Source: Sinohyriopsis cumingii | Taxonomy: Eukaryota; Mollusca; Bivalvia; Unionida; Unionidae | DNA: 64,000 nt | Assembly: GCA_028554795.2 (NCBI GenBank) | Contig: CM068838.1 | Location: 86,122,944-86,186,943, forward strand | Reading direction: 5' to 3' | Part shown: positions 1 through 64,000 of the stretch, piece after piece | Layout: every line of letters starts with the position of its first letter | Numbering within the stretch: the first letter of the stretch is position 1 | Notes under the pieces: model-generated | Seen by the model: the letters and a program-made list of their open reading frames with translations, nothing else | The model's database searches: none | Told to the model about the DNA's origin: nothing | Program-made: the position numbers and the translations under genes

Positions 1-106
1 ATGGAATCAAAACCAAAGACATCTGAACCCCACCAGAACCAAACTGAGCAAATGAATGAATATTGGTTTGAGCTGGCTATATTTACCCCCATGTTCTAAG
101 ACATAC

Positions 107-250
107 CATTGGTCCATCCTGGTGGTCGAGTTGTCCTACTACATGGTGGGGTCTGCATGTACTCAGATAGTCCCAAGGTGTCCAGAAGCATCCCAGCCAT
201 TGAGCTGCTGTCCCAAGTAACACCCTTCAGATAGTTTGTCAGGGAGAAAT
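107..250 (-). CDS. Module 8 exon a (gene continues past window)
   Basis: This 144-bp exon is phase 1 to 1, with acceptor TTTTACAG|AT and donor AATG|GTATGT. It encodes DFSLTNYLKGVTWDSSSMA, MLLDTLGLSEYMQTPPC and PPGWTN. It is the shortest a exon; the PY-rich part after the Cys is cut. The remaining exons of module 8 must lie at coordinates below 1. Confidence 0.87.
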
Positions 251-2167
251 CTGTAAAACATGCAGAACATTCAATTTATACGGTAACAGCAAACTAATGA
301 AATAATGAGCTATGGAACCAGCCTATGTATGCTGGTATATTAAGTACTGTATTTGAGAGAGTGAAGGTCTCTGAATGGCTGAAAAAAATTACCACGGAAA
401 AAGTAACGTATTTTAGATGAAGCATATGTGTAAAGTGCACGTAACAGTAGGTTTGAGCCTTAAACCATGTTATTATTATCAATGTCACTGCATAGTTAGT
501 CCTGGAAGTAGGGGGAATCATTTTTGTGGCCATCTACAAGAGCACGTTTCACAAAAACAAGATGTGCAGCACACATTTTTTATTCTTTTAAATGTTTCCT
601 CTTGGATAAATCAATCACAGGATGTAAATGTGTTTCACTGATATTACCAAAAAAGTACAGTAACCAAACATTAACAAATACAGTCTATGGGAAGTGAATT
701 AGTTGTCTGTGTCCTACAGCAACAAAATCATCCTGTGAAAAGAGACATGGATAATGAATACACAACTCTTTTCTCACCCATTTATCAGTCAGTTTGGGTG
801 AATTTATACTTAATTTCAAGAATAACTTGTCTCTCTTGTAAATTTTGAATATATATTCCAATTTTTCATCATGCAGGATTTTTAAAACAGGTATTCTATA
901 TGAGCTTACTAAAATGTGATGCAATGATTTTCAAAGTCATACTATATTCATCCAAATCTGTGTCATAAATTCAAGCCAAAAAAATGTATGCTTAACAATT
1001 CTTGGCTTTTAGAAATGGACCTATATGACTGTATTACTAATGGTTAGGAAGAAAAATGTTAAACTATTATACTAATTTAAAAAGTATGTCTAAAAATATT
1101 GTATTTTTCTATATTTTATAAGTTTATAAATATTTTTTCTGGATTTTTCAACCATTTTTTTCAATGTCTTATTTTACTATGAAAGGATCTCTCTCTGCCC
1201 CAGGTGCAATAATGCAAATGGTCAAGGAAATATCTTCTTCTGACAACTGTTAAGACATTTACCTTGCAATTTCATTATCATCAAAAGATTCCAAGATTTA
1301 CTTGCCTTTTCCATGGCAACCACTCTATTTTACAATTTCATATAAACATCCGTGAGATATGCCTCTTACAAGGAAGAAAGGCTGATGCAACTGATTTTAT
1401 ATATTTACATTCAATGATGGTGAGTAATTTTTCAAGGAAAACAAAAATTTGGAATATTTCACATGGACCAGGAGCCCATATAATGATGACGAGATTAAAT
1501 ATTAAGATTATTATTATCTGCAGGTAAATATCTTTACTTGGATTCAGAATATTGGTTTCCCATGTTCATTACTTAAGTTTAAGTAACAGACCTGATATTG
1601 TTGACAACTAAAAATGTTCTAGAATTGAACTTTTGACTCTCATTATGGGACTCATACTGTGACTTAGGTTTTCATATAACGGAGAAGCAAGCAGAAATTC
1701 TGTATTCCTATCTTAACATCCAAAGTAAAATCAGTCTCTGAGCTGTGTTCAGTGTTTAAGAGGATTAATTTAAATTATTTTTGGGAATTAAAATGTGTTC
1801 ATAAATAATTTTGGACAAATCACTATTTTCGGATCTGATACATCAAGACTATTAGCACATCAACACAGCCAGGCTATTGGTACATCAGCATATACATGAT
1901 TGGAATTCATTCGGAACACCAATGAAATTAAGTTGCAACTCTATACTTTTGGACTTGTCATAGAAATTTAAGGACTAGTTGGGATTTAATTCAATACTGT
2001 AAATCATTTGAAATGTTCACTTTGTATTCTAGAGAAATGAATTATTTGTTTCATTTTACAAAACTTATTTTAAGACTATCGAGTCGTACCACATGGTGCA
2101 AGTGTAAGGAGTAAACAGTCCTGCTGCTTAGAGCTTGTAAAATGTTTGCTGTGCTGTAATATATTAC
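251..2167. other. Intron (module 7 d to module 8 a)
   Basis: A 1.9-kb AT-rich intron. Short open frames on both strands (294-924, 1264-1527) have no domain or exon-like context. No repeat family recognised. Confidence 0.6.
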
Positions 2168-2340
2168 CTGGTACACGCCATCCAGTACCTTTGGGGCAGA
2201 GAGGTTTAGGGAGCTTAAGTCCACGGAATGGAGTAACCTGGAAGGCACAGGGGCGAGTCTCGTCACTCTCCATGCAAATGCTTAGTGTAAGGTATTCAAA
2301 CTCAAACATCCCATCATTAGGTAGGTCACGTAGTACAAAG
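2168..2340 (-). CDS. Module 7 exon d (PKPLC exon)
   Basis: This 173-bp exon is phase 2 to 1, with acceptor TAATTTCAG|C and donor CCAG|GTAATA. It encodes FVLRDLPNDGMFEFEYLTL, then a C-x8-C pair (C MESDETRP C) and KLPKPLCPKG. Three Cys are present. It is the longest d exon in the window. Confidence 0.87.
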
Positions 2341-3577
2341 CTGAAATTATATTTAATTATGAGTAATGTAAATGGTACAGTATATGCCTGTAACACAGTT
2401 TAATTATCATCTATGATAAAATTTCAGTGCAGAAACCAATCAGTAAACTTGACTTCTGACCTTCTGACCAGAACTAATAAGCTTCTCCCTTAACCTAAGT
2501 GCTAACCAGCCACAGTCCAGATCTGTGATGGAAATATAATTCTATGGAAACCATTTTTCTTCTTCAACCACAGTGACATTCACCTTTGACCATTTGACCC
2601 CAAAATATATAGGCTTCTTTCTTACTCCAAGTGCAAGCTGTCCACAAAGTTTGCCACTGGTATGTGATGAAACTTAATGCTACTGTGCAAAAACCATATT
2701 TATTCTTTTAGTCATGGTGACCTTGACCATTGATCTTTTTACTGCAATATCAACAGTTTTCCTTAACTCAAGTGCAAGCTATCCACAAAGTTCAATCACA
2801 GTAGATAATGGAGAACTGAAGATATTATGTACAAACTATCTTTTTCTTTCTTCTGATCAAATACCTTGACCTTCTGAATTTGAAATTAATAGGGTTCTTC
2901 CTTACCTGAAGAACATGCAATCCAAAAAGGATTGGCTGCTATTTGGAATGATGGAGAGCAAGAGTTGTTGTGCAGAAAGTTTTTTTAATTCAGTCAGTGA
3001 TCTTGACCTCTCACCCCCAAATTGATGGGGTTCCTCCTTTCTATCCGATGCAAGCAATCCAAAAGATCTGGTAACTGCAAATGGTGGAGTTATTGTGGGA
3101 AATCATTTTTCTTCTTTCAGTCGCAGTGATACTGACCTCTGAGTAATTAAACCCAAAACCATTAGGGTTCTTTCTTAGCAAGTTCACACATTCATCTGAA
3201 CTGGTAGATGGTGAACAACCCAGTTATTGTTTGGAAATGAAACTGGTAACAAAAGCATAAACTGACTAATAGCATTGTAATATAATATGCTCCATGTACC
3301 AAAAAGTGTTGTGCCATATATAACAATACTTCAAAACTTCATAAAAAAATATTTTAAACTCTGGCTCACAAGAGGTTATTGAAAATATAACAAATAAATT
3401 AATTGGTTACAAAGAAAAAAGATATTTATGTTTGACCTGCCGAATGAATATTGGATTCCTACTCTAAGAATGCAAATACAGTTTATAATTCTTGCTATTT
3501 GGCACTTCTTAAAAATTTCACAATATGACTGCATCCAGTGTTGGACAAAAGTCTGTTCTTGCATGTGTGTGTGTGAA

Positions 3578-3580
<3 letters not shown>
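2341..3580. repeat. Intron (module 7 c-d) with dispersed repeat block
   Basis: From 2420 to 3240 there are about five diverged units with 'gaccttctgacc', 'gtgcaagctgtccacaaagt' and 'cttctttcagtcgcagtgat'. They are the best preserved copies of this family in the window. The rest is AT-rich. Confidence 0.65.

Positions 3581-3629
<49 letters not shown>
3581..3629. repeat. (AT)n microsatellite abutting a splice donor
   Basis: About 24 AT dinucleotides directly follow GTAAGT of module 7 mini-exon c on the minus strand. Confidence 0.95.
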
Positions 3630-3630
<1 letters not shown>

Positions 3631-3634
3631 TTAC

Positions 3635-3677
3635 TCAGTACGAATAACACCATAAAGCCATAACTGTTTCTTTACAC
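3635..3677 (-). CDS. Module 7 mini-exon c
   Basis: This 43-bp exon is phase 1 to 2, with acceptor TTTTTTCAG|GT and donor GA|GTAAGT. It encodes GVKKQLWLYGVIRT. The donor runs directly into an (AT)n tract of about 50 bp that begins at intron position 6. Confidence 0.78.
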
Positions 3678-4119
3678 CTGAAAAAAATGACACAGACACA
3701 CTTTTAATTTTTTCAACCCAGTTATCTCACTTTTTCTTCAAATATATACAGGCATTCATTTATAAGTGATAATCTATCATTTAATTTTAAGGACAGAACT
3801 TAATGTAAAGTACAGTGAACTCACTATTTTCATTGTGGCACCGTACCAATTTCCTTGGATTGTGGTTAATACAAAAAGATTTTAAAGTCAAACAAAACAA
3901 ATGGATGCTCCTGAAAATAAATGAATTCACAGAAATACAAAATATTGCAGAATTACATGAATCATTTTATTCATTTTAATTTTAATCTGCTATGTCATAA
4001 CTGGCATTGACTGGAAACAAGTAAATGTATTTGTAAGCAAAACATAGGGATTTTATTTTATTTTTCAAAATGTCCAGTACATTACTGTACAAAGTACTAA
4101 TTTTTACAGTACAGTACAG

Positions 4120-5046
4120 TACAATAAAAATGCTTACACCACTCAAAGTCAAACAGTGTCACGATGTATTTGGCTTTTCTGTGGAGGGATGGAGGCGCTT
4201 ACCTCACTTCAAGTCAAACAGTGCCACGGTATATTTAAGCTGTTCTATGGAGGGATGGAGGTGCTTACCCCACTTCAAGTCAAACAGTGTCATGGTGCAT
4301 TTAGCTTTTCTAAGGAGGGATGGAGGTGCTTACCCCACTTCAAGTCAAACAGTGTCAAGGTGTATTTAGATATTCTGTGGAGGTTTGGAGGTGCTTACCC
4401 CACTTAAAGTCAAACAGTGTCACTGTGTATTTAGATTTTCTGTGGAGGGATGGAGGTGCTTACCCCACTTAGAGTCAAACAGTGTCATGGTATATTTAAG
4501 CTGTTTTATGGAGAGATGAAAATGCTTACCCCACTCAAAGTCAAACAGTGTCACGGTATATTTAAGCTGTTCTATGGAGAGATGAAAATGCTTACCCCAC
4601 CCCAAGTCAAACAGTGTCAGGGTGTATTTAGATTTTCTGTGGAGGGATGGAGGTGCTTACCCCACTTAAAGTCAAACAGTGTCATGGTGCATTTAGATTC
4701 TCTGCAGAGGGATGGAGGCGCTTACCCCACTTCAAGTCAAACAGTGCCACAGTATATTTAAGCTGTTCTATGGAGGAATGGAGGTGCTTACCCCACTTCA
4801 AGTCAAACAGTGTCAAGGTGTATTTAGATATTCTGTGGAGGTTTGGAGGTGCTTAACCCACTCAAAGTCAAACAGTGTCACAGTATATTTAAGCTGTTCT
4901 ATGGAGAGATGGAAATGCTTACCCCACTCACAGTCCAACAGTGTCACAGTATATTTAAACTGTTCTATGGAGAGATGAAAATGCTTACCCCACTCAAAGT
5001 CAAACAGTGGCACTGTGTATTTAAGCTGTTCTATGGAGAGATGGAA
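4120..5046. repeat. 65/66-bp minisatellite made of exon end plus splice donor
   Basis: About 14 copies, with 'gcttacccca' landmarks at 4132, 4197, 4263, 4328, 4393, 4458, 4524, 4590, 4655, 4720, 4786, 4851, 4917 and 4983. The minus strand of a unit reads the donor GTAAGC, an intron-like stretch ending CATAG or CACAG, then codons HLSIEQLKYTVTLFDFEWG. Two subtypes alternate: 66-bp units with 'gagagatg' and 65-bp units with 'gagggatgg'. All but the copy at 4851 keep GTAAGC. Confidence 0.92.
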
Positions 5047-5204
5047 CACATATTCACACGAATCCAACAGCAGGTTGATGGAGAAGTGTCTGTTCAGCAA
5101 AGGGATGTACACACAAGTATCAATCCCTGTACAAACCGATGGAATGTGGCATCGCAGGTTATCCGGTAAAATAACATTATCCACACTGAGTGGTTTCGCA
5201 CAGT
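4989..5204 (-). CDS. Module 7 exon b, 3' end amplified as minisatellite
   Basis: This 216-bp exon is phase 1 to 1, with acceptor TTTTGTTCAG|AC and donor TGGG|GTAAGC. It encodes DC, LPDNLRCHIPSVCTG, IDTC (one Cys of the CC pair lost), LDSCEYVFHLSIEQLK and PLFDFEWG. Immediately downstream, the last 21 codons plus the donor recur about 14 times as 65/66-bp units. The first extra unit is in frame, so use of the next donor, ending the exon at 4923, would add 22 residues. Confidence 0.86.
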
Positions 5205-7224
5205 CTGAACAAAAGAGAATAGTAAAAGAATTTATTAAATTGGCCCAATCCAGTTACTTCAATGTACAAACTGAAAAGCATTGATGCCAGAATACTTGTA
5301 TCAAAACTGATCAAATTCTGTTGAACAGCTTTTGAGATAAAATTGTTTAACCTCTTTTATACTTTGTATCATGACATCCAAGGTGGACTGACATCACATG
5401 TATTAACCTAACAGACCTTAAGCAAAGATGCTTTCCATCAAATTTTGTCAAATTCTGGCAAATGATTTTTGAAACGAAATTATTTAAAGGTTTTTACTTT
5501 TAAGCAATGCTGGACAAGATGATACATGCTAAGTGTATGACAGTGGTTGAGTAAATAGTAGGTTCTCATTAAAGCACTCACCGGTGCCCCAACAGTCAAC
5601 TGACTTCTTTTATATTTGAATAGCTGAGAGCATGTCAAATTTATGATGATTATAAGGAAACTAAAATAAACCAGAGTGTAATCAGTCATTACACAGCTCA
5701 TCTAGTTTCTAGTAATCAAAGTAAACACTGTCATGCAGAATTAAATTCAGAAACAGTGATCTTGGCCTCATTTCTAACTGTAGTTTTTGTGAGCATATTT
5801 AAAAATCTTTATATCTGAAATTTCAATCATTTTAAAATATGAAAATTGTACTATACAGCCAATATTGTGCTAACATTGTGAAGAAAAAAAAAACTACCTA
5901 CCTACCCATCCACTCAAAACCCTACCTACTGTGACAGAGAACTAAAGACATACAAGAATGAAAAAAGAATGTAAATAATGGTAAAAACAAGTTGATACAA
6001 AGCAGATTAATGTCACTTCTATTAAGAATAAAATCATTATTAAGAATCACTTTTAAAATCACTGTTCTTAAAACCTGCTTGAAAAGCTGTTATCATTGCC
6101 CATCCCTAGAAGCCTGATATTGCAGAGTGAAAGTCATAGGCTTTGAGTAATCTTAGAGTAACAGCCTGTAGTACATTGTTCATGCATCAATAATTACCTT
6201 GATAAGCCACTGCAGGTGAGACCTCACCTGAAAACCATGCATTTCCCTCACCCATTTCCTATAACCATTCAGTACACAACAGACAGTTAACCTGCCCTGG
6301 GTAATATATTACAAAATACACTATATAATCATTAATATGGAAGGTTATCATCCACTACACATATTCCTCCTTTCAACTGCATTGGTATTATGTTACGTGT
6401 TTAGGCTCGAATAAACAGTAACACAAGAAAGTGTGAAAAAAACAAGCTTTGAAAAAATATAATAATTTATTTCCCTGGAAAAATTCTTTAAAAATGAAAA
6501 AAATGAACTTATGATTTTAGGACTCAAATCCAAAAATAATCCAAGAATAATCAAACCAATAAAATTTTAGAAGTCCTAATAAAACAATGTTCTTCTGATT
6601 CCATGTTCGAGTCCCGACAAAGAATCCAAGATGGTAGACAATGATGTATGCTGTAACCTGTAGAAATCTGAATACATTTTTATAAAAGCTGTCCTTGTTC
6701 AACAATTTCATTTGAGCACATGTATTTTCCAGGAATAAAGAATTAATCCTGTTGAGTCCAAGTAATTTGAAATAACTCCAAATGACACAACACTTCCAGT
6801 GTAAAGAAAAAGCCCAACTGTGTTTACTTCTCCAACACAATGGTTTAAAACATGAATTTTACGCCATGGATAAGGGTCACATGGTCATGTTTACATATAA
6901 CAAAAATCACGTAGCCTCTGTATGTCCATGATAAGACTCAATCATTTTACTCTAAGAAATAAAATAAAAAAATTGTTTACATCTTAAATCAGTAGTCCCA
7001 TCATGACCTCGACAACAACCAATTTTAAAAAAAAATAGATTCTGAAACTGACAAACAATTAAATCAGATATAATTAAAATAAATATACATAACAATTGGT
7101 CACCAAGGGCCTTGTCACAAACTGCCTTAAAATTATTCCTTTCTTTAATGTATGCATTAAATAAGTTTAGATTGTTAATATAATAAATACTTGAAAATAT
7201 ATTATCTGAAGTCGACTGTGCTAA

Positions 7225-7476
7225 ACACATTATCTTAAGTTCACTGAAGAACACAAACACATGTAAACGCATTATCTTAAGTTCACTGAAGAACACAAAC
7301 ACATGTAAACACATTATCTTAAGTTCACTGAAGAACACAAACACATGTAAATGCATTATCTTAAGTTCACTGTAGAACACAAACACATGTAAATGCATTA
7401 TCTTAAGTTCACTGTAGAACACAAACACATGTAAACACATTATCTTAAGTTCACTGAAGAACACAAACACATGTAA
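7225..7476. repeat. 42-bp x6 minisatellite
   Basis: Units of 'cattatcttaagttcactga' + 'agaacacaaacacatgtaaacg', nearly identical, with a g/t change (gaagaac/gtagaac) shared by two adjacent units. Minus-strand translation repeats LHVFVFFSELKIM. Intronic. Confidence 0.92.
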
Positions 7477-8204
7477 GTAATATGGTCCTGATAGTGGCAT
7501 AATAGTTCTCACCAGGCAAAAAGATCATGCCCTTCATGATACCTGCAATGGGTCAGTAGAAATATGACCATATGCAATGTAAAACTTTGCCAGTCACAAG
7601 TACAATTTCTATGGACAAAAGCTAAAACCTGGACATCTAGAGTGGTCAAATTAAGGTAGGAAATTCCTTTATTTCTTTTATTTTGACTCATATTGGGGAA
7701 AAGTATATCAATTATACTACTGGGAGGTAAAGCTTTTATTTTTGTTATTTTTGATTATATAGAATAGGAGTAGTGTTTTGAGGATTCTATTTTATTCATA
7801 ACAACTCATTCTAGTAGATTGTTTTTCACTACTTATATATTTATTAGTATAAGTCATTGCTCATAACTTACAAACTATTATGTTTATCAAATATATTGAT
7901 TGTAATTCATATTCAAATATGCAATCCTAGTACATTGAATATACTATGCTTTTATGTTGTAATCTACTTGGCATAGATTAGGTGCAATGTAAATATTTCA
8001 TATTTTCATTGTCTTGCATTCATCCAATGTTAGGACTGTTTTCATTTAGTGTAGAGAGATACAAGTAAATGAAGCCGTGACATCAAAGAGCACTGGAATA
8101 AAAGAACATGAGGGAACTGTACATTAGTCTCTCTATGTAATGTACACATTAACCCTATACATAACAAAATTTCATTTTGTAGCCGCTTACAACCCTGGAG
8201 AGAT

Positions 8205-8445
8205 AAGGCTGGGTTGAGACTGCTCAAGGAAGATTTTGCTAGCCTAGGAATCCTGCCACAAGGGTGGACAACCCAGTATGTCATAAAAATGTCGAGACAC
8301 ATGAGCCCCAGTCACACGAACCACTTAGTTAGGACTAGAGACTGTTGAAGGGAAGAGTTGTGCTAGCCATGGAATCCTTCCACAAAGGCGGACAAAACCG
8401 GCACATCCTAAGAACATCGGAACATGGGAGCCACAGTAACAAGTA
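8205..8445. repeat. ~130-bp diverged direct duplication
   Basis: The copies starting near 8210 and 8340 share 'gctagcc(t)a(t)ggaatcct', 'ccacaa(g/a)gg(t/c)ggaca', and 'cat(g)(a/g)gagcc(c)cagt'. They are well diverged, so the duplication is old. Confidence 0.65.
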
Positions 8446-8879
8446 CCTTATAATTCATTACATAGTGGATAAGCCATAGGAAGACACACCTACGCAATGA
8501 AGAAACCATTGGAGGTTGTACCTATGCAGTGAATACATCACTGGAGGGCATGTATTCCATTAATAATTTTTCAGTGAGGAAGTATCAGTAAACATAAAAG
8601 TGCTCTTAAGAACTTTAAGAAAATACAATATTAAAGAGCGTTTTAGCTGCAGTTATTTATTTCCATATTACTGTGCAAAATATTTTTTTATTATCTATCA
8701 TAATCATCAAATTAAATCTTAATTTTTTGTCTGTGTTGTCTCTATATTCTCAATAAGTAGCGTTCCAATCATCCATTTGTCTGTTTTGTGACAGCCTTCT
8801 GAGATGACTAGGTCATATATGGGTCTAGCATAAATGAATCAAAATATCATAAATACTGAACCCATATTAGAATTATATG

Positions 8880-9160
8880 TAGATCACTGTGACCTTTGAT
8901 TTTAAGGGTGTAGTGGTAAGAAAGATGCATCCAGTTATCAAGTTTCGTGTAGAATATAAACAGCACCCAACAAATGTAAAATCTGTACATACAAGTCACT
9001 GGGCAATAAATATAGGTCACAGAGAGCTTTTTTGTCAAAAAGGATGTAGACAAGATGAAATCAACTCACCATGTTTCAAGATTCAAGGTAGGATAATGGA
9101 CATACAACATGCCAAAAATGGATGTGGTCATGATTTAAATGCAAGAACTTAAACAAGCCA
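8880..9160. repeat. ~165-bp satellite family, two units
   Basis: Shares 'ataggtcacag', 'aagatgcatccagttatcaa' and 'gtttc(g/a)tg' with the 55900-57480 block. Confidence 0.55.
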
Positions 9161-9459
9161 GTAAAAGATGAAATATATGTCATTATATATGTCAAACTTA
9201 AAGACCTAATAATGTTTTCTACCTTAAATATTTTCAGCATGTTTTTTTATGTTTTCTAATTTCATGGTGGTTTTTTTTATATATAATCATAACATTATAT
9301 GTTTTTTATATTACAGGTGTTGTCTAATGCTGCAAAGCGCTTAAAGAGCTTCTAAAGATTAGGTACTACACAAAGTCCTCATTATTATGATCATTATTAT
9401 GATGGGCCTCTTTTGTTGCACTGTTGTGGCTTGTTAAGTGTGGAAAATACACAGACATT

Positions 9460-9592
9460 TACACTCAAAATGTGAATCTGCCACTACTTGGCCCTGGGTC
9501 AAGTAGTAAAGACTTACAGCAGTCAATTTACACTCAAAATGTGAATCTGCCACTACTAAGCCCTGGGACAAGTAAGTAGTAAAGACTTGGAT
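9460..9592. repeat. 72-bp direct duplication
   Basis: 'tttacactcaaaatgtgaat' + 'ctgccactac' occurs at about 9459 and 9529, each followed by 'ccctggg(t/a)caagta' and 'agtaaagactt'. Confidence 0.85.
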
Positions 9593-9800
9593 CAGCAATT
9601 TTAGTACCATGAGCAGCTTTCTAAAGGAAATTAAAGGGATCTACACCCTAGAGCATCATCTACATGGGTTTGCTAAAATGAAGGAATAGTGTACATACAT
9701 ACATAAATACCAAGGCAAATATACAGATTGATAGATACATAGACGGAGGGACAGAGAGACTGATCGATCAATAGATGGATAGATAGATAGATTAAAGAAC

Positions 9801-9977
9801 CTATTTTCCAGTTGCCAGTTGTGGTTGGTGAGTATAGTTTGGACTGGAAGCTGCAGGGTTCCACCAAGAGGTAACCAGATAACCCTGTCTCCTTAAAGAA
9901 CTTGTCCACAAGATTGCTAGCAAGCTGGCTTACTGCACCCCCTACATTCTCCAGGATCCATTTCTCCATTGAGAAAT
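9801..9977 (-). CDS. Module 7 exon a, weak donor
   Basis: This 177-bp exon is phase 1 to 1, with acceptor TTTCTTCAG|AT. It encodes NFSMEKWILENVGGAVSQL, VDKFFKETGLSGYLLVEPC and GNWKI. The donor ATAG|GTTCTT departs from the GTAAGT consensus. It is followed within 10 bases by a GATA-type microsatellite (9770-9790 on the + strand). Phase 1 and the WK ending place the boundary. Confidence 0.82.
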
Positions 9978-12900
9978 CTGAAGAAATAATTGAAAGTAGT
10001 TTTTAAGATAGATGTATGAAACTATACATAAAATCCAATTTTTAAGTAATATGGAAAAATATACTAAACTGAATTTATAATATTTTACATATTATGTGGA
10101 ACCTGTTTAAGCAATATACATATATGCCTTAATATGCACACACATTTCCAATGGGTCAAAATCTGTGCCCAATTTTCACTCAGTACATATTTCAAAATCC
10201 AAGCAAGAACTGCATGAGGAGCAGTTGCTAAAATCTACCTTACAACGATTTTGTCAGAACTTACCACTATTAATGTCAGATGTCTCTTTACTAATTAATG
10301 AGTTAAATTCATCTAAAAAATAATCTCTATACATGTTGTTTTGCAGCATGACCGTAATGGGTAAGATAATACACCTCCATGTGAAGAGCTCCCAACAGAA
10401 ATGGAGATAACTTCTAGTTTGTACATACACACAACAGGGATCTTGTTTATAATATTATTTGTATCCACTTACTTTGGAAGATGAAAATGCATATTTTCCC
10501 AATAGTGTGTGTGTGTGTATATACAATAGATTCACTGAAAGTCAATAATAAGCACAGGCTCATGTCAGCACAGTTGACTGTAGTTTATAAAGCATAAACA
10601 CTCATATTAGACGTCACATGAATTTATAACTGTAAGGCTCCCATTAAACTTGAAAATAGGATGTTCTTCCCCTCTTGCCAATAAAATGTCAGTCCTAAAT
10701 GTGATATATATGTTCGTTTTTCTTTAGAGACAATGACATCTTGCAGTCAGTCTGCCTCATTTACAGTTCTGTCAGTGCAAGCATTATGGTCATTATAAAC
10801 AGCTTCATTATGACCGGTGTTTGCTTGGGGAATTCAGAAGTTTGGACAACAGTATCTTCCAGTCTCAAATGAATGCAGAGATGAACACTGATGACACATG
10901 CATTACCTTCAAACGACCTACTGAATTACCAAAAGCAGCTATGACCACCTCTAATCAACTATATATTTTGCCATCCAAAGGATTTTAAAGACAGCTAGAA
11001 ACCTGATGTTGTCATTTAATGTCACAGGTTGTGATTATGTATTTGCACATGTTTATGTGTTTGTATGGCAATGATATTTGACAATGCTAAGCCTAATAAC
11101 TATATCTTTCTAAGTGTATTAAGTGTTTTGAAAAACCCCAGAAAAGTTCAATTTTTATTCAATTCAGATTTGAATTTTCACTAATTTTCTACAGGATTAT
11201 ATCAAAAGATAGTTTATTCTCAAAACACATTTTTGAAGTCTCAATGTCTGGGAATATGGCAGGTATAAATATATTCTACACAAGTCTTCAATCTCTACTC
11301 AGTAAATGTTTTACATAGTATCTGACCTAGTTGGTCGAACTCCCATTAACTTATTGGCTCATCATACAAAAGTCTATGATCTATTTAAAAGAGTCAATCT
11401 TTCTTGGACTCATCTTCTTCCTCCTCTCTTCCCAACTTTTAGTTCCTTTCCTCCCACTTCTTAGAATTTCCTTCTTCACACTTCTATTCCTTTCTTCACA
11501 TTTCTATTCCTTTGGCCACTGACTTGTCCTGGCACCTTGAAAGCTTCCTTTCAAAGTTCCCAAGTATCAAATTCCAAGTTCTTTAACAAGCTAATCCAAT
11601 CCCACATATTAAATGGAGTTCCTTTCCTTTTGATCTACTTTAACCCACCCCACTTAATTATACCTAAAACATGGTGGCGAAAAATAAATATTTTGGACTC
11701 TGCCCCCCCCCCTCATTTTTTTTTTTAGCCCTGCATTCTACTTTATCTGATATCCTTAAACATTTGTAGTTAGCACATCAAAGTTCTTAACACCTTATGT
11801 ACAAGAACCCTACTATGCCTCTGGTATCCACTAAGCTAAAAACAAAGGATTCCATCTCTTTCAAGTATTTTGGTAGCTCAAGACTGCATAACACTTATGT
11901 AGGAACTCCTACTCTAATATTAACAGATTTAAATCACAAGGCAATATACGTAAGACACAAAATTCACCTACAAACAAGAGTTTTTTTACATTCACAAAGT
12001 TTAGGAAATTTACAACGTGAAGAACTCAATGTGCAGAAATTATTTTCTCTCTGTCGGTCACGACTGTGAGCTACCTGTGACCTTTTGAGACCACATTTTA
12101 TAGTGTTCTACCCTACTTCAATGTGCAAGCCATCTATAAAAAGTTTGGCAACTGAACTGGTAGACAACTAAAGTTATTGTATGGAAACTAGATTGATAAC
12201 AGATGGAAAACAGCATACCATAACAGGCTCCACCTTACTGCAAGTTTAGAATAAAAAGGCAGTGGCATAATATACGGTTCATGAGTGAAATTCTACATTA
12301 TAGGGATCATACATATTTATTCAGGTAGTAACATTTGCAGAACTCCAAACTGCCACCAAAACCCAAGCCAAATGGCAAGGCTTAACACACCCGAGTTATT
12401 TTACAAACAATGACACCAGAAACAAAATGCACTATCACTTTCTTTTCTTATAACAAAATGAATAAACTTTTAAGTTTTTCTGATGCAATTCAAGTTTCTA
12501 TAGTAACGGCACTGATCTACCACTAGCTTTAGAAAGGGCAGCACACGCTCCTGTTCAGCTAGTATAAAATGTGTATATGACTATGTTACAAGAGGGCCTC
12601 AAGGTAGATTAGTTTTTAGCTAATTATGTTACCCTCTTTAAATAAGGTCATTATTATTATTATTATTATTAAGAGAACCAACTTGGATTTTCTATCGAGA
12701 AATAACTACTTTTGTGAATATTAAAGCAACATTGTCAACCGTAGTTCCTCTGAAACAAATGAACACACCAGTTACTGTGGAGTAGATGAGTTAAAATCCA
12801 CTTTGCATGCATACATCATTATTTTTATTACTCCAACTGAAAATTATGTATTGGGACCTCAAAAAAATCATTTTTCTAATCAGAAAATATCTCTCTTCTG

Positions 12901-13372
12901 TGTAACTGGAGTTGAAAGTAGGATTTCATTTTTTCAGTCAATACACACATGATACAGTATGCAGACCTGTAAAAGATCAGTCTAACAACACATCAGGTCA
13001 ACAATGCTGTGTGAAATCTCACCACATCCAACAATGATGCACATGCATTTTTCGGATGAATATAACTTACTGAATTAAAAATATTCAGGGTTCTTTTTTT
13101 AATGTTTGAGGCAAATCTAGTTAAGCAATGAAGGGCAATTCTAAAACTGAAGCAACAGCAGCATGAAAACCAGAAATGAAAATAAAGGTGCATTTTATGT
13201 TAATTTAATAAAATCAAGTACCTCCATATTTTGTAATTGGTTACAACTCTTTAATACCCCATTTGAATTATATTAATTACACGTGTTTCTCAAATCTTAT
13301 ATATAAAAAGTGTAATATTGCTCATGTAGAAAGTGAACACTTTGAGAAATAAAGAATGTAGAAGGTAATTAC
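9978..13372. other. Intron (module 6 d to module 7 a)
   Basis: A 3.4-kb intron. It contains a dispersed-repeat unit at 12060-12250 ('gtgaccttttgagaccacat', 'gtgcaagccatctataaaaag') and a (TTA)n tract at 12650-12670. Plus-strand open frames between 11331 and 12069 have low-complexity translations and no domain. Confidence 0.6.
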
Positions 13373-13539
13373 TGGGAATACTGAAATCTGTTTTCCAGTT
13401 GCAAAGAGGTTTTGGCAGAACAGCACCAACCATGACAGGAACCACAACAATGCATTCTGAGGAGGATGGGTCCAGACACACAGAGAGTGTTAAGTTGACA
13501 ATATATTTTTTCTCCACTTCATGTTCCACAATGGAGTAG
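13373..13539 (-). CDS. Module 6 exon d (PKPLC exon)
   Basis: This 167-bp exon is phase 2 to 1, with acceptor AAATGTCAG|C and donor CCCA|GTAATT. It encodes YSIVEHEVEKKYIVNLTLSV, C-x7-C (C LDPSSSE C) and VLPKPLCNWKTDFSIP. Three Cys are present, and the sequence is near consensus. Confidence 0.88.
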
Positions 13540-14910
13540 CTGACATTTGTGAAAAATATAAAAGGTTTATCTTTCAGAATGCAAGAAAAACAATACACAT
13601 TCTGTAATTAAACACAAGTCAGTTTTAAAATGCCTGAATAAAAATTGTAGGTCCAATTATACTGAAGTATACTAATGATATCTTTTGCAACCTAAATTAC
13701 AAGAGAATCTGTCAGATCTCATGACTAATGCTTACAAACTCTAAATTACAAAACTATACAGTTTATATTGATAATTTTAATTTAAATCAATCATTAATGG
13801 GTGTCTTGTGCGAAAATCAACCTTTTCCTATATTATTTTCAAGTAACAAAAGCTAAGAAGAAATATTATTATTTTTTGTACAAAAGATTACCAGAGTTGT
13901 ATATAACAGTTTATTAAATTGAGTATTTTACAAAAGATTACCAGAGTTGCATATAACAGTTTATTAAATTGGGTATTTTACAAAAGATTACCAGAATTGT
14001 ATATAACAGTTTATTAAATTGGGTATTTTACAAAAGATTACCAGAGTTTTATGTAACAGTTTATTAAATTGGGTATTTTACTCCCTGGTCTGGAACTATG
14101 GTGCGATTTGGAATTAGTTGCATTTTTATAAATCTGAAAGGATATTCTATGAACACTGCAAAACAAAAACTAAAAGACTTCATCAAGCTGTTGATCATGT
14201 CTTACTGAATGTACCAAACAGCTTATTAAACAAGTCTAATAAAGGTTACCTTCAATTATATGGCAATATTTGAACAAGTGCTCTTACAGAAATTAAGGAC
14301 CATCTTTTCTAAGTGTACAGCAAATGTGGAACTCCTCACTACAGCATAGTTTTACTGATAGAATACACATATTAGATACACGCTGCTTGCCCCCCTTGAC
14401 CCCAAATCGCAATGTTACCAATTTTTTTTTTACAAAGTTTAATCAGTCCATGAATAGTTTAGTCAGGTATGATTTAGATCTAATGAGATGAAGTCTCAAA
14501 TCTGACAAAATCTCTGGTCCACCAACAGCTGATCCTTTTAGTCAATAACACTGGGTCCCTGTCACAGGCTGGAAGAAGGTACAACCTCATCAAGCAAAAC
14601 TGTGTCTTTTTGCTGTAATAAGTTAATATGTGCATTTAGTTAATTTATTTGCATAAAACCTACATTAATCTCTCGACTGTTATTTAATCTAACGGCATTA
14701 ATAAATTTCTTAAATATGCAATTTTACTTAATTTGTTTATTTTATACTGCTTATATAAAACTCTGGTTTGTTACTATCCAAAACATTTGAATTTGGAAAA
14801 ACCTGAAACATCTTTAAGACAGAAGTGGTATTTCTTATTTTGGGTACATCATTAATCATACAGATAAAGAAAGCAGTGAGTCACAGGATTCAACCGTATA
14901 GTGTACTTAC
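13540..14910. repeat. Intron (module 6 c-d) with 50-bp x4 repeat
   Basis: Four copies of a 50-bp unit beginning 'caaaagattaccagagttgt' followed by 'atataacagtttattaaattg' lie at 13876-14082. The rest is AT-rich without gene signal. Confidence 0.8.
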
Positions 14911-14953
14911 TCAAGCCGAATGACATCAAGCAGATAGAATTTGCCCATTTGTC
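14911..14953 (-). CDS. Module 6 mini-exon c
   Basis: This 43-bp exon is phase 1 to 2, with acceptor AAATTTTAG|GA and donor GA|GTAAGT. It encodes GQMGKFYLLDVIRL, aligned with EFSLNSVIKV of module 5. Size, phase and place in the cycle support it. Confidence 0.78.
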
Positions 14954-15344
14954 CTAAAATTTAAAGAAATATTGTATTAAAATTAAAATTCACGAAAAAT
15001 CAACCAGAGTAGATAGTCAAAGAAAAATCAAGAAGTTAAGATGAAAATAAAGTATGTTTCTCATGATAACTGTAACCATTTACCACTTCAGGGCATGAAA
15101 AAGACACTTGTCTCATTCTGTACAGATCAAATTTGCCTAGAGTCAAACAGTCTTTTATATTATCATCACTAGTGACAAGTAAAATTTCTCATAAAAAGGT
15201 TAAAAACCACATTAAAATAAATGTTATCCCAGTTACATGCATTCATTTCCACAGCAATTTTATTCCAAGAAACTCTTAAGACAGAGTTAATTGTGCAAGT
15301 TTTCATAAATATTGGAAAAAGAAGTGAAAGCACCTGCTTAACAT

Positions 15345-15617
15345 GTTCATACCTAGATAATGTACTAGAATATAGCAACAATTCTAGATCTTGGATGCCA
15401 ACCAGTATAATTCTTTGTCAAGCAAATGGATAAATCTCAATAGTTTGATCAAAGTATTAATTATATTTGTGATAATTCTTTGTCAAGCAAGGTTCATACC
15501 TAAATAATGTACTAGAATATAGCAACAATTCTAGGTCTTGGATGCCAATCAGTATAATTCTTTGTCAAGCAAAAGAACGAATCTTAATAGTTTGATCAAA
15601 GTATTAATTATATTTGT
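15345..15617. repeat. 147-bp direct duplication
   Basis: 'gttcatacctagataatgta' at 15345 and 'gttcatacctaaataatgta' at 15492 begin two copies. Both end in 'tttgatcaaagtattaatta' and 'tatttgtg'. Few substitutions separate them, so the event is recent. Confidence 0.88.
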
Positions 15618-15929
15618 GTTTGCAAGACTTGCATGAAAGAACCACTGGCATGCATACCAAAAAGTTTAACTCCTGAAACATTCAAATTTTGGGGGGGATT
15701 CCTGAAATTGCATGAAAATCTAATCATCTAAATATGCCAGATTTCATTTGTATATTTAAAGTCCACAAAATGTCTCAATAACTGAAAACTTCCTAATTTA
15801 TAACAACCTAATCAGTTCAAAACAAATCAAAAATAAAATATGTCCACTGTATTTCCCCCCCCCTTGTTGAAACAAGGATTTTGTCAAAAAGGTTAAGTCC
15901 AAGAAGCTTTATATTTTTTTTAAAAATGG

Positions 15930-16247
15930 TGTGTGTGTGATTTGGATTTTTAATGTAGCTTTAACAATACTTCATTCATATCGCTATGATGTCTGCAGTG
16001 TGACAGTTTATAGTAATGTCTAGCACTGGGGCATCATGCCACAGACATGTAGCATGATGTCCCACCCAATCACATTATCCTGACACAAGGCCGACCAGTC
16101 CTAACACTAACCTCTTAATGCTGAGTGCCAAGCGAGGCACCTGTTAGTACCATTTTTGTAAGTCTTTGGTATGACTCGGCCAGGGATCAAACCCACGACC
16201 TTCCACATATGAGGCGGACGCTCTAGCCACTAGGCCACCGGAGTGGT
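15930..16247 (-). mobile_element. SINE family 1 copy
   Basis: The tRNA-like head lies at the high end ('ctctagccactaggccaccg', 'gggatcaaaccc'). The flanks 'ttttaaaaatgg' (left) and 'ttttaaaaaaatgg' (right) look like a target duplication with small length change. Confidence 0.78.
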
Positions 16248-16906
16248 TTTAAAAAAATGGAACAATTATTGTAATTATATGAAAATCTAATAGGACATGT
16301 ATGTATGAAAACAATTAAATTTTATTTGTCCATCAATAGATGGTTTGGGCTTATCTGTGCTAATATGATTATTGTCCCCACAAAAGGCCCCAAAATGTTC
16401 ACAGTGTCAAAAATTTAAAACATTGGCAATATGTACTTAAAAACTATATGTGCATACAAATAGGCATGTTGAATTTCATTTTCCTACAACAAATGCTTTC
16501 GCACACAATCTTACTTACAAGTTTATTGGGATATATGGATGATGTACAGAAATACTGACAAGACCAAATCACAATGCCTTCACTGTAATCAGTGGCCCAT
16601 AAAAATGTTAGGAATGAGCAATTTTATTTATACATTTCATCAGTCACTTAAATCATTTTACACCATTTACAATAAATATGGTCCATATAGCATGATTTTG
16701 TAGTGTGTGTTTTAGTAAGTTCAGGTAATTAAGAAACAGAGAAGACAAAATATTACAGTGAACACTTGAATACTACTTAAAAGTTCAATAATGAATCAAA
16801 CTTTACAAATACGCAAGGCTTCAATAGATCTTATTAAATTATAAGAAACAGAAGTAAAAAATGTTCTGAATATACAACAACATAAAAATTAGCAAGAAAA
16901 TTTTAC

Positions 16907-17116
16907 CCCAACTAAAGTTCTCTAGGGAAATGTTGACCTCCTTCCTCTCAATTCCAATACTCAGGATGAAATGGCAGCCATCAACAATCAAACGTGCACT
17001 AACTGAGTGCCGGATACCTGGAACATCCACACAGCAGTCGACCCCAGTACAAAACTTTGGTACATGGCAGGACACCATAGCAGGAAGAGTGGGCAAAACC
17101 AGGTCCAGGGGGCACT
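16907..17116 (-). CDS. Module 6 exon b (CC exon)
   Basis: This 210-bp exon is phase 1 to 1, with acceptor TATTTTAG|AG and donor TGGG|GTAAAA. It encodes EC, LPTLPAMVSCHVPKFC, TGVDCCVDVPGIRHSVSA, VDGCHFILSIGIERK and ENFSWG. All six Cys are present. The acceptor and following bases are duplicated 17 bases upstream (17130-17147), giving a nearby decoy AG. Confidence 0.88.
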
Positions 17117-17590
17117 CTAAAATAATAATGCACTCTAAAATAATATTGATACATTTAAAGAGATGATTCTTTTGTCAGTGTGGTTGCCACTTTTCAGCAC
17201 AACATAGATTATACATGGCAGCCAGTATAAATGGTGGAGGACGAACCCCAGAAGGAACCACCAATGCATTAGAAGTTGTTGTTAGTACTTTTAATACTAC
17301 AGTGAAATCTTAACAGCTCAAACCCAGCTGACTTAAACACCAGGAACTGGTTCAATAGCATTTTACATCTGTAATTATGGTAAGAAATTTCCAGATAAAA
17401 CTCTTGTGTTTACCTAACTCAGGAATCAAAAACACAGGATTGAAAAATAATTAAGATGAGAAGCTTTTGTCCAAGAAAACAGTAACATGTAACCAGTAGA
17501 AAATATTATATTTAATAGTAAAGAAACAAGAGGCTCATGTGGTCTATGTATCACTCATCTGGCTTACACAACAGCTGCTGATCATGTTTA

Positions 17591-17758
17591 TGTTGTATTA
17601 TAAGAACACAACCTGGGTAATCTATTGCCCAGACTTATACCATTAATGTTGTATTATAAGGACACAACCTGGGTAATCTACTGCCCAGACTTACACCATT
17701 AATGTTGTATTATAAGGACATAACCTGGGTAATCTACTGCCCAGACTTATACCATTAA
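17591..17758. repeat. 56-bp x3 tandem repeat
   Basis: Three near-identical head-to-tail copies at 17591, 17647 and 17703, each with 'aacctgggtaatctactgcc' inside. Intronic. Confidence 0.9.
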
Positions 17759-18106
17759 TGATTTACCTATTTTATTATATTCTGATTAAATGTTTTCAAA
17801 AGATAATGGCATAATTAAATATATTCAGTCTCTTGCTCATATTCAAAGACATCCAAGATCCTGATAATGTAAATTCATTCCTCAGCATGACTCGCTAACC
17901 CAGACCCCCTTTTCATAAATTCACTTGACCATATAAATATACAGGACTTAAGAAACAGTAGGATAAGGGTTGACCTGATCTCTCGCAATGAATTTTGTTC
18001 TGTTATTTTGTATACTATTTGACCCTATCTTAAAACAATGCAAGTCAAATTCAGCAATGCATCACAGCAGGTTTGTTGTTGTTGTTATTGAAGCAAAGCG
18101 AATAAC

Positions 18107-18265
18107 TTCAGTCACATTATCTTGACACCAGGCCAACCAGTCCTGAGTGCCAAGCGAGGCAGCTGTCAGTACCACTTTTGTCTTTGGTATGACTCGACCG
18201 GGGATTGATCCAATGACCTCCCACATCCGAGGTGTATGCTCTAACCACTAGGCCATAGGAGTGGT
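18107..18265 (-). mobile_element. SINE family 1, truncated copy
   Basis: Only the tRNA-like head and adjacent body are present ('ctctaaccactaggccatag', 'ggccaaccagtcctgagtg'). The tail half found in the other copies is missing. Confidence 0.7.
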
Positions 18266-19076
18266 CTATCTTGTTTGTAGTTACTCCTAGTCTTGTATAT
18301 TAAGTGTATATAAAGTATTAGCTCTATATTGTTTTAGGTTTATTCTATATCGTTCCTATTCCATTAATAAACCCCATGACCAGCAGTGAGTGTTGTATTC
18401 ATCACTTCTCCGTAATTATAACACCAGCTCACATGTACAAAACTGCTTTTACAAATATTACCAACAGCAAATTACAATTCAACATAAACTATTAAAACAT
18501 CAAGACTAATTAAGACTCATCAATACTAATTTAGACTAATTAAACATTTGTAAATAATCAAGACTAATTAAACATTTGTAAATAATTATGTGTACATATC
18601 TGACATATAACTATATAAAATAATGACAAATTATAGTGTAAAAAAATAGTGTATTCTATATTCAATTCATAGAGTTTATTCATCAATTCATAGAGATTTT
18701 TCATCAATCTTGTGGAAGTCAGTGGGGGAAAAAGAATCACAAACAAAAGGTAGTTTTAGTTTTTATATATGTTGAATTTTACTATATAATTATAAGGAAA
18801 TAACAAAAAGACAATTGGCCAATATCCCCAAATCATCAATAAAAAGTTATTTGGCTGCAGCAGCTTCAGGCTCTGGTAATCATCCCACAAATCAACTGCC
18901 GTAGCGACTCCAGCACCTAGACAGAGCACAGAGTCACTACTACAGTTCTTAAAGGTAAAAAGTTTAATGGTACAGTAGCCTTTCTAAGTAGTATCTGCTA
19001 AGACAGGTTTCACTGTACATGTGAAAGTCAGATAAAGATTGCTAGAGAATGCATCCTGACTTTGAACTTCACATAC

Positions 19077-19253
19077 CTTTGTGCCATCCAGAGGAATCAA
19101 ATGTCAGGTAGGGATATTGTTGTCGGTTACAGGGAGTATCCTTGAAGTACACAGCAATTCCCAATTTCTCCAGAAGATAGTCAACAGCTGAATCTTTTAG
19201 TCCATCCATCAGACTGGCTCCCTGCTCTGCCAACCAATTCTTCAGGCTAAAGT
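19077..19253 (-). CDS. Module 6 exon a (PPC exon)
   Basis: This 177-bp exon is phase 1 to 1, with acceptor CTCTTCAG|AC and donor AAAG|GTATGT. It encodes DFSLKNWLAEQGASLMDGL, AVDYLLEKLGIAVYFKDTPC, NRQQYPYLTF and SGWHK. It is close to the family consensus. Confidence 0.88.
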
Positions 19254-19369
19254 CTGAAGAGAAAAGTTAATGATAGCTGCAATGATGATGGCTGGGTGGT
19301 GGTTGTGGTAGTGATGGTAATGGTGATGATGATAATGATGATGATTCTTATGATAAATTGATAACGTAC

Positions 19370-19530
19370 CTCGATTAAGGAATGGCATAGCTAGGTCACA
19401 TACTGACAGTGGGAACTTGGTCTTAGAGAGCAATGGAAACACAAGTGGACAGTAATTCTTGTCAAAGCAGATCCTGACTTCCAGGTCCACCTGAAGCTTG
19501 TTTTGGGAAGACAACAATTCCATGCTGTAA
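19370..19530 (-). CDS. Module 5 exon d
   Basis: This 161-bp exon is phase 2 to 1, with acceptor GAATTACAG|T and donor CGAG|GTACGT. It encodes YSMELLSSQNKLQVDLEVRI, C-FDKNY-C and KFPLSVC, which replaces LPKPLC, then DLAMPFLNR. Three Cys are kept. Its intron to the next exon is only 116 bp, the shortest in the window. Confidence 0.86.
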
Positions 19531-19552
19531 CTGTAATTCAAAGATGAGATGA

Positions 19553-19589
<37 letters not shown>

Positions 19590-21824
19590 TTATAATAATA
19601 ATAATAATAATTTTAAAACTAATATTCTTTAGTAATAAGATAATGATAATCGTGTTCCATTTCTCTTATCACAGGCAATCTAAAAACATATCTAAAAACA
19701 TGTAATGTTGATAATGTACAATTTTTCTTTCTATTTATCTTAGCAGAGAATTCATACAAAAAATTCATAAAATATTTGGACACAATATTTAAACCTTCAC
19801 TTTTGATGAGCTATTCAGATGCCAAATCATCTCACAGGATGCATTGTTGTCATGGTAATGAAATCTTGCTTGCTAGATCTTGTTGAGTTTTCAGCTTCAT
19901 AACATTTGGATCATTACAAATTACTGAATCATGATCTGGATTTTCTGATGCTAACGAAATTTGAGCTACCACTACTATGATATTTATATTTTTGTTAAAT
20001 ACCAAGCAATTTTCAGAAAAATTAATACAATCAATATATTTAACTGAAAAATGAAGGAAACTGCTTAACATTTCACACTATTTAATATGAACTTCATCCT
20101 AAAGCCTAAAGCAAATGACATATTGATCAACTGATATATGTATGAATATCGCAGTTTATCAATGAAGTGTGTGAAATAAGAGACTCATTTTCAAAACTAT
20201 GAATGTTAGATGCATGGGGGCAATAGACCTATATATATATATATATATATGATGTGCAGTTATTTTTCAGTTCTCAAACTCAGCATCGCAGAAGACTAAA
20301 ACAGCTGAGTAACTCTGAAAGTTTCACTCTGTCAGGCAGGCTAAAAATGGTGTGAGGGGCTCTGATGGGGACTTGGCATCCAAAGGACAGCATTATTTTG
20401 ACAGTTATTTACAAATGGACTGGACAAATTGCTGGAACTTAATAATGTACACAAACTCAATTCATTGAATAAATGCATACTATGTTTTAAGGTATTATCT
20501 CAAAAGATTGCAGAGATATTAATCCGACAAGAGTGTGATAGACAGATGGATGGACAGATATACAATATGTATTAAAATGGGGATAACTCTTAAAATGCTG
20601 ACCATATACGATCTATTTTTACAGGACATAATGTAAAGTTAATACACAATAATATACCAAGCCTCTAGACGATATCGCAACAGAGTACAGGAAATATGAA
20701 ACAAAAGTTGTGATGGACTGATCAATAGACAACCCCACCCCAGAATACTGCCTGCCCTGCTTTTTTTGGGGGGAAGGGGAGGGGAGGCAAGGCAACTAAT
20801 AAACAGCAACATGATGCAAGTTGACAGTAAATTTAGAGTATGGTCATGACCAGACAATCCCAACATTGTTCTATTACAATTTATTTTAGCAATTTTCTCT
20901 TCTTAAAACAGCATCTGCAATAGGCAACCATTTTTGCTGTATTTCAGACTATCAGTTGTTCTTTAACAGCCAAAAGTTATTTCAGCACTTGGTTCCAATT
21001 AAAATATATGTAAGAAACAAGTGGAAGCAGAATGACAGTGATAAAAGATGTAGTCTCAGTGCCTTTGTACAACCCTGAAAAGACTATCAAATGCTGTTGT
21101 AGTAGCAGTAAATTTAGTAATAGACTTCACTTTGCAAATAGTAAATGGTAATCTATTTGACATGTATGTCTTGTTTATTGCTCAAACATTACTATATGAG
21201 CAAAATTATTGTGAAAAGATATTACATTAGGTACCGGTAATCTTGAGCATACAAGAATTACTCCTTTTGCAATGAACTGAATAGGAATGATAGTAATTGT
21301 TCAACATTTTATCAATATAAAAATGAAATAGTCTACAGCTGCTTATTCCCTAATCTTAATCCCTCATTCCAAGCTAATTAAAAATTAATTACAATTATAT
21401 TGTGTGTGTGTGTGTGTTTGATTTGGATTTTTAATGTAGCTTTAACAATTTTTCAGTCATATCGCTATGATGCCTGCAGTGTGGCAGTTTATAGTGATGT
21501 CTAGCACTGGGGCACCATGTGGCAGACATGTAGCATGATGTCCCACTAGGTTACATTATCCTGACACAAGACTGACCAGTCCTAATACTAACCTCTTTAT
21601 GCTGAGCACCAAGTGAAGCAGCTATTAGAACCACTCTTATAAGTCTTTGGTATGGCTCAGCCAGGATTCAAACCTGCAACCTCCCACATCTGAGGCAGAT
21701 GCTCTAACCACTTAGGACACTGGAGTGATACAATTTCATCTAGAGATATCTCACTAATAGACAAGACTCTGCCCTTGCAAATGAAATTTGATATTGTTTA
21801 TTGATTTGTTTTTTTAATACATAC
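19531..21824. other. Intron (module 5 c-d)
   Basis: It contains a SINE family 1 copy (21399-21728), an (AT)n tract at 20229-20250 and a (TAA)n tract at 19555-19612. Minus-strand open frames at 19850-20071 and 20639-20866 lack any recognised motif. Confidence 0.6.
21399..21728 (-). mobile_element. SINE family 1 copy
   Basis: Full-length-looking copy of the element at 58584-58904, with the tRNA-like head at the high-coordinate end ('ctctaaccacttaggacac'). It ends next to a (TG)n run at 21401-21418. The B box region 'ggattcaaacc' is mutated. Confidence 0.75.
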
Positions 21825-21867
21825 CTTACTTTTATTACAGAGTTCAGGCTGAATTCTTGCACTGTAC
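21825..21867 (-). CDS. Module 5 mini-exon c
   Basis: This 43-bp exon is phase 1 to 2, with acceptor AAATTTCAG|GT and donor AG|GTATGT. It encodes GTVQEFSLNSVIKV, the best match among separate mini-exons to the EYSLNGI segment fused into module 3 exon b. It is separated from exon b by a 4.1-kb intron filled by a 40-bp satellite. Confidence 0.82.
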
Positions 21868-22224
21868 CTGAAATTTATTAATAATATACAGTGTTTCTGA
21901 AAACTGCACAAAAAATAAGTTAGGAAGTATACAAGACATTCATCACTGTATAAAAATTGCTAGTGATAATTAGGTAATTTTTGAATAAGTTTTATTGATC
22001 TACATATTAATGACCATGAATCAAAAGTTATATATGCAATTATTTCCACTATTAAAGAAATTACACTTATAGCAACCTTTACTCAGCTTTGTTACAGTAA
22101 AAAATATGTTTAAAATTAAACAAGAGACACAAGGAAATGATTTGACACACAACAAAACTCTCTAAATTAAAGGGACAACTTCGCTTCTGAGACAGTTGTC
22201 CTTTATTGGCAATTCAAAGAAGTT

Positions 22225-22475
22225 TCATATATTTATGCATCCAAACTTTCTATATGCATCACTGAATGGAATCTAAAATTTCTATATTTAGGTATTTACA
22301 ATAGAATGGCATTAAACCTTTCTATATGCATTAGAGAATGGCATCCAAACTTTCTATATTTGGCACTGACAACAGAATGGAATCTAAACTTTCTATATTT
22401 AGGCATTTACAACAGAACAGCATTAAAGCTTTCAATGTTTATGCATTACAGAATGGCATCTAAGTTTAATGTATT
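22225..22475. repeat. Diverged 40-bp satellite units, separated from main array
   Basis: Imperfect units such as 'atttacaacagaacagcatt' + 'aaagctttcaatgtttatgc' resemble the main 40-bp unit. They are cut off from it by the LINE fragment at 22490-23345. Confidence 0.7.
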
Positions 22476-22489
22476 TACTGATTAATAAT

Positions 22490-23345
22490 AATAACAATAA
22501 TACTAATAATAACTTAATTTAGAGAAGGTAACTCAATTTGGTACAGAACTAATCTACCTTGAAGCCTTCTTGCTGTTATGTACAATATATACAGTACATA
22601 CAAATGACGTGATAAATTTGGCTTGTCACAAACAAATTAAGTGGTGCTAAAAATCAAAGTTTCAAGCATTGAACTTATGCAAAGGCATCTAAAATATCAT
22701 CCTGTATTGAAAAAGTCAACTGTGGAAAAAGATGCATAAGGACAGAAAAGCAGGTAGTATTTATATTACCAGAACTGTTCAATTGTCTTAAGATTTTTAT
22801 CATCTATTTGAATCACCGATTATGAAAAGAACAAGTGCTCAGAGCCTGCCTTGTGTCACAGGGAATGTTGTTCCATACCACTGGACCAGTATAATGAAAA
22901 CCTTTTTTAAATAATTCCTTCTTTGGCCCTGGTATAATGCAATTTTTACTTCTAAAAGACCTAAATATGGAGTACCATCAGCATCTCTTTGGTGAAAGAT
23001 ATTGCTTAGGTCGAAAGGAATGGCTTTTCTGGACACTTTATACATAAATTTGGCCTTTCTAAGAAATATTCTTTAATGTATTAACATTTTTATATTATTC
23101 ATTGCATCCTGGAAATCGTCTATATTAGAATTAATTGGCATGCCCTCTTTTAGAGCTTTAAAAGTTTTATGTTTGAATTAGAGGTATTACCTGAAATTAT
23201 ATTAAAATAGTCAAGATATGGCTGATTATAGCATTTAGAAAAGATGACCCAATACTGTAATGGAATACATGTTTTGATTTTCTTCAGTTGCAAAATATAA
23301 ATATTAACCTTTTTTGAAACATGTTGAATGTCAATATTCTAAGAT
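22490..23345 (-). pseudogene. LINE 3' fragment, first copy
   Basis: Minus-strand decayed frames include DLSNIFHQRDADGTPY, then in another frame FKKGFHYTGPVVWNNIPCD. These resemble the 'Y.LR......P......KKSF.Y.GA..WN.LP' ending of CR1/jockey-like LINE polyproteins. It shares 3' text with 36830-37460. It sits inside the 40-bp satellite. Confidence 0.7.
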
Positions 23346-23379
23346 TATTATCTAGGAATACAACAAGACTTTAATATTT

Positions 23380-25130
23380 ATGCATTACAGAAAGGCATAA
23401 ACTTTTTCTGTATTTATGCTTTTATAATACAATGGCATCCAAGCTATCTGTATTTATACATTTACAGAAAGAATGGCATCCACGTTTCTTGAATTTAGGC
23501 ATTTACAACAGAATGACATGCAAGCTTCATGAACTTATTCTTTTTACAACAGAATGGCAACTAAGCTTCTTACATTTATCCTTTTACAACAGAATGGCAA
23601 CTAAGCTTCTTACATTTATCCTTTTACAACAGAATGGCAACTAAGCTTCTTACATTTATCCTTTTACAACAGAATGGCAACTAAGCTTCTTACATTTATC
23701 CTTTTACAATCGAATGGCAACTAAGCTTCTTACACTTATCCTTTGACAACAGAATGTCAACTAAGCTTCTTACATTTATCCTTTTACAACCGAATGGCAA
23801 CTAAGCTTCTTACATTTATCCTTTCACAACAGAATGGCAACTAAGCTTCTTACATTTATCCTTTTACAACAGAATGGCAACTAAGCTTCTTACATTTATC
23901 CTTTTACAACAGAATGGCAACTAAGCTTCTTACATTTATCCTTTTACAACTGAATGGCAACTAAGCTTCTTACATTTATCCTTTTACAACTGAATGGCAA
24001 CTAAGCTTCTTACATTTATCCTTTTACAACAGAATGGCAACTAAGCTTCTTACATTTATCCTTTTACAACTGAATGGCAACTAAGCTTCTTACATTTATC
24101 CTTTCACAACAGAATGGCAACTAAGCTTCTTACATTTATCCTTTCACAACAGAATGGCAACTAAGCTTCTTACATTTATCCTTTTACAACCGAATGGCAA
24201 CTAAGCTTCTTACATTTATCCTTTTACAACAGACTGGCAACTTAGCTTCTTATATTTTCCTTTTTACAACCGAATGGCAACTAAGCTTCTTACATTTATC
24301 CTTTTACAACCGAATGGCAACTAAGCTTCTTACATTTATCCTTTTAAAACAGAATGGCAACTAAGCTTCTTACATTTATCGTTTTAGAAATGAATGGCAA
24401 CTAAGCTTCTTACATTTATCCTTTCACAACAGAATGGCAACTAAGCTTCTTACATTTATCCTTTTACAACCGAATGGCAACTAAGCTTCTTACATTTATC
24501 CTTTCACAACAGAATGGCAACTAAGCTTCTTACATTTATCCTTTAACAACCGAATGGCAACTAAGCTTCTTACATTTATCCTTTTACAACCGAATGGCAA
24601 CTAAGCTTCTTACATTTATCCTTTTACAACAGAATGGCAACTTAGCTTCTTATATTTTCCTTTTTACAACCGAATGGCAACTAAGCTTCTTACATTTATC
24701 CTTTTACAACCGAATGGCAACTAAGCTTCTTACATTTATCCTTTGACAACAGAATGGCAACTAAGCTTCTTACATTTATCCTTTTACAACAGAATGGCAA
24801 CTAAGCTTCTTACATTTATCCTTTCACAACAGAATGGCAACTAAGCTTCTTACATTTATCCTTTTACAACAGAATGGCAACTAAGCTTCTTACATTTATC
24901 CTTTTACAACAGAATGACAACTAAGCTTCTTACATTTATCATTTTACAACAGAAAGGCAACTAAGCTTCTTACATTTATCCTTTTACAACAGAATGGCAA
25001 CTAAGCTTCTTACATTTATCCTTTTACAACATAATGGCAACTAAGCTTCTTACAGTTATCCTTTTACAACAGAATGGCAACTAAGCTTCTTACATTTATC
25101 CTTTTACAACAGAATGGCAACTAAGCTCAC
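23380..25130. repeat. 40-bp satellite array, about 40 homogeneous copies
   Basis: The unit 'cttttacaacagaatggcaa' + 'ctaagcttcttacatttatc' repeats head to tail with few differences (ttttac/tttcac/ttttaa; cagaatgg/cgaatgg/tgaatgg) and stable 40-bp spacing. Two variant units (near 24230 and 24640, 'cttagcttcttatattttcc') recur about 410 bp apart, a sign of higher-order duplication. The first units near 23380-23540 are diverged. Confidence 0.92.
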
Positions 25131-25990
25131 TTGAGGACACACCAAACATTCAGATAAAGATGTCTTAATAATATGCCACTCCAACTTTTCAGTGGTCATA
25201 CATGTTGTTGAAATAAACTGATAAATAAAAAACAGGCCAAGACAAATTCAGTTCTACAATACAAAGACAAGTCAATTCTATTTGTGATGCCCTTTGTTTG
25301 CTTGTCTCTGAATCTGTACATAACTTTATCTCTGGAAGTTAATTTACTTCTGGAAGGAAGTTCAAAAACTTTGGTCCATAGTGGCCTATTTGACAATTTA
25401 CAATAACAGTGGCATTTTTTGGACAAAAGCTTTATACACACATTGATACCATGAGGGCACAACATGTATGTAATAAATTTGGCTTAAAACACTAGGATCA
25501 CATTGTGAAGGGCAGTGTGTTTGCATATTTAGGCTTAGGACGGGCAGCAGGGGAAGGATATGTAATAAAAATCATAGGGATTTGCTATGGTGAGCCATGA
25601 AAGACAATCATGTTCTTTGAAATATTAAATTATCTCTGATTTAAAATTAAAAGATGCAAAAGATTTCTAATGAATTCACTCAATATAAACAGTACACACA
25701 TGCCCAGCAAACATTTCAAAAATGTCTTCAAGTATGATTTTGTTATTAGACACAAAATCCTCAATTTGTAGTGCTGACGAACATTTGGGTGGGATAAAAA
25801 ATGTTCATTATCTTATTAAGATGGGTGTTATTTAATAAAGAATAAATTATACAGGAATTTTCATTGGCTTTTCAGTATATAAAGATTTCATTAAAGCCAG
25901 TTCCACTAGATTTTCTCTATTATGTTCCTTTATTAAACTGACTGAGATGGTGAATGAAGTAGGTGACGAATGGCAGAGAAGAATACCTAC

Positions 25991-26200
25991 CCCATGTGTA
26001 ATCCAATAATTTCAAAGTGAAGTCGTACTTCTCAATCCCTATACGAAGAATATAGTCACAATAGTTGAAGTAGAAGTAGAGATGGATGGATCGGTGAAGC
26101 TGACTGACTTCAATGCAGGTTTCAATTCCAGAACAATTTGCTGGCAGGTAATTCGCAATACGTCCCGTAAGGCTTGGCAAGATCAGACTCAAGTCACAGT
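25991..26200 (-). CDS. Module 5 exon b, two Cys missing
   Basis: This 210-bp exon is phase 1 to 1, with acceptor TACTATAG|AC and donor TGGG|GTAGGT. It encodes DC, LPSLTGRIANYLPANC, SGIETC, FNYCDYILRIGIEKY and LLDYTWG. Two of the six usual Cys are gone: VxC reads IAN, and the CC pair reads TC. A partial copy of its 5' end and acceptor lies about 120 bp upstream in the intron (26290-26370). Confidence 0.86.
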
Positions 26201-27438
26201 CTATAGTATACAAAGCAAAATATGCATGTTTGCCTGAGACTTTACACAGGTAATTTAAGCTACAAAGATGTGTGAAAAATATGTTCTTAATTTAATGAAG
26301 TATAGGCAAGATCAGACTCATGTCACAGTCTATAATGTATAAAGCAAAAAATTAATGTTTGCCTGAAGCTATAAAAAAGCTTAAAAAATATCTTCTTAAT
26401 TTAGCTGTGATATAAGTGTGTGTGTGTGTGTGTGTGTGTGTATTGATAGATAGATAGACAGAGATATCACATCTAATTTATATAAAACCCAATTACATAA
26501 ATTTATTATCAAAATTAAAAAAAGCAAACAAATTACTAAATGACATAATCTAAGTACACCTCTCCCTCAATAACTAGTATCCCCGATTAACTCGTGAACC
26601 CACTTATAATGCAGGGTCAGGCTTGGACCACATTTTTTAAAACTAGAACATACCAAAAAAATATTAACCCTATTTCTTGAACTTGAATAAAATTGCAAAC
26701 AAAACTGATATATAAAACAGTGGTGTATTACTCATTTTATCATTGATAACAGTAGATAGGACCTGGAAATTTTAATCAACATTATGAAATTATCAACTTT
26801 TAATAAAGTCATATATTTTGTTACACATGCTTTCCAAACAACCATCTTAGTACACCGTAAATAATGATATTCAACAAAATTTGGTCAATGAAAATGTCAT
26901 GCCTGCTAGAGGCTTTAATTTAATAAACAAATATGAATTAAATTTTAAAAATTGTCAATCAAAATTTTTGTTTTAGTTCCATCTTTTAGTTTCATTTAAT
27001 TGTAATCATCATAATGTGCCCTCTTGAATTCAAATGTAAAATGCATCAATCAACCATAGCAGTAAGTGGCAACTGTGTTCTGATATCTGACTTGCAGAAG
27101 TATTTGTTGTATGGTTGCACTGAGTTATAAGCTGACCTCCTTCATATCATCTCGTTAATTGCATCTTTTGTATCAAATAAACAAGGTGAAGTAAAGAAAA
27201 GTTAAAAGACATGCAAATACTACATGAGTAAGATCTAGTGACCATGGTTACAAATTGGTTGAGCTCATTCCAGCTGATCAATCGAACATAGTTATAAATT
27301 AGTTATAAATTTTATTGTGTACATAATATAATTAAACTACCTTAAATTAACCCACTCATTCATAAATGTAATCAAAGATAGCAAGGCCACCAAGCAAAAT
27401 GAGTACTTTGTCAAGTAAAGAGCTTTGTTTCACAGATA

Positions 27439-28916
27439 CAGTCAAACCCGGTTATCTCGATTACGTCGGGGGTGTAAAAAAATCGTCGACATAACCGGGT
27501 CCCGAGATATCCGGGTTCATAAAAACCAGTAATTTTAAAAATGTCCTTGAGCATTACTCCTGTCTCTTGCTGGTGTTTACTGGAATCCCCTCCCACTGCA
27601 TGTTACAATAAAATAAACAAAACGCTTAATTGATAATAAAATGAAATGAACTAACCTGGTGTTGTTATCATTTATTCCTTTTTTATCATCATAAGTAATT
27701 TATTAAAGAAAAAATGTATCTATGAACTCCTTATATCACATGTAGCGTATGCATCCATTACTGTAGTGTGCATCACTTATGTCATATAACACACGACGCA
27801 TTTTTATAATTGATGTGAATATTGAAAAACAAATCATGTTTGGTTGTACTCAGAGGTTTGAATATGTTATCAGATTGAAAAATGGATCAAAGAAAATCAC
27901 AAACGAGAGAGTGAGAGAGAAACATCCACCGATTGCTTTCAGGCACCCGCCATTCACGCATAACGCGGTGTTAGGTGCAAAATAACCAAGATTGTATTAT
28001 ATCCAGGTTAATATATGACAGTATCTCGCAGATAAAGATCAATAAATGTTTTTGAAAATACATGTACATGTACATTGACTGTGAGTGCAAATGAGGAAAA
28101 GCGATCCTATAAACCAACTCTGCTAGACGCCATCATGTATGCCCGTGCAGCTTGGAACAGTGTATCGCCGAAAACCATTCAAAACTGCTGGTTCCATTGT
28201 ATTTTTCCGGAAATTTCTGATGAAGAATTTCACCAGCAGTGTTTAATTGCACAAGAAATTAAAGAGCCTCAATCAGAAATAGGTCTTGAAGCGATGGCTG
28301 ATGAGATTGCGGACTCCATAGGCATTGCTCGGGATGAATTTTCTAATTATGTTCACGTGGAGGATGATGCCAATGCCTATGGTGAACTTACTGATGAGGA
28401 AATAATCCAATCGGTGACAACGAAGCAGATACAATCATGCAAGCAAGATGATGATGATGATGATGATGATCAGCCTATCACTAGCCCAAGCTACAGTGAA
28501 ATGGCTGAATGCATTAAAAAAATGAAATTTTTTGTGGCAAGTGTCGACAGTGCCGAGCATATGTATGAAAACGTAAGTGCTTTTGAATCGTTCGTTACAG
28601 ATCAGCACCGGAGTAAACAAAAGCAGACTGATATTACTTCATATTTTCTACAAATCGATCGCTTTTGCTGACTATTTCTTGTACAATTTCTGTGAGATTG
28701 ACGTTAAAAAGTTGCATTTCGTCGAATTAAGCGGGTCCACATGTTACTTCGGACCGAAACTTATGCCCGACATAACCGGGTTATCGACTTAACAGAGGTC
28801 GAGATAAGCGGGTAAAAAATAGCATAACAAAGAAGAATTTTTTCGGGACCGGACCAAAACGCTCGACATAAGCGGGTTGTCGATATAACCGAGGTCGAGA
28901 TAAGTGGGTTTGACTG
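27439..28916 (+). mobile_element. Inner Tigger/pogo-like element
   Basis: Terminal inverted repeats start CAGTCAAACCC at 27439 and end GGGTTTGACTG at 28916. Subterminal repeats of 'gacataaccgggt' and 'cgagataagcgggt' type repeat inward on both sides. A TA precedes the left end; the right side reads ATA, so the TA target duplication is slightly altered. Length is 1478 bp and it carries only the C-terminal part of a transposase. Confidence 0.82.
28075..28671 (+). pseudogene. Tigger/pogo transposase C-terminal fragment
   Basis: A 198-codon open frame without a convincing ATG; the tracked start is TTG. TLLDAIMYARAAWNSVSPKT followed by IQNCWFHCIF matches the region after the DDE catalytic core of jerky/Tigger transposases ('AW..V...TI.NCF...G'). 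An acidic tail follows, with an eight-Asp run from (GAT)n at 28447-28470. The DNA-binding domain and catalytic DDD are absent, so the element cannot mobilise itself. Confidence 0.8.
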
Positions 28917-30371
28917 ATATCATTGTGGAGAAGTGAGTTTCAGAGAATTCCTGAACTGGCATTTTGACATACCCATAAGGATGAGAAAAAGTATCACTAA
29001 TTTTTCCAATGAAATCACAGCATCAATATTTTACTAACTGCACAATACTAATATTTAGTTTTGACACAGATGATTGTTTCACATAGCAAATGTCACTAGT
29101 TTTTGGAAAATGGAATTTTGTTTTGTGGTGTATCAACAGTTAGCCTAGTCTTTAATTTGAAGATTCCATGCTACATACTTTATAGCCATATATGAAGCTG
29201 TAAAACAGTCAAAGCAACAGCAACAAAAAGCAGTGACATAATACACAAATATTAATGTGTACATGTGAATGTTGTTTGAAACTGGTTGGAATAACGTTAA
29301 TGACCTTTCAGATGTCTGGAATCTTGAAAATAAATGTAATTTATACAGAGTAACAAACAATTTCATCAGAAAAAGAGCTTTACTGACAAGTATTCTTGAC
29401 ATGATTATAAAACGAGTTGCCAGCCATTAATCAGTACATTACTCCCCCCTCCAGTCCCCCAGTTTGTTTGATGTCCAGTGGGGATGGGATCACTTTTTTT
29501 GGAGGTCCCCCAGTAACTTGTGCACTAGCTTATAGTGAGGTCTATGTTCCTGGACCCCATTATGTGCGAGTTATCATGGGAGAGGTGTACTTAATTATGA
29601 TTTTTGTTTGTAAAGGATGGGTACTTACAATGAAAATCAGTTTTCTGCTGTAAATTTTCTTCCCATACTAAAACTTTTCTTTTAAATTTTGTTTCATATT
29701 TGCAACCAAAAAGATATAGCAAAAGAGTATTTCTATTCCATTTTAATACTGTTATAAAATTATCTCACAGCTTATCTTCTGTAATTCATAAAGCTGTTCC
29801 AAATTGCATCATGAATGGTATCTGATAATGCAACTAAAAACCTATCAATGCAAACAGCCTGAAAAATGTTTTAAAAACTTATTTTTATATAGGCTTTAAC
29901 GACTTCATATCATTCTGTCCACCTTTGACACTGACAGTAGGCATTTAACATGCCTAAAATGTCCAAGGCACTCTCAAAACCTTTCCCTGTGGTGATAAAC
30001 AGGCTCCAACAAATGGGTTCTCTTTTAATAGTTTTTTTCTAGGCAATAAGATATTTATAAACAATGATGTAGATGACAGTAGCCAATCAAGGGTGTTCAC
30101 GCTTGATGAGTTAGAGCAAGTTCTAGCTGCTGAACCTGGGACCAAAACTTACTCAACAAGTACCTTGACCCTTCTCAGGGTGAACTAAATTAACCCTGTA
30201 TAAAAGAAGCCCTTTAGTTTGTAGTCATTTCTGAGGCCGTCTGAATTAGCACATGTTTTTATGCAGCACCTTATACATTTGGTGAACAAGTGAACACAAT
30301 ATAGGCTACAACTTTTCACACAGAAAACCTTTATAAAGTAAAACCTTTCAAGTCAGCAAGAAGAACCTTAC

Positions 30372-30539
30372 CATTTTTCCAGCCATTCGCTGGGTTGCTG
30401 TAAGGTCTAGATGAAATTTGACACTGGTGATCTGTTGGCAGAAGGTATGGCTTTAGCCCCAACCTCTCCAACAATTCTGATATGGCCAGGTCAGTCAACT
30501 GACCACCAACACTGGATACAAAACTTGAATAGGAAAAGT
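30372..30539 (-). CDS. Module 5 exon a
   Basis: This 168-bp exon is phase 1 to 1, with acceptor TTGTTGCAG|AC and donor AATG|GTAAGG. It encodes NFSYSSFVSSVGGQLTDL, ELLERLGLKPYLLPTDHQC, PYSNPANGWKN. The usual PPC is replaced by HQC after a two-residue insertion. No ORF of conventional length marks it; support is the motif order and exact phase. Confidence 0.85.
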
Positions 30540-32805
30540 CTGCAACAAGAAAGAGGTATATAAATGGTCTATAATTACTGAATAAACTGCACTTGAATCT
30601 GTATTATAAAACTAAAGAAACTTTTTGACCTCCTTTCATTTTGAATATATAAAGACATGAATGCTTCCCAATGCAAGCAATTTGGTTCAAAAAAGGCTTG
30701 GTATATAGTTTAATCAGTTTTAGACAATGAGACACATTCAGAAACCAAAATCTATGACAAAACTAATTACTTGCATTACTAATTAAATAACTACATTAAC
30801 ACACAAACAATACAGTGATCCCCCATTATAAGACCACCCATTCTGCAGCAGGAAGTGGCCTTATAATAGGGGTAGTCTTTCTAGAGGGGGATCACACAGA
30901 TGCGAGTAATAACTACATATAAAGTATGAAAGGCATAACTAACAGGCATTTTATCAGGTTATGAACTTTATGTGATAAAACTAATATCAATGTCATTTTT
31001 TAAAATTATAAATAATTAATAATCGAAGTGCAAAACCACCTTGTCAGTTAAATCTGGGCACAAACATCTGGCTCTAACTAAACCTGTTTGTCTGTCTATT
31101 CCATTTTCCCACTCACTGCAGGCTGCAGTTGAGTATATTTTGATATTTATTGAATCATTCTCTCATCAAATTTATCAGTGGTGATCAAAGGACTCTATGT
31201 CTTTTCCTTTCGCTGAATTGCTCATACTTTTTATTCTAAACTGATAATGTTAGATGACATTTTGCACTTTTTGCAACAACTTATTCCTTCACTGGCAATT
31301 TGTAATTATCACAAAAGATCCTCAATATTTACAGAAGTGAGCTTGTCATGTGATCAACTTTTGTTTTTAGTCTGGTACCCAATTATCAACAGGTACTGTG
31401 ATAGGAAAGCCACAAAGATAACCTACCATTCCATTTTAATATCTGGTGACCGGACATCATACAGACTTGAGATGAACTCAGCAGTTAACTTTTATCATCT
31501 TGATAATTTTCAGTAATCAATAAAGCGACAAACCCAACATGTAAGGAACACACAGCTGTAAGGATAATATAATTACTTACCTCTTTGTCAGATTTAATTA
31601 AACTTCTTGGCATGTTGGAACTAATGTCAATATGTTGAGTTGTGAAATCAAGAAATATTAGTCAGATTTCTATCTGTAAACAATCATTTTATCACCATTC
31701 ATGAGGTGTGAATTTGACAGCTTCGTACTAATATGCCAGCCACTGACCATGTTAGAGGGGTGATGTCCCTGGAGGGGTACTTCTAAACACAAAATCATCC
31801 GTGCCATGGGACATGTAATTATGGCCATATAATGTGGGTGGCTGCTGGTCAGAGGTATGTTCAAGAGGGAGACCACCATATTCTTGTATGTTTTAAAAGA
31901 AGTAACAAAAATAAAACCCTATACTGACCCCATCACCACCAAAGCTATAACAAAACTGAACATTCCAGTGATTTCCTTTGCTGGTGGTATTTAATATGCA
32001 AGAAAATTTTAATTCAGAAAATACACTATAGTAAACACGATATTTTACAAGCAAATAACTGTTTTTAGTTCATTTTGGCAGTTTTCAACAAATATTTTTC
32101 CCTGCACATGTGAAACTTTAGATAAATAAATCCATGTCCTCAGACTGCATTGGATGTTTCAATGTTACCAAAATGCAAGGACTTCCACTATGTAAAGAAA
32201 CATGATCAAAAGTGGAAATTTCCCATACTTTATAATGTTTATCCAGGTTTATGTACTTTGAAATAATTTTTAAAAATTATAAAGTATGCACACAATTCTA
32301 AAGCATTATTTTTTTTTACAGACAACTATATTGTGAAGGGAAGTCTTCATGAAAAATATATGGGCCAACAACAGCTTTTATAGTTTTCTCCAGGACCCTG
32401 AATAGCTTGTACCCCTATCTCCAACTGACTAAAGAAAAGCACGATATTTTTTCTAAAAACCATGCATAAATATCATGTAATATATTTCAAAATACTTTGA
32501 ATCTGTAAATCAGGGTCTGACACAGATGTTCAATTCTTCTTTCCATATCACAAACCAAGCTTGGAACATTTATGTGTTTTCAATGACATTCGATACTATT
32601 TGACACACAACATCCAATGCTAACAAATCCCATTTTAAATTCCATTCAGAAAGTAAGACAAAAATATTATGGCAATGTAAAGAAGGGGATGTGTATATCA
32701 AAAGTCATGACAGGACTCACGTGGTACGGTATATTCAATAAGGCTCATTTTTCTTTTGACTAAGAAAAAGACATATAAGTAGTTATGTGTATATGTGCTA
32801 CTTAC
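30540..32805. other. Intron (module 4 d to module 5 a)
   Basis: Apart from a small inverted-repeat element at 30811-30898, this 2.27-kb intron shows only AT-rich unique-looking sequence. I see no exon or gene signal. Confidence 0.6.
30811..30898. mobile_element. Very short MITE-like inverted repeat
   Basis: 'cagtgatcccccattataag' at the left end pairs with the reverse complement of '...ggccttataataggggtag' and 'agagggggatcac' at the right. The whole element is under 90 bp and folds on itself. The CAGTGATCCCCC terminus is in the style of pogo/Tigger ends. Confidence 0.6.
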
Positions 32806-32972
32806 TCTGTAAGAAATTATTGGCTGACCAGTCACAAAAGGGTTTGGGAACTCTGACATCTTGCAGAAGCTTCAAACTGAGGCCACACTTATCTGTGTCA
32901 TCACATACCTTGACTTTGACTTCCAAGCTGACCACAAACTTTTTCTGGCTTGGCAAGTCTGATATTTTGTAG
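32806..32972 (-). CDS. Module 4 exon d (PKPLC exon)
   Basis: This 167-bp exon is phase 2 to 1, with acceptor CTGCTTCAG|C and donor CAGA|GTAAGT. It encodes YKISDLPSQKKFVVSLEVKV, C-DDTDK-C and RVPKPFCDWSANNFLQ. Three Cys are present. The codon split to module 5 gives Asn. Confidence 0.88.
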
Positions 32973-33449
32973 CTGAAGCAGATGAAATGAAACAGAATGG
33001 TCAAAAATTATCAACATAATCCAGAAGACATGTGAGCATCCCTTTTTATTAAATTCATAAGAACTCTAAACTGACCGGTTGGTTAGCTTTTCAGCACATT
33101 TAACACATTATGAATGATATCATGCCAAGAAAAGGGGAGTTAAGTCCATTTCCCAAAGACAGACTGAAGCAGGAAACCTAGTGAACCAATGACCCTTTGA
33201 TCTGAACAGACCAGAAACCTAAATTTGACACTAAAACAATTAAAGTGAGCAAATGTCACCTACTTCAGCAAGTTTTTCTTCTCAAGATACATCACCCCCA
33301 CAGAAACAAATTTATAGAAATGAACAAATAAGCAAACCAGTGTTGATGCCTATGAGAACAATAAAATTATCTGAAAGTGATAACCACATCTTACTTCTGC
33401 TTCACTGGCAATACCAAACTCTACACAGGTTCTTTGGATCACAGCTTAC
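32973..33449. other. Intron (module 4 b+c to d)
   Basis: A 477-bp intron. The plus-strand open frame at 33253-33453 is antisense to the exon edge and has no domain. Nothing else seen. Confidence 0.6.
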
Positions 33450-33702
33450 CTAAATTGGAATACATCATGCAGAGAAACATTTCCTGGTATGCCAAACTGA
33501 TAATCCAATAAAAGAATTTCTTTTTTCCAGTTTTCCAACTGCAGTGTAAACAGATAATTGCATGCATTCAAAGTCACCATGATATGGAAGGAACGACCCA
33601 GAAATGGGAAGTAGACACAGCAGTCAAATCCAGTGCAAATATCTGGGATATGGCAGGCAACATTGTCAGGTAGTGCAGGTAAATTCAATGGAATGGGACA
33701 TG
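33450..33702 (-). CDS. Module 4 fused exon b+c
   Basis: This 253-bp exon is phase 1 to 2, with acceptor TTTTTCCAG|CA and donor TTTAG|GTAAGC. It encodes TC, LPALPDNVACHIP, ICTGFDCCVYFPFLGRSF, LNACNYLFTLQLENW, LLDYQFG and VSLHDVFQF. All six Cys are kept. Like module 3 it has no intron between the b and c parts. This exon is close to the family consensus and is a good query for homologues. Confidence 0.9.
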
Positions 33703-35356
33703 CTGGAAAAAAAATAAATGGTATTATTGGTAAGTCTAAAGTACTGAAACGATCAGTTTAAGTCTTACACCATTAGAGCAATAGGAGAGAATATCAAGTC
33801 CAAGAAACATACATGCAATTTATATAAATCCCAACTACATAAAGCAGAGATTTATTTTTACGTATTCAATCTTTTGCTTGTCTTTCCCTTACATATTTTG
33901 TATGAATAAAGCAAGTTTCTACCTGCCCAGACTATATTAGCAAATAAATATTTTCAATATTATTCTGAGAAGAAACAAATTTTTTAAGTAAAATGTTTCT
34001 TCAACAATACTTTCATGATCATAATACACTAGGAATATATTCAGTATCTCAGAAATCCATCCCTCCGAAGCTAAATAAAAGATGTTCTGCATGTATTTTG
34101 GATTGTGTTAGCAACAAATGTGTCTTATGTATATCTATATTGTGTGCATAAATTTTGTTGTTGATTGAGGGTTTTGGAATTAATGCATACATGACTTTTG
34201 TCATTGATTCAAAGAAGTAAACAAGATATTTACTTGATTCTTAGTTGAAGACCTTACATTTTTATGAGTTATGTCAAAGATCAAGTGATATTAGTATATA
34301 AAGTGAATTTAGAAGTATTCATAACTTTTTATGATCAGTTTCTGGAATCATTTGTAGGTGTGTTCAGATACAATTCTAGAAGAATTATATATTTAAATTA
34401 TTCATTGGAATTACAAAGTGCTCATTGATTTTTTGGACTAAAACACTGCTTTGGGATTATTGAAAACTCATTCAAAGACATTCTGGTTATATCAATGTGA
34501 TACATTAAGAAATTCAAGACTAATGGAATTCATTTAGAAAATTCTATAGAACAAGAGTTTGGAAGATAAAGGACACAAGTCATATACAAGAATTTACTCC
34601 TGGACTTGACTTTTGGCAGGTTTCTTGATGGAAGGGTCAAGACTATGTCCAGAACCCAGGAAACACTGTTAAGAACCAGTGACCCATGGGAAGCTACTGG
34701 CAATCTTTCTCACATACCCATCTTGTCAAGTTGATAGCCCTGGTGTCCATATCCGTTGTCAGATTTGCTTAATTTAATTCAGGAGAATCAAGACAAAAGA
34801 AATCTTTAGTAAAAACCCATTTTACATGACTTTCCATTCAGGAAAGGCAGCAATAACAGGTTTACAAGATGGCCACTACAGCAGCCACACTAGATAACTG
34901 TGCAGCACCAATTTCATTTAGTACTAACTAAAGCTGCATGGCAATTCTTCAAGATAAGTAGCAGTAGTCTTGTAGCAGTAACAAAGTTGTGCTAATTAAC
35001 AGATGGACTAATGACAAATGATGAATGACACACAACAGACCATCACATATGTTCTTCTGGTATATGACCAACATTGTTAAAACGACTATAAACACCACAT
35101 CCCTTGCATATCATTTACATTAAATGCACCTTTTTTGTCAAGGAAATCATTATGAATCAAATGCAACTCTATTCTACACAACTCCAGATAGGATCTAACA
35201 CCTAATTTTCATTTCATTCATTCAATCACTAAACCTCTCTCACCCACACACATACAATAAACATGGCATGTGCTTCTAACGAACAGAAAAGACAGTTCAA
35301 GTGGACAGCTGTGATTCAGGTTAACAAAAACAGACTTTCTTAAAACAAAAACTTAC
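33703..35356. other. Intron (module 4 a to b+c)
   Basis: A 1654-bp intron. It contains an antisense SINE family 2 fragment at about 34640-34750 ('gacccatgggaagctactgg'). Otherwise AT-rich with no recognised element. Confidence 0.6.
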
Positions 35357-35533
35357 TGCTGTTCCATCTCTTATCATCAGAGGGTTGATATGGATGGCCT
35401 GCACGGTTACAAGGTGTACTCTGTATGTATTGGCTAATACCAAGTTTGTTGAAGAGGAGGTCAACTGTGTAATCTGCTAGTTGATCTGTGACTGAATCAC
35501 CAACTACTCTGAGTAATTCATTCAGTTTCAGTC
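35357..35533 (-). CDS. Module 4 exon a
   Basis: This 177-bp exon is phase 1 to 1, with acceptor TATATTTCAG|GA and donor AGCA|GTAAGT. It starts GLKLNELLRVVGDS where others have FSL. It then encodes DLLFNKLGISQYIQSTPC, NRAGHPYQPS and KRWNS. The TPC Cys is conserved. The split codon from module 3 reads Gly rather than Asp or Asn. Confidence 0.84.
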
Positions 35534-36829
35534 CTGAAATATAGTATGAAATAAGAAAGGTAGTTCAATTTTCTATTTAAAGCACTGTCATATGCTCATA
35601 CAGAATTTATCTTCCTCTGGTATATTTTTAAATAAAATTTCTATACCACAAAAGATGACCTGTTCCATGCAAATACAGAAAAGCAATGGGCAAAGATATA
35701 TGGATGCCAAAACCATTCATTTGCCAGAATATGTTTTTTATTTTGACTAAATGTGAATCATTAGCAATCCATCAACTAAAAATAAAGGAAGATAACAGTC
35801 AATGGGCAGCTGCCATATCAAACAGATTGTCTGTACATGTCTGGTCTCTAGATACAAATAGTAACGGTTTCTTTTGGCACCAAACAACTGCACTGGTTTT
35901 TTTAAATACATTTTCCATTTATATTCCAGTTTAAATACTATATAACAACTACAAATGTGTACATGGAACATGTATATCCCACCAAAGTGCTTGCAAATTG
36001 ACTTGAATACAAAACCTAACAAGGTATGATAGACAAATGGATGGATGATCCATCAAATCTGCCAAACATAAAATAGGCCTTCTCAGGAAGGCAGCCAAAA
36101 TTTATACCAATTTTCAGTAAGGTGAAATGAAGTATTATCTACTGATATTGTCATCTTAGTAACATGTATTTAAAAATTTCAGAAGTGTGTCCAGAGAATG
36201 AAGCAAACAGCATGTTCAAGAAAAAGGTTTGTAAAGAAAACTCAGATCATAATGACACCCAGTACAGCTTCAGAAAGTGCAGGTCTCAACCTGATGGGAT
36301 CATTTGTTTTTCTTCAAATGATAATGAACTCATCTCTGTTACTAAAAACACAAAAATCAACACATGTTGCCTTTCCTGCTTTTCCTCTCTATTAACCTGC
36401 ATATTCCTATCTTTGCTTCTTAGCTGATTATTTAAACTGTTAAGAGGACTACTGTCCCCTAAGTCTTCAAAGTGTTTTTTATTATGGATGTCATTTCATG
36501 AAAATGCTACAAGCAACAGCTTTATCATACATTCTGCATGAAAACTATGGATACTCCTGTAAATCTGACTGCTTTTCAGCCCAACTCTGCTAAATCTAAT
36601 ATGAAACCAGGATACATATCAAACATGCACCAGCCAATACCTGGACTTGACTGCAATCATCATAATTTTGCAGTTATTACTGCACAAGTCCATAATTTAA
36701 GGGTCATTTCAGTAAGACTTCCAAATTTTAAGGGTTGATAGGCCTGTGCATGAGTAACACTATATGCCCCTTGTGTGTGCATGGGAGGTGGGTGGTGTAA
36801 CACATGCACAATTCTTAGAACATATGATA

Positions 36830-37460
36830 ATAATTTTATTTAAAGAATGTAACTCATTTAATTACAGAACTAATCTACCTTGAGGCCTTCTAGCTGTTAT
36901 GTACATAATATAGTATATGCTGTATATACAACATGATGTGAAAAATCAGGCTTGACATTAAATCAAAATATCAAGCCTGGAATGTATGCACAAGCATCTG
37001 TGATCACATAAACATACATAAAATATAAAATATCATCCTGCATTGAAACATTCAAATGTGAAAATGATGCAAAAGTACAGAAAAGCAGGCAATATTTGTA
37101 TTACTAGAACTGTTCAATTGTCTTGAGATTTCATCCATTTGAGACAACAATTACGAAAAGAAGAAACACTAGGAGCCTGCATTATGTCACTGGGAATGCT
37201 GTTCCATACCAGTGGACCAGTATAATGAAAACTATTTTTTTAAACAATTCCTTCTTTGGCCTTGGTATAATGTAATTTTTATTTCTTATGGACCTTAAAT
37301 TTGGAGAACCATCAGCATCTCATTGCTGAAAGATAATGTTTAGATAGACAGAAATGGCTTTTCTGGATACTTTATACATCAACTTGGCCTTTCTACAGAA
37401 TATTCATTACATCATGGAAACTGTCAATACACTGATCTAGAATTAAATGGCATGTCCTTT
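36830..37460 (-). mobile_element. LINE 3' fragment, second copy
   Basis: Closely related to 22490-23345. Both carry, on the minus strand, decayed text for a LINE C-terminus of the 'YTGPVVWNNIPCD' kind. Both also share 'ctgttatgtac' and 'aactaatctaccttgaggcc' in the 3' untranslated part. Frames are broken by stops and indels. Confidence 0.7.
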
Positions 37461-37469
37461 TTTGGAGTC

Positions 37470-37805
37470 TTAAAAGTTCAAAATTTATTATGCATGTCCA
37501 TTTCCCCAAAACGTGAAAGATCTTCCCAGGCAGTAAATCATCAAAGAGTTTCTTCATCAAGTTCAAATCAAAATACATATGTCTCACAGGATGGAAGTCA
37601 AAACTCTCTACAAAGATGTGTTCTACTGTCATTGGACACTGGCATGGTATGCACTCTGGTATTGGTTCACCCTTCAGGAGGTATGATACAAAAACAACAA
37701 AGCAAATCTTGTGCATTAAAATCACTTTCCCTGTTCTACTTTCATGTAATGAAAACATTTCCCCAAGTGCTATTAACAGATGGGAAGTTATTATTTTCAT
37801 CATAG
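37470..37805 (-). pseudogene. LINE C-terminal fragment
   Basis: Minus-strand frame with CPCQCPMTVEHIFVESFDF-like text, then VRHMYFDLNLMKKLFDDL. This resembles the 'TVEHIL..C..F...R..... LKxLF' ending common at the C-terminus of LINE polyproteins. It reads continuously out of exon d of module 3, but the donor at 37823 separates them. Confidence 0.65.
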
Positions 37806-37823
37806 GCGAAATTTGAATATTAC

Positions 37824-37972
37824 CTGGGAATTTATCACTGCAGAGAGGTTTTGGCAACTGAAGGTTCTTCAAAGTATTTAATTCAAATAAATACGACTCC
37901 TCCTCAATGCGAATACTGAGGTCCATGTTCAAGACAAATAGCTTGTCAGCTTTCAAGTCACTGATGGAGTAA
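37824..37972 (-). CDS. Module 3 exon d, lacking two Cys
   Basis: This 149-bp exon is phase 2 to 1, with acceptor ATTGCAG|T and donor CCAG|GTAATA. It starts YSISDLKADKLFVLNMDLSI and ends LQLPKPLCSDKFPG. The two central Cys of other d exons are absent: the C-x6-C segment reads IRIEEESYLFEL. Only the LPKPLC Cys remains. The open frame runs on past the donor into a LINE C-terminal fragment, which is intron, not coding. Confidence 0.86.
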
Positions 37973-38744
37973 CTGCAATTAAACGAGAAATGTGTTTATT
38001 ATTAAAATACATTATACATTACTAGCATAGAAATAATGTACATTTCCTAATAGTTTGGGAAGGACTCTAGGTTCAGTAAAAAACAAGGGTAAATGAGGGC
38101 TGATCCAAATCTAACTGTATAAATACTTCTCTAGTGCATCTGAAATTACACGACTTAATGAATTAAAACCATAATGTTAAGATGTTTCTATATCTCTCAG
38201 TCTATGAGGCAGTGGCCACTAGAACCTATGACAAATGAACAATTTTCAATGACATTTAATTATGATGTGTTTTTTTTAACAATATAATCACATGCACATA
38301 AAATCTAAATAAAAGCTTGTTCCACAACAGGAACAAAGAGAATGAATCAACAAGATCTACAAACTTTAGTCCTGGATAATAAATTTTATGCTCCTTGCCA
38401 GAACAATTTTTCTTATTTTGCAGTTTCATCCTGTTCAAATTTTCCAAATATTTGACTAATACCATATATACTTTCCTACAAGTCAACATTTTTTTTACTG
38501 AAAATTTGATTCGTGCACAGAAGTTGTTGCCTTACAAGCATACCATACAATTGTTTTATATATAAATCTAGGGGTATTAGCAGACACTCAGTAGTTTGCA
38601 GTCAACAAAAATATTGTCAATAAAAATTTATTTGTTTTCATGCCACTATTCTCTTTCACAAATGCACTGTGTTTATCCGTTTTATGATGGTATTCATAAC
38701 AGAAGACTTGTATCTAGTTATTTGGATTTTAATAATATAACAAT

Positions 38745-40360
38745 CAAATTCATCATCATCAAAAGCTTAACCCAAGAGGTCATTGTGGCACCACAGTTGA
38801 ATTTACAACCAGTTCTCTCCATCTTTCCCTTTTCTCTACTGCCCTTTGGGAATCTCCAAATCCCATGCCTACCCACTCTTTAATGTTGTCTTCCCACCTC
38901 CTTTTCTGTCTGCTTCTTCTTCTGCACCCTTGCACTGTGCCTTTTTTACAGTGGTCAATAGGTCTTCATAGGGTCCGATGGCTCACTGGATCCTGTTGTG
39001 GACTTCTTTATTTGTTACATGGTCAATGTATGAAATCCCCAAGACCTTGTGGTAGCATATCATTTTGAAGGTTTTAATCCATCTTTGTAGATATGATTTG
39101 AGCATCCATGTTTTACAAGCATACAGAAAAATGGATATGATAATTGAGCATATCAGCCTGATTTTGGTACCAAAAGCAATGTTGGTATCTTTCCATATTG
39201 GTCACAACCTTGTTACTGCTGCTGTTGTCTGAGCAATCCTGCAAAGTAGTTATGGTTCGGAGCCCTCATTTGTGATAACTGATCCAAAGTACTTGAAGCT
39301 TGTGACTCTTTCCAGCTTCTGTCCACTGACCATTATTTCTCCACTGATGCCATTGGTGATGTTTGTCATCAGTTTGGTTTTTTTGGCGCTAATCTCCACA
39401 CCATATGCTGTGCAGGTTGTTTTAATGTACTCAACCAATTCAGACAGTTCTTTATCCTCTCCTGCTAAACCATCAACATCATCTGCAAAGCGAAGGTTGG
39501 TGAGTGTTCTTCATCTGATGCTGACAGTGCCCTTGTGGTCATGCAAAGCATCCTCCACGATACTTTCCTGGAAAATGCTGAAGAGTGTAGGTGACAGTAT
39601 ACATCCCTGTCTGACTCCAACTGTTGTTTGAAACCAATCTCCTCTGCTGCCATTGGTGAGGACAGCAATGGTGGCTTTGTCATAGAGGTGCTCAACAACC
39701 TGCACCAGGTTTGAGCTGATGTTGTACTTTATCATAGTTGCCCATAAGGCAGCATGCCATACCCTATCAAAGGCCTTTTTGAAATCTATAAATATGTGGT
39801 ATAGTTTCCACTGATGCTGAAGGTATTTCTCGCAAAGGAGTCTGAGATTGAAGATCTGTTCTGTGGTGCTCCTTCCTGCTTGCAAGCCTGCCAGCTCTTC
39901 AGCAATAATTTTCTCTGCTTGAGGCTTTAGTCTGCTGAGAATTACCTTCAGCATGACTTTGCTCAGCTGACTGATCAGACTGATGGTTCTGTAGTTTTGG
40001 CATAGCTGTAGGTTTCCTTTCTTTGGGTGAACGGTGACCAAGGATTGAGTCCATGTGGTGGGCCATTCTCCTGTCTGCCATATGTTGTTCCAGATTCTTG
40101 TCAGGATTGTGACTATCTCTTCTCTTCCTGCTTGAATGAGCTCTGCTGGTATGTTGTCAACACCAGCTGACTTTCCTTTCTTTAGTTACCTTAATGCAAT
40201 TTCAGCTTCTTCACAAAGAATGGGGTTATCATCAATTTCTTCTGCCTGAGGGCACTTTAATACTGCTGGATTTCCTTGGGTCTTCTGATTGTGTGATAAT
40301 GTGCAGTATTCTGTCCATCACTTGAGGATCTCTTGATCTTCTGTGAGGCATTTTCCTGGG
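38745..40360 (-). pseudogene. Non-LTR retrotransposon reverse transcriptase segment (decayed)
   Basis: Minus-strand reverse transcriptase of a LINE with a CFDP2-like endonuclease (RTE-like, clade uncertain). Visible landmarks in order are CLTEDQEIL (about 40350), SAGVDNIPAELI, LCQNYRTISLISQLSKVM, AGRSTTEQIFNLRLLCEKYL, FIDFKKAFDRVWH (block A), GVRQGCILSPTLF (block B), LRFADDVDGLAGE (catalytic FADD, about 39485), EISAKKTKLMT, SFKYFGSVIT and IFLYACKTW. A TGA interrupts the frame just before the FADD motif, and later frames shift. The 3' end near 38750 has short GAT-type repeats on the minus strand, as RTE-like tails often do. Confidence 0.85.
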
Positions 40361-40364
40361 CAGT

Positions 40365-42060
40365 GGTACAAGTCCACTGGATCCATATGGGATGGAATAA
40401 GATACTCCCGCCCCTACGAGTCTCCCAACTGTGGGTAAAAAAAAATGTGATGATAGTACAGCATCACTGGGCAGAAGTCTTCCTCGATGAAGTCAATGGC
40501 CAGGGCAGAATGGCTCCAAGATGAGCACAACGACCATGTGCTCAGGGCCAGAGCATGCCACACTATATCAGTGGATTTTGGCTGTGGTCATCCAGTTTGG
40601 AGAGGGATGGGCTCCACCAGGCTGTATCTTGCCCTTAAAACACCACATGAAGACAACTCACATTTCTTCCATACTGGATCAGTTACAGCCCGGGTCAACA
40701 ATGACCGCACCTTCCACTCACACCAGGACGGAGGTGACTAGTATGCTACTGATGCCCCCACAACCAAGATCCGTGGGAGAGACAACATTATCATCTGTAC
40801 ATGGAACATTAGAACACTGAGGGCAGTGGGAAAGTGGGGATGAACTTGCACACGAGCTGGAGAGGTACAACTGGAACATTATTGGTCTCTGCAAAGTGCG
40901 TTGGAAAAACTTTAGCAAAATAACAACAGATGAAGGGCATAAGCTCTACTTCAGCAGAAGAGGGGACAAATACAATAATGGTGTTGGATTTCTTGTCCAC
41001 AAGGCATTCTGAACAGCATTATGGGTTGCCACCCAGTCTCAAGCAGGCTTGTTACCATCCGCCTGAATGCAACTCCCTTTAACATCACAATCATACAGGC
41101 CTATGCACTTACTATGATGACAATGAACTGGAGAAATTTTACAACCAACTGCAAGATGTCACTGACAACTCACCCAAGAAAGACATTTTGTTTGTACAAG
41201 TACACTGGAATTCAAACGTGGGAGTTCACTCACAGACCAACTGGCAAAGCACATGTGGACCCTTCTGCAATGCAGAAACAAATGAAAGAGTACTCAGGCT
41301 CTTGACGTTTGCTGCCTACAACAATCATGTGCTAGACAACACATTTGGCCCTCACAAAGCATCTGGAAGATGGACCTGGCACAGTCCTGACGGACAACAT
41401 CACAACCAGATTCACTGCATCTTGGTGAAAAAATGATTCTGCACAGGACTGAATATCACCAGGGCACGAAGTTTTCCAGGAGCAGATATTGGAAGTGACC
41501 ATGGTATACTGATGACAATGTTTCGTCTGCACCTGAAAATGATCAAAAAGCCTAACCAACCAAAAATCAGATTTGACCTTGAAAAATTTAAAGATCCAAA
41601 AGTCACAGAAGCCTTCCAAGCAATGATAGGTGGTAAATTTGCGCCTTTGATAACCCTGGACAGCAAAGACACTGACCTTGAGTCCTTAACAACCACATTC
41701 AACACAACTGTGACTATCACAGCTAGTGAGATCATTGGCAATTATCATCCAACAAAAAAAACCTTGTGTCACAACAGATGTCCTTGAACAATGCAACAAA
41801 AGAAGAGAACTGAAAAATGGAAAAAGAGATCATGAAGGCATTAGGAAATACAGAGAGATAAATATGATCAGGAAAAGCATGAAAAAGTCAAAGGAATCCA
41901 GGACAGAAAGACAATGCTGCAAAACTGAAAACAGTCTGAGTAGAAATAATAGCAAAATGGCATATCAACTGGTGAAAGATTTCACAACCAATAAACAAGA
42001 GAAAACTGTGACCACCATCCCAGACAAATCAGAAAATTTAACAATATTACAGGTAAATTA
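40365..42060 (+). pseudogene. Same LINE: 5' region and endonuclease in inverted orientation
   Basis: On the + strand, 5'-UTR-like text is followed by an apurinic-type endonuclease: CTWNIRTLR (about 40800), IIGLCKVRW, GCHPVSSRLVTIRLNATPF, IIQAYA, SGRWTWHSPDGQHHNQI and ADIGSDHGILMTMF. Positions usually reading GDWN and QIDYILV read VHWN and QIHCILV, so acidic or polar active-site residues are lost. The segment is head-to-head with the reverse transcriptase segment, as expected for an element inverted at its 5' end during insertion. Confidence 0.82.
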
Positions 42061-43964
42061 AGTAATACCAACCACAAACTGATGTGTCTGTCAATGCTGT
42101 TTGCCACAGGAGTTACTAGCAAGTATACTGATTCCATTTTTGTCCTAACAATCTGTATTTGTATTAATATTTGTATTTTGCTGTATAAACACCATGTTTG
42201 ATTCAAAGATAGGTTTTGTTTAATTTGAATTTTTCTTTTCCAGAAGTTAGATTTAATTCCTAATTGATATTTTCCAAGTTGTATGTCATGGCCTGATAAG
42301 CTTGCAGCTTGTAAAGGCAGCACTCAGTATGTTCTCAAACTGACAATCTTTTTGATCAAGACATGAATTTAATACATGTTCTTGTTCAGTGCCAAACAGA
42401 ATTCTAAAACTTCTAATGCATGTTTGACCGTAATCCCTTAGCTTGCAAAGGCAGCACTCTCTTTGCTTTCGCACATGACAACCCTTTGATTGAGCCACGA
42501 GTTTGGTACTTGCTCAATGCCACGTAATAGAGGGTGGTTATTTTAACTGCTGGAGATCTACCTGCACAACTGACATGTGTTCAGTTGCAACCTTTAACAG
42601 ATTACTCAGACTGAATGATCAATATCTTTATCATTGCCAAAGTTCAGTCTCTACACAAGGACCAACATAAGACAGTGAAGATAAGGAAACAGAGTTGGAT
42701 GATAGTTACAATGATTAGATCACAATATACAATGATTGACAATGATGGAGGATTTCAGAACTTTATCAGTCAGGATGAATTCTTGAACTCTGTACCAGAT
42801 GACAATAGTGATATTTATAGGATAATGTGAATATAAAACTTTGATTGTAAGACGCTGAATTAACATATTATGAGATACTGTGAATTAGATCATTCCGAAC
42901 CATTATTTTTATACTGATGTGTGACCTAAAATTTAATTCATGCATCTGTCATATAAATGGATTTAAAAAGTCAAACATTATAGATTTTAATCGGTTTAAT
43001 TAGGACATTTTATAAGTTGTCAATTTATTTTTGACATCTTCCATTCAATAACATAATTGTATTTTAAACTTGTTTTGTTTTTATTTTTACTATCTATCCT
43101 GTTTGGCTTGTTTATTTTTCCAAAGTGCAGCTCTGATTCACTGATGACAAGTCACCACTTCACACGGAACTGACTTGCAAAATACACAACTTATATAAAG
43201 GTCCAAGAGAAAATAGCTTTATGTAGCCCTTTATATGACTTTATGTATCCTAAAAATGGGGGGGGGGGGTAGACTTGTAGGCAAGTAATTACAGTACTCC
43301 AACACATCATAATGAAAGGTAATGACATATCAGGAAGGGCACCATGAACAGCACATATATGATTGTCACGTGTTTAATATTCCTCTGTGCATACACCAAG
43401 TGGGTATAGACAACTCAGGAGAAAACTTACAAGCAGGTCTCAATGACCACAACTTTTGGTCAATGTAAATTTTTCTGAAATAAACTGAATGTGCAGAAAC
43501 CATTATTTTCTTATTTTATTTAATGGAGAAGCATATTCATTTTGATAGTATTTTTTAAAAGATGAATTAAAAAATTTAATTTTTTTGTGCAAAGGCCAGT
43601 TTTGCATTTTCCCATAGGATACCCCTATTTACAAGTTTGGCTGCATCTATAAATGTTTTTAGGCTTTGTCATTTTTAGTTTGAAGTTAAAATTGCTCAAG
43701 GCAGCTGATTAGGTATTTGTACCTATTCATAATTATATTAATGTAATGTAGGTCGTCCAATCAGTTTTAATCAATTACAATGTATAGTTTCTGTTACACT
43801 CATCTTAAGTCATTATGCATGACGAAATGACCCAAACAGACACATAAATCTTACACACCCAGCTCCACATCGCAGTTATATCTGAATTCATGTTGCTACA
43901 GCCTTTCATGCAGTGGTTAATAAATTTTTCCATAAAACTGACAAAAAAGTAGGCTCAGTAGGGC

Positions 43965-44095
43965 CAATTTGGAAACAGTTGGGAAAAATAAGTTTTGGAA
44001 ACAGTAGGAAAAAAAGGTTTTGGAAACTACAGAAAAATAGGTTTTGGAAACAGTAGGGAAAATAGGTTTTGGAAACAGTAAGGGAAAAATAGGGA
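43965..44095. repeat. ~27-bp tandem repeat
   Basis: Five imperfect units of 'gttttggaaacagtagggaa' plus an A-rich tail with 'atag'. It is intronic; no other signal. Confidence 0.75.
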
Positions 44096-44399
44096 GTCTG
44101 ACAAATAATAACTAAAGAAATTGGTAAAACTAGGGACTGTAAAGACTGGATAATAATGGATATCTAGAGGCAATGTGGTACAATGCTACCCATGCAGCAA
44201 GGAAAGCTTAAACTAGTAAACATTAGGTATAACTGTACCCTCAAAGAGGTGAAAAAATAATTCATTTCAGAGGTAATTCCCATTATCTATGCTATAAAGT
44301 CAAATCAGGTGAATTTTTAGCATCTTTCCAGGAGGCTGGATTCATTTGGTAGAAGAGTTTATTTTGTATCAATAATACCAATGAACATGTTCAATGCAG

Positions 44400-44700
44400 A
44401 AAAAAGATTTCTTCTACTGTTGCAGTGCCCATGGCCTTTCAACCCAGAAACCCACAGACTTCTTCCTTTCCCAAAGCGCAAGCTGTCCACGAAGTTTAAC
44501 AGCATTATATAATGGAGAACTCAAGTCACTATGTGGAAGCCAGTTTTCTTCCTCAGTCATGATTACCTTATCTTCTGACCCCAAATATGACTCCTCATCA
44601 AAAGTGCAAGCTATCCACAAAGTCTGGTAACTGTAGACCGCTGAAATTTCCAGTTATTGCGCAGAAACTTAATTAGTAATAGACAGACTTGTTGAAAGCA
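44400..44700. repeat. Dispersed repeat block
   Basis: Two units share 'caagct(g/a)tccac(g/a)aagt' and 'cttctgaccccaaatatgac' with the blocks at 2420-3240 and 59860-60500. The overlapping open frames on both strands here are not supported as genes. Confidence 0.55.
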
Positions 44701-45479
44701 CTCAGTCTTATGATGGGAATACAAAAATTAATTTTCAAAAAGTGCCTGCTTATTCAATTATTAACACATCAACCCATAGCGAAGACTTAACAGGGCAGGA
44801 GGTAGTAGCCTACTGCCGAGCTCTGTAGTGTCATGGTCATGCAAGATACACTAAAGTGGACAGTATTATAGAAAAGTAGACAGATGTAGCTCTACAATGA
44901 TACCAAATAATCTGGAATATCTAGTTGCACTACAAAATACAGACAAAAAAACCTCATTTTTTGGACCCGATTTTTTTCTACCCAAAATCTGTCCATGGTT
45001 GGAATCAGATTTTGTGTCCGGATTTTAGAGTTTTTGGTCTCAGATCTAAGGCAAACTGGTATGAACTGCAAACAGACAGATGAGCCTTTGCAAAGAGTAG
45101 AATAAGATGGGCATTTGGAATAAAGAGTAGTCTCGATACAAAAATAATGGCTCCATTTAGCAACACACAAAAAATCCAACTTTTACCCTTCTGCTCATGC
45201 ACGAATCAAATAGCCAATGTAAGAATGATGTCTCTAACATAACTAGGCAGTATGTTATTGAAAGATCACCGGTGTTTTCAGATCTATTCAGAAGTAGCTT
45301 TCAAAATGTGTTTCCTACTCAATTTTAAGGCGAAAATGACAAAAACCTCTAGGGGTTAATGTGTTAAGCAATAGCTTACATTGATTTTACAAAAATGTTG
45401 TATTGATGGACTTACAGAGATTTACAAATAATATGTTCTTTACAGGTATCTAAAAAACAGAAGAAACAAGTATCCTTAC

Positions 45480-45747
45480 ACAATGTTCGCTATCCCATTT
45501 AAACTATATTCATGCTTTTTCCCAAATTCGAAGTTCAGCAGCTGGTAGTTGTGAAGGAAGTTCTCAATGTTAATGTCCAGGAAATAATTGCATGCATCAA
45601 GTGTGATATTAAACAAGAAGGATCGCAGATACTGGTCCATGAAAGTGATTTTAATACAACACTGGACTGACATGCAGGAATCCCCTAGTGTGCATGTCAC
45701 ATTTTCTGGTAAGGTGGGCAGGGTCATTGGCAGTGTTCTGTTACACA
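45480..45747 (-). CDS. Module 3 fused exon b+c
   Basis: This 268-bp exon is phase 1 to 2, with acceptor TTCATTTCAG|TG and donor GT|GTAAGG. It encodes six Cys (LC, NVTC, DSC, VQCC, DAC), then ITLDACNYFLDINIENF and NFEFGKKHEYSLNGIANI. The c part (EYSLNGI) follows the b part directly, with no intron at the WG/FG position where modules 1, 2, 5, 6 and 7 are interrupted. The acceptor is the first copy of a 48-bp repeat just upstream in the intron. Confidence 0.88.
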
Positions 45748-45890
45748 CTGAAATGAAAAGTAAAGTATTTACAGCACTGTGTGATACATTACAAACTGAA
45801 ATGAAAAGTGAAGTATTTACAGCACTGTGTTATGCATTACAAACTGAAATGAAAAGTAAAGTATTTACAGCACTGTGTTATACATGACAC
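45746..45890. repeat. 48-bp x3 tandem repeat carrying the splice acceptor
   Basis: Three copies of 'actgaaatgaaaagtaaagt' plus 'atttacagcactgtgttatacattacaa'. The first copy overlaps the acceptor of module 3 exon b+c (minus CTTTTCATTTCAG). Each further copy reproduces the same polypyrimidine-AG text 48 bp apart in the intron. Confidence 0.85.
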
Positions 45891-48800
45891 TGAAACAAGC
45901 ATGGTTTACAATAAGAAGACAAACTGAACTGATGAAAAAATGTGAGGAGAAGGATGGCAGACAAGGTTTTTTGGATATTTAATGACAGCCTAATTACCTA
46001 ATTTTCATCTAAGAATAATGAAACCTTGAATTATGATAATCAGTAACAGTAATCATGTCAAATGATTTTTAAGGAATCACAATCAAAACATTTTTAACAC
46101 AACTAATTGTAATGAATTAAATGTAGTAAAAGATAAGGACTGTTCCAATACAACATGTATCCCCCTTTGGATTGCTCTTTTAATAAAAAAAATCTTCTAT
46201 AGAAGGCTGTGTTTTTATTCTCACAGTGAAGGGTTGGTTGGGAAGATCACTTCTGGTGAAGGTTGTGTCAACAAAATATGAAATTACAAGTAGGGTTGGC
46301 AAAAAGAAAAACAAAATTTTTAAAATTGTATCTAACCCTCTCTTAGCTGTTCAACTCCCAATGAATCAACATCAAGGAGCTAGAGATGCTGCCAGACATG
46401 CAAGTGTGCATATTTGTACGAATTCAAACACTTGGAAAGTAGTAATGTGTGAGAACTCTAGTAAATTAGTTCAAAGTCACATGTAAAAAAATGTACTCAA
46501 TTTTTATTTAATTGTTAACCCTTAAAGTATTCATCACAACTTACATCATGTTGCATGTATATGGAAGCTGTGAATATTTTTACTAAACTTTATTCAATAC
46601 TGCTAGGTAACAACATTGATCTAATAAGACTGTTTCTTTAGTATATGATAATTTCTATGATGAGAGTAAGCCTGTCTCTTCTTGAATGCACTCAACATAG
46701 TTTTTTCTGCTTCAATAAGAAATAACTGAGGAAGAACAATAAAGGGTGTGCAGTTAACTAAAAAAAATGTGAATTAAGCTACTTAATTGATGGATTAAAT
46801 TGATTTTAATCATCCATTCAGGTAATTACATCTATTTCAATCAATTCCAGTGATTCTATCCACTGAAATGGAATAATTTTTTTCTTTTAAATCTCAGATT
46901 TTGATACAAGAAAATCCACTGGCTTACTCATGCTTCCACCTAATGGGCTTCAAATGATTCTAGTAGCTACTCAATTAAAATGCTTCACTGAAAAACAAAG
47001 ACGCATTTTCAGATTTTGGCTGTTAAAAATGTTTATCAGACTATGCATATCTCCAGATATCAATAAGCTACATAGGTCTAGTCAGTATAATATATATTGT
47101 TAGAGAAAATTTAAATTTGTGAGGTGTGTGGTGCAAGTATGATGGTGTGTGGTGCAAGTCTGATGGCATGTGGAGCATGTTTGATGGCTTGTGGTGCAAG
47201 TTTATTCAAGGCTTCTCCAGCTACTTTGCTCACCCCAGAAACAGACACATGCTACAAAATAAATCCATTTGCAGCCTGATGATGATAAATAAATGTCAGA
47301 AATACATAATTGATGGTATTCATAGACTGAAAGACAATTACCGTACTAAGGTCAAAGTTGATACACTCATACTGCAGTGGCAAAAATGATGAACTAGTAC
47401 CTCTGCAGATGGTCTTGCTGTTGACTAATTGGTCGATTTGGTTTGGCCGTATCGGGTTTAATGCCAAGTTTCAGCACATAATAAGCTGTATATGACGGTC
47501 AGAATATTTATTGTAGCAAGAACCAATGATGCATGGGAAGCTACTGGCAAGCTTTCTCACATACTCATGTTGGCCATGCCTAGACTCACGCAGACAGTGA
47601 TGCGATGAGTGATCGGCACAAGTCTATTATGAAACTCTAGAAGTAGGAAATAGAACCTGTAACACAGATACAAAGTTCAGCATGTTACTGCTAGGCCATC
47701 AGTGATGATGATGCTGCTTTTGACAACAGACAGTTAACTGCAAGGACATTGATTTTATGAGTACACCAAGGTCCAAACAATTATTACTGGACTTTCCAGC
47801 GAGGGGCAGTCAGGATGAAAATCCAGGTACTGATTTTGGTGTTATGATGGTAGAAAGCTGATCAGAAATGATGATGATGATGACAATCTGACTGATCAGT
47901 AGAAACAATTATGTAACAATGTTTGACAGCCTACATTTCTTTTTTTATTTTATATTAGTCATGCAACAAGGAGACATGTCACTCACTACAAATATATTTT
48001 TCAGACAAGTTAATTTAAAGTGTAAAAGGAGGCAAAAGAAATGTGATAAATTCCACAATTATTACATTTTTTCATTTTTCTCTGACAAATCAACTAAGAT
48101 TTATTTTGAAATACATTTAATGAAAAAAGCGCATGAAGAAATCACAGCATCTGACATTACATTTAAACAATAAAAGATTTAACTATCATGCAAATTAAAA
48201 GCAACAACAGCAAAGAAATTTTTAGCAAAGACAGGCAATCACTAAAATAAAGATGCATACATAGTCACAATGAATGACAGTTTAGTAATGATACAAGTTC
48301 ATAATTTTCAGAATTATAATAGAAATCCCTATTGTAAAATCCATATTCATGAACAATAAATTAGTAAATTAAAGGAATGAACCATGACATCTACAAATAA
48401 TAAGCTACCAAGAAAAGGTTTATATCAGAAACATACATGGCTGAAAAGACAAACAAACTAAAGAACAAAAGATGATTGATTATAAAGAATTAATAAAAAT
48501 ATTCATTGTCTTATATAACAATAATTCAGTATAATTTACTTCCAGTCAGCTGTCAATCAAATCATTTGTGACCCCAACGCAAAATAAAAATCACTTCTAC
48601 CGCCCACTAACCCTTTGCCAAAAATTATGTAAAAAAATATGCTTCTGTATGGTGCAATGTTTTTTAATTAATTTATTTAATTAATTTAATCATAATTTTG
48701 TTTAAAAATCACTTCTGTTATGTGCTGGCTGAAACGAAGTGCCTTCCCCTAAGGGAGTGGGATGTAAATGTTTTACTAGAACAACCCTAACCTTAATGAA

Positions 48801-49705
48801 GAGCAGATTCCATTTGCTTTATTGATTAATATTTTAGGAAAATACAATCCAGAACTTTGTAGTTTTTAAATACTTCACAACTGAGCTATATAAAACATGT
48901 AGATAAATTTGGGGTGGGAGACTGTTCAATTGGTAGCAACATTACATCCAATTTTGTTCTTAAAATGTAAAACACCACCAGTTAAGAGGATGACATTTTT
49001 TTAAAGTACATACACATAAATTAATTTGACAAAAATACAATAAAATAATCAAAAACCTGATTACATTATAAACATATTGTAATTCAAATCAATAACTTGA
49101 TCAAAATGTCAGTAACTGAAACTAATCTGAATTTTCCACAGCATTTTTAATTTATTTGAGTTAGGTCTGGTGCTGTGTGTGCTAGACTCTGGTAGATAAG
49201 ATCATGGATTTGATATTGGCGGACACTATTTTACTCCATTCCAGTTATATAATATGCTATAGCAAACTATTTCTTTGACTACAACTACTACTATTACTCC
49301 TCATGTAAAAAATAGTATCAACAGAAGCTGACAGAAGAAAATTGTTCAAGTCCTGATAGAAATTAACTTATGATAGAAATTAACTTAAATGCAAAATATT
49401 CACATGGAAGCCAACCGGAGCAATGACAGCATCAACAACAAAAAGATAATATAGGAAAAATATTCCACCATATGTTCTTCTAATTATTGTTTAAATATTT
49501 TACAAATTTACTTTAAACATGTTCAAGGAATTAAATCATAAATGCATGTGAATTTCTATGTATTATATTTGGAAGGCAGAAATGTTAAAATATTGGGAGC
49601 ATTTATTAGCATGTCCAAATTATTTGATGGTTAAATATGGTTATTACCTTTGTCTCACTATTTCCTAATATACCTGAGAAAATTTAAATAAAAAATTACA
49701 CTTAC
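45748..49705. other. Intron (module 3 a to b+c)
   Basis: Contents: three 48-bp tandem units touching the acceptor (45746-45890), four 21-bp units with 'ggtgcaagt(a/c)tgatgg' at 47115-47203, an antisense SINE family 2 copy at 47516-47702, and otherwise AT-rich sequence with no gene signal up to 49705. Confidence 0.65.
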
Positions 49706-49855
49706 AATTAACCCACTTTCCTGACTGGGATGCTTGACATTCCTCTTGGAGAAGGTATTTGGAAATTCCAAGTCTTTCCCATGTTGTGGCTATCAGGAAA
49801 TTATTCAACTGTCCTCCAGCTTCAGTGATCATTTCGCTCAATATTGTACCCATAT
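49706..49855 (-). CDS. Module 3 exon a
   Basis: This 150-bp exon is phase 1 to 1, with acceptor TTGTTGTCAG|AT and donor AATT|GTAAGT. It is shorter than most a exons and diverged: FSL is replaced by MGTILSEMITEAGGQ. ERLGISKYLLQEEC matches the LGxxxYLxxxPC core with Glu for Pro before the Cys. It ends KWVN. The split codon to exon b reads Leu instead of the usual Glu or Asp. Confidence 0.82.
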
Positions 49856-51586
49856 CTGACAACAACAAAAAAATTCCATACAAGTCTTCATATTTTAATG
49901 TTAAATTTTAAAATCTTTATTGAGTTGATTTCACTTTGCTGACCTGTAATATGATTTACCCCTCTGTTTCCTTCATGCCTCTCTTGTTCATTACATTATT
50001 TCAATGGGGCACAATCTGCCAAAAAGGGCACCTCCAAAACTTTGAAAGAAGATGCCCTGTCACAATTCATGAGTGAAGTATCTCAAATGTTCCTGTAAGG
50101 CAAAAAGGATTTGTTTTGGTCTAATATGGTATGTATGCATTAATTTTAAGTCTAATATGGTATGTATGCAGTAATTTTAAGTCTAATATGGTATGCATGC
50201 AGTAATTTTAAGTCTAATATGGTATGTATGCAGTAATTTTAAGTCTAATATTGTATGTATGCAGTAATTTTAAGTCTAATATGGACGCATGCAGTAATTT
50301 TAAGTCTAATATGGTATGTATGCAGTAATTTTAAGTCTAATATGGTATGCATGCAGTAATTTTAAGTCTAATATGGTATGTATGCAATAATTTTAAGGCA
50401 CCTTAGCACAGCAGTGCTGAATGATGCAAAGCAAAGATAAACTTCAAAAAATTTAAAACATGGAGAATTGTACCAATGTTAGGAATATAAACCCTTCCAA
50501 CTGCAAAAAAATCTGTACAAGGAATGAAACTCCATCAATAAAATATTGTCTATTATTTATCAGTTATAAATAAGATAAAGTCTCAAATGATTCTTCACTA
50601 CAATTTTCCTTTTCATTATCAACCAACCATGGCCAGCCAAACCCCTATACATGTACATTCTATTCTATCTTCACTCATTTTTGGACTTCTTTGCATTCTT
50701 CAACATAAATAGCATGTTTAGCCCTGCAATCTTCCCATAACCTATTTATAACATCAATACAAAGACGTTTATAGCATGTAATTTTGCACACACACCTACT
50801 AACTTGCCTTGTATGTTTATGTCTAAAGTACAAGACAAACAGGTCTTGAAGGTAGTCTATTTGATGGGCTGGCACTACATTTCCATGGTCAAAGGCCCTT
50901 AAGCATGATAATTCAGAATAAGATTCCTTTTGTGACAATTTTCACTAATTACTAGCCATGAAATTATTCTAAAAACTGCTAATGATGTCATGACTTTGTC
51001 ACTATTAGTCACAATTTTTATTTGAATGAAATAAAATAAGTAATATTTGTTGAGAAATACTCTGCAGCTGTTTTTTTAATACATTTCTTGATGTAATGGC
51101 TCTAATTGCATTTTTTTGGTAAATTCAGTTATGTCTACTGAATTTTATGTATTTCCATTTCACTAAAGCATGTTTTTAATATGACAACAAAACAATTATG
51201 AAAGCAATTGTTCTCAAAATTTAAATACAATCAAAAATGGAAATCCTGAATTTTGGTAAATGCATTACAAATGAAAGAAAATGAAAAGAAATGATGCATG
51301 GAAGAGATTAAGCATGGACAGAATGCATTTCTGAAACCATACACGAACAATGGTGAGATGATATCCAAAATGTATAAATAAATGGAATGCAAATGAAACA
51401 AAATTAAAAATGAAATGGGAACAAAAATTGGTAAAATTACCATGGGTCTGCAGATTGAATATGTTTCTGATATATATGTTTACTCATTTTGCACCAGCTT
51501 GTCAAAAAGGTACAAGTACCACACTCCTGCATGTTAAAACTCCCAGTGCCTGTACTGATTCTAATTTCTGTAATATATTACTCTAC
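49856..51586. repeat. Intron (module 2 d to module 3 a) with 31-bp tandem repeat
   Basis: Nine near-identical copies of a 31-bp unit with core 'taatatggtatgtatgcagt' then 'aattttaagtc' lie at about 50112-50397. The rest of the intron is AT-rich. A minus-strand open frame at 50675-50938 shows no recognisable domain and lacks exon-like context. Confidence 0.8.
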
Positions 51587-51744
51587 CTGGGTTTAACTTG
51601 AACACATCTCCCCATTCACATGGAGACTTTGGCAACTTGATGTTTTTCAAGACAGGGACAGACATATCACAGAAATCTGTCTCAAAACACAGACTGAGAG
51701 TCAGACTAAACAGGAAATATCTGTCGATGTCCTCTATCTTGTAA
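51587..51744 (-). CDS. Module 2 exon d (PKPLC exon)
   Basis: This 158-bp exon is phase 2 to 1, with acceptor TTTTTTCAG|T and donor CCAG|GTAGAG. It starts YKIEDIDRYFLFSLTLSLC, then ETDFC, and has KLPKSPCEW in place of the common LPKPLC. It keeps three Cys. The final NPG plus a split codon joins to Asp at the start of module 3. Confidence 0.87.
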
Positions 51745-52974
51745 CTGAAAAAAAAAGACATGAATCAGTCAAGTCTGACCAATGGGTTCAGCATACAGAA
51801 TAATGTGGCTGATTTTAATGCTGTTTTGTTTCTAACATACATATACTGTATAGATTATATTTTTTAAATTTAAATACATACATAAAAAATTCAGCATCTT
51901 GTAAAATAAATTGGAGTACTAACAGTGCCCATATTTTCAGTACGTTAAGGATGGACTTTTTAAAACTTAAATTTTTTGACAAATTAAATAAAAGATCACA
52001 GACTAAATAAAGTACATGATTTAGATTATTATCAACAAAATGGTGAATAACATTTACTTACTCTGCCCTCAAAATTCCAAACAACCAGAAGCTATTGGAA
52101 ACAGCTGAAAAAGAGCAGATAGCAAAATTATATTTAAAAAAAAACTACAAATACTACCAAAAAAATAAAGTAGTCTGAAACTTCAATATATTCTACTGAA
52201 ATCTTGCAATGATTTTCTAAACTGATCTCCAGTGACTAGGGGAAACAACATCACTTCCAGCACGAACCATTTGATCCTATGGTCAAATTCATTTTGATCT
52301 GTCATTTCAGTGTCATTGAATTCTGGTGAACAAAGATGAAAGTTAATATTAACAATGTTTGAATTACTAGGTGAAGGCATGACATTTTAATATTTTCTTT
52401 TTTTGTGAATCTCTCGAAAAATGAGAAGGCAATATTTTCTGCAAGAAAGTATCTTTTTTTAAATTTTGGAGGCAGTGGCAGTTCAAAAGGAGTGACTGCC
52501 ACACCAGAAACAGTTTGAAAATTATCATGCAATAAAAAGTGCTCTTTTCATAAACTGTCACACAATGAAACAATTTTAACTTCTTGACAGATACGGCTGA
52601 TTGTTGTTAAATGATTGCAAGCTAGAAGTTGTCTTTCCTTGATTTTCAACACAGTGTCAGTAGTTTTTGTAATAAAACATTGCAAAGGAACATTTAAATG
52701 ACCAATTTTCAATGATTAAAATTCACCAATTTATATATAAGGACTACAATGTATATTCTTCAATTTGCATTTTGATTTGACTAAACAAAAATTCCTTTAA
52801 TATCTTTATAAAATGAAAAACAAAGAACATACTTTCTACCTTTTAAATTACTATCAACAGTTAACGAACTTCAACCTCAAGTACTTTTTTCTAATTAATA
52901 GCAAAAATTATAGAATCAAACAATTATTTTATACAAAACATATCTTGGCATTTAAATCTGAAAAACATAATTAC
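51745..52974. other. Introns around module 2 mini-exon c
   Basis: Two introns, 317 bp (51745-52061) and 870 bp (52105-52974), flank the 43-bp mini-exon. Both are AT-rich and hold no repeat family I recognise. Minus-strand open frames between 52183 and 52573 overlap one another and show no similarity to the module. Confidence 0.6.
52062..52104 (-). CDS. Module 2 mini-exon c
   Basis: This 43-bp exon is phase 1 to 2, with acceptor CTTTTTCAG|CT and a strong donor GA|GTAAGT. It encodes AVSNSFWLFGILRA, aligned with the FSLNGV-like c segment of other modules. Support comes from phase, length identical to the c exons of modules 5, 6 and 7, and position between b and d. Confidence 0.74.
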
Positions 52975-53193
52975 CTAGTGATGCGTAATCCACCAATACA
53001 AATGATTCCTTGAATTTTTCAAGGGCAATGTCAAAGGTGTTGTTACAGGCATTCAAATCAATCTTGGCAGAAAGTGACTTGGCTAGTTTCTCAACACGGA
53101 TGCAGCAATGAATGGCAGTACAGTATTTGGGGATGTAACAAGACATGCGATAATCTAGCTTTGGAAGATAGGATGTATTCACAAAGGAACATT
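52975..53193 (-). CDS. Module 2 exon b (CC exon)
   Basis: This 219-bp exon is phase 1 to 1, with acceptor TTTTTCAG|AA and donor CTAG|GTAATT. It encodes EC at the start, then LPKLDYRMSC, PKYCTAIHCC, LNACNNTFDIALE and ends VLVDYASLG. All six exon-b Cys are present. The usual WG before the donor is LG here. It follows exon a of module 2 after a 445-bp intron and has the same split-codon Glu as module 1. Confidence 0.86.
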
Positions 53194-53258
53194 CTGAAAA
53201 AAAATATAACTAGCAAACATGTACAATCTGTACACATGTTTGTCTCTCTGTATCACTC

Positions 53259-53327
<69 letters not shown>

Positions 53328-53638
53328 TCAGGAAATAAGAGAAATAACTGTATAGAAGCAAACAGTGCCACATACTTCTGTAGAAATAATTTCTTTACCT
53401 AAAAGATAACCATTCACTGATTTTGGTCGAAAATGTTTTTTTTTCTTGCTAACTAAAAGTCAAAAATCCTGGTGTTAATAATATGATCAAGAAATTTGCT
53501 TTTTCAATATGTGAAAAACTGCAAAAATGTTATATTATAAATGTATATGTATAATTATTTTCTTATATTAATATATTTACATTTTCAAATCACAATAAAT
53601 TAATACACAGAGTTGTATCATCACATGTTTTGACTTGC
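53194..53638. other. GC-AG intron (module 2 a-b) with compound microsatellite
   Basis: A 445-bp intron with a GC donor (minus strand GCAAGT at 53638-53633). It contains a compound (GT)n(AT)n microsatellite at 53260-53325. The open frames over the microsatellite are artefacts of the dinucleotide run. Confidence 0.75.
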
Positions 53639-53809
53639 CATTCGTCCAGTAGGGTTCTACAGCTGTGTAAGGAGCCTCATTTCTATCACAGGGTGGGTCG
53701 AGCAGGATGTTGTCCGTCAGTCCAAGCATGTAAAGAAGTTGTTTAGATGCTGCTGAGGATAAAGCATCACCCCATCCCATTGTATCCTTCAAAGCTGATA
53801 GGGAAAACT
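53639..53809 (-). CDS. Module 2 exon a, with GC donor
   Basis: This 171-bp exon is phase 1 to 1, with acceptor GTTGCAG|AG. It encodes FSLSALKDTMGWGDALSSA, LYMLGLTDNILLDPPC and finishes YWTN. No GT lies at the expected boundary. The sequence there is AATG|GCAAGT, which matches the consensus of the rare GC-AG intron class, and phase 1 is preserved only if this GC is used. The open frame continues past the donor for a short way, so protein evidence alone would not place the end. Confidence 0.83.
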
Positions 53810-54388
53810 CTGCAACAAAATATACTGTAAATTACACACCTGTAGCAAATATTAAACTTTAGATATATACAGAAAATTAAAGTGGTTCAATTCTTTTTTT
53901 GACAAATTAGCTGGTAACCCTGGGAGCCACCAAGGAATGAACATGTATCCCATCTTAAATTAAGTACCTGAAAATATGGAAAAGAAGGTACATGAATGAA
54001 ACTGTTAGCTTAAAGACTCTCCATATACCTTCATATGTATTAGTTACAATTATTAAACTTTTTAAAGTTTTGTTGCAAGTATGCTTTGAAAAACCTGAAT
54101 AATTTATGGTGTCATATAGAAATCTGTTGGGCTACCTGACCTTGATATTTGATAGCCTGAACCTAGCATTCTATTAGCCCCTTGGCACTGAGCACAAGAT
54201 TTGTCAAGCACTTCAAAATAGCAATATTTAATGCAGTATAGACAAACTTCATTGTGTCAGTTGGTAAATTCTGTACATTACATGTGGTTCAAATTATGGC
54301 AATAACAAATTCATGGTATCGGCTTTTCATTTCTCGCAACAAACTTGAATATACCAGAAAAAAATAAACAAGTGGTGGAACACCATAC
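53810..54388. other. Intron (module 1 d to module 2 a)
   Basis: A 579-bp AT-rich intron joining two phase-1 exons. I see no repeat or motif of note in it. Confidence 0.7.
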
Positions 54389-54552
54389 CGCCTGGCAGAA
54401 AGCTGACATTGGTGTTGCAGAGTGGCTGTGGTATCAGTGCATCCTTCATGAATGGCAGTGACAACTGACATGGTTGGTCCTTCTCTAAACAGACATTGAA
54501 GTCCAGATTCACTACAAACATCTTGGCATCATCCAACTTTCCAATGCTGAAG
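54389..54552 (-). CDS. Module 1 exon d (PKPLC exon)
   Basis: This 164-bp exon enters in phase 2 and leaves in phase 1; the donor is GGCG|GTATGG. It encodes FSIGKLDDAKMFVVNLDFNV, then C-x6-C (C LEKDQP C) and IPQPLC, with the three Cys typical of exon d. I placed the acceptor at TTGATAG|C because the other d exons begin with an aromatic residue plus xIxxL. A second AG six bases downstream (CTTCAG) is also in frame and would drop two residues. Confidence 0.83.
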
Positions 54553-54769
54553 CTATCAAGCAAAAGGTATATAATTAGTAATATGTGGTAAAAAAGCATA
54601 CACAAATATTGTTATCATTTTTTATCTAACCTATGACTTCACTTTGACCAGCCCTTGCCTTTTATTATTATTAGTTACTGTCAATTACTGACAGAAATGT
54701 TTTCAAAATTATTATTGGTATCTCTCCTATCTTTCTTAAAGTCTCAAAGAAGATGAGTTAACTATAACC

Positions 54770-55425
54770 CCAGTGTTCAGGCCAGGCTATGCCTTTGTGC
54801 CAAATTATGTCTTACAAGTCAGGCAAGGTTTGCCCTTGTGCCAGATGATGCCTTCAGGCCAGGCTATGCCCTTGTGCCAGACTAAGCCCTTCAGGCCAGG
54901 TTTGCCCTTCTGGCAGGCTATCCCCTTGTGCCAGACTATGCCTTTCAGGCCAGGCTATGCCCTTGTGTCAGGCTATGCTCTTCAGGCCAGGTTATAACCC
55001 TTGTGTCAGACTATGCCCTTGTGCCAGACTATTCCCTTCAGGTCATGTTATGCCCTTGTGTCAGACTATACCTTTCAGGCTAGGCCAGGCCCTTGTGCCA
55101 GACTATGCCATGAAGTCAGGCTATCCCCTTTGTGCCAAACTATGCCCTTCAAGCTAGGCTATACCCTTACGCTATCTGTCCTATCAGGCAATGCCCTTGT
55201 GCCAGACTATGCCTTTCAGGCCAGGCTATGCCCTTGTACCAAACTATGCCTTTCAGGCCAGGCTATGCTCTTGTGCCAGGCTATGCCCTTGTGCCAGACT
55301 ATGCCCTTCAGGCCAGGCTATGCCCTTGTGCCAGGATATGCCCTTATGTTATCTGTCCTATCAGGCTATGTCCTTATGTCAGACTATGCCCTTGTGCCAG
55401 GCTATGCCCTTATGCTATTTTATTA
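54770..55425. repeat. 18-bp degenerate minisatellite, GC-richer than surroundings
   Basis: Core units 'atgcccttgtgccaggct' and 'atgcctttcaggccaggct' alternate over about 650 bp. Because 18 is a multiple of three, several frames stay open and give a six-residue periodic translation. It ends 218 bp upstream of the acceptor of module 1 exon d. There is no sign that it is coding: all plus-strand frames are equally open and no splice sites fit. Confidence 0.85.
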
Positions 55426-55899
55426 GAGATGCTTCAATATCTTACAATCCCAAAAGACAAAATGATCATGAAAAATATAACTGCTGGTACCATCATTTTG
55501 CACATGGCAATCTAGAACTCACTGCAGTGGTTGTTAGAATTTCCCTAAACTATAATAAACTTCTAGCATGAATGGTTCCTATTTTTAGTTGCATTTTCAT
55601 ATTCACAAGTTTGCAAGATGCAGCTCAATAAAAGAGAGAATCAGTCTCATACTTCTGCTGACTGCTTTATGCAAATGTATGATGCAAACTAATTGTATGA
55701 GAATAGCTGCAAATTCATAATTAACTAAATGCTGGTATCATTAGTAATTTACATTCAAACACTTCTGATTAGTTGTTTTTGCCAGATTAGCTTATCAAAG
55801 ATGACTTTATAAGAACCAACTGTTAGTATGCAAGTGCCATTGGAATACCCCTTACTCTAAATTAATAATCTGATAAAGTCCATTCTTATAAACTCCATC

Positions 55900-56816
55900 A
55901 AAGTATAGAGGTTTCATGAAGATATGGATGGGAAATCAAACTTAAAGTCAGGATGCATGATTTTCATGACTGTAGGTATGGTAGTATCCATATAACACCC
56001 TGATAATTTGTGTGGTCTTGAATTAAATGCTAAAGCTAAACCAAAACTAGTATTAAAAAAATGAAATATGGGTCAAAATAAGTTTCTTTTGTTGCAAGGA
56101 TGTGGCAGTAACAAGATAAGTATCATCATCAGCTTCAGAATTTGAAGCATGAACAGTGCTTGCAAAATGATCAAAAAACAATTTTAACTAGAGTCAATTA
56201 ATGAATCCTAAAATATTGGCAAAAATAATCTTTTTACTGAAATGAAGATGTAATGCTCTTCAAGATTCATCCTAAAATTTCCTGAGTCTAGAAAGGACAG
56301 TATGTAGCTAGCATGTCAAAAACCAATATAGTCATGAATTAAAATGTGAGAAATAGGTTACTGGGCCCTTTTCTACATGGATGTAAATCTAATCATTGAG
56401 TTGAATAATGAAATCATGAATGGTGCAAACATCAATCTCAAGTCAATAAAGTATGAAATATGGGTCACAATGACAAGCTTTAAAGACAAGGGTGTAGTAC
56501 ACTTCAGGATGCGTCCTCTCACCAAGTAATCAGATTACATGTATAACATTATTATACAACAGATATAAAAAAGAATATGGTTCTGATCTAAAATGTTAGA
56601 TATAGGTAAAAATATAACCTTCTTTTGATTAAAGGATGTTTTACTAGTTGAGATGCATTCAGTCATCTAGTTTCATGATTCTGGCATTAACAAAGTATAA
56701 TACTGAACTAAAGTCAGTGAAGCATGAAACATAAGTCACAGTGATCTACTTTTGTGATCAGAGAGTAATATTCATCAAGATGTATCTACTCACCAAGTGT
56801 AATGATAGGTATAGCT

Positions 56817-56884
<68 letters not shown>

Positions 56885-57480
56885 GGTGCAAAACACCTAT
56901 TTGGTAATGATCTAAATGAAGAACATTAACCCCATTAAGAAAAATGTGAAATGTATGTCGTACTGACATTCTTTTGTGGCAAGGGTGTGCTACTAAGAGG
57001 GATGCATACATTCATTTTGACAATTCTAGCATGAACAGAGCCTGAGAAACAAACTTAAAACAAAATATGTATGTATGCTCAGTAAAGGTGAAATATAGGT
57101 CACAGTGACATACTTTTGCAAGAATGGTGTATTATTGATCAAGATGCACCCACTGACCAAGTTTCATGACTCTAGGTGTAAGAGTAGGAACAGATGTTGA
57201 AAAAAACCAAGCTGCTCATGAGAAAAATGCAAATACCTTACCTAAATAAAATGTAAAAAGTAGGTTACAGTGACCTTGCATGGTGACGTGATGAAATCTT
57301 AAATGAAATGATATTAATCAGAAAAAAAGTGTGATGGATGTAATTTTCAAAATGAGGAGATAACTCCAAAAGTACTCCTGTGACAAAGCCAACTCATGTA
57401 ATACAGGACATGAACTCTTATCATGATACAAATGCATGTCATGTGTCACGAAGAAATCTAAAAAAGTTCAAGAGGTATTA
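55900..57480. repeat. ~165-bp interspersed satellite block
   Basis: Diverged units repeat 'gtgaaatataggtcacagtg', 'cttttgtggcaaggatgt' and 'caagatgcatccactcacca' followed by 'agtttcatgattctagg'. At least six units are visible. A related pair occurs at 8880-9160. An (AT)n tract is inserted at 56819-56880. Confidence 0.65.
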
Positions 57481-57727
57481 ATTTAAAAAAATGTGTGATG
57501 AATGGATGGACGAACCAACATAATTGGTGACAAAAATCACTCAAAGGTATTAAAGGTTGAAAAAAACATCCAGGAATCCAAGACAGGACAATTTCTTCAT
57601 TTTAACTGGCGAGTGTTCAAACTATCTTTGATATCTTTGAGGGATAATAAGATTTTCAAGATGGCAGCTGTGATGACTTTAACATTGGCACCATTTTTAC
57701 TCCAGACATTGTATGAAGATTTTTTGT

Positions 57728-57972
57728 GTGCCCCAGGTGGCCAAGTGGTCTAAAGTGCTTGCCTTTACTATCAATGTCATCCCACTCCTGTCCACATGGG
57801 TCCGAGTCGAAGGCTTGGCTAATGTGGATATGTGAGAAAGCTGCGAGTAGCTTCCCATGGGTCAGTGGTTCTTACTGGAGTTTTCCCAGGATTCTTCCTT
57901 CACCAGTTATACTGGCCACTATGTATAGCCTATCTTGTGCTGAGAAATGGCATTAAGCCAAAAACAAGTTCA
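57728..57972 (+). mobile_element. tRNA-derived SINE (family 2)
   Basis: The head 'aggtggccaagtggtctaaa' and B-box-like 'gggtccgagtcgaaggc' on the + strand mark a tRNA-headed SINE. The body has 'gagtagcttcccatgggtca' and the tail 'gctgagaaatggcattaagc'. This body and tail style is familiar from bivalve SINEs. Antisense fragments of the same family lie at 34640-34750 and 47516-47702. It is not a functional tRNA gene; no cloverleaf can be completed. Confidence 0.75.
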
Positions 57973-58569
57973 AGAAGAAGATTTTTGGTGATAACGCCAT
58001 ATCATTATGGAGGAGTAGTGTTAACAAGATTTCAAGATGGCTGTCATGGTAACCATATAAGATGCAAGATCAGCACTATTTTAATTTAAGACCAACCTGA
58101 CATCATAAGAAGTCTTATTTTCATAACCCCATTTGCATATGACCATTCAGCAGCAATAAAAAAAAATTCAAGATAGCAACCTTTGTGGCCATATTGGATA
58201 TCATATCAGCATCATATTCATTTAGGCGAAACTAAGGTCTTCTGGTGAAAACTCCATGTCAACATTATTTTCTGTCTAAGAGTGTCGATGATAAATTTTT
58301 CAAGACTGATGCTATGAAACCCAATTTGGATGTCTGATATGAATAGTTTCATTTAGGTCAAACATTGACATTGTAAGAAGTCTTTAAGTGAAAATCTTTT
58401 CTTGATATCACTATCTGCGTGGTATCACTAGTTGAACTAATTTTTCAAAATGGCAAAGGGGGGGGGGGCCATAATGCATATCTTGAACACCACCACTTTT
58501 GTTTCGGACCAAGTAGACCTTGGGATAAACATGTATCAAACTTTATGTCAATCCTTTTATGAGAATTTG

Positions 58570-58918
58570 CAATAACTTGTGGTGTGTTGTGATGTGATTT
58601 GGATTTTTAATGTAGCTTTAACAATTTTTCAGTCATATCGTTATGATGTATGTAATGTGGCAGTTTACAGTGATGTCTAGCACTGATGCATCATGCCACA
58701 GACATGTAGCATGATGTCCCACCCAGTCAAATTATGCTGACACCAGGCTGAGCAGTCCTAACACTAAACTCGTAATGCTGAGCGCCAAGCAAGGCAGCTC
58801 TTAGTACCATTTTTGTAAGTCTTTGGAATCACTTGGCTGGGGATCGAATCCATGACCTCCTGCATCATAGGTGGACGCTCTAACCACTAGGCCACCAGAG
58901 CGGTCAATAACTTGTGGT
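58570..58918 (-). mobile_element. tRNA-derived SINE (family 1) with 14-bp target duplication
   Basis: The tRNA-like head reads on the minus strand from about 58904, with a pol III A-box-like 'tggttagagcg' and B-box-like 'ggattcgatcc'. The body runs to 58584 and ends in 'aatccaaatcacatcacaac'. The 14-bp sequence 'caataacttgtggt' flanks it at 58570-58583 and 58905-58918, a direct target-site duplication. Related copies lie at 15930-16247, 18107-18265 and 21399-21728. Confidence 0.85.
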
Positions 58919-59208
58919 AATGGATGGCTATATGAAAAAGAAAACAACAACCATCCCATAATGTCTTCTGGCATATAACCACTAGAGCTAGTCAAAATAA
59001 CTCCAAGACCATTTTTTATGGGACTTAATGTCATGTCAAGATAGAAAATTGTTCAAAGTTTTCATGAAAACAGGAGAGCAGGAAAAGCCGATTCCAATAT
59101 ATCCCATGATTTGCTGGTGACGGTGGTAGCAATTCTGGCAATCCTTTTCTACTGAATAGACTGAATTCATCTCATACAAAATCAATGAAAATAATCCTGA
59201 CGAAAATG

Positions 59209-59262
<54 letters not shown>

Positions 59263-59527
59263 CATTTACTACTGCTGCTTTTCCAAAATCCCATGGATCT
59301 AAGAATTATACAGTACACCCTAAAAAATGAAACTGGGAGCTGAACACAGCAATCCTTTGAGTGCTACTTCCTTTTTCAATGCACACATCAACATGCCAAC
59401 TTACGACTCATTTGACAACAGCAAGCAAAAAAAATCTTCCACAGATGATGGGTGTGCTATGTAATGATTTCATCACATTATAAAAGACCATAGGAGCTCA
59501 GCTAATATGCAAGAATTTTAACCATAC

Positions 59528-59576
59528 CTAAAATATATCATATTTCCTGAGTCCAGATACAGCATCTCCTTCTGTC
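59528..59576 (-). CDS. Module 1 mini-exon c
   Basis: This 49-bp exon enters in phase 1 and leaves in phase 2. The acceptor is CTTTACAG|GA and the donor is AG|GTATGG. It encodes QKEMLYLDSGNMIYF, two residues longer than the other separate c exons, which are all 43 bp. Too small for ORF calling, it is supported by position between b and d, exact phase match on both sides, and alignment with the c part fused into exon b of modules 3 and 4. Confidence 0.75.
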
Positions 59577-60991
59577 CTGTAAAGAAAAAAGCAATGTATT
59601 CTATTTCACTGGTTCAGTGGAAAATGCTCAGTGCCCAAAGATAGCTGACAATTACACAAAGTTCAAGGAAAAGACAGATGAAATTATAAATGACATAAGT
59701 TAACTCTAGTTGGATCATGTTGCTGTTTGTCCTTGACCTCCAATTACTAACTGCAGGAGGGAATATTCACCTTGGATTGAAGACTAGGGTCAGGGAAAGA
59801 GAATGCTATGCCATAACAGCTGGGAATGTATTAATGCTATCAAAATTCCTTTTCCCTAAATCATAATAACCATGACCTTTTGACCCCAAAATCAGTAGGT
59901 CACTCTCTTAAATGCAAACCCTCTGAAAACTTTGATGAAAGGTAAAAAGCTCTGCAACTTAAACCATTTTCTTCTTTCAGTCATAGTGACCTTGACCTTT
60001 TCCCTTGTGTGTTGAAAATCAAAATGTTTATTCTTACCAAAAGTGTAAGCAATACATAAACTTTGGCAAAGGTACATGGCTGAGAACAGTACTGTAGTTT
60101 TGTGCAGAGGCCCACATTTCTTTTTCAAGCTACATTGACACTGATCTTTTGAGCACCTAAATCAACATACTTCTTCCTTACTGCAAGTGCAAGCCATCTA
60201 CAAAGTTTAGCCCATGTCAGTGATATAGAATGAAAATTATTGTGCACAAACAACCACTTTTGTTCTTTCTTCCTTAACCTTGGTCGTTTTGACTCAATAA
60301 TTGACAGGCTTCTTTCCTGACCCTGACCACCAATGCAAGCCATCGCCAATGTTTGGTCTAGGTCTGTGATGCAGAATTAATGTTACTGCATATAAACCAT
60401 CTTCTTCCTTTGTTCATAGTGACCTTGACCTTTGACCTTTTTTATCATAAGGTAAATATGTTTCCTAGGTGGTGCAAGTTACTGTGCTACGGACAGATGG
60501 ACATCACTGCATTCATCTGCTTCTTCAGTACTTAGGTCCATTTTGAGCCTCACATGTTAAAACATAATTTTTAAATCATATTTTCACCATTTTTATATAT
60601 ATAAAAAAACACGCTGTCACTGCATACCTTCTACCTTTATTTTTCCTTCTTTTCAAAAGAGCATATTGTAAAATAATGACCTACTACATGGTTAGACGGT
60701 ATGTAGTGACCAAAATCATATACAGTATGAAAAGGTAAAGTATGACTGGAATCATATTCTGCCTGAAAGAAGTTAAATGAAAAGCACTAATATCCTTTCA
60801 ACATTTTTAGAGTTACAAGATATCAATTAAAGATAATTAACTTTAATGTTCATCTGTTTTCTGAAAGAAAAAAATATACACAAAGGATGGTCAAAAAATT
60901 TAATTATTAAATAAACAGCTTGCATTTTAGCCTTCCTCTGTGATTCTTGCAACAGATAAAACATAACAATGACAACAAAAAATTTTCTTAC
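59577..60991. repeat. Intron (module 1 b-c) with dispersed ~165-bp repeat block
   Basis: From about 59860 to 60500 there are four to five diverged units, each containing 'gtgaccttgacctttgacc'-like text, then 'aagtgcaagc(c/t)atccacaaag' and 'cttctttc(a/t)gtcatagtgacc'. The same family occurs at 2420-3240, 12060-12250 and 44400-44700. It looks like an interspersed bivalve satellite, perhaps spread by a Helitron-like carrier, which is inference. Confidence 0.6.
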
Positions 60992-61204
60992 CCCAGTTGT
61001 AAGAAAAGATCTTCTGCAATCCCGTTAACTTTTCGATCCCATAAGAGATTTCAAAGTTGCAAAAGTCCAAGTTCAGGTAAGTATGCATGCTCAACCTTAG
61101 AGCATCCACAGTGACACAGCAATCAATAGAAGTGCATGTTTCAGACACTGAACAGACAACACCAGATGGAAGTGTGGGAAGGGTAAGTTTCTTGTAGAAG
61201 CACT
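60992..61204 (-). CDS. Module 1 exon b (CC exon)
   Basis: This 213-bp exon is phase 1 to 1, with acceptor TTTTACAG|AG and donor TGGG|GTAAGA. The translation opens with EC, then LPTLPSGVVC, SETCTSIDCC, LDFCNF, GIEKL and ends SYNWG. It has all six Cys expected of exon type b. The split first codon is completed by the G ending module 1 exon a and gives Glu. As in all b exons, the pattern alternates hydrophobic and polar residues after the CC pair, which looks like beta strands. Confidence 0.87.
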
Positions 61205-63199
61205 CTGTAAAATAAAAAAAGAAATTATTTCAAAGCAGCAATAAATTGCTGCAATAATAACAGTCTCTGTCAAAGATCTCTAGGTATGTTACAGCTCACT
61301 TTGCATAGTAAATTTTTGTGTTCATACTGTATGTATGTATGTATGTATGTATGTATGCATGTGCACATCAGCAAAATCCCAACTATTTAATGCAAAGTAA
61401 GTTAAGGAATCCCAAAGAGGCATACAATGCAACAGTTACATTCAAAAGAAGGATAAAATCATCATCAAAAGGAATTGAAGTTTTGATATATTATTTACCT
61501 GGATAACTGGTTATCTGGATAACTGATAAATATACAAAGAATAAGTTGTGTATTCTGGGAAGACTCTGCTGGTCCAGGTGCCTTAAAAGCCCAGAAAAGT
61601 GACATCTGCATAATCAATGTTTGACAGAATTGTATCAAGCTTCAATAAAAATGTGGCCCTGTATTTTCTCAGATCTAATACACAAGTGGCACTGTGCTGT
61701 CCCAAACTCTAATACACACCTGGCCGTGTACTGTCTCAAGCTCAATACACACATGGCCTTCTACTGTCTAATACTAATATTATGTAGCATTGGAGTAGAC
61801 ATGTGTGATTTATACTCAGGCTTTATCAGCATATTGTCAAAATGTTTTAATATGTTAAATACATATACTGAAATAAATAGTCCTATTATTTTATACCAGA
61901 ATTGCTAATTTTGTCCTAGAAATTCAAACATTCTTCATCCGAAATTTCCTTTTCAATCATCTGCCATATTAGTTTAACAACTACTTCCCTCTGCAGCCTC
62001 CTGTTTTGTATGCCATATAAGGATATTGCAGCATTATTTGGAAACGTCAACAGATTGTTGTCAGTATTGCATGCATTTAGTAGTATATACTAGAATATCC
62101 AAATATGGTCAGGCAATCCTTATTTGGGTAAAATGAAATACCACAAGAGTCTTGTGTTATCGGCCATGGGTGACAAAGTGTGGTTAGCATAATTTATCTT
62201 ATGTATACTTACTTTTATCATCAGCCAAACTTCCTAAAACACATAACTCTACTTAGGTAGTAGATTATAAGTCAATGTCATCTTTTTGTCTTGGACAATA
62301 TTTTTATTTGCTCCATTGTGAGGTATAGAATCACATCACAGCCCTGACCACATCAAGGCTATGATATCACAGCTACTGCCTGTCAAGCTCTGATACACAG
62401 CTAAGCTTGTATTGTCTAAAGCTCTTATACACACCTGGATCTGTATTGTCTCAACGTCTATCACACACCTGGCCATCCTCTGTCTCTCAAGCTCTAACAC
62501 TTGGCCTTCTACTGTCTCTCAAGCTCTAATACCCATCTCACCCCATATTGTCTCAAAAATCTCCAATATATACCTGATCTTGCATTATATCAATTTCTAA
62601 TACAACATGGCCCTCTACTGTCTCAAATTTTAATACACACCAGGCCCTACATTGACTTGTACCTTTATACACATACCTAGCTCTGTTATGTCTCAAACTC
62701 CAATACACACTTTGCCCTGTATTTTCTCAAGCCCTAATATACAACTGACCCCGTACTGTCCCAACTTCTAATATACACCTGGCCCTGTATTCTCTACCTG
62801 GGTTGTTGGTTTGGTTTTTTGAAGTGCAAAATTCCAGCTTCAAGTTTCAACATACCAGAAAGTTGGACAATCTAAGATTCTGCATATAACAAGAATCAAA
62901 TAATAGAACCTAATATAAATCACACTTATTATTTACAACATACGGATGTGTTCAAAGCAAAACTTAAGTCATATATACTAATGTGATGAAAGTAGAGAAA
63001 TACATGCAAACTAAATCATTTTTTTCAAAAAATATAACTTATAAATAAATAACAAGTTTTACTACTTGCAATGAAAACAGCTGATACAAATCTTTTAAGA
63101 CAGTAAATAAAACTCAGCACATATAATTCATGCCATAAATGAAAAATTTACAAAAAATCTACGCTCACAATCTAGGATGCACAAAACTTAAAAATGTAC
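61205..63199. repeat. Intron (module 1 a-b) with ~34-bp degenerate tandem repeats
   Basis: A degenerate unit of about 34 bp, core 'ctctaatacacacctggccc' followed by 'tgtattgtctcaag', recurs at about 61685-61775 and 62330-62795. The copies are diverged and broken by indels. A (TATG)n tract sits at 61327-61358. Short open frames across the units are read-through of the repeat and not genes. Confidence 0.7.
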
Positions 63200-63364
63200 C
63201 GTTTTTCCATCCACTGACTGCTCCTTCATATATTGTATCCTGTGCAGAACATGGAGGGTCTTGGATGTATGTATCAATTCCAAGTTGCTTCAACAGAAAG
63301 TTTACTGCAGCATCAGTCATAGCAGTCAATGCATGATTTTTCATCCAGGTTGTCAGAGAGAAAT
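63200..63364 (-). CDS. Module 1 exon a (PPC exon)
   Basis: This 165-bp exon is phase 1 to phase 1. The acceptor reads TTTCAG|AT and the donor reads G|GTACAT. It opens with FSLTTWMKN, continues with a helix-like stretch AVNFLLKQLGIDTYIQ, then DPPC (the single conserved Cys of exon type a) and closes with SGWKN plus a split codon. It is the most upstream exon in the window. Nothing homologous lies between it and 64000, so the exon d of the preceding module must be beyond the edge. Order, phase and motif match the seven other a exons. Confidence 0.87.
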
Positions 63365-64000
63365 CTGAAATGATTCCAGGCATATTGGTTTTTACTTTAA
63401 ATGGCATTTTAGTATTTCAAAGTAATACAATATTGTACATATTTCAGCATCTATGTGATGGCATAATTCTGGTAAATAATTTTTTCAATATAAAATAATA
63501 AAATAAGTTTCAAAATAAATTTAAAGTTTGATATGTACTACGAAACCTGTTCATAAAGAACATACAAGGGAACACAAAAAAGTGCTCTGTATAAGTATCT
63601 ACAAAACGAAAGTAAAGTTTACAATGGGGATTATAACTGCTGTCACTGATAAGCAGGCATTCCTTATATCAGGTATGTCCAACCTGCGGCCCATTGGCCA
63701 CATGAGGTAATGTCCTTCACAGTGTGTGGCCCATGGCCATGTAGGCAGTCCTTATTGAAAATATGCTTTAAATTAATATCCATAATTAGTGATAAAGAAC
63801 TGTTCTTGCTCATTTGGCCCATGACCTTGTGCATTTGATTTGTTTTGGCCCCCACCCCTAAGGTTGAATGGCCAGATGATACCATCGTCCAAGTCTACTG
63901 GCCGACTAATAGTTATAATGACTGTCTGTTCATGTCCACTTTGCATAGGAATGTTTTCACATCAACATCTGCTGCAGGAAGATGGTTAGTGAATGGACCT
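63365..64000. other. Intron upstream of module 1; hAT-like end fragment
   Basis: No exon was found here. At 63671-63870 the text 'aacctgcggcccattggcc' and further 'ggccc' blocks resembles the end of hAT-type elements, whose termini often read 'ccaacctgcggcccg'. This is a recall-based match only, with no transposase and no clear target duplication. Confidence 0.35.

What the first reader, a model, noticed from the sequence alone, without database searches (positions are those of the whole stretch)
107..63364. Seven-plus tandem copies of an unnamed ten-cysteine module, exon by exon in phase
Twenty-seven exons chain without a single phase clash or stop, and each module is a multiple of three (189-203 codons). 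The exon cycle a-b-c-d with phases 1-1-2-1 means a whole cycle can be gained or lost in frame. The module (FSLxxWL, LGxxxYLxxxPC, CTGxDCC, LDxCNY, DYxWG, FSLNGV, LPKPLC) fits no Cys-rich domain family I can name. The real protein must be larger than the 1426 residues seen here, as both ends run out of the window. This is the best candidate in the window for an undescribed system. A secreted matrix, mucus or adhesive role is only a guess.
Basis: partly seen in the sequence, partly recalled or inferred. Interest (0 to 1): 0.85.

Follow-up and report, generated by a model that had tools for sequence, protein, structure and literature searches.

The report
Giant gene of repeated cysteine modules
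This stretch is the middle of one enormous gene, one of nine look-alikes in this animal, that strings together copies of a cysteine-rich protein building block absent from the family and structure libraries searched; it probably encodes a huge secreted scaffold protein.

Summary
On the minus strand the window carries seven complete a-b-c-d exon cycles plus an eighth a exon: 27 exons, compatible splice phases, 1425 codons, no stop. Module 1's short c exon is uncertain, modules 3 and 4 have b and c fused, and modules hold 8-10 cysteines. Pfam, NCBIfam and PDB-sequence searches gave no credible match. The window is internal to a much larger gene. Two capped searches of the source genome give 190 distinct b-exon places (lower bound), all within nine paralogous genes on three chromosomes or one orphan tail segment. 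An M23-like head exon, a SAP-domain exon and a degenerate tail exon were each found nine times. The window gene spans at least 316 kb. dN is below dS in most exons compared; Cb2 and Cb4 tend to be lost together, and glycosylation sequons are enriched across 44 b exons but not in the window's own modules. The bc and d exons are predicted beta-sheet. Best reading: a giant disulphide-stabilised secreted scaffold. Role, species, RNA and signal peptide are not established.

The parts
63200..63364 (-). module 1, exon a
   Evidence: phase 1-1, homologous to the other a exons
60992..61204 (-). module 1, exon b
59528..59576 (-). module 1, exon c (uncertain)
   Evidence: strong acceptor, phase 1-2, weak peptide similarity only
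54389..54552 (-). module 1, exon d
53639..53809 (-). module 2, exon a (GC donor)
52975..53193 (-). module 2, exon b
52062..52104 (-). module 2, exon c (by splice sites, phase and length)
   Evidence: 43 nt, phase 1-2
51587..51744 (-). module 2, exon d
49706..49855 (-). module 3, exon a
45480..45747 (-). module 3, fused exon bc (a second in-frame acceptor lies 48 nt upstream)
37824..37972 (-). module 3, exon d (lacks Cd1 and Cd2)
35357..35533 (-). module 4, exon a
33450..33702 (-). module 4, fused exon bc; AlphaFold model m1cea367a847f made from it
32806..32972 (-). module 4, exon d
30372..30539 (-). module 5, exon a
25991..26200 (-). module 5, exon b (lacks Cb2 and Cb4)
21825..21867 (-). module 5, exon c
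19370..19530 (-). module 5, exon d
19077..19253 (-). module 6, exon a
16907..17116 (-). module 6, exon b; identical in protein to copy B on the same chromosome
14911..14953 (-). module 6, exon c (by splice sites, phase and length)
   Evidence: another candidate tied in score
13373..13539 (-). module 6, exon d; AlphaFold model m449a8b6b2979 made from it
9801..9977 (-). module 7, exon a (weak donor GTTCTT)
4989..5204 (-). module 7, exon b (lacks Cb4; a second in-frame donor lies 66 nt downstream)
3635..3677 (-). module 7, exon c (by splice sites, phase and length)
2168..2340 (-). module 7, exon d
107..250 (-). module 8, exon a; array continues beyond the window

Best explanation
The window is an internal part of one giant gene (at least 316 kb on contig C15 of the source genome) in a family of nine paralogues. 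In the two genes read at the 5' side, the product starts with a region that looks helical and a degenerate M23-like head, then first modules of which two carry a SAP domain, then a long array of modules of about 195 residues; a degenerate last module closes it. I propose a very large secreted protein shaped like beads on a string. Each bead is a helical part (exon a) plus a beta-sheet domain (exons b, c, d) locked by about five disulphides inside the bead, so the array would be a stiff, glycosylated, multivalent scaffold, with the head recognising a partner. Shown: exon chain, nine-gene family with head and tail exons, low dN/dS in most exons compared, one matched cysteine loss pattern. Inferred: secretion, disulphide pairing, bead fold. 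Least certain: that it builds a matrix, mucus or egg coat.
For: 27 exons in phase without a stop. Head, SAP and tail exons each found nine times; in eight genes head, SAP, array and tail lie in order on one strand. Of 190 b-exon places from two capped searches, 0 lie outside the nine genes or the one orphan tail segment (the outer limits of the split gene's two segments were set by me). Copies A and C: dN 0.080-0.115 against dS 0.27-0.41 in 3 of 3 exons; C13 pair dN 0.069 against dS 0.297. Cb2 and Cb4 both lost in 3 of 44 b exons, Cb4 alone in 1; Cb3 and Cb5 present in 44 of 44; sequons 53 against 17.6 by shuffling in the same 44. Single cases of joint loss of Cd1 with Cd2 (module 3) and of Cb6 with Cd3 (one neighbouring module). 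AlphaFold: five strands in bc, three in d, Cd1 and Cd2 at the two ends of a hairpin turn.
Against: No signal peptide exon was found in the sequence fetched. SAP domains are usually nuclear (recalled), which sits oddly with secretion. Sequons in the window's own modules are not enriched (12 against 9.8; 27% of shuffles reach 12). Module 7 lost Cb4 but kept Cb2. Between copies A and B one of three exons shows little contrast (d7, dN 0.015, dS 0.026), and counts there are small. The M23 match is below Pfam's cut-off, and against PDB sequences it is no stronger than chance-like hits to unrelated helicases. Nothing about expression or tissue was available.
Confidence: 0.55

Rival explanations
1. 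A giant soluble carrier or lipid-binding protein of the blood: each module is a beta-rich cup with an amphipathic helix that holds a hydrophobic ligand, and the array multiplies capacity, in the way hemocyanin repeats its units.
For: Antiparallel beta strands in the bc and d exon models next to an a exon that looks like amphipathic helix (by eye); weak Foldseek entries include a lipocalin, a fatty-acid-binding protein and an ependymin-related protein, all at E above 1.
Against: Best Foldseek match E 1.2; no sequence match to lipid-transfer families in Pfam; partial-domain models only.
Confidence: 0.15
2. A multivalent immune recognition protein: the M23-like head is a non-catalytic glycan or peptidoglycan binder (LECT2-like) and diversified modules bind microbes.
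For: M23-like exon found once in each of nine genes; in the two genes read, the first zinc-ligand position is changed while the HxH motif is kept (ligand roles recalled).
Against: Copies A and B are nearly identical in the three exons compared, and the first three modules pair by position across genes, unlike fast-diversifying immune repertoires; M23 assignment is sub-threshold.
Confidence: 0.15
3. A cluster of many separate small genes, one module each, not one gene.
For: Introns of up to several kilobases and no RNA.
Against: Each inter-module junction in the window is a phase-1 intron and the chain reads through without a stop; head, SAP and tail exons were each found nine times, for 190 b exons.
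Confidence: 0.04
4. The module is a known domain, or the proteins are already recorded as 'uncharacterized' in mollusc proteomes, and only the libraries here lack it.
For: I recall similar unnamed repeats in mollusc protein records (recall, not tested); InterPro-only families and animal proteomes could not be searched, PHROGs and PADLOC were not searched.
Against: Pfam, NCBIfam and PDB sequence searches gave nothing credible; full-text searches for the motifs gave 0 papers.
Confidence: 0.4

Closest known systems
Giant modular extracellular proteins built of tandem cysteine-rich domains in phase-matched exons (fibrillins, SCO-spondin, gel mucins; recalled)
   Same: Tandem disulphide-rich modules, phase-symmetric exons, very long genes.
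   Different: The module itself matches no Pfam domain credibly and the head is SAP plus M23-like.
SAP domain (PF02037)
   Same: The SAP2 exons of two paralogous genes match above the curated cut-off (E 7.6e-8 and 8.7e-8).
   Different: Here it lies between exons a and b of a cysteine-rich module; usual SAP proteins are nuclear DNA or RNA binders (recalled).
Peptidase family M23 / LECT2 (PF01551)
   Same: Both genes read end this region in an M23-like stretch with HIHFAI and DPTR(F/Y)L.
   Different: Below the cut-off (18.2 and 20.3 against 28.7 bits); the His of HxGxD is D or Y, so catalysis is unlikely.
Tandem gene arrays without known similarity reported in the squid Doryteuthis pealeii (PMC9068888; found passages and section 11 seen)
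   Same: Tandem arrays of unclassified genes in a cephalopod genome.
   Different: The passages and section seen describe no such module; its Supplementary Table 4 was not read, so identity is untested.

Membership tests
SAP domain (head only) | Pfam PF02037 score above curated cut-off | tested here: met
   32.2 and 32.0 bits against 23.9 for the SAP2 exons of C15 and C13; the SAP1 exon of the window gene scored 23.4, just below (inside a joined sequence); the C13 SAP1 exon was not scanned
Peptidase M23 / LECT2-like (head only) | Pfam PF01551 score above curated cut-off | tested here: not met
   18.2 and 20.3 bits against 28.7
Peptidase M23 / LECT2-like (head only) | Zinc ligands HxxxD and HxH | tested here: not met
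   two genes: first His is D (C15) or Y (C13); Asp and HIH kept; ligand roles recalled
Any Pfam cysteine-rich domain (module) | Significant Pfam match of a whole module | tested here: not met
   7 of 7 window modules scanned, one chance-level hit (E 0.033, STRA8 bHLH, 1 member)
Any domain with a solved relative (module) | PDB match by sequence or fold | tested here: inconclusive
   no credible sequence match; 0 of 115 fold matches at E <= 0.001 (50 shown), best 1.2, but only for a partial, single-exon model; a whole module was not folded
Secreted modular scaffold | Signal peptide | tested here: inconclusive
   none convincing; the first exon was probably not reached
Secreted modular scaffold | Intramodule disulphides | tested here: inconclusive
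   Cb2 and Cb4 lost together in 3, Cb4 alone in 1, of 44 related rows
Secreted modular scaffold | Expression in a secretory tissue | not testable with these tools
   no RNA or protein data held

The most novel reading that the evidence does not exclude
A previously undescribed extracellular domain family, arranged as at least 18 to 29 modules per protein in most of nine giant genes (one found with only two b exons, one split in this assembly), with nuclear-type SAP domains taken into a secreted disulphide-rich protein; a lineage-specific biomaterial comparable in importance to reflectins or suckerins.
Probability: 0.35. Interest if true: 0.8.

Novelty: new variant of a known kind. Interest (0 to 1): 0.62.

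Why it matters
Eight genes that span about 140 to 560 kb from head to tail exon, plus a ninth that is split, all built from an unclassified domain, are a large gap in what is known of this genome. If the proteins are secreted scaffolds they are candidates for a mucus, matrix, egg-coat or adhesive material, and they give a clean case of a phase-symmetric exon cycle multiplied within genes and by whole-gene duplication, testable with ordinary RNA and proteomics.

Tried and rejected
Known family: Pfam, NCBIfam and PDB sequence searches gave nothing credible for the module. Prokaryote or virus origin: scans of the prokaryote genome contigs and of the viral contigs with one canonical b exon gave 57 and 3 pattern matches, none confirmed as a relative. 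Fold match: only single-exon models were made; the bc model matched nothing, the d model was not searched; the second PDB aligner was not available. Haplotype artefact for the paired clusters: of 11 pairs of 3-4 kb stretches compared (at most four pieces shown each), six close pairs align at mostly 84-96% (one piece 78%), the C13 pair at 70-85%, two A/C pairs only in short pieces of 73-93%, and two pairs not at all; I read the close pairs as real duplications, but assembly error is not excluded. Third SAP exon: a pattern search listed only one of the four SAP exons already known, so it tests nothing. Signal peptide: no convincing candidate. Species: a reflectin query gave 3 matches from 14 scored candidates, two with stops read through (best E 4.7e-10), the stop-free one E 1.1e-4; inconclusive. 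Literature: listings for octopus or mollusc reports showed no description of it, and peptide motifs gave 0 papers; of three papers I saw found passages (PMC11431876, PMC10138644, PMC9068888) and of the last also section 11.
Full report
Observation. The reverse complement of the window contains seven copies of a b exon, recognised by phmmer at E 4e-52 to 2e-10 when the module-4 copy is used as query against 2103 ORFs of both strands; no plus-strand ORF scored below 0.72 with that query. Around them a, c and d exons with proper splice sites were located. The chain has 27 exons (8 a, 5 b, 5 c, 2 fused bc, 7 d), all lengths agreeing with phases 1-1, 1-1, 1-2, 2-1, 1425 codons, no stop; modules are 197, 197, 189, 199, 194, 199 and 203 codons. 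All acceptors are AG; 26 of 27 donors are GT and one is GC. Weak points: exon c of module 1; the c exons of modules 2, 6 and 7, chosen by splice sites, phase and their shared 43 nt (in module 6 another candidate tied); and a duplicate in-frame acceptor in module 3 and donor in module 7. Cysteines per module are 10, 10, 8, 10, 8, 10, 9. In the alignment of the seven modules the twelve invariant columns include six cysteines.

Known families. Scanning all seven modules against Pfam gave one chance-level hit, likewise NCBIfam; a profile of the seven against PDB sequences gave two hits at E about 2; a canonical b exon from another gene gave none. Scans of prokaryote genome contigs and viral contigs with that exon gave no confirmed relative.

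The gene around the window. The window lies at C15:86122944-86186943 of a genome of 2.9 Gb in 1138 contigs. Fetched flanks carry further modules on both sides. Comparing the region on the 5' side with a second gene on C13 by exon-level BLAST showed ordered, conserved head exons (positions and splice context): two exons that look helical by eye, an M23-like stretch (Pfam PF01551 at E 0.0029 and 0.00064, below the cut-off), an acidic exon, then modules in which a SAP exon lies between a and b (PF02037, E 7.6e-8 and 8.7e-8 for the two SAP2 exons). Two SAP exons were found in each of these two genes. In M23 terms the first His of HxGxD is D or Y while HIH is kept, so I expect no catalysis. Against PDB sequences SpoIIQ, itself M23-like (recalled), came first at E 0.14 but in the two-row profile search unrelated helicases (best 0.084) outranked it (0.18), so this assignment is suggestive only.

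A nine-gene family. The SAP2 exon found 9 matches among 12 scored candidates, the M23-like exon 9 of 10 and the tail exon 9 of 9, the weakest at E 0.003. In the three C15 genes, the three C13 genes and two of the three on C2, head, SAP, array and tail lie in order on one strand. Two b-exon searches, each limited to 150 scored places of 258 and 252 candidates, merge to 190 distinct places; 0 lie outside these genes or the one orphan tail segment. About a hundred candidates in each search were not scored. Found per gene: C15 18, 18, 18; C13 29, 28, 2; C2 27, 27 and 18 in the array of the third head. These are lower bounds: the b exon of window module 3, for one, is not in either list. Spans from M23-like exon to tail exon are about 317, 333, 318 kb (C15), 243, 308, 139 kb (C13), 500 and 561 kb (C2). 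The third C2 head array (83.38-83.74 Mb) has no tail hit nearby, whereas a tail with five b exons and no head lies at 64.88-64.97 Mb: a rearrangement or an assembly error.

Age and selection. Of the C15 copies, A and B share mostly 84-89% of aligned DNA, introns and exons together; C2 pairs mostly 90-96% with one piece at 78%; the C13 pair 70-85%; A and C align only in short pieces (at most four pieces shown per pair). Exons are better kept: A versus B, two amino-acid-changing differences in each of a8 and d7 and none in b6; A versus C, dN 0.115, 0.083, 0.080 against dS 0.273, 0.414, 0.352; one C13 pair dN 0.069 against dS 0.297; four C2 pairs have 0-2 changes of each kind, and A versus B d7 shows little contrast (0.015 against 0.026) (six comparisons of three exons and five b-exon pairs, no significance test). 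In a b-exon tree the first three modules pair by position across C15 and C13, the fourth less cleanly (it groups also with window module 1), and several C2 and C13 exons group with counterparts in other genes, so module order predates the gene duplications in those places. Support values were not examined.

Structure and chemistry. In 44 b exons Cb3 and Cb5 are always present; Cb2 and Cb4 are both lost in three and Cb4 alone in one (Fisher 3e-4, but two of the three are positional counterparts, so not independent). Two rows show a gap at Cb1: one reads as cysteine in the longer ORF, the other is cut by the edge of the fetched piece. Module 3 lacks Cd1 and Cd2 together, and one neighbouring module lacks Cb6 and Cd3 together; each is one event. 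This suggests Cb2-Cb4, Cb3-Cb5, Cb6-Cd3, Cd1-Cd2 and, by elimination, Ca-Cb1. N-glycosylation sequons number 53 in the 44 b exons against 17.6 in shuffles (0 of 2000 reached it), one alignment column being shared by 21; in the window's own modules they are not enriched (12 against 9.8). AlphaFold on the fused bc exon with seven window rows gave mean pLDDT 74 and five strands; the d exon gave 83 and three strands, Cd1 and Cd2 flanking the turn between two of them. Foldseek against PDB found nothing better than E 1.2 for bc, on a partial domain.

Function. From anatomy I infer a very large secreted protein of repeated disulphide-locked beads with a head that may bind a partner; the role (mucus, matrix, egg coat, adhesive) is a guess. 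A carrier role and an immune role are the main rivals. No RNA, proteome or tissue data were available; no signal peptide was found. Octopus skin-mucus papers mention many uncharacterized proteins (found passages only) but nothing that identifies this one.

Novelty. Giant modular secreted proteins are a known kind; the module is unclassified in the libraries searched. I recall similar unnamed repeats in mollusc protein records, untested, so the family may not be confined to this lineage.

Noticed in passing
window 4131-5045: A 65-66 bp minisatellite of 14 copies is made of the 3' end of exon b of module 7 together with its splice donor, so the following intron holds many duplicate GTAAGC donors; using the second would add 22 codons in frame.
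   Followed up: partly
window 45741-45889: A 48 bp repeat of about 3 copies overlaps the acceptor side of the fused bc exon of module 3 and gives a second in-frame acceptor.
   Followed up: partly
window 23412-25127: A 40 bp minisatellite of about 43 copies in the intron between exons b and c of module 5.
   Followed up: no
window 54776-55415: A complex array of repeats with periods of 18, 37 and 55 bp in the intron before exon d of module 1.
   Followed up: no
source genome C2:63.61-64.17 Mb and C2:84.76-85.26 Mb: Two genes with 27 b exons found in each, in opposite orientation about 21 Mb apart, with mostly 90-96% DNA identity in the stretches compared: a large inverted duplication.
   Followed up: partly
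source genome C2:83.38-83.74 Mb and C2:64.88-64.97 Mb: One gene head with an array but no tail hit nearby, and one tail with five b exons but no head: a rearrangement or assembly error.
   Followed up: partly
L046 6895-7170: The tail exon of the C13 gene ends in a basic stretch RRRKR, like a furin-type cleavage site (recalled); whether the other genes keep it was not checked.
   Followed up: no
L047 276-2784: ORFs on the minus strand that read like a LINE-type reverse transcriptase and endonuclease, a few kb beyond the C13 gene's tail exon (by eye).
   Followed up: no
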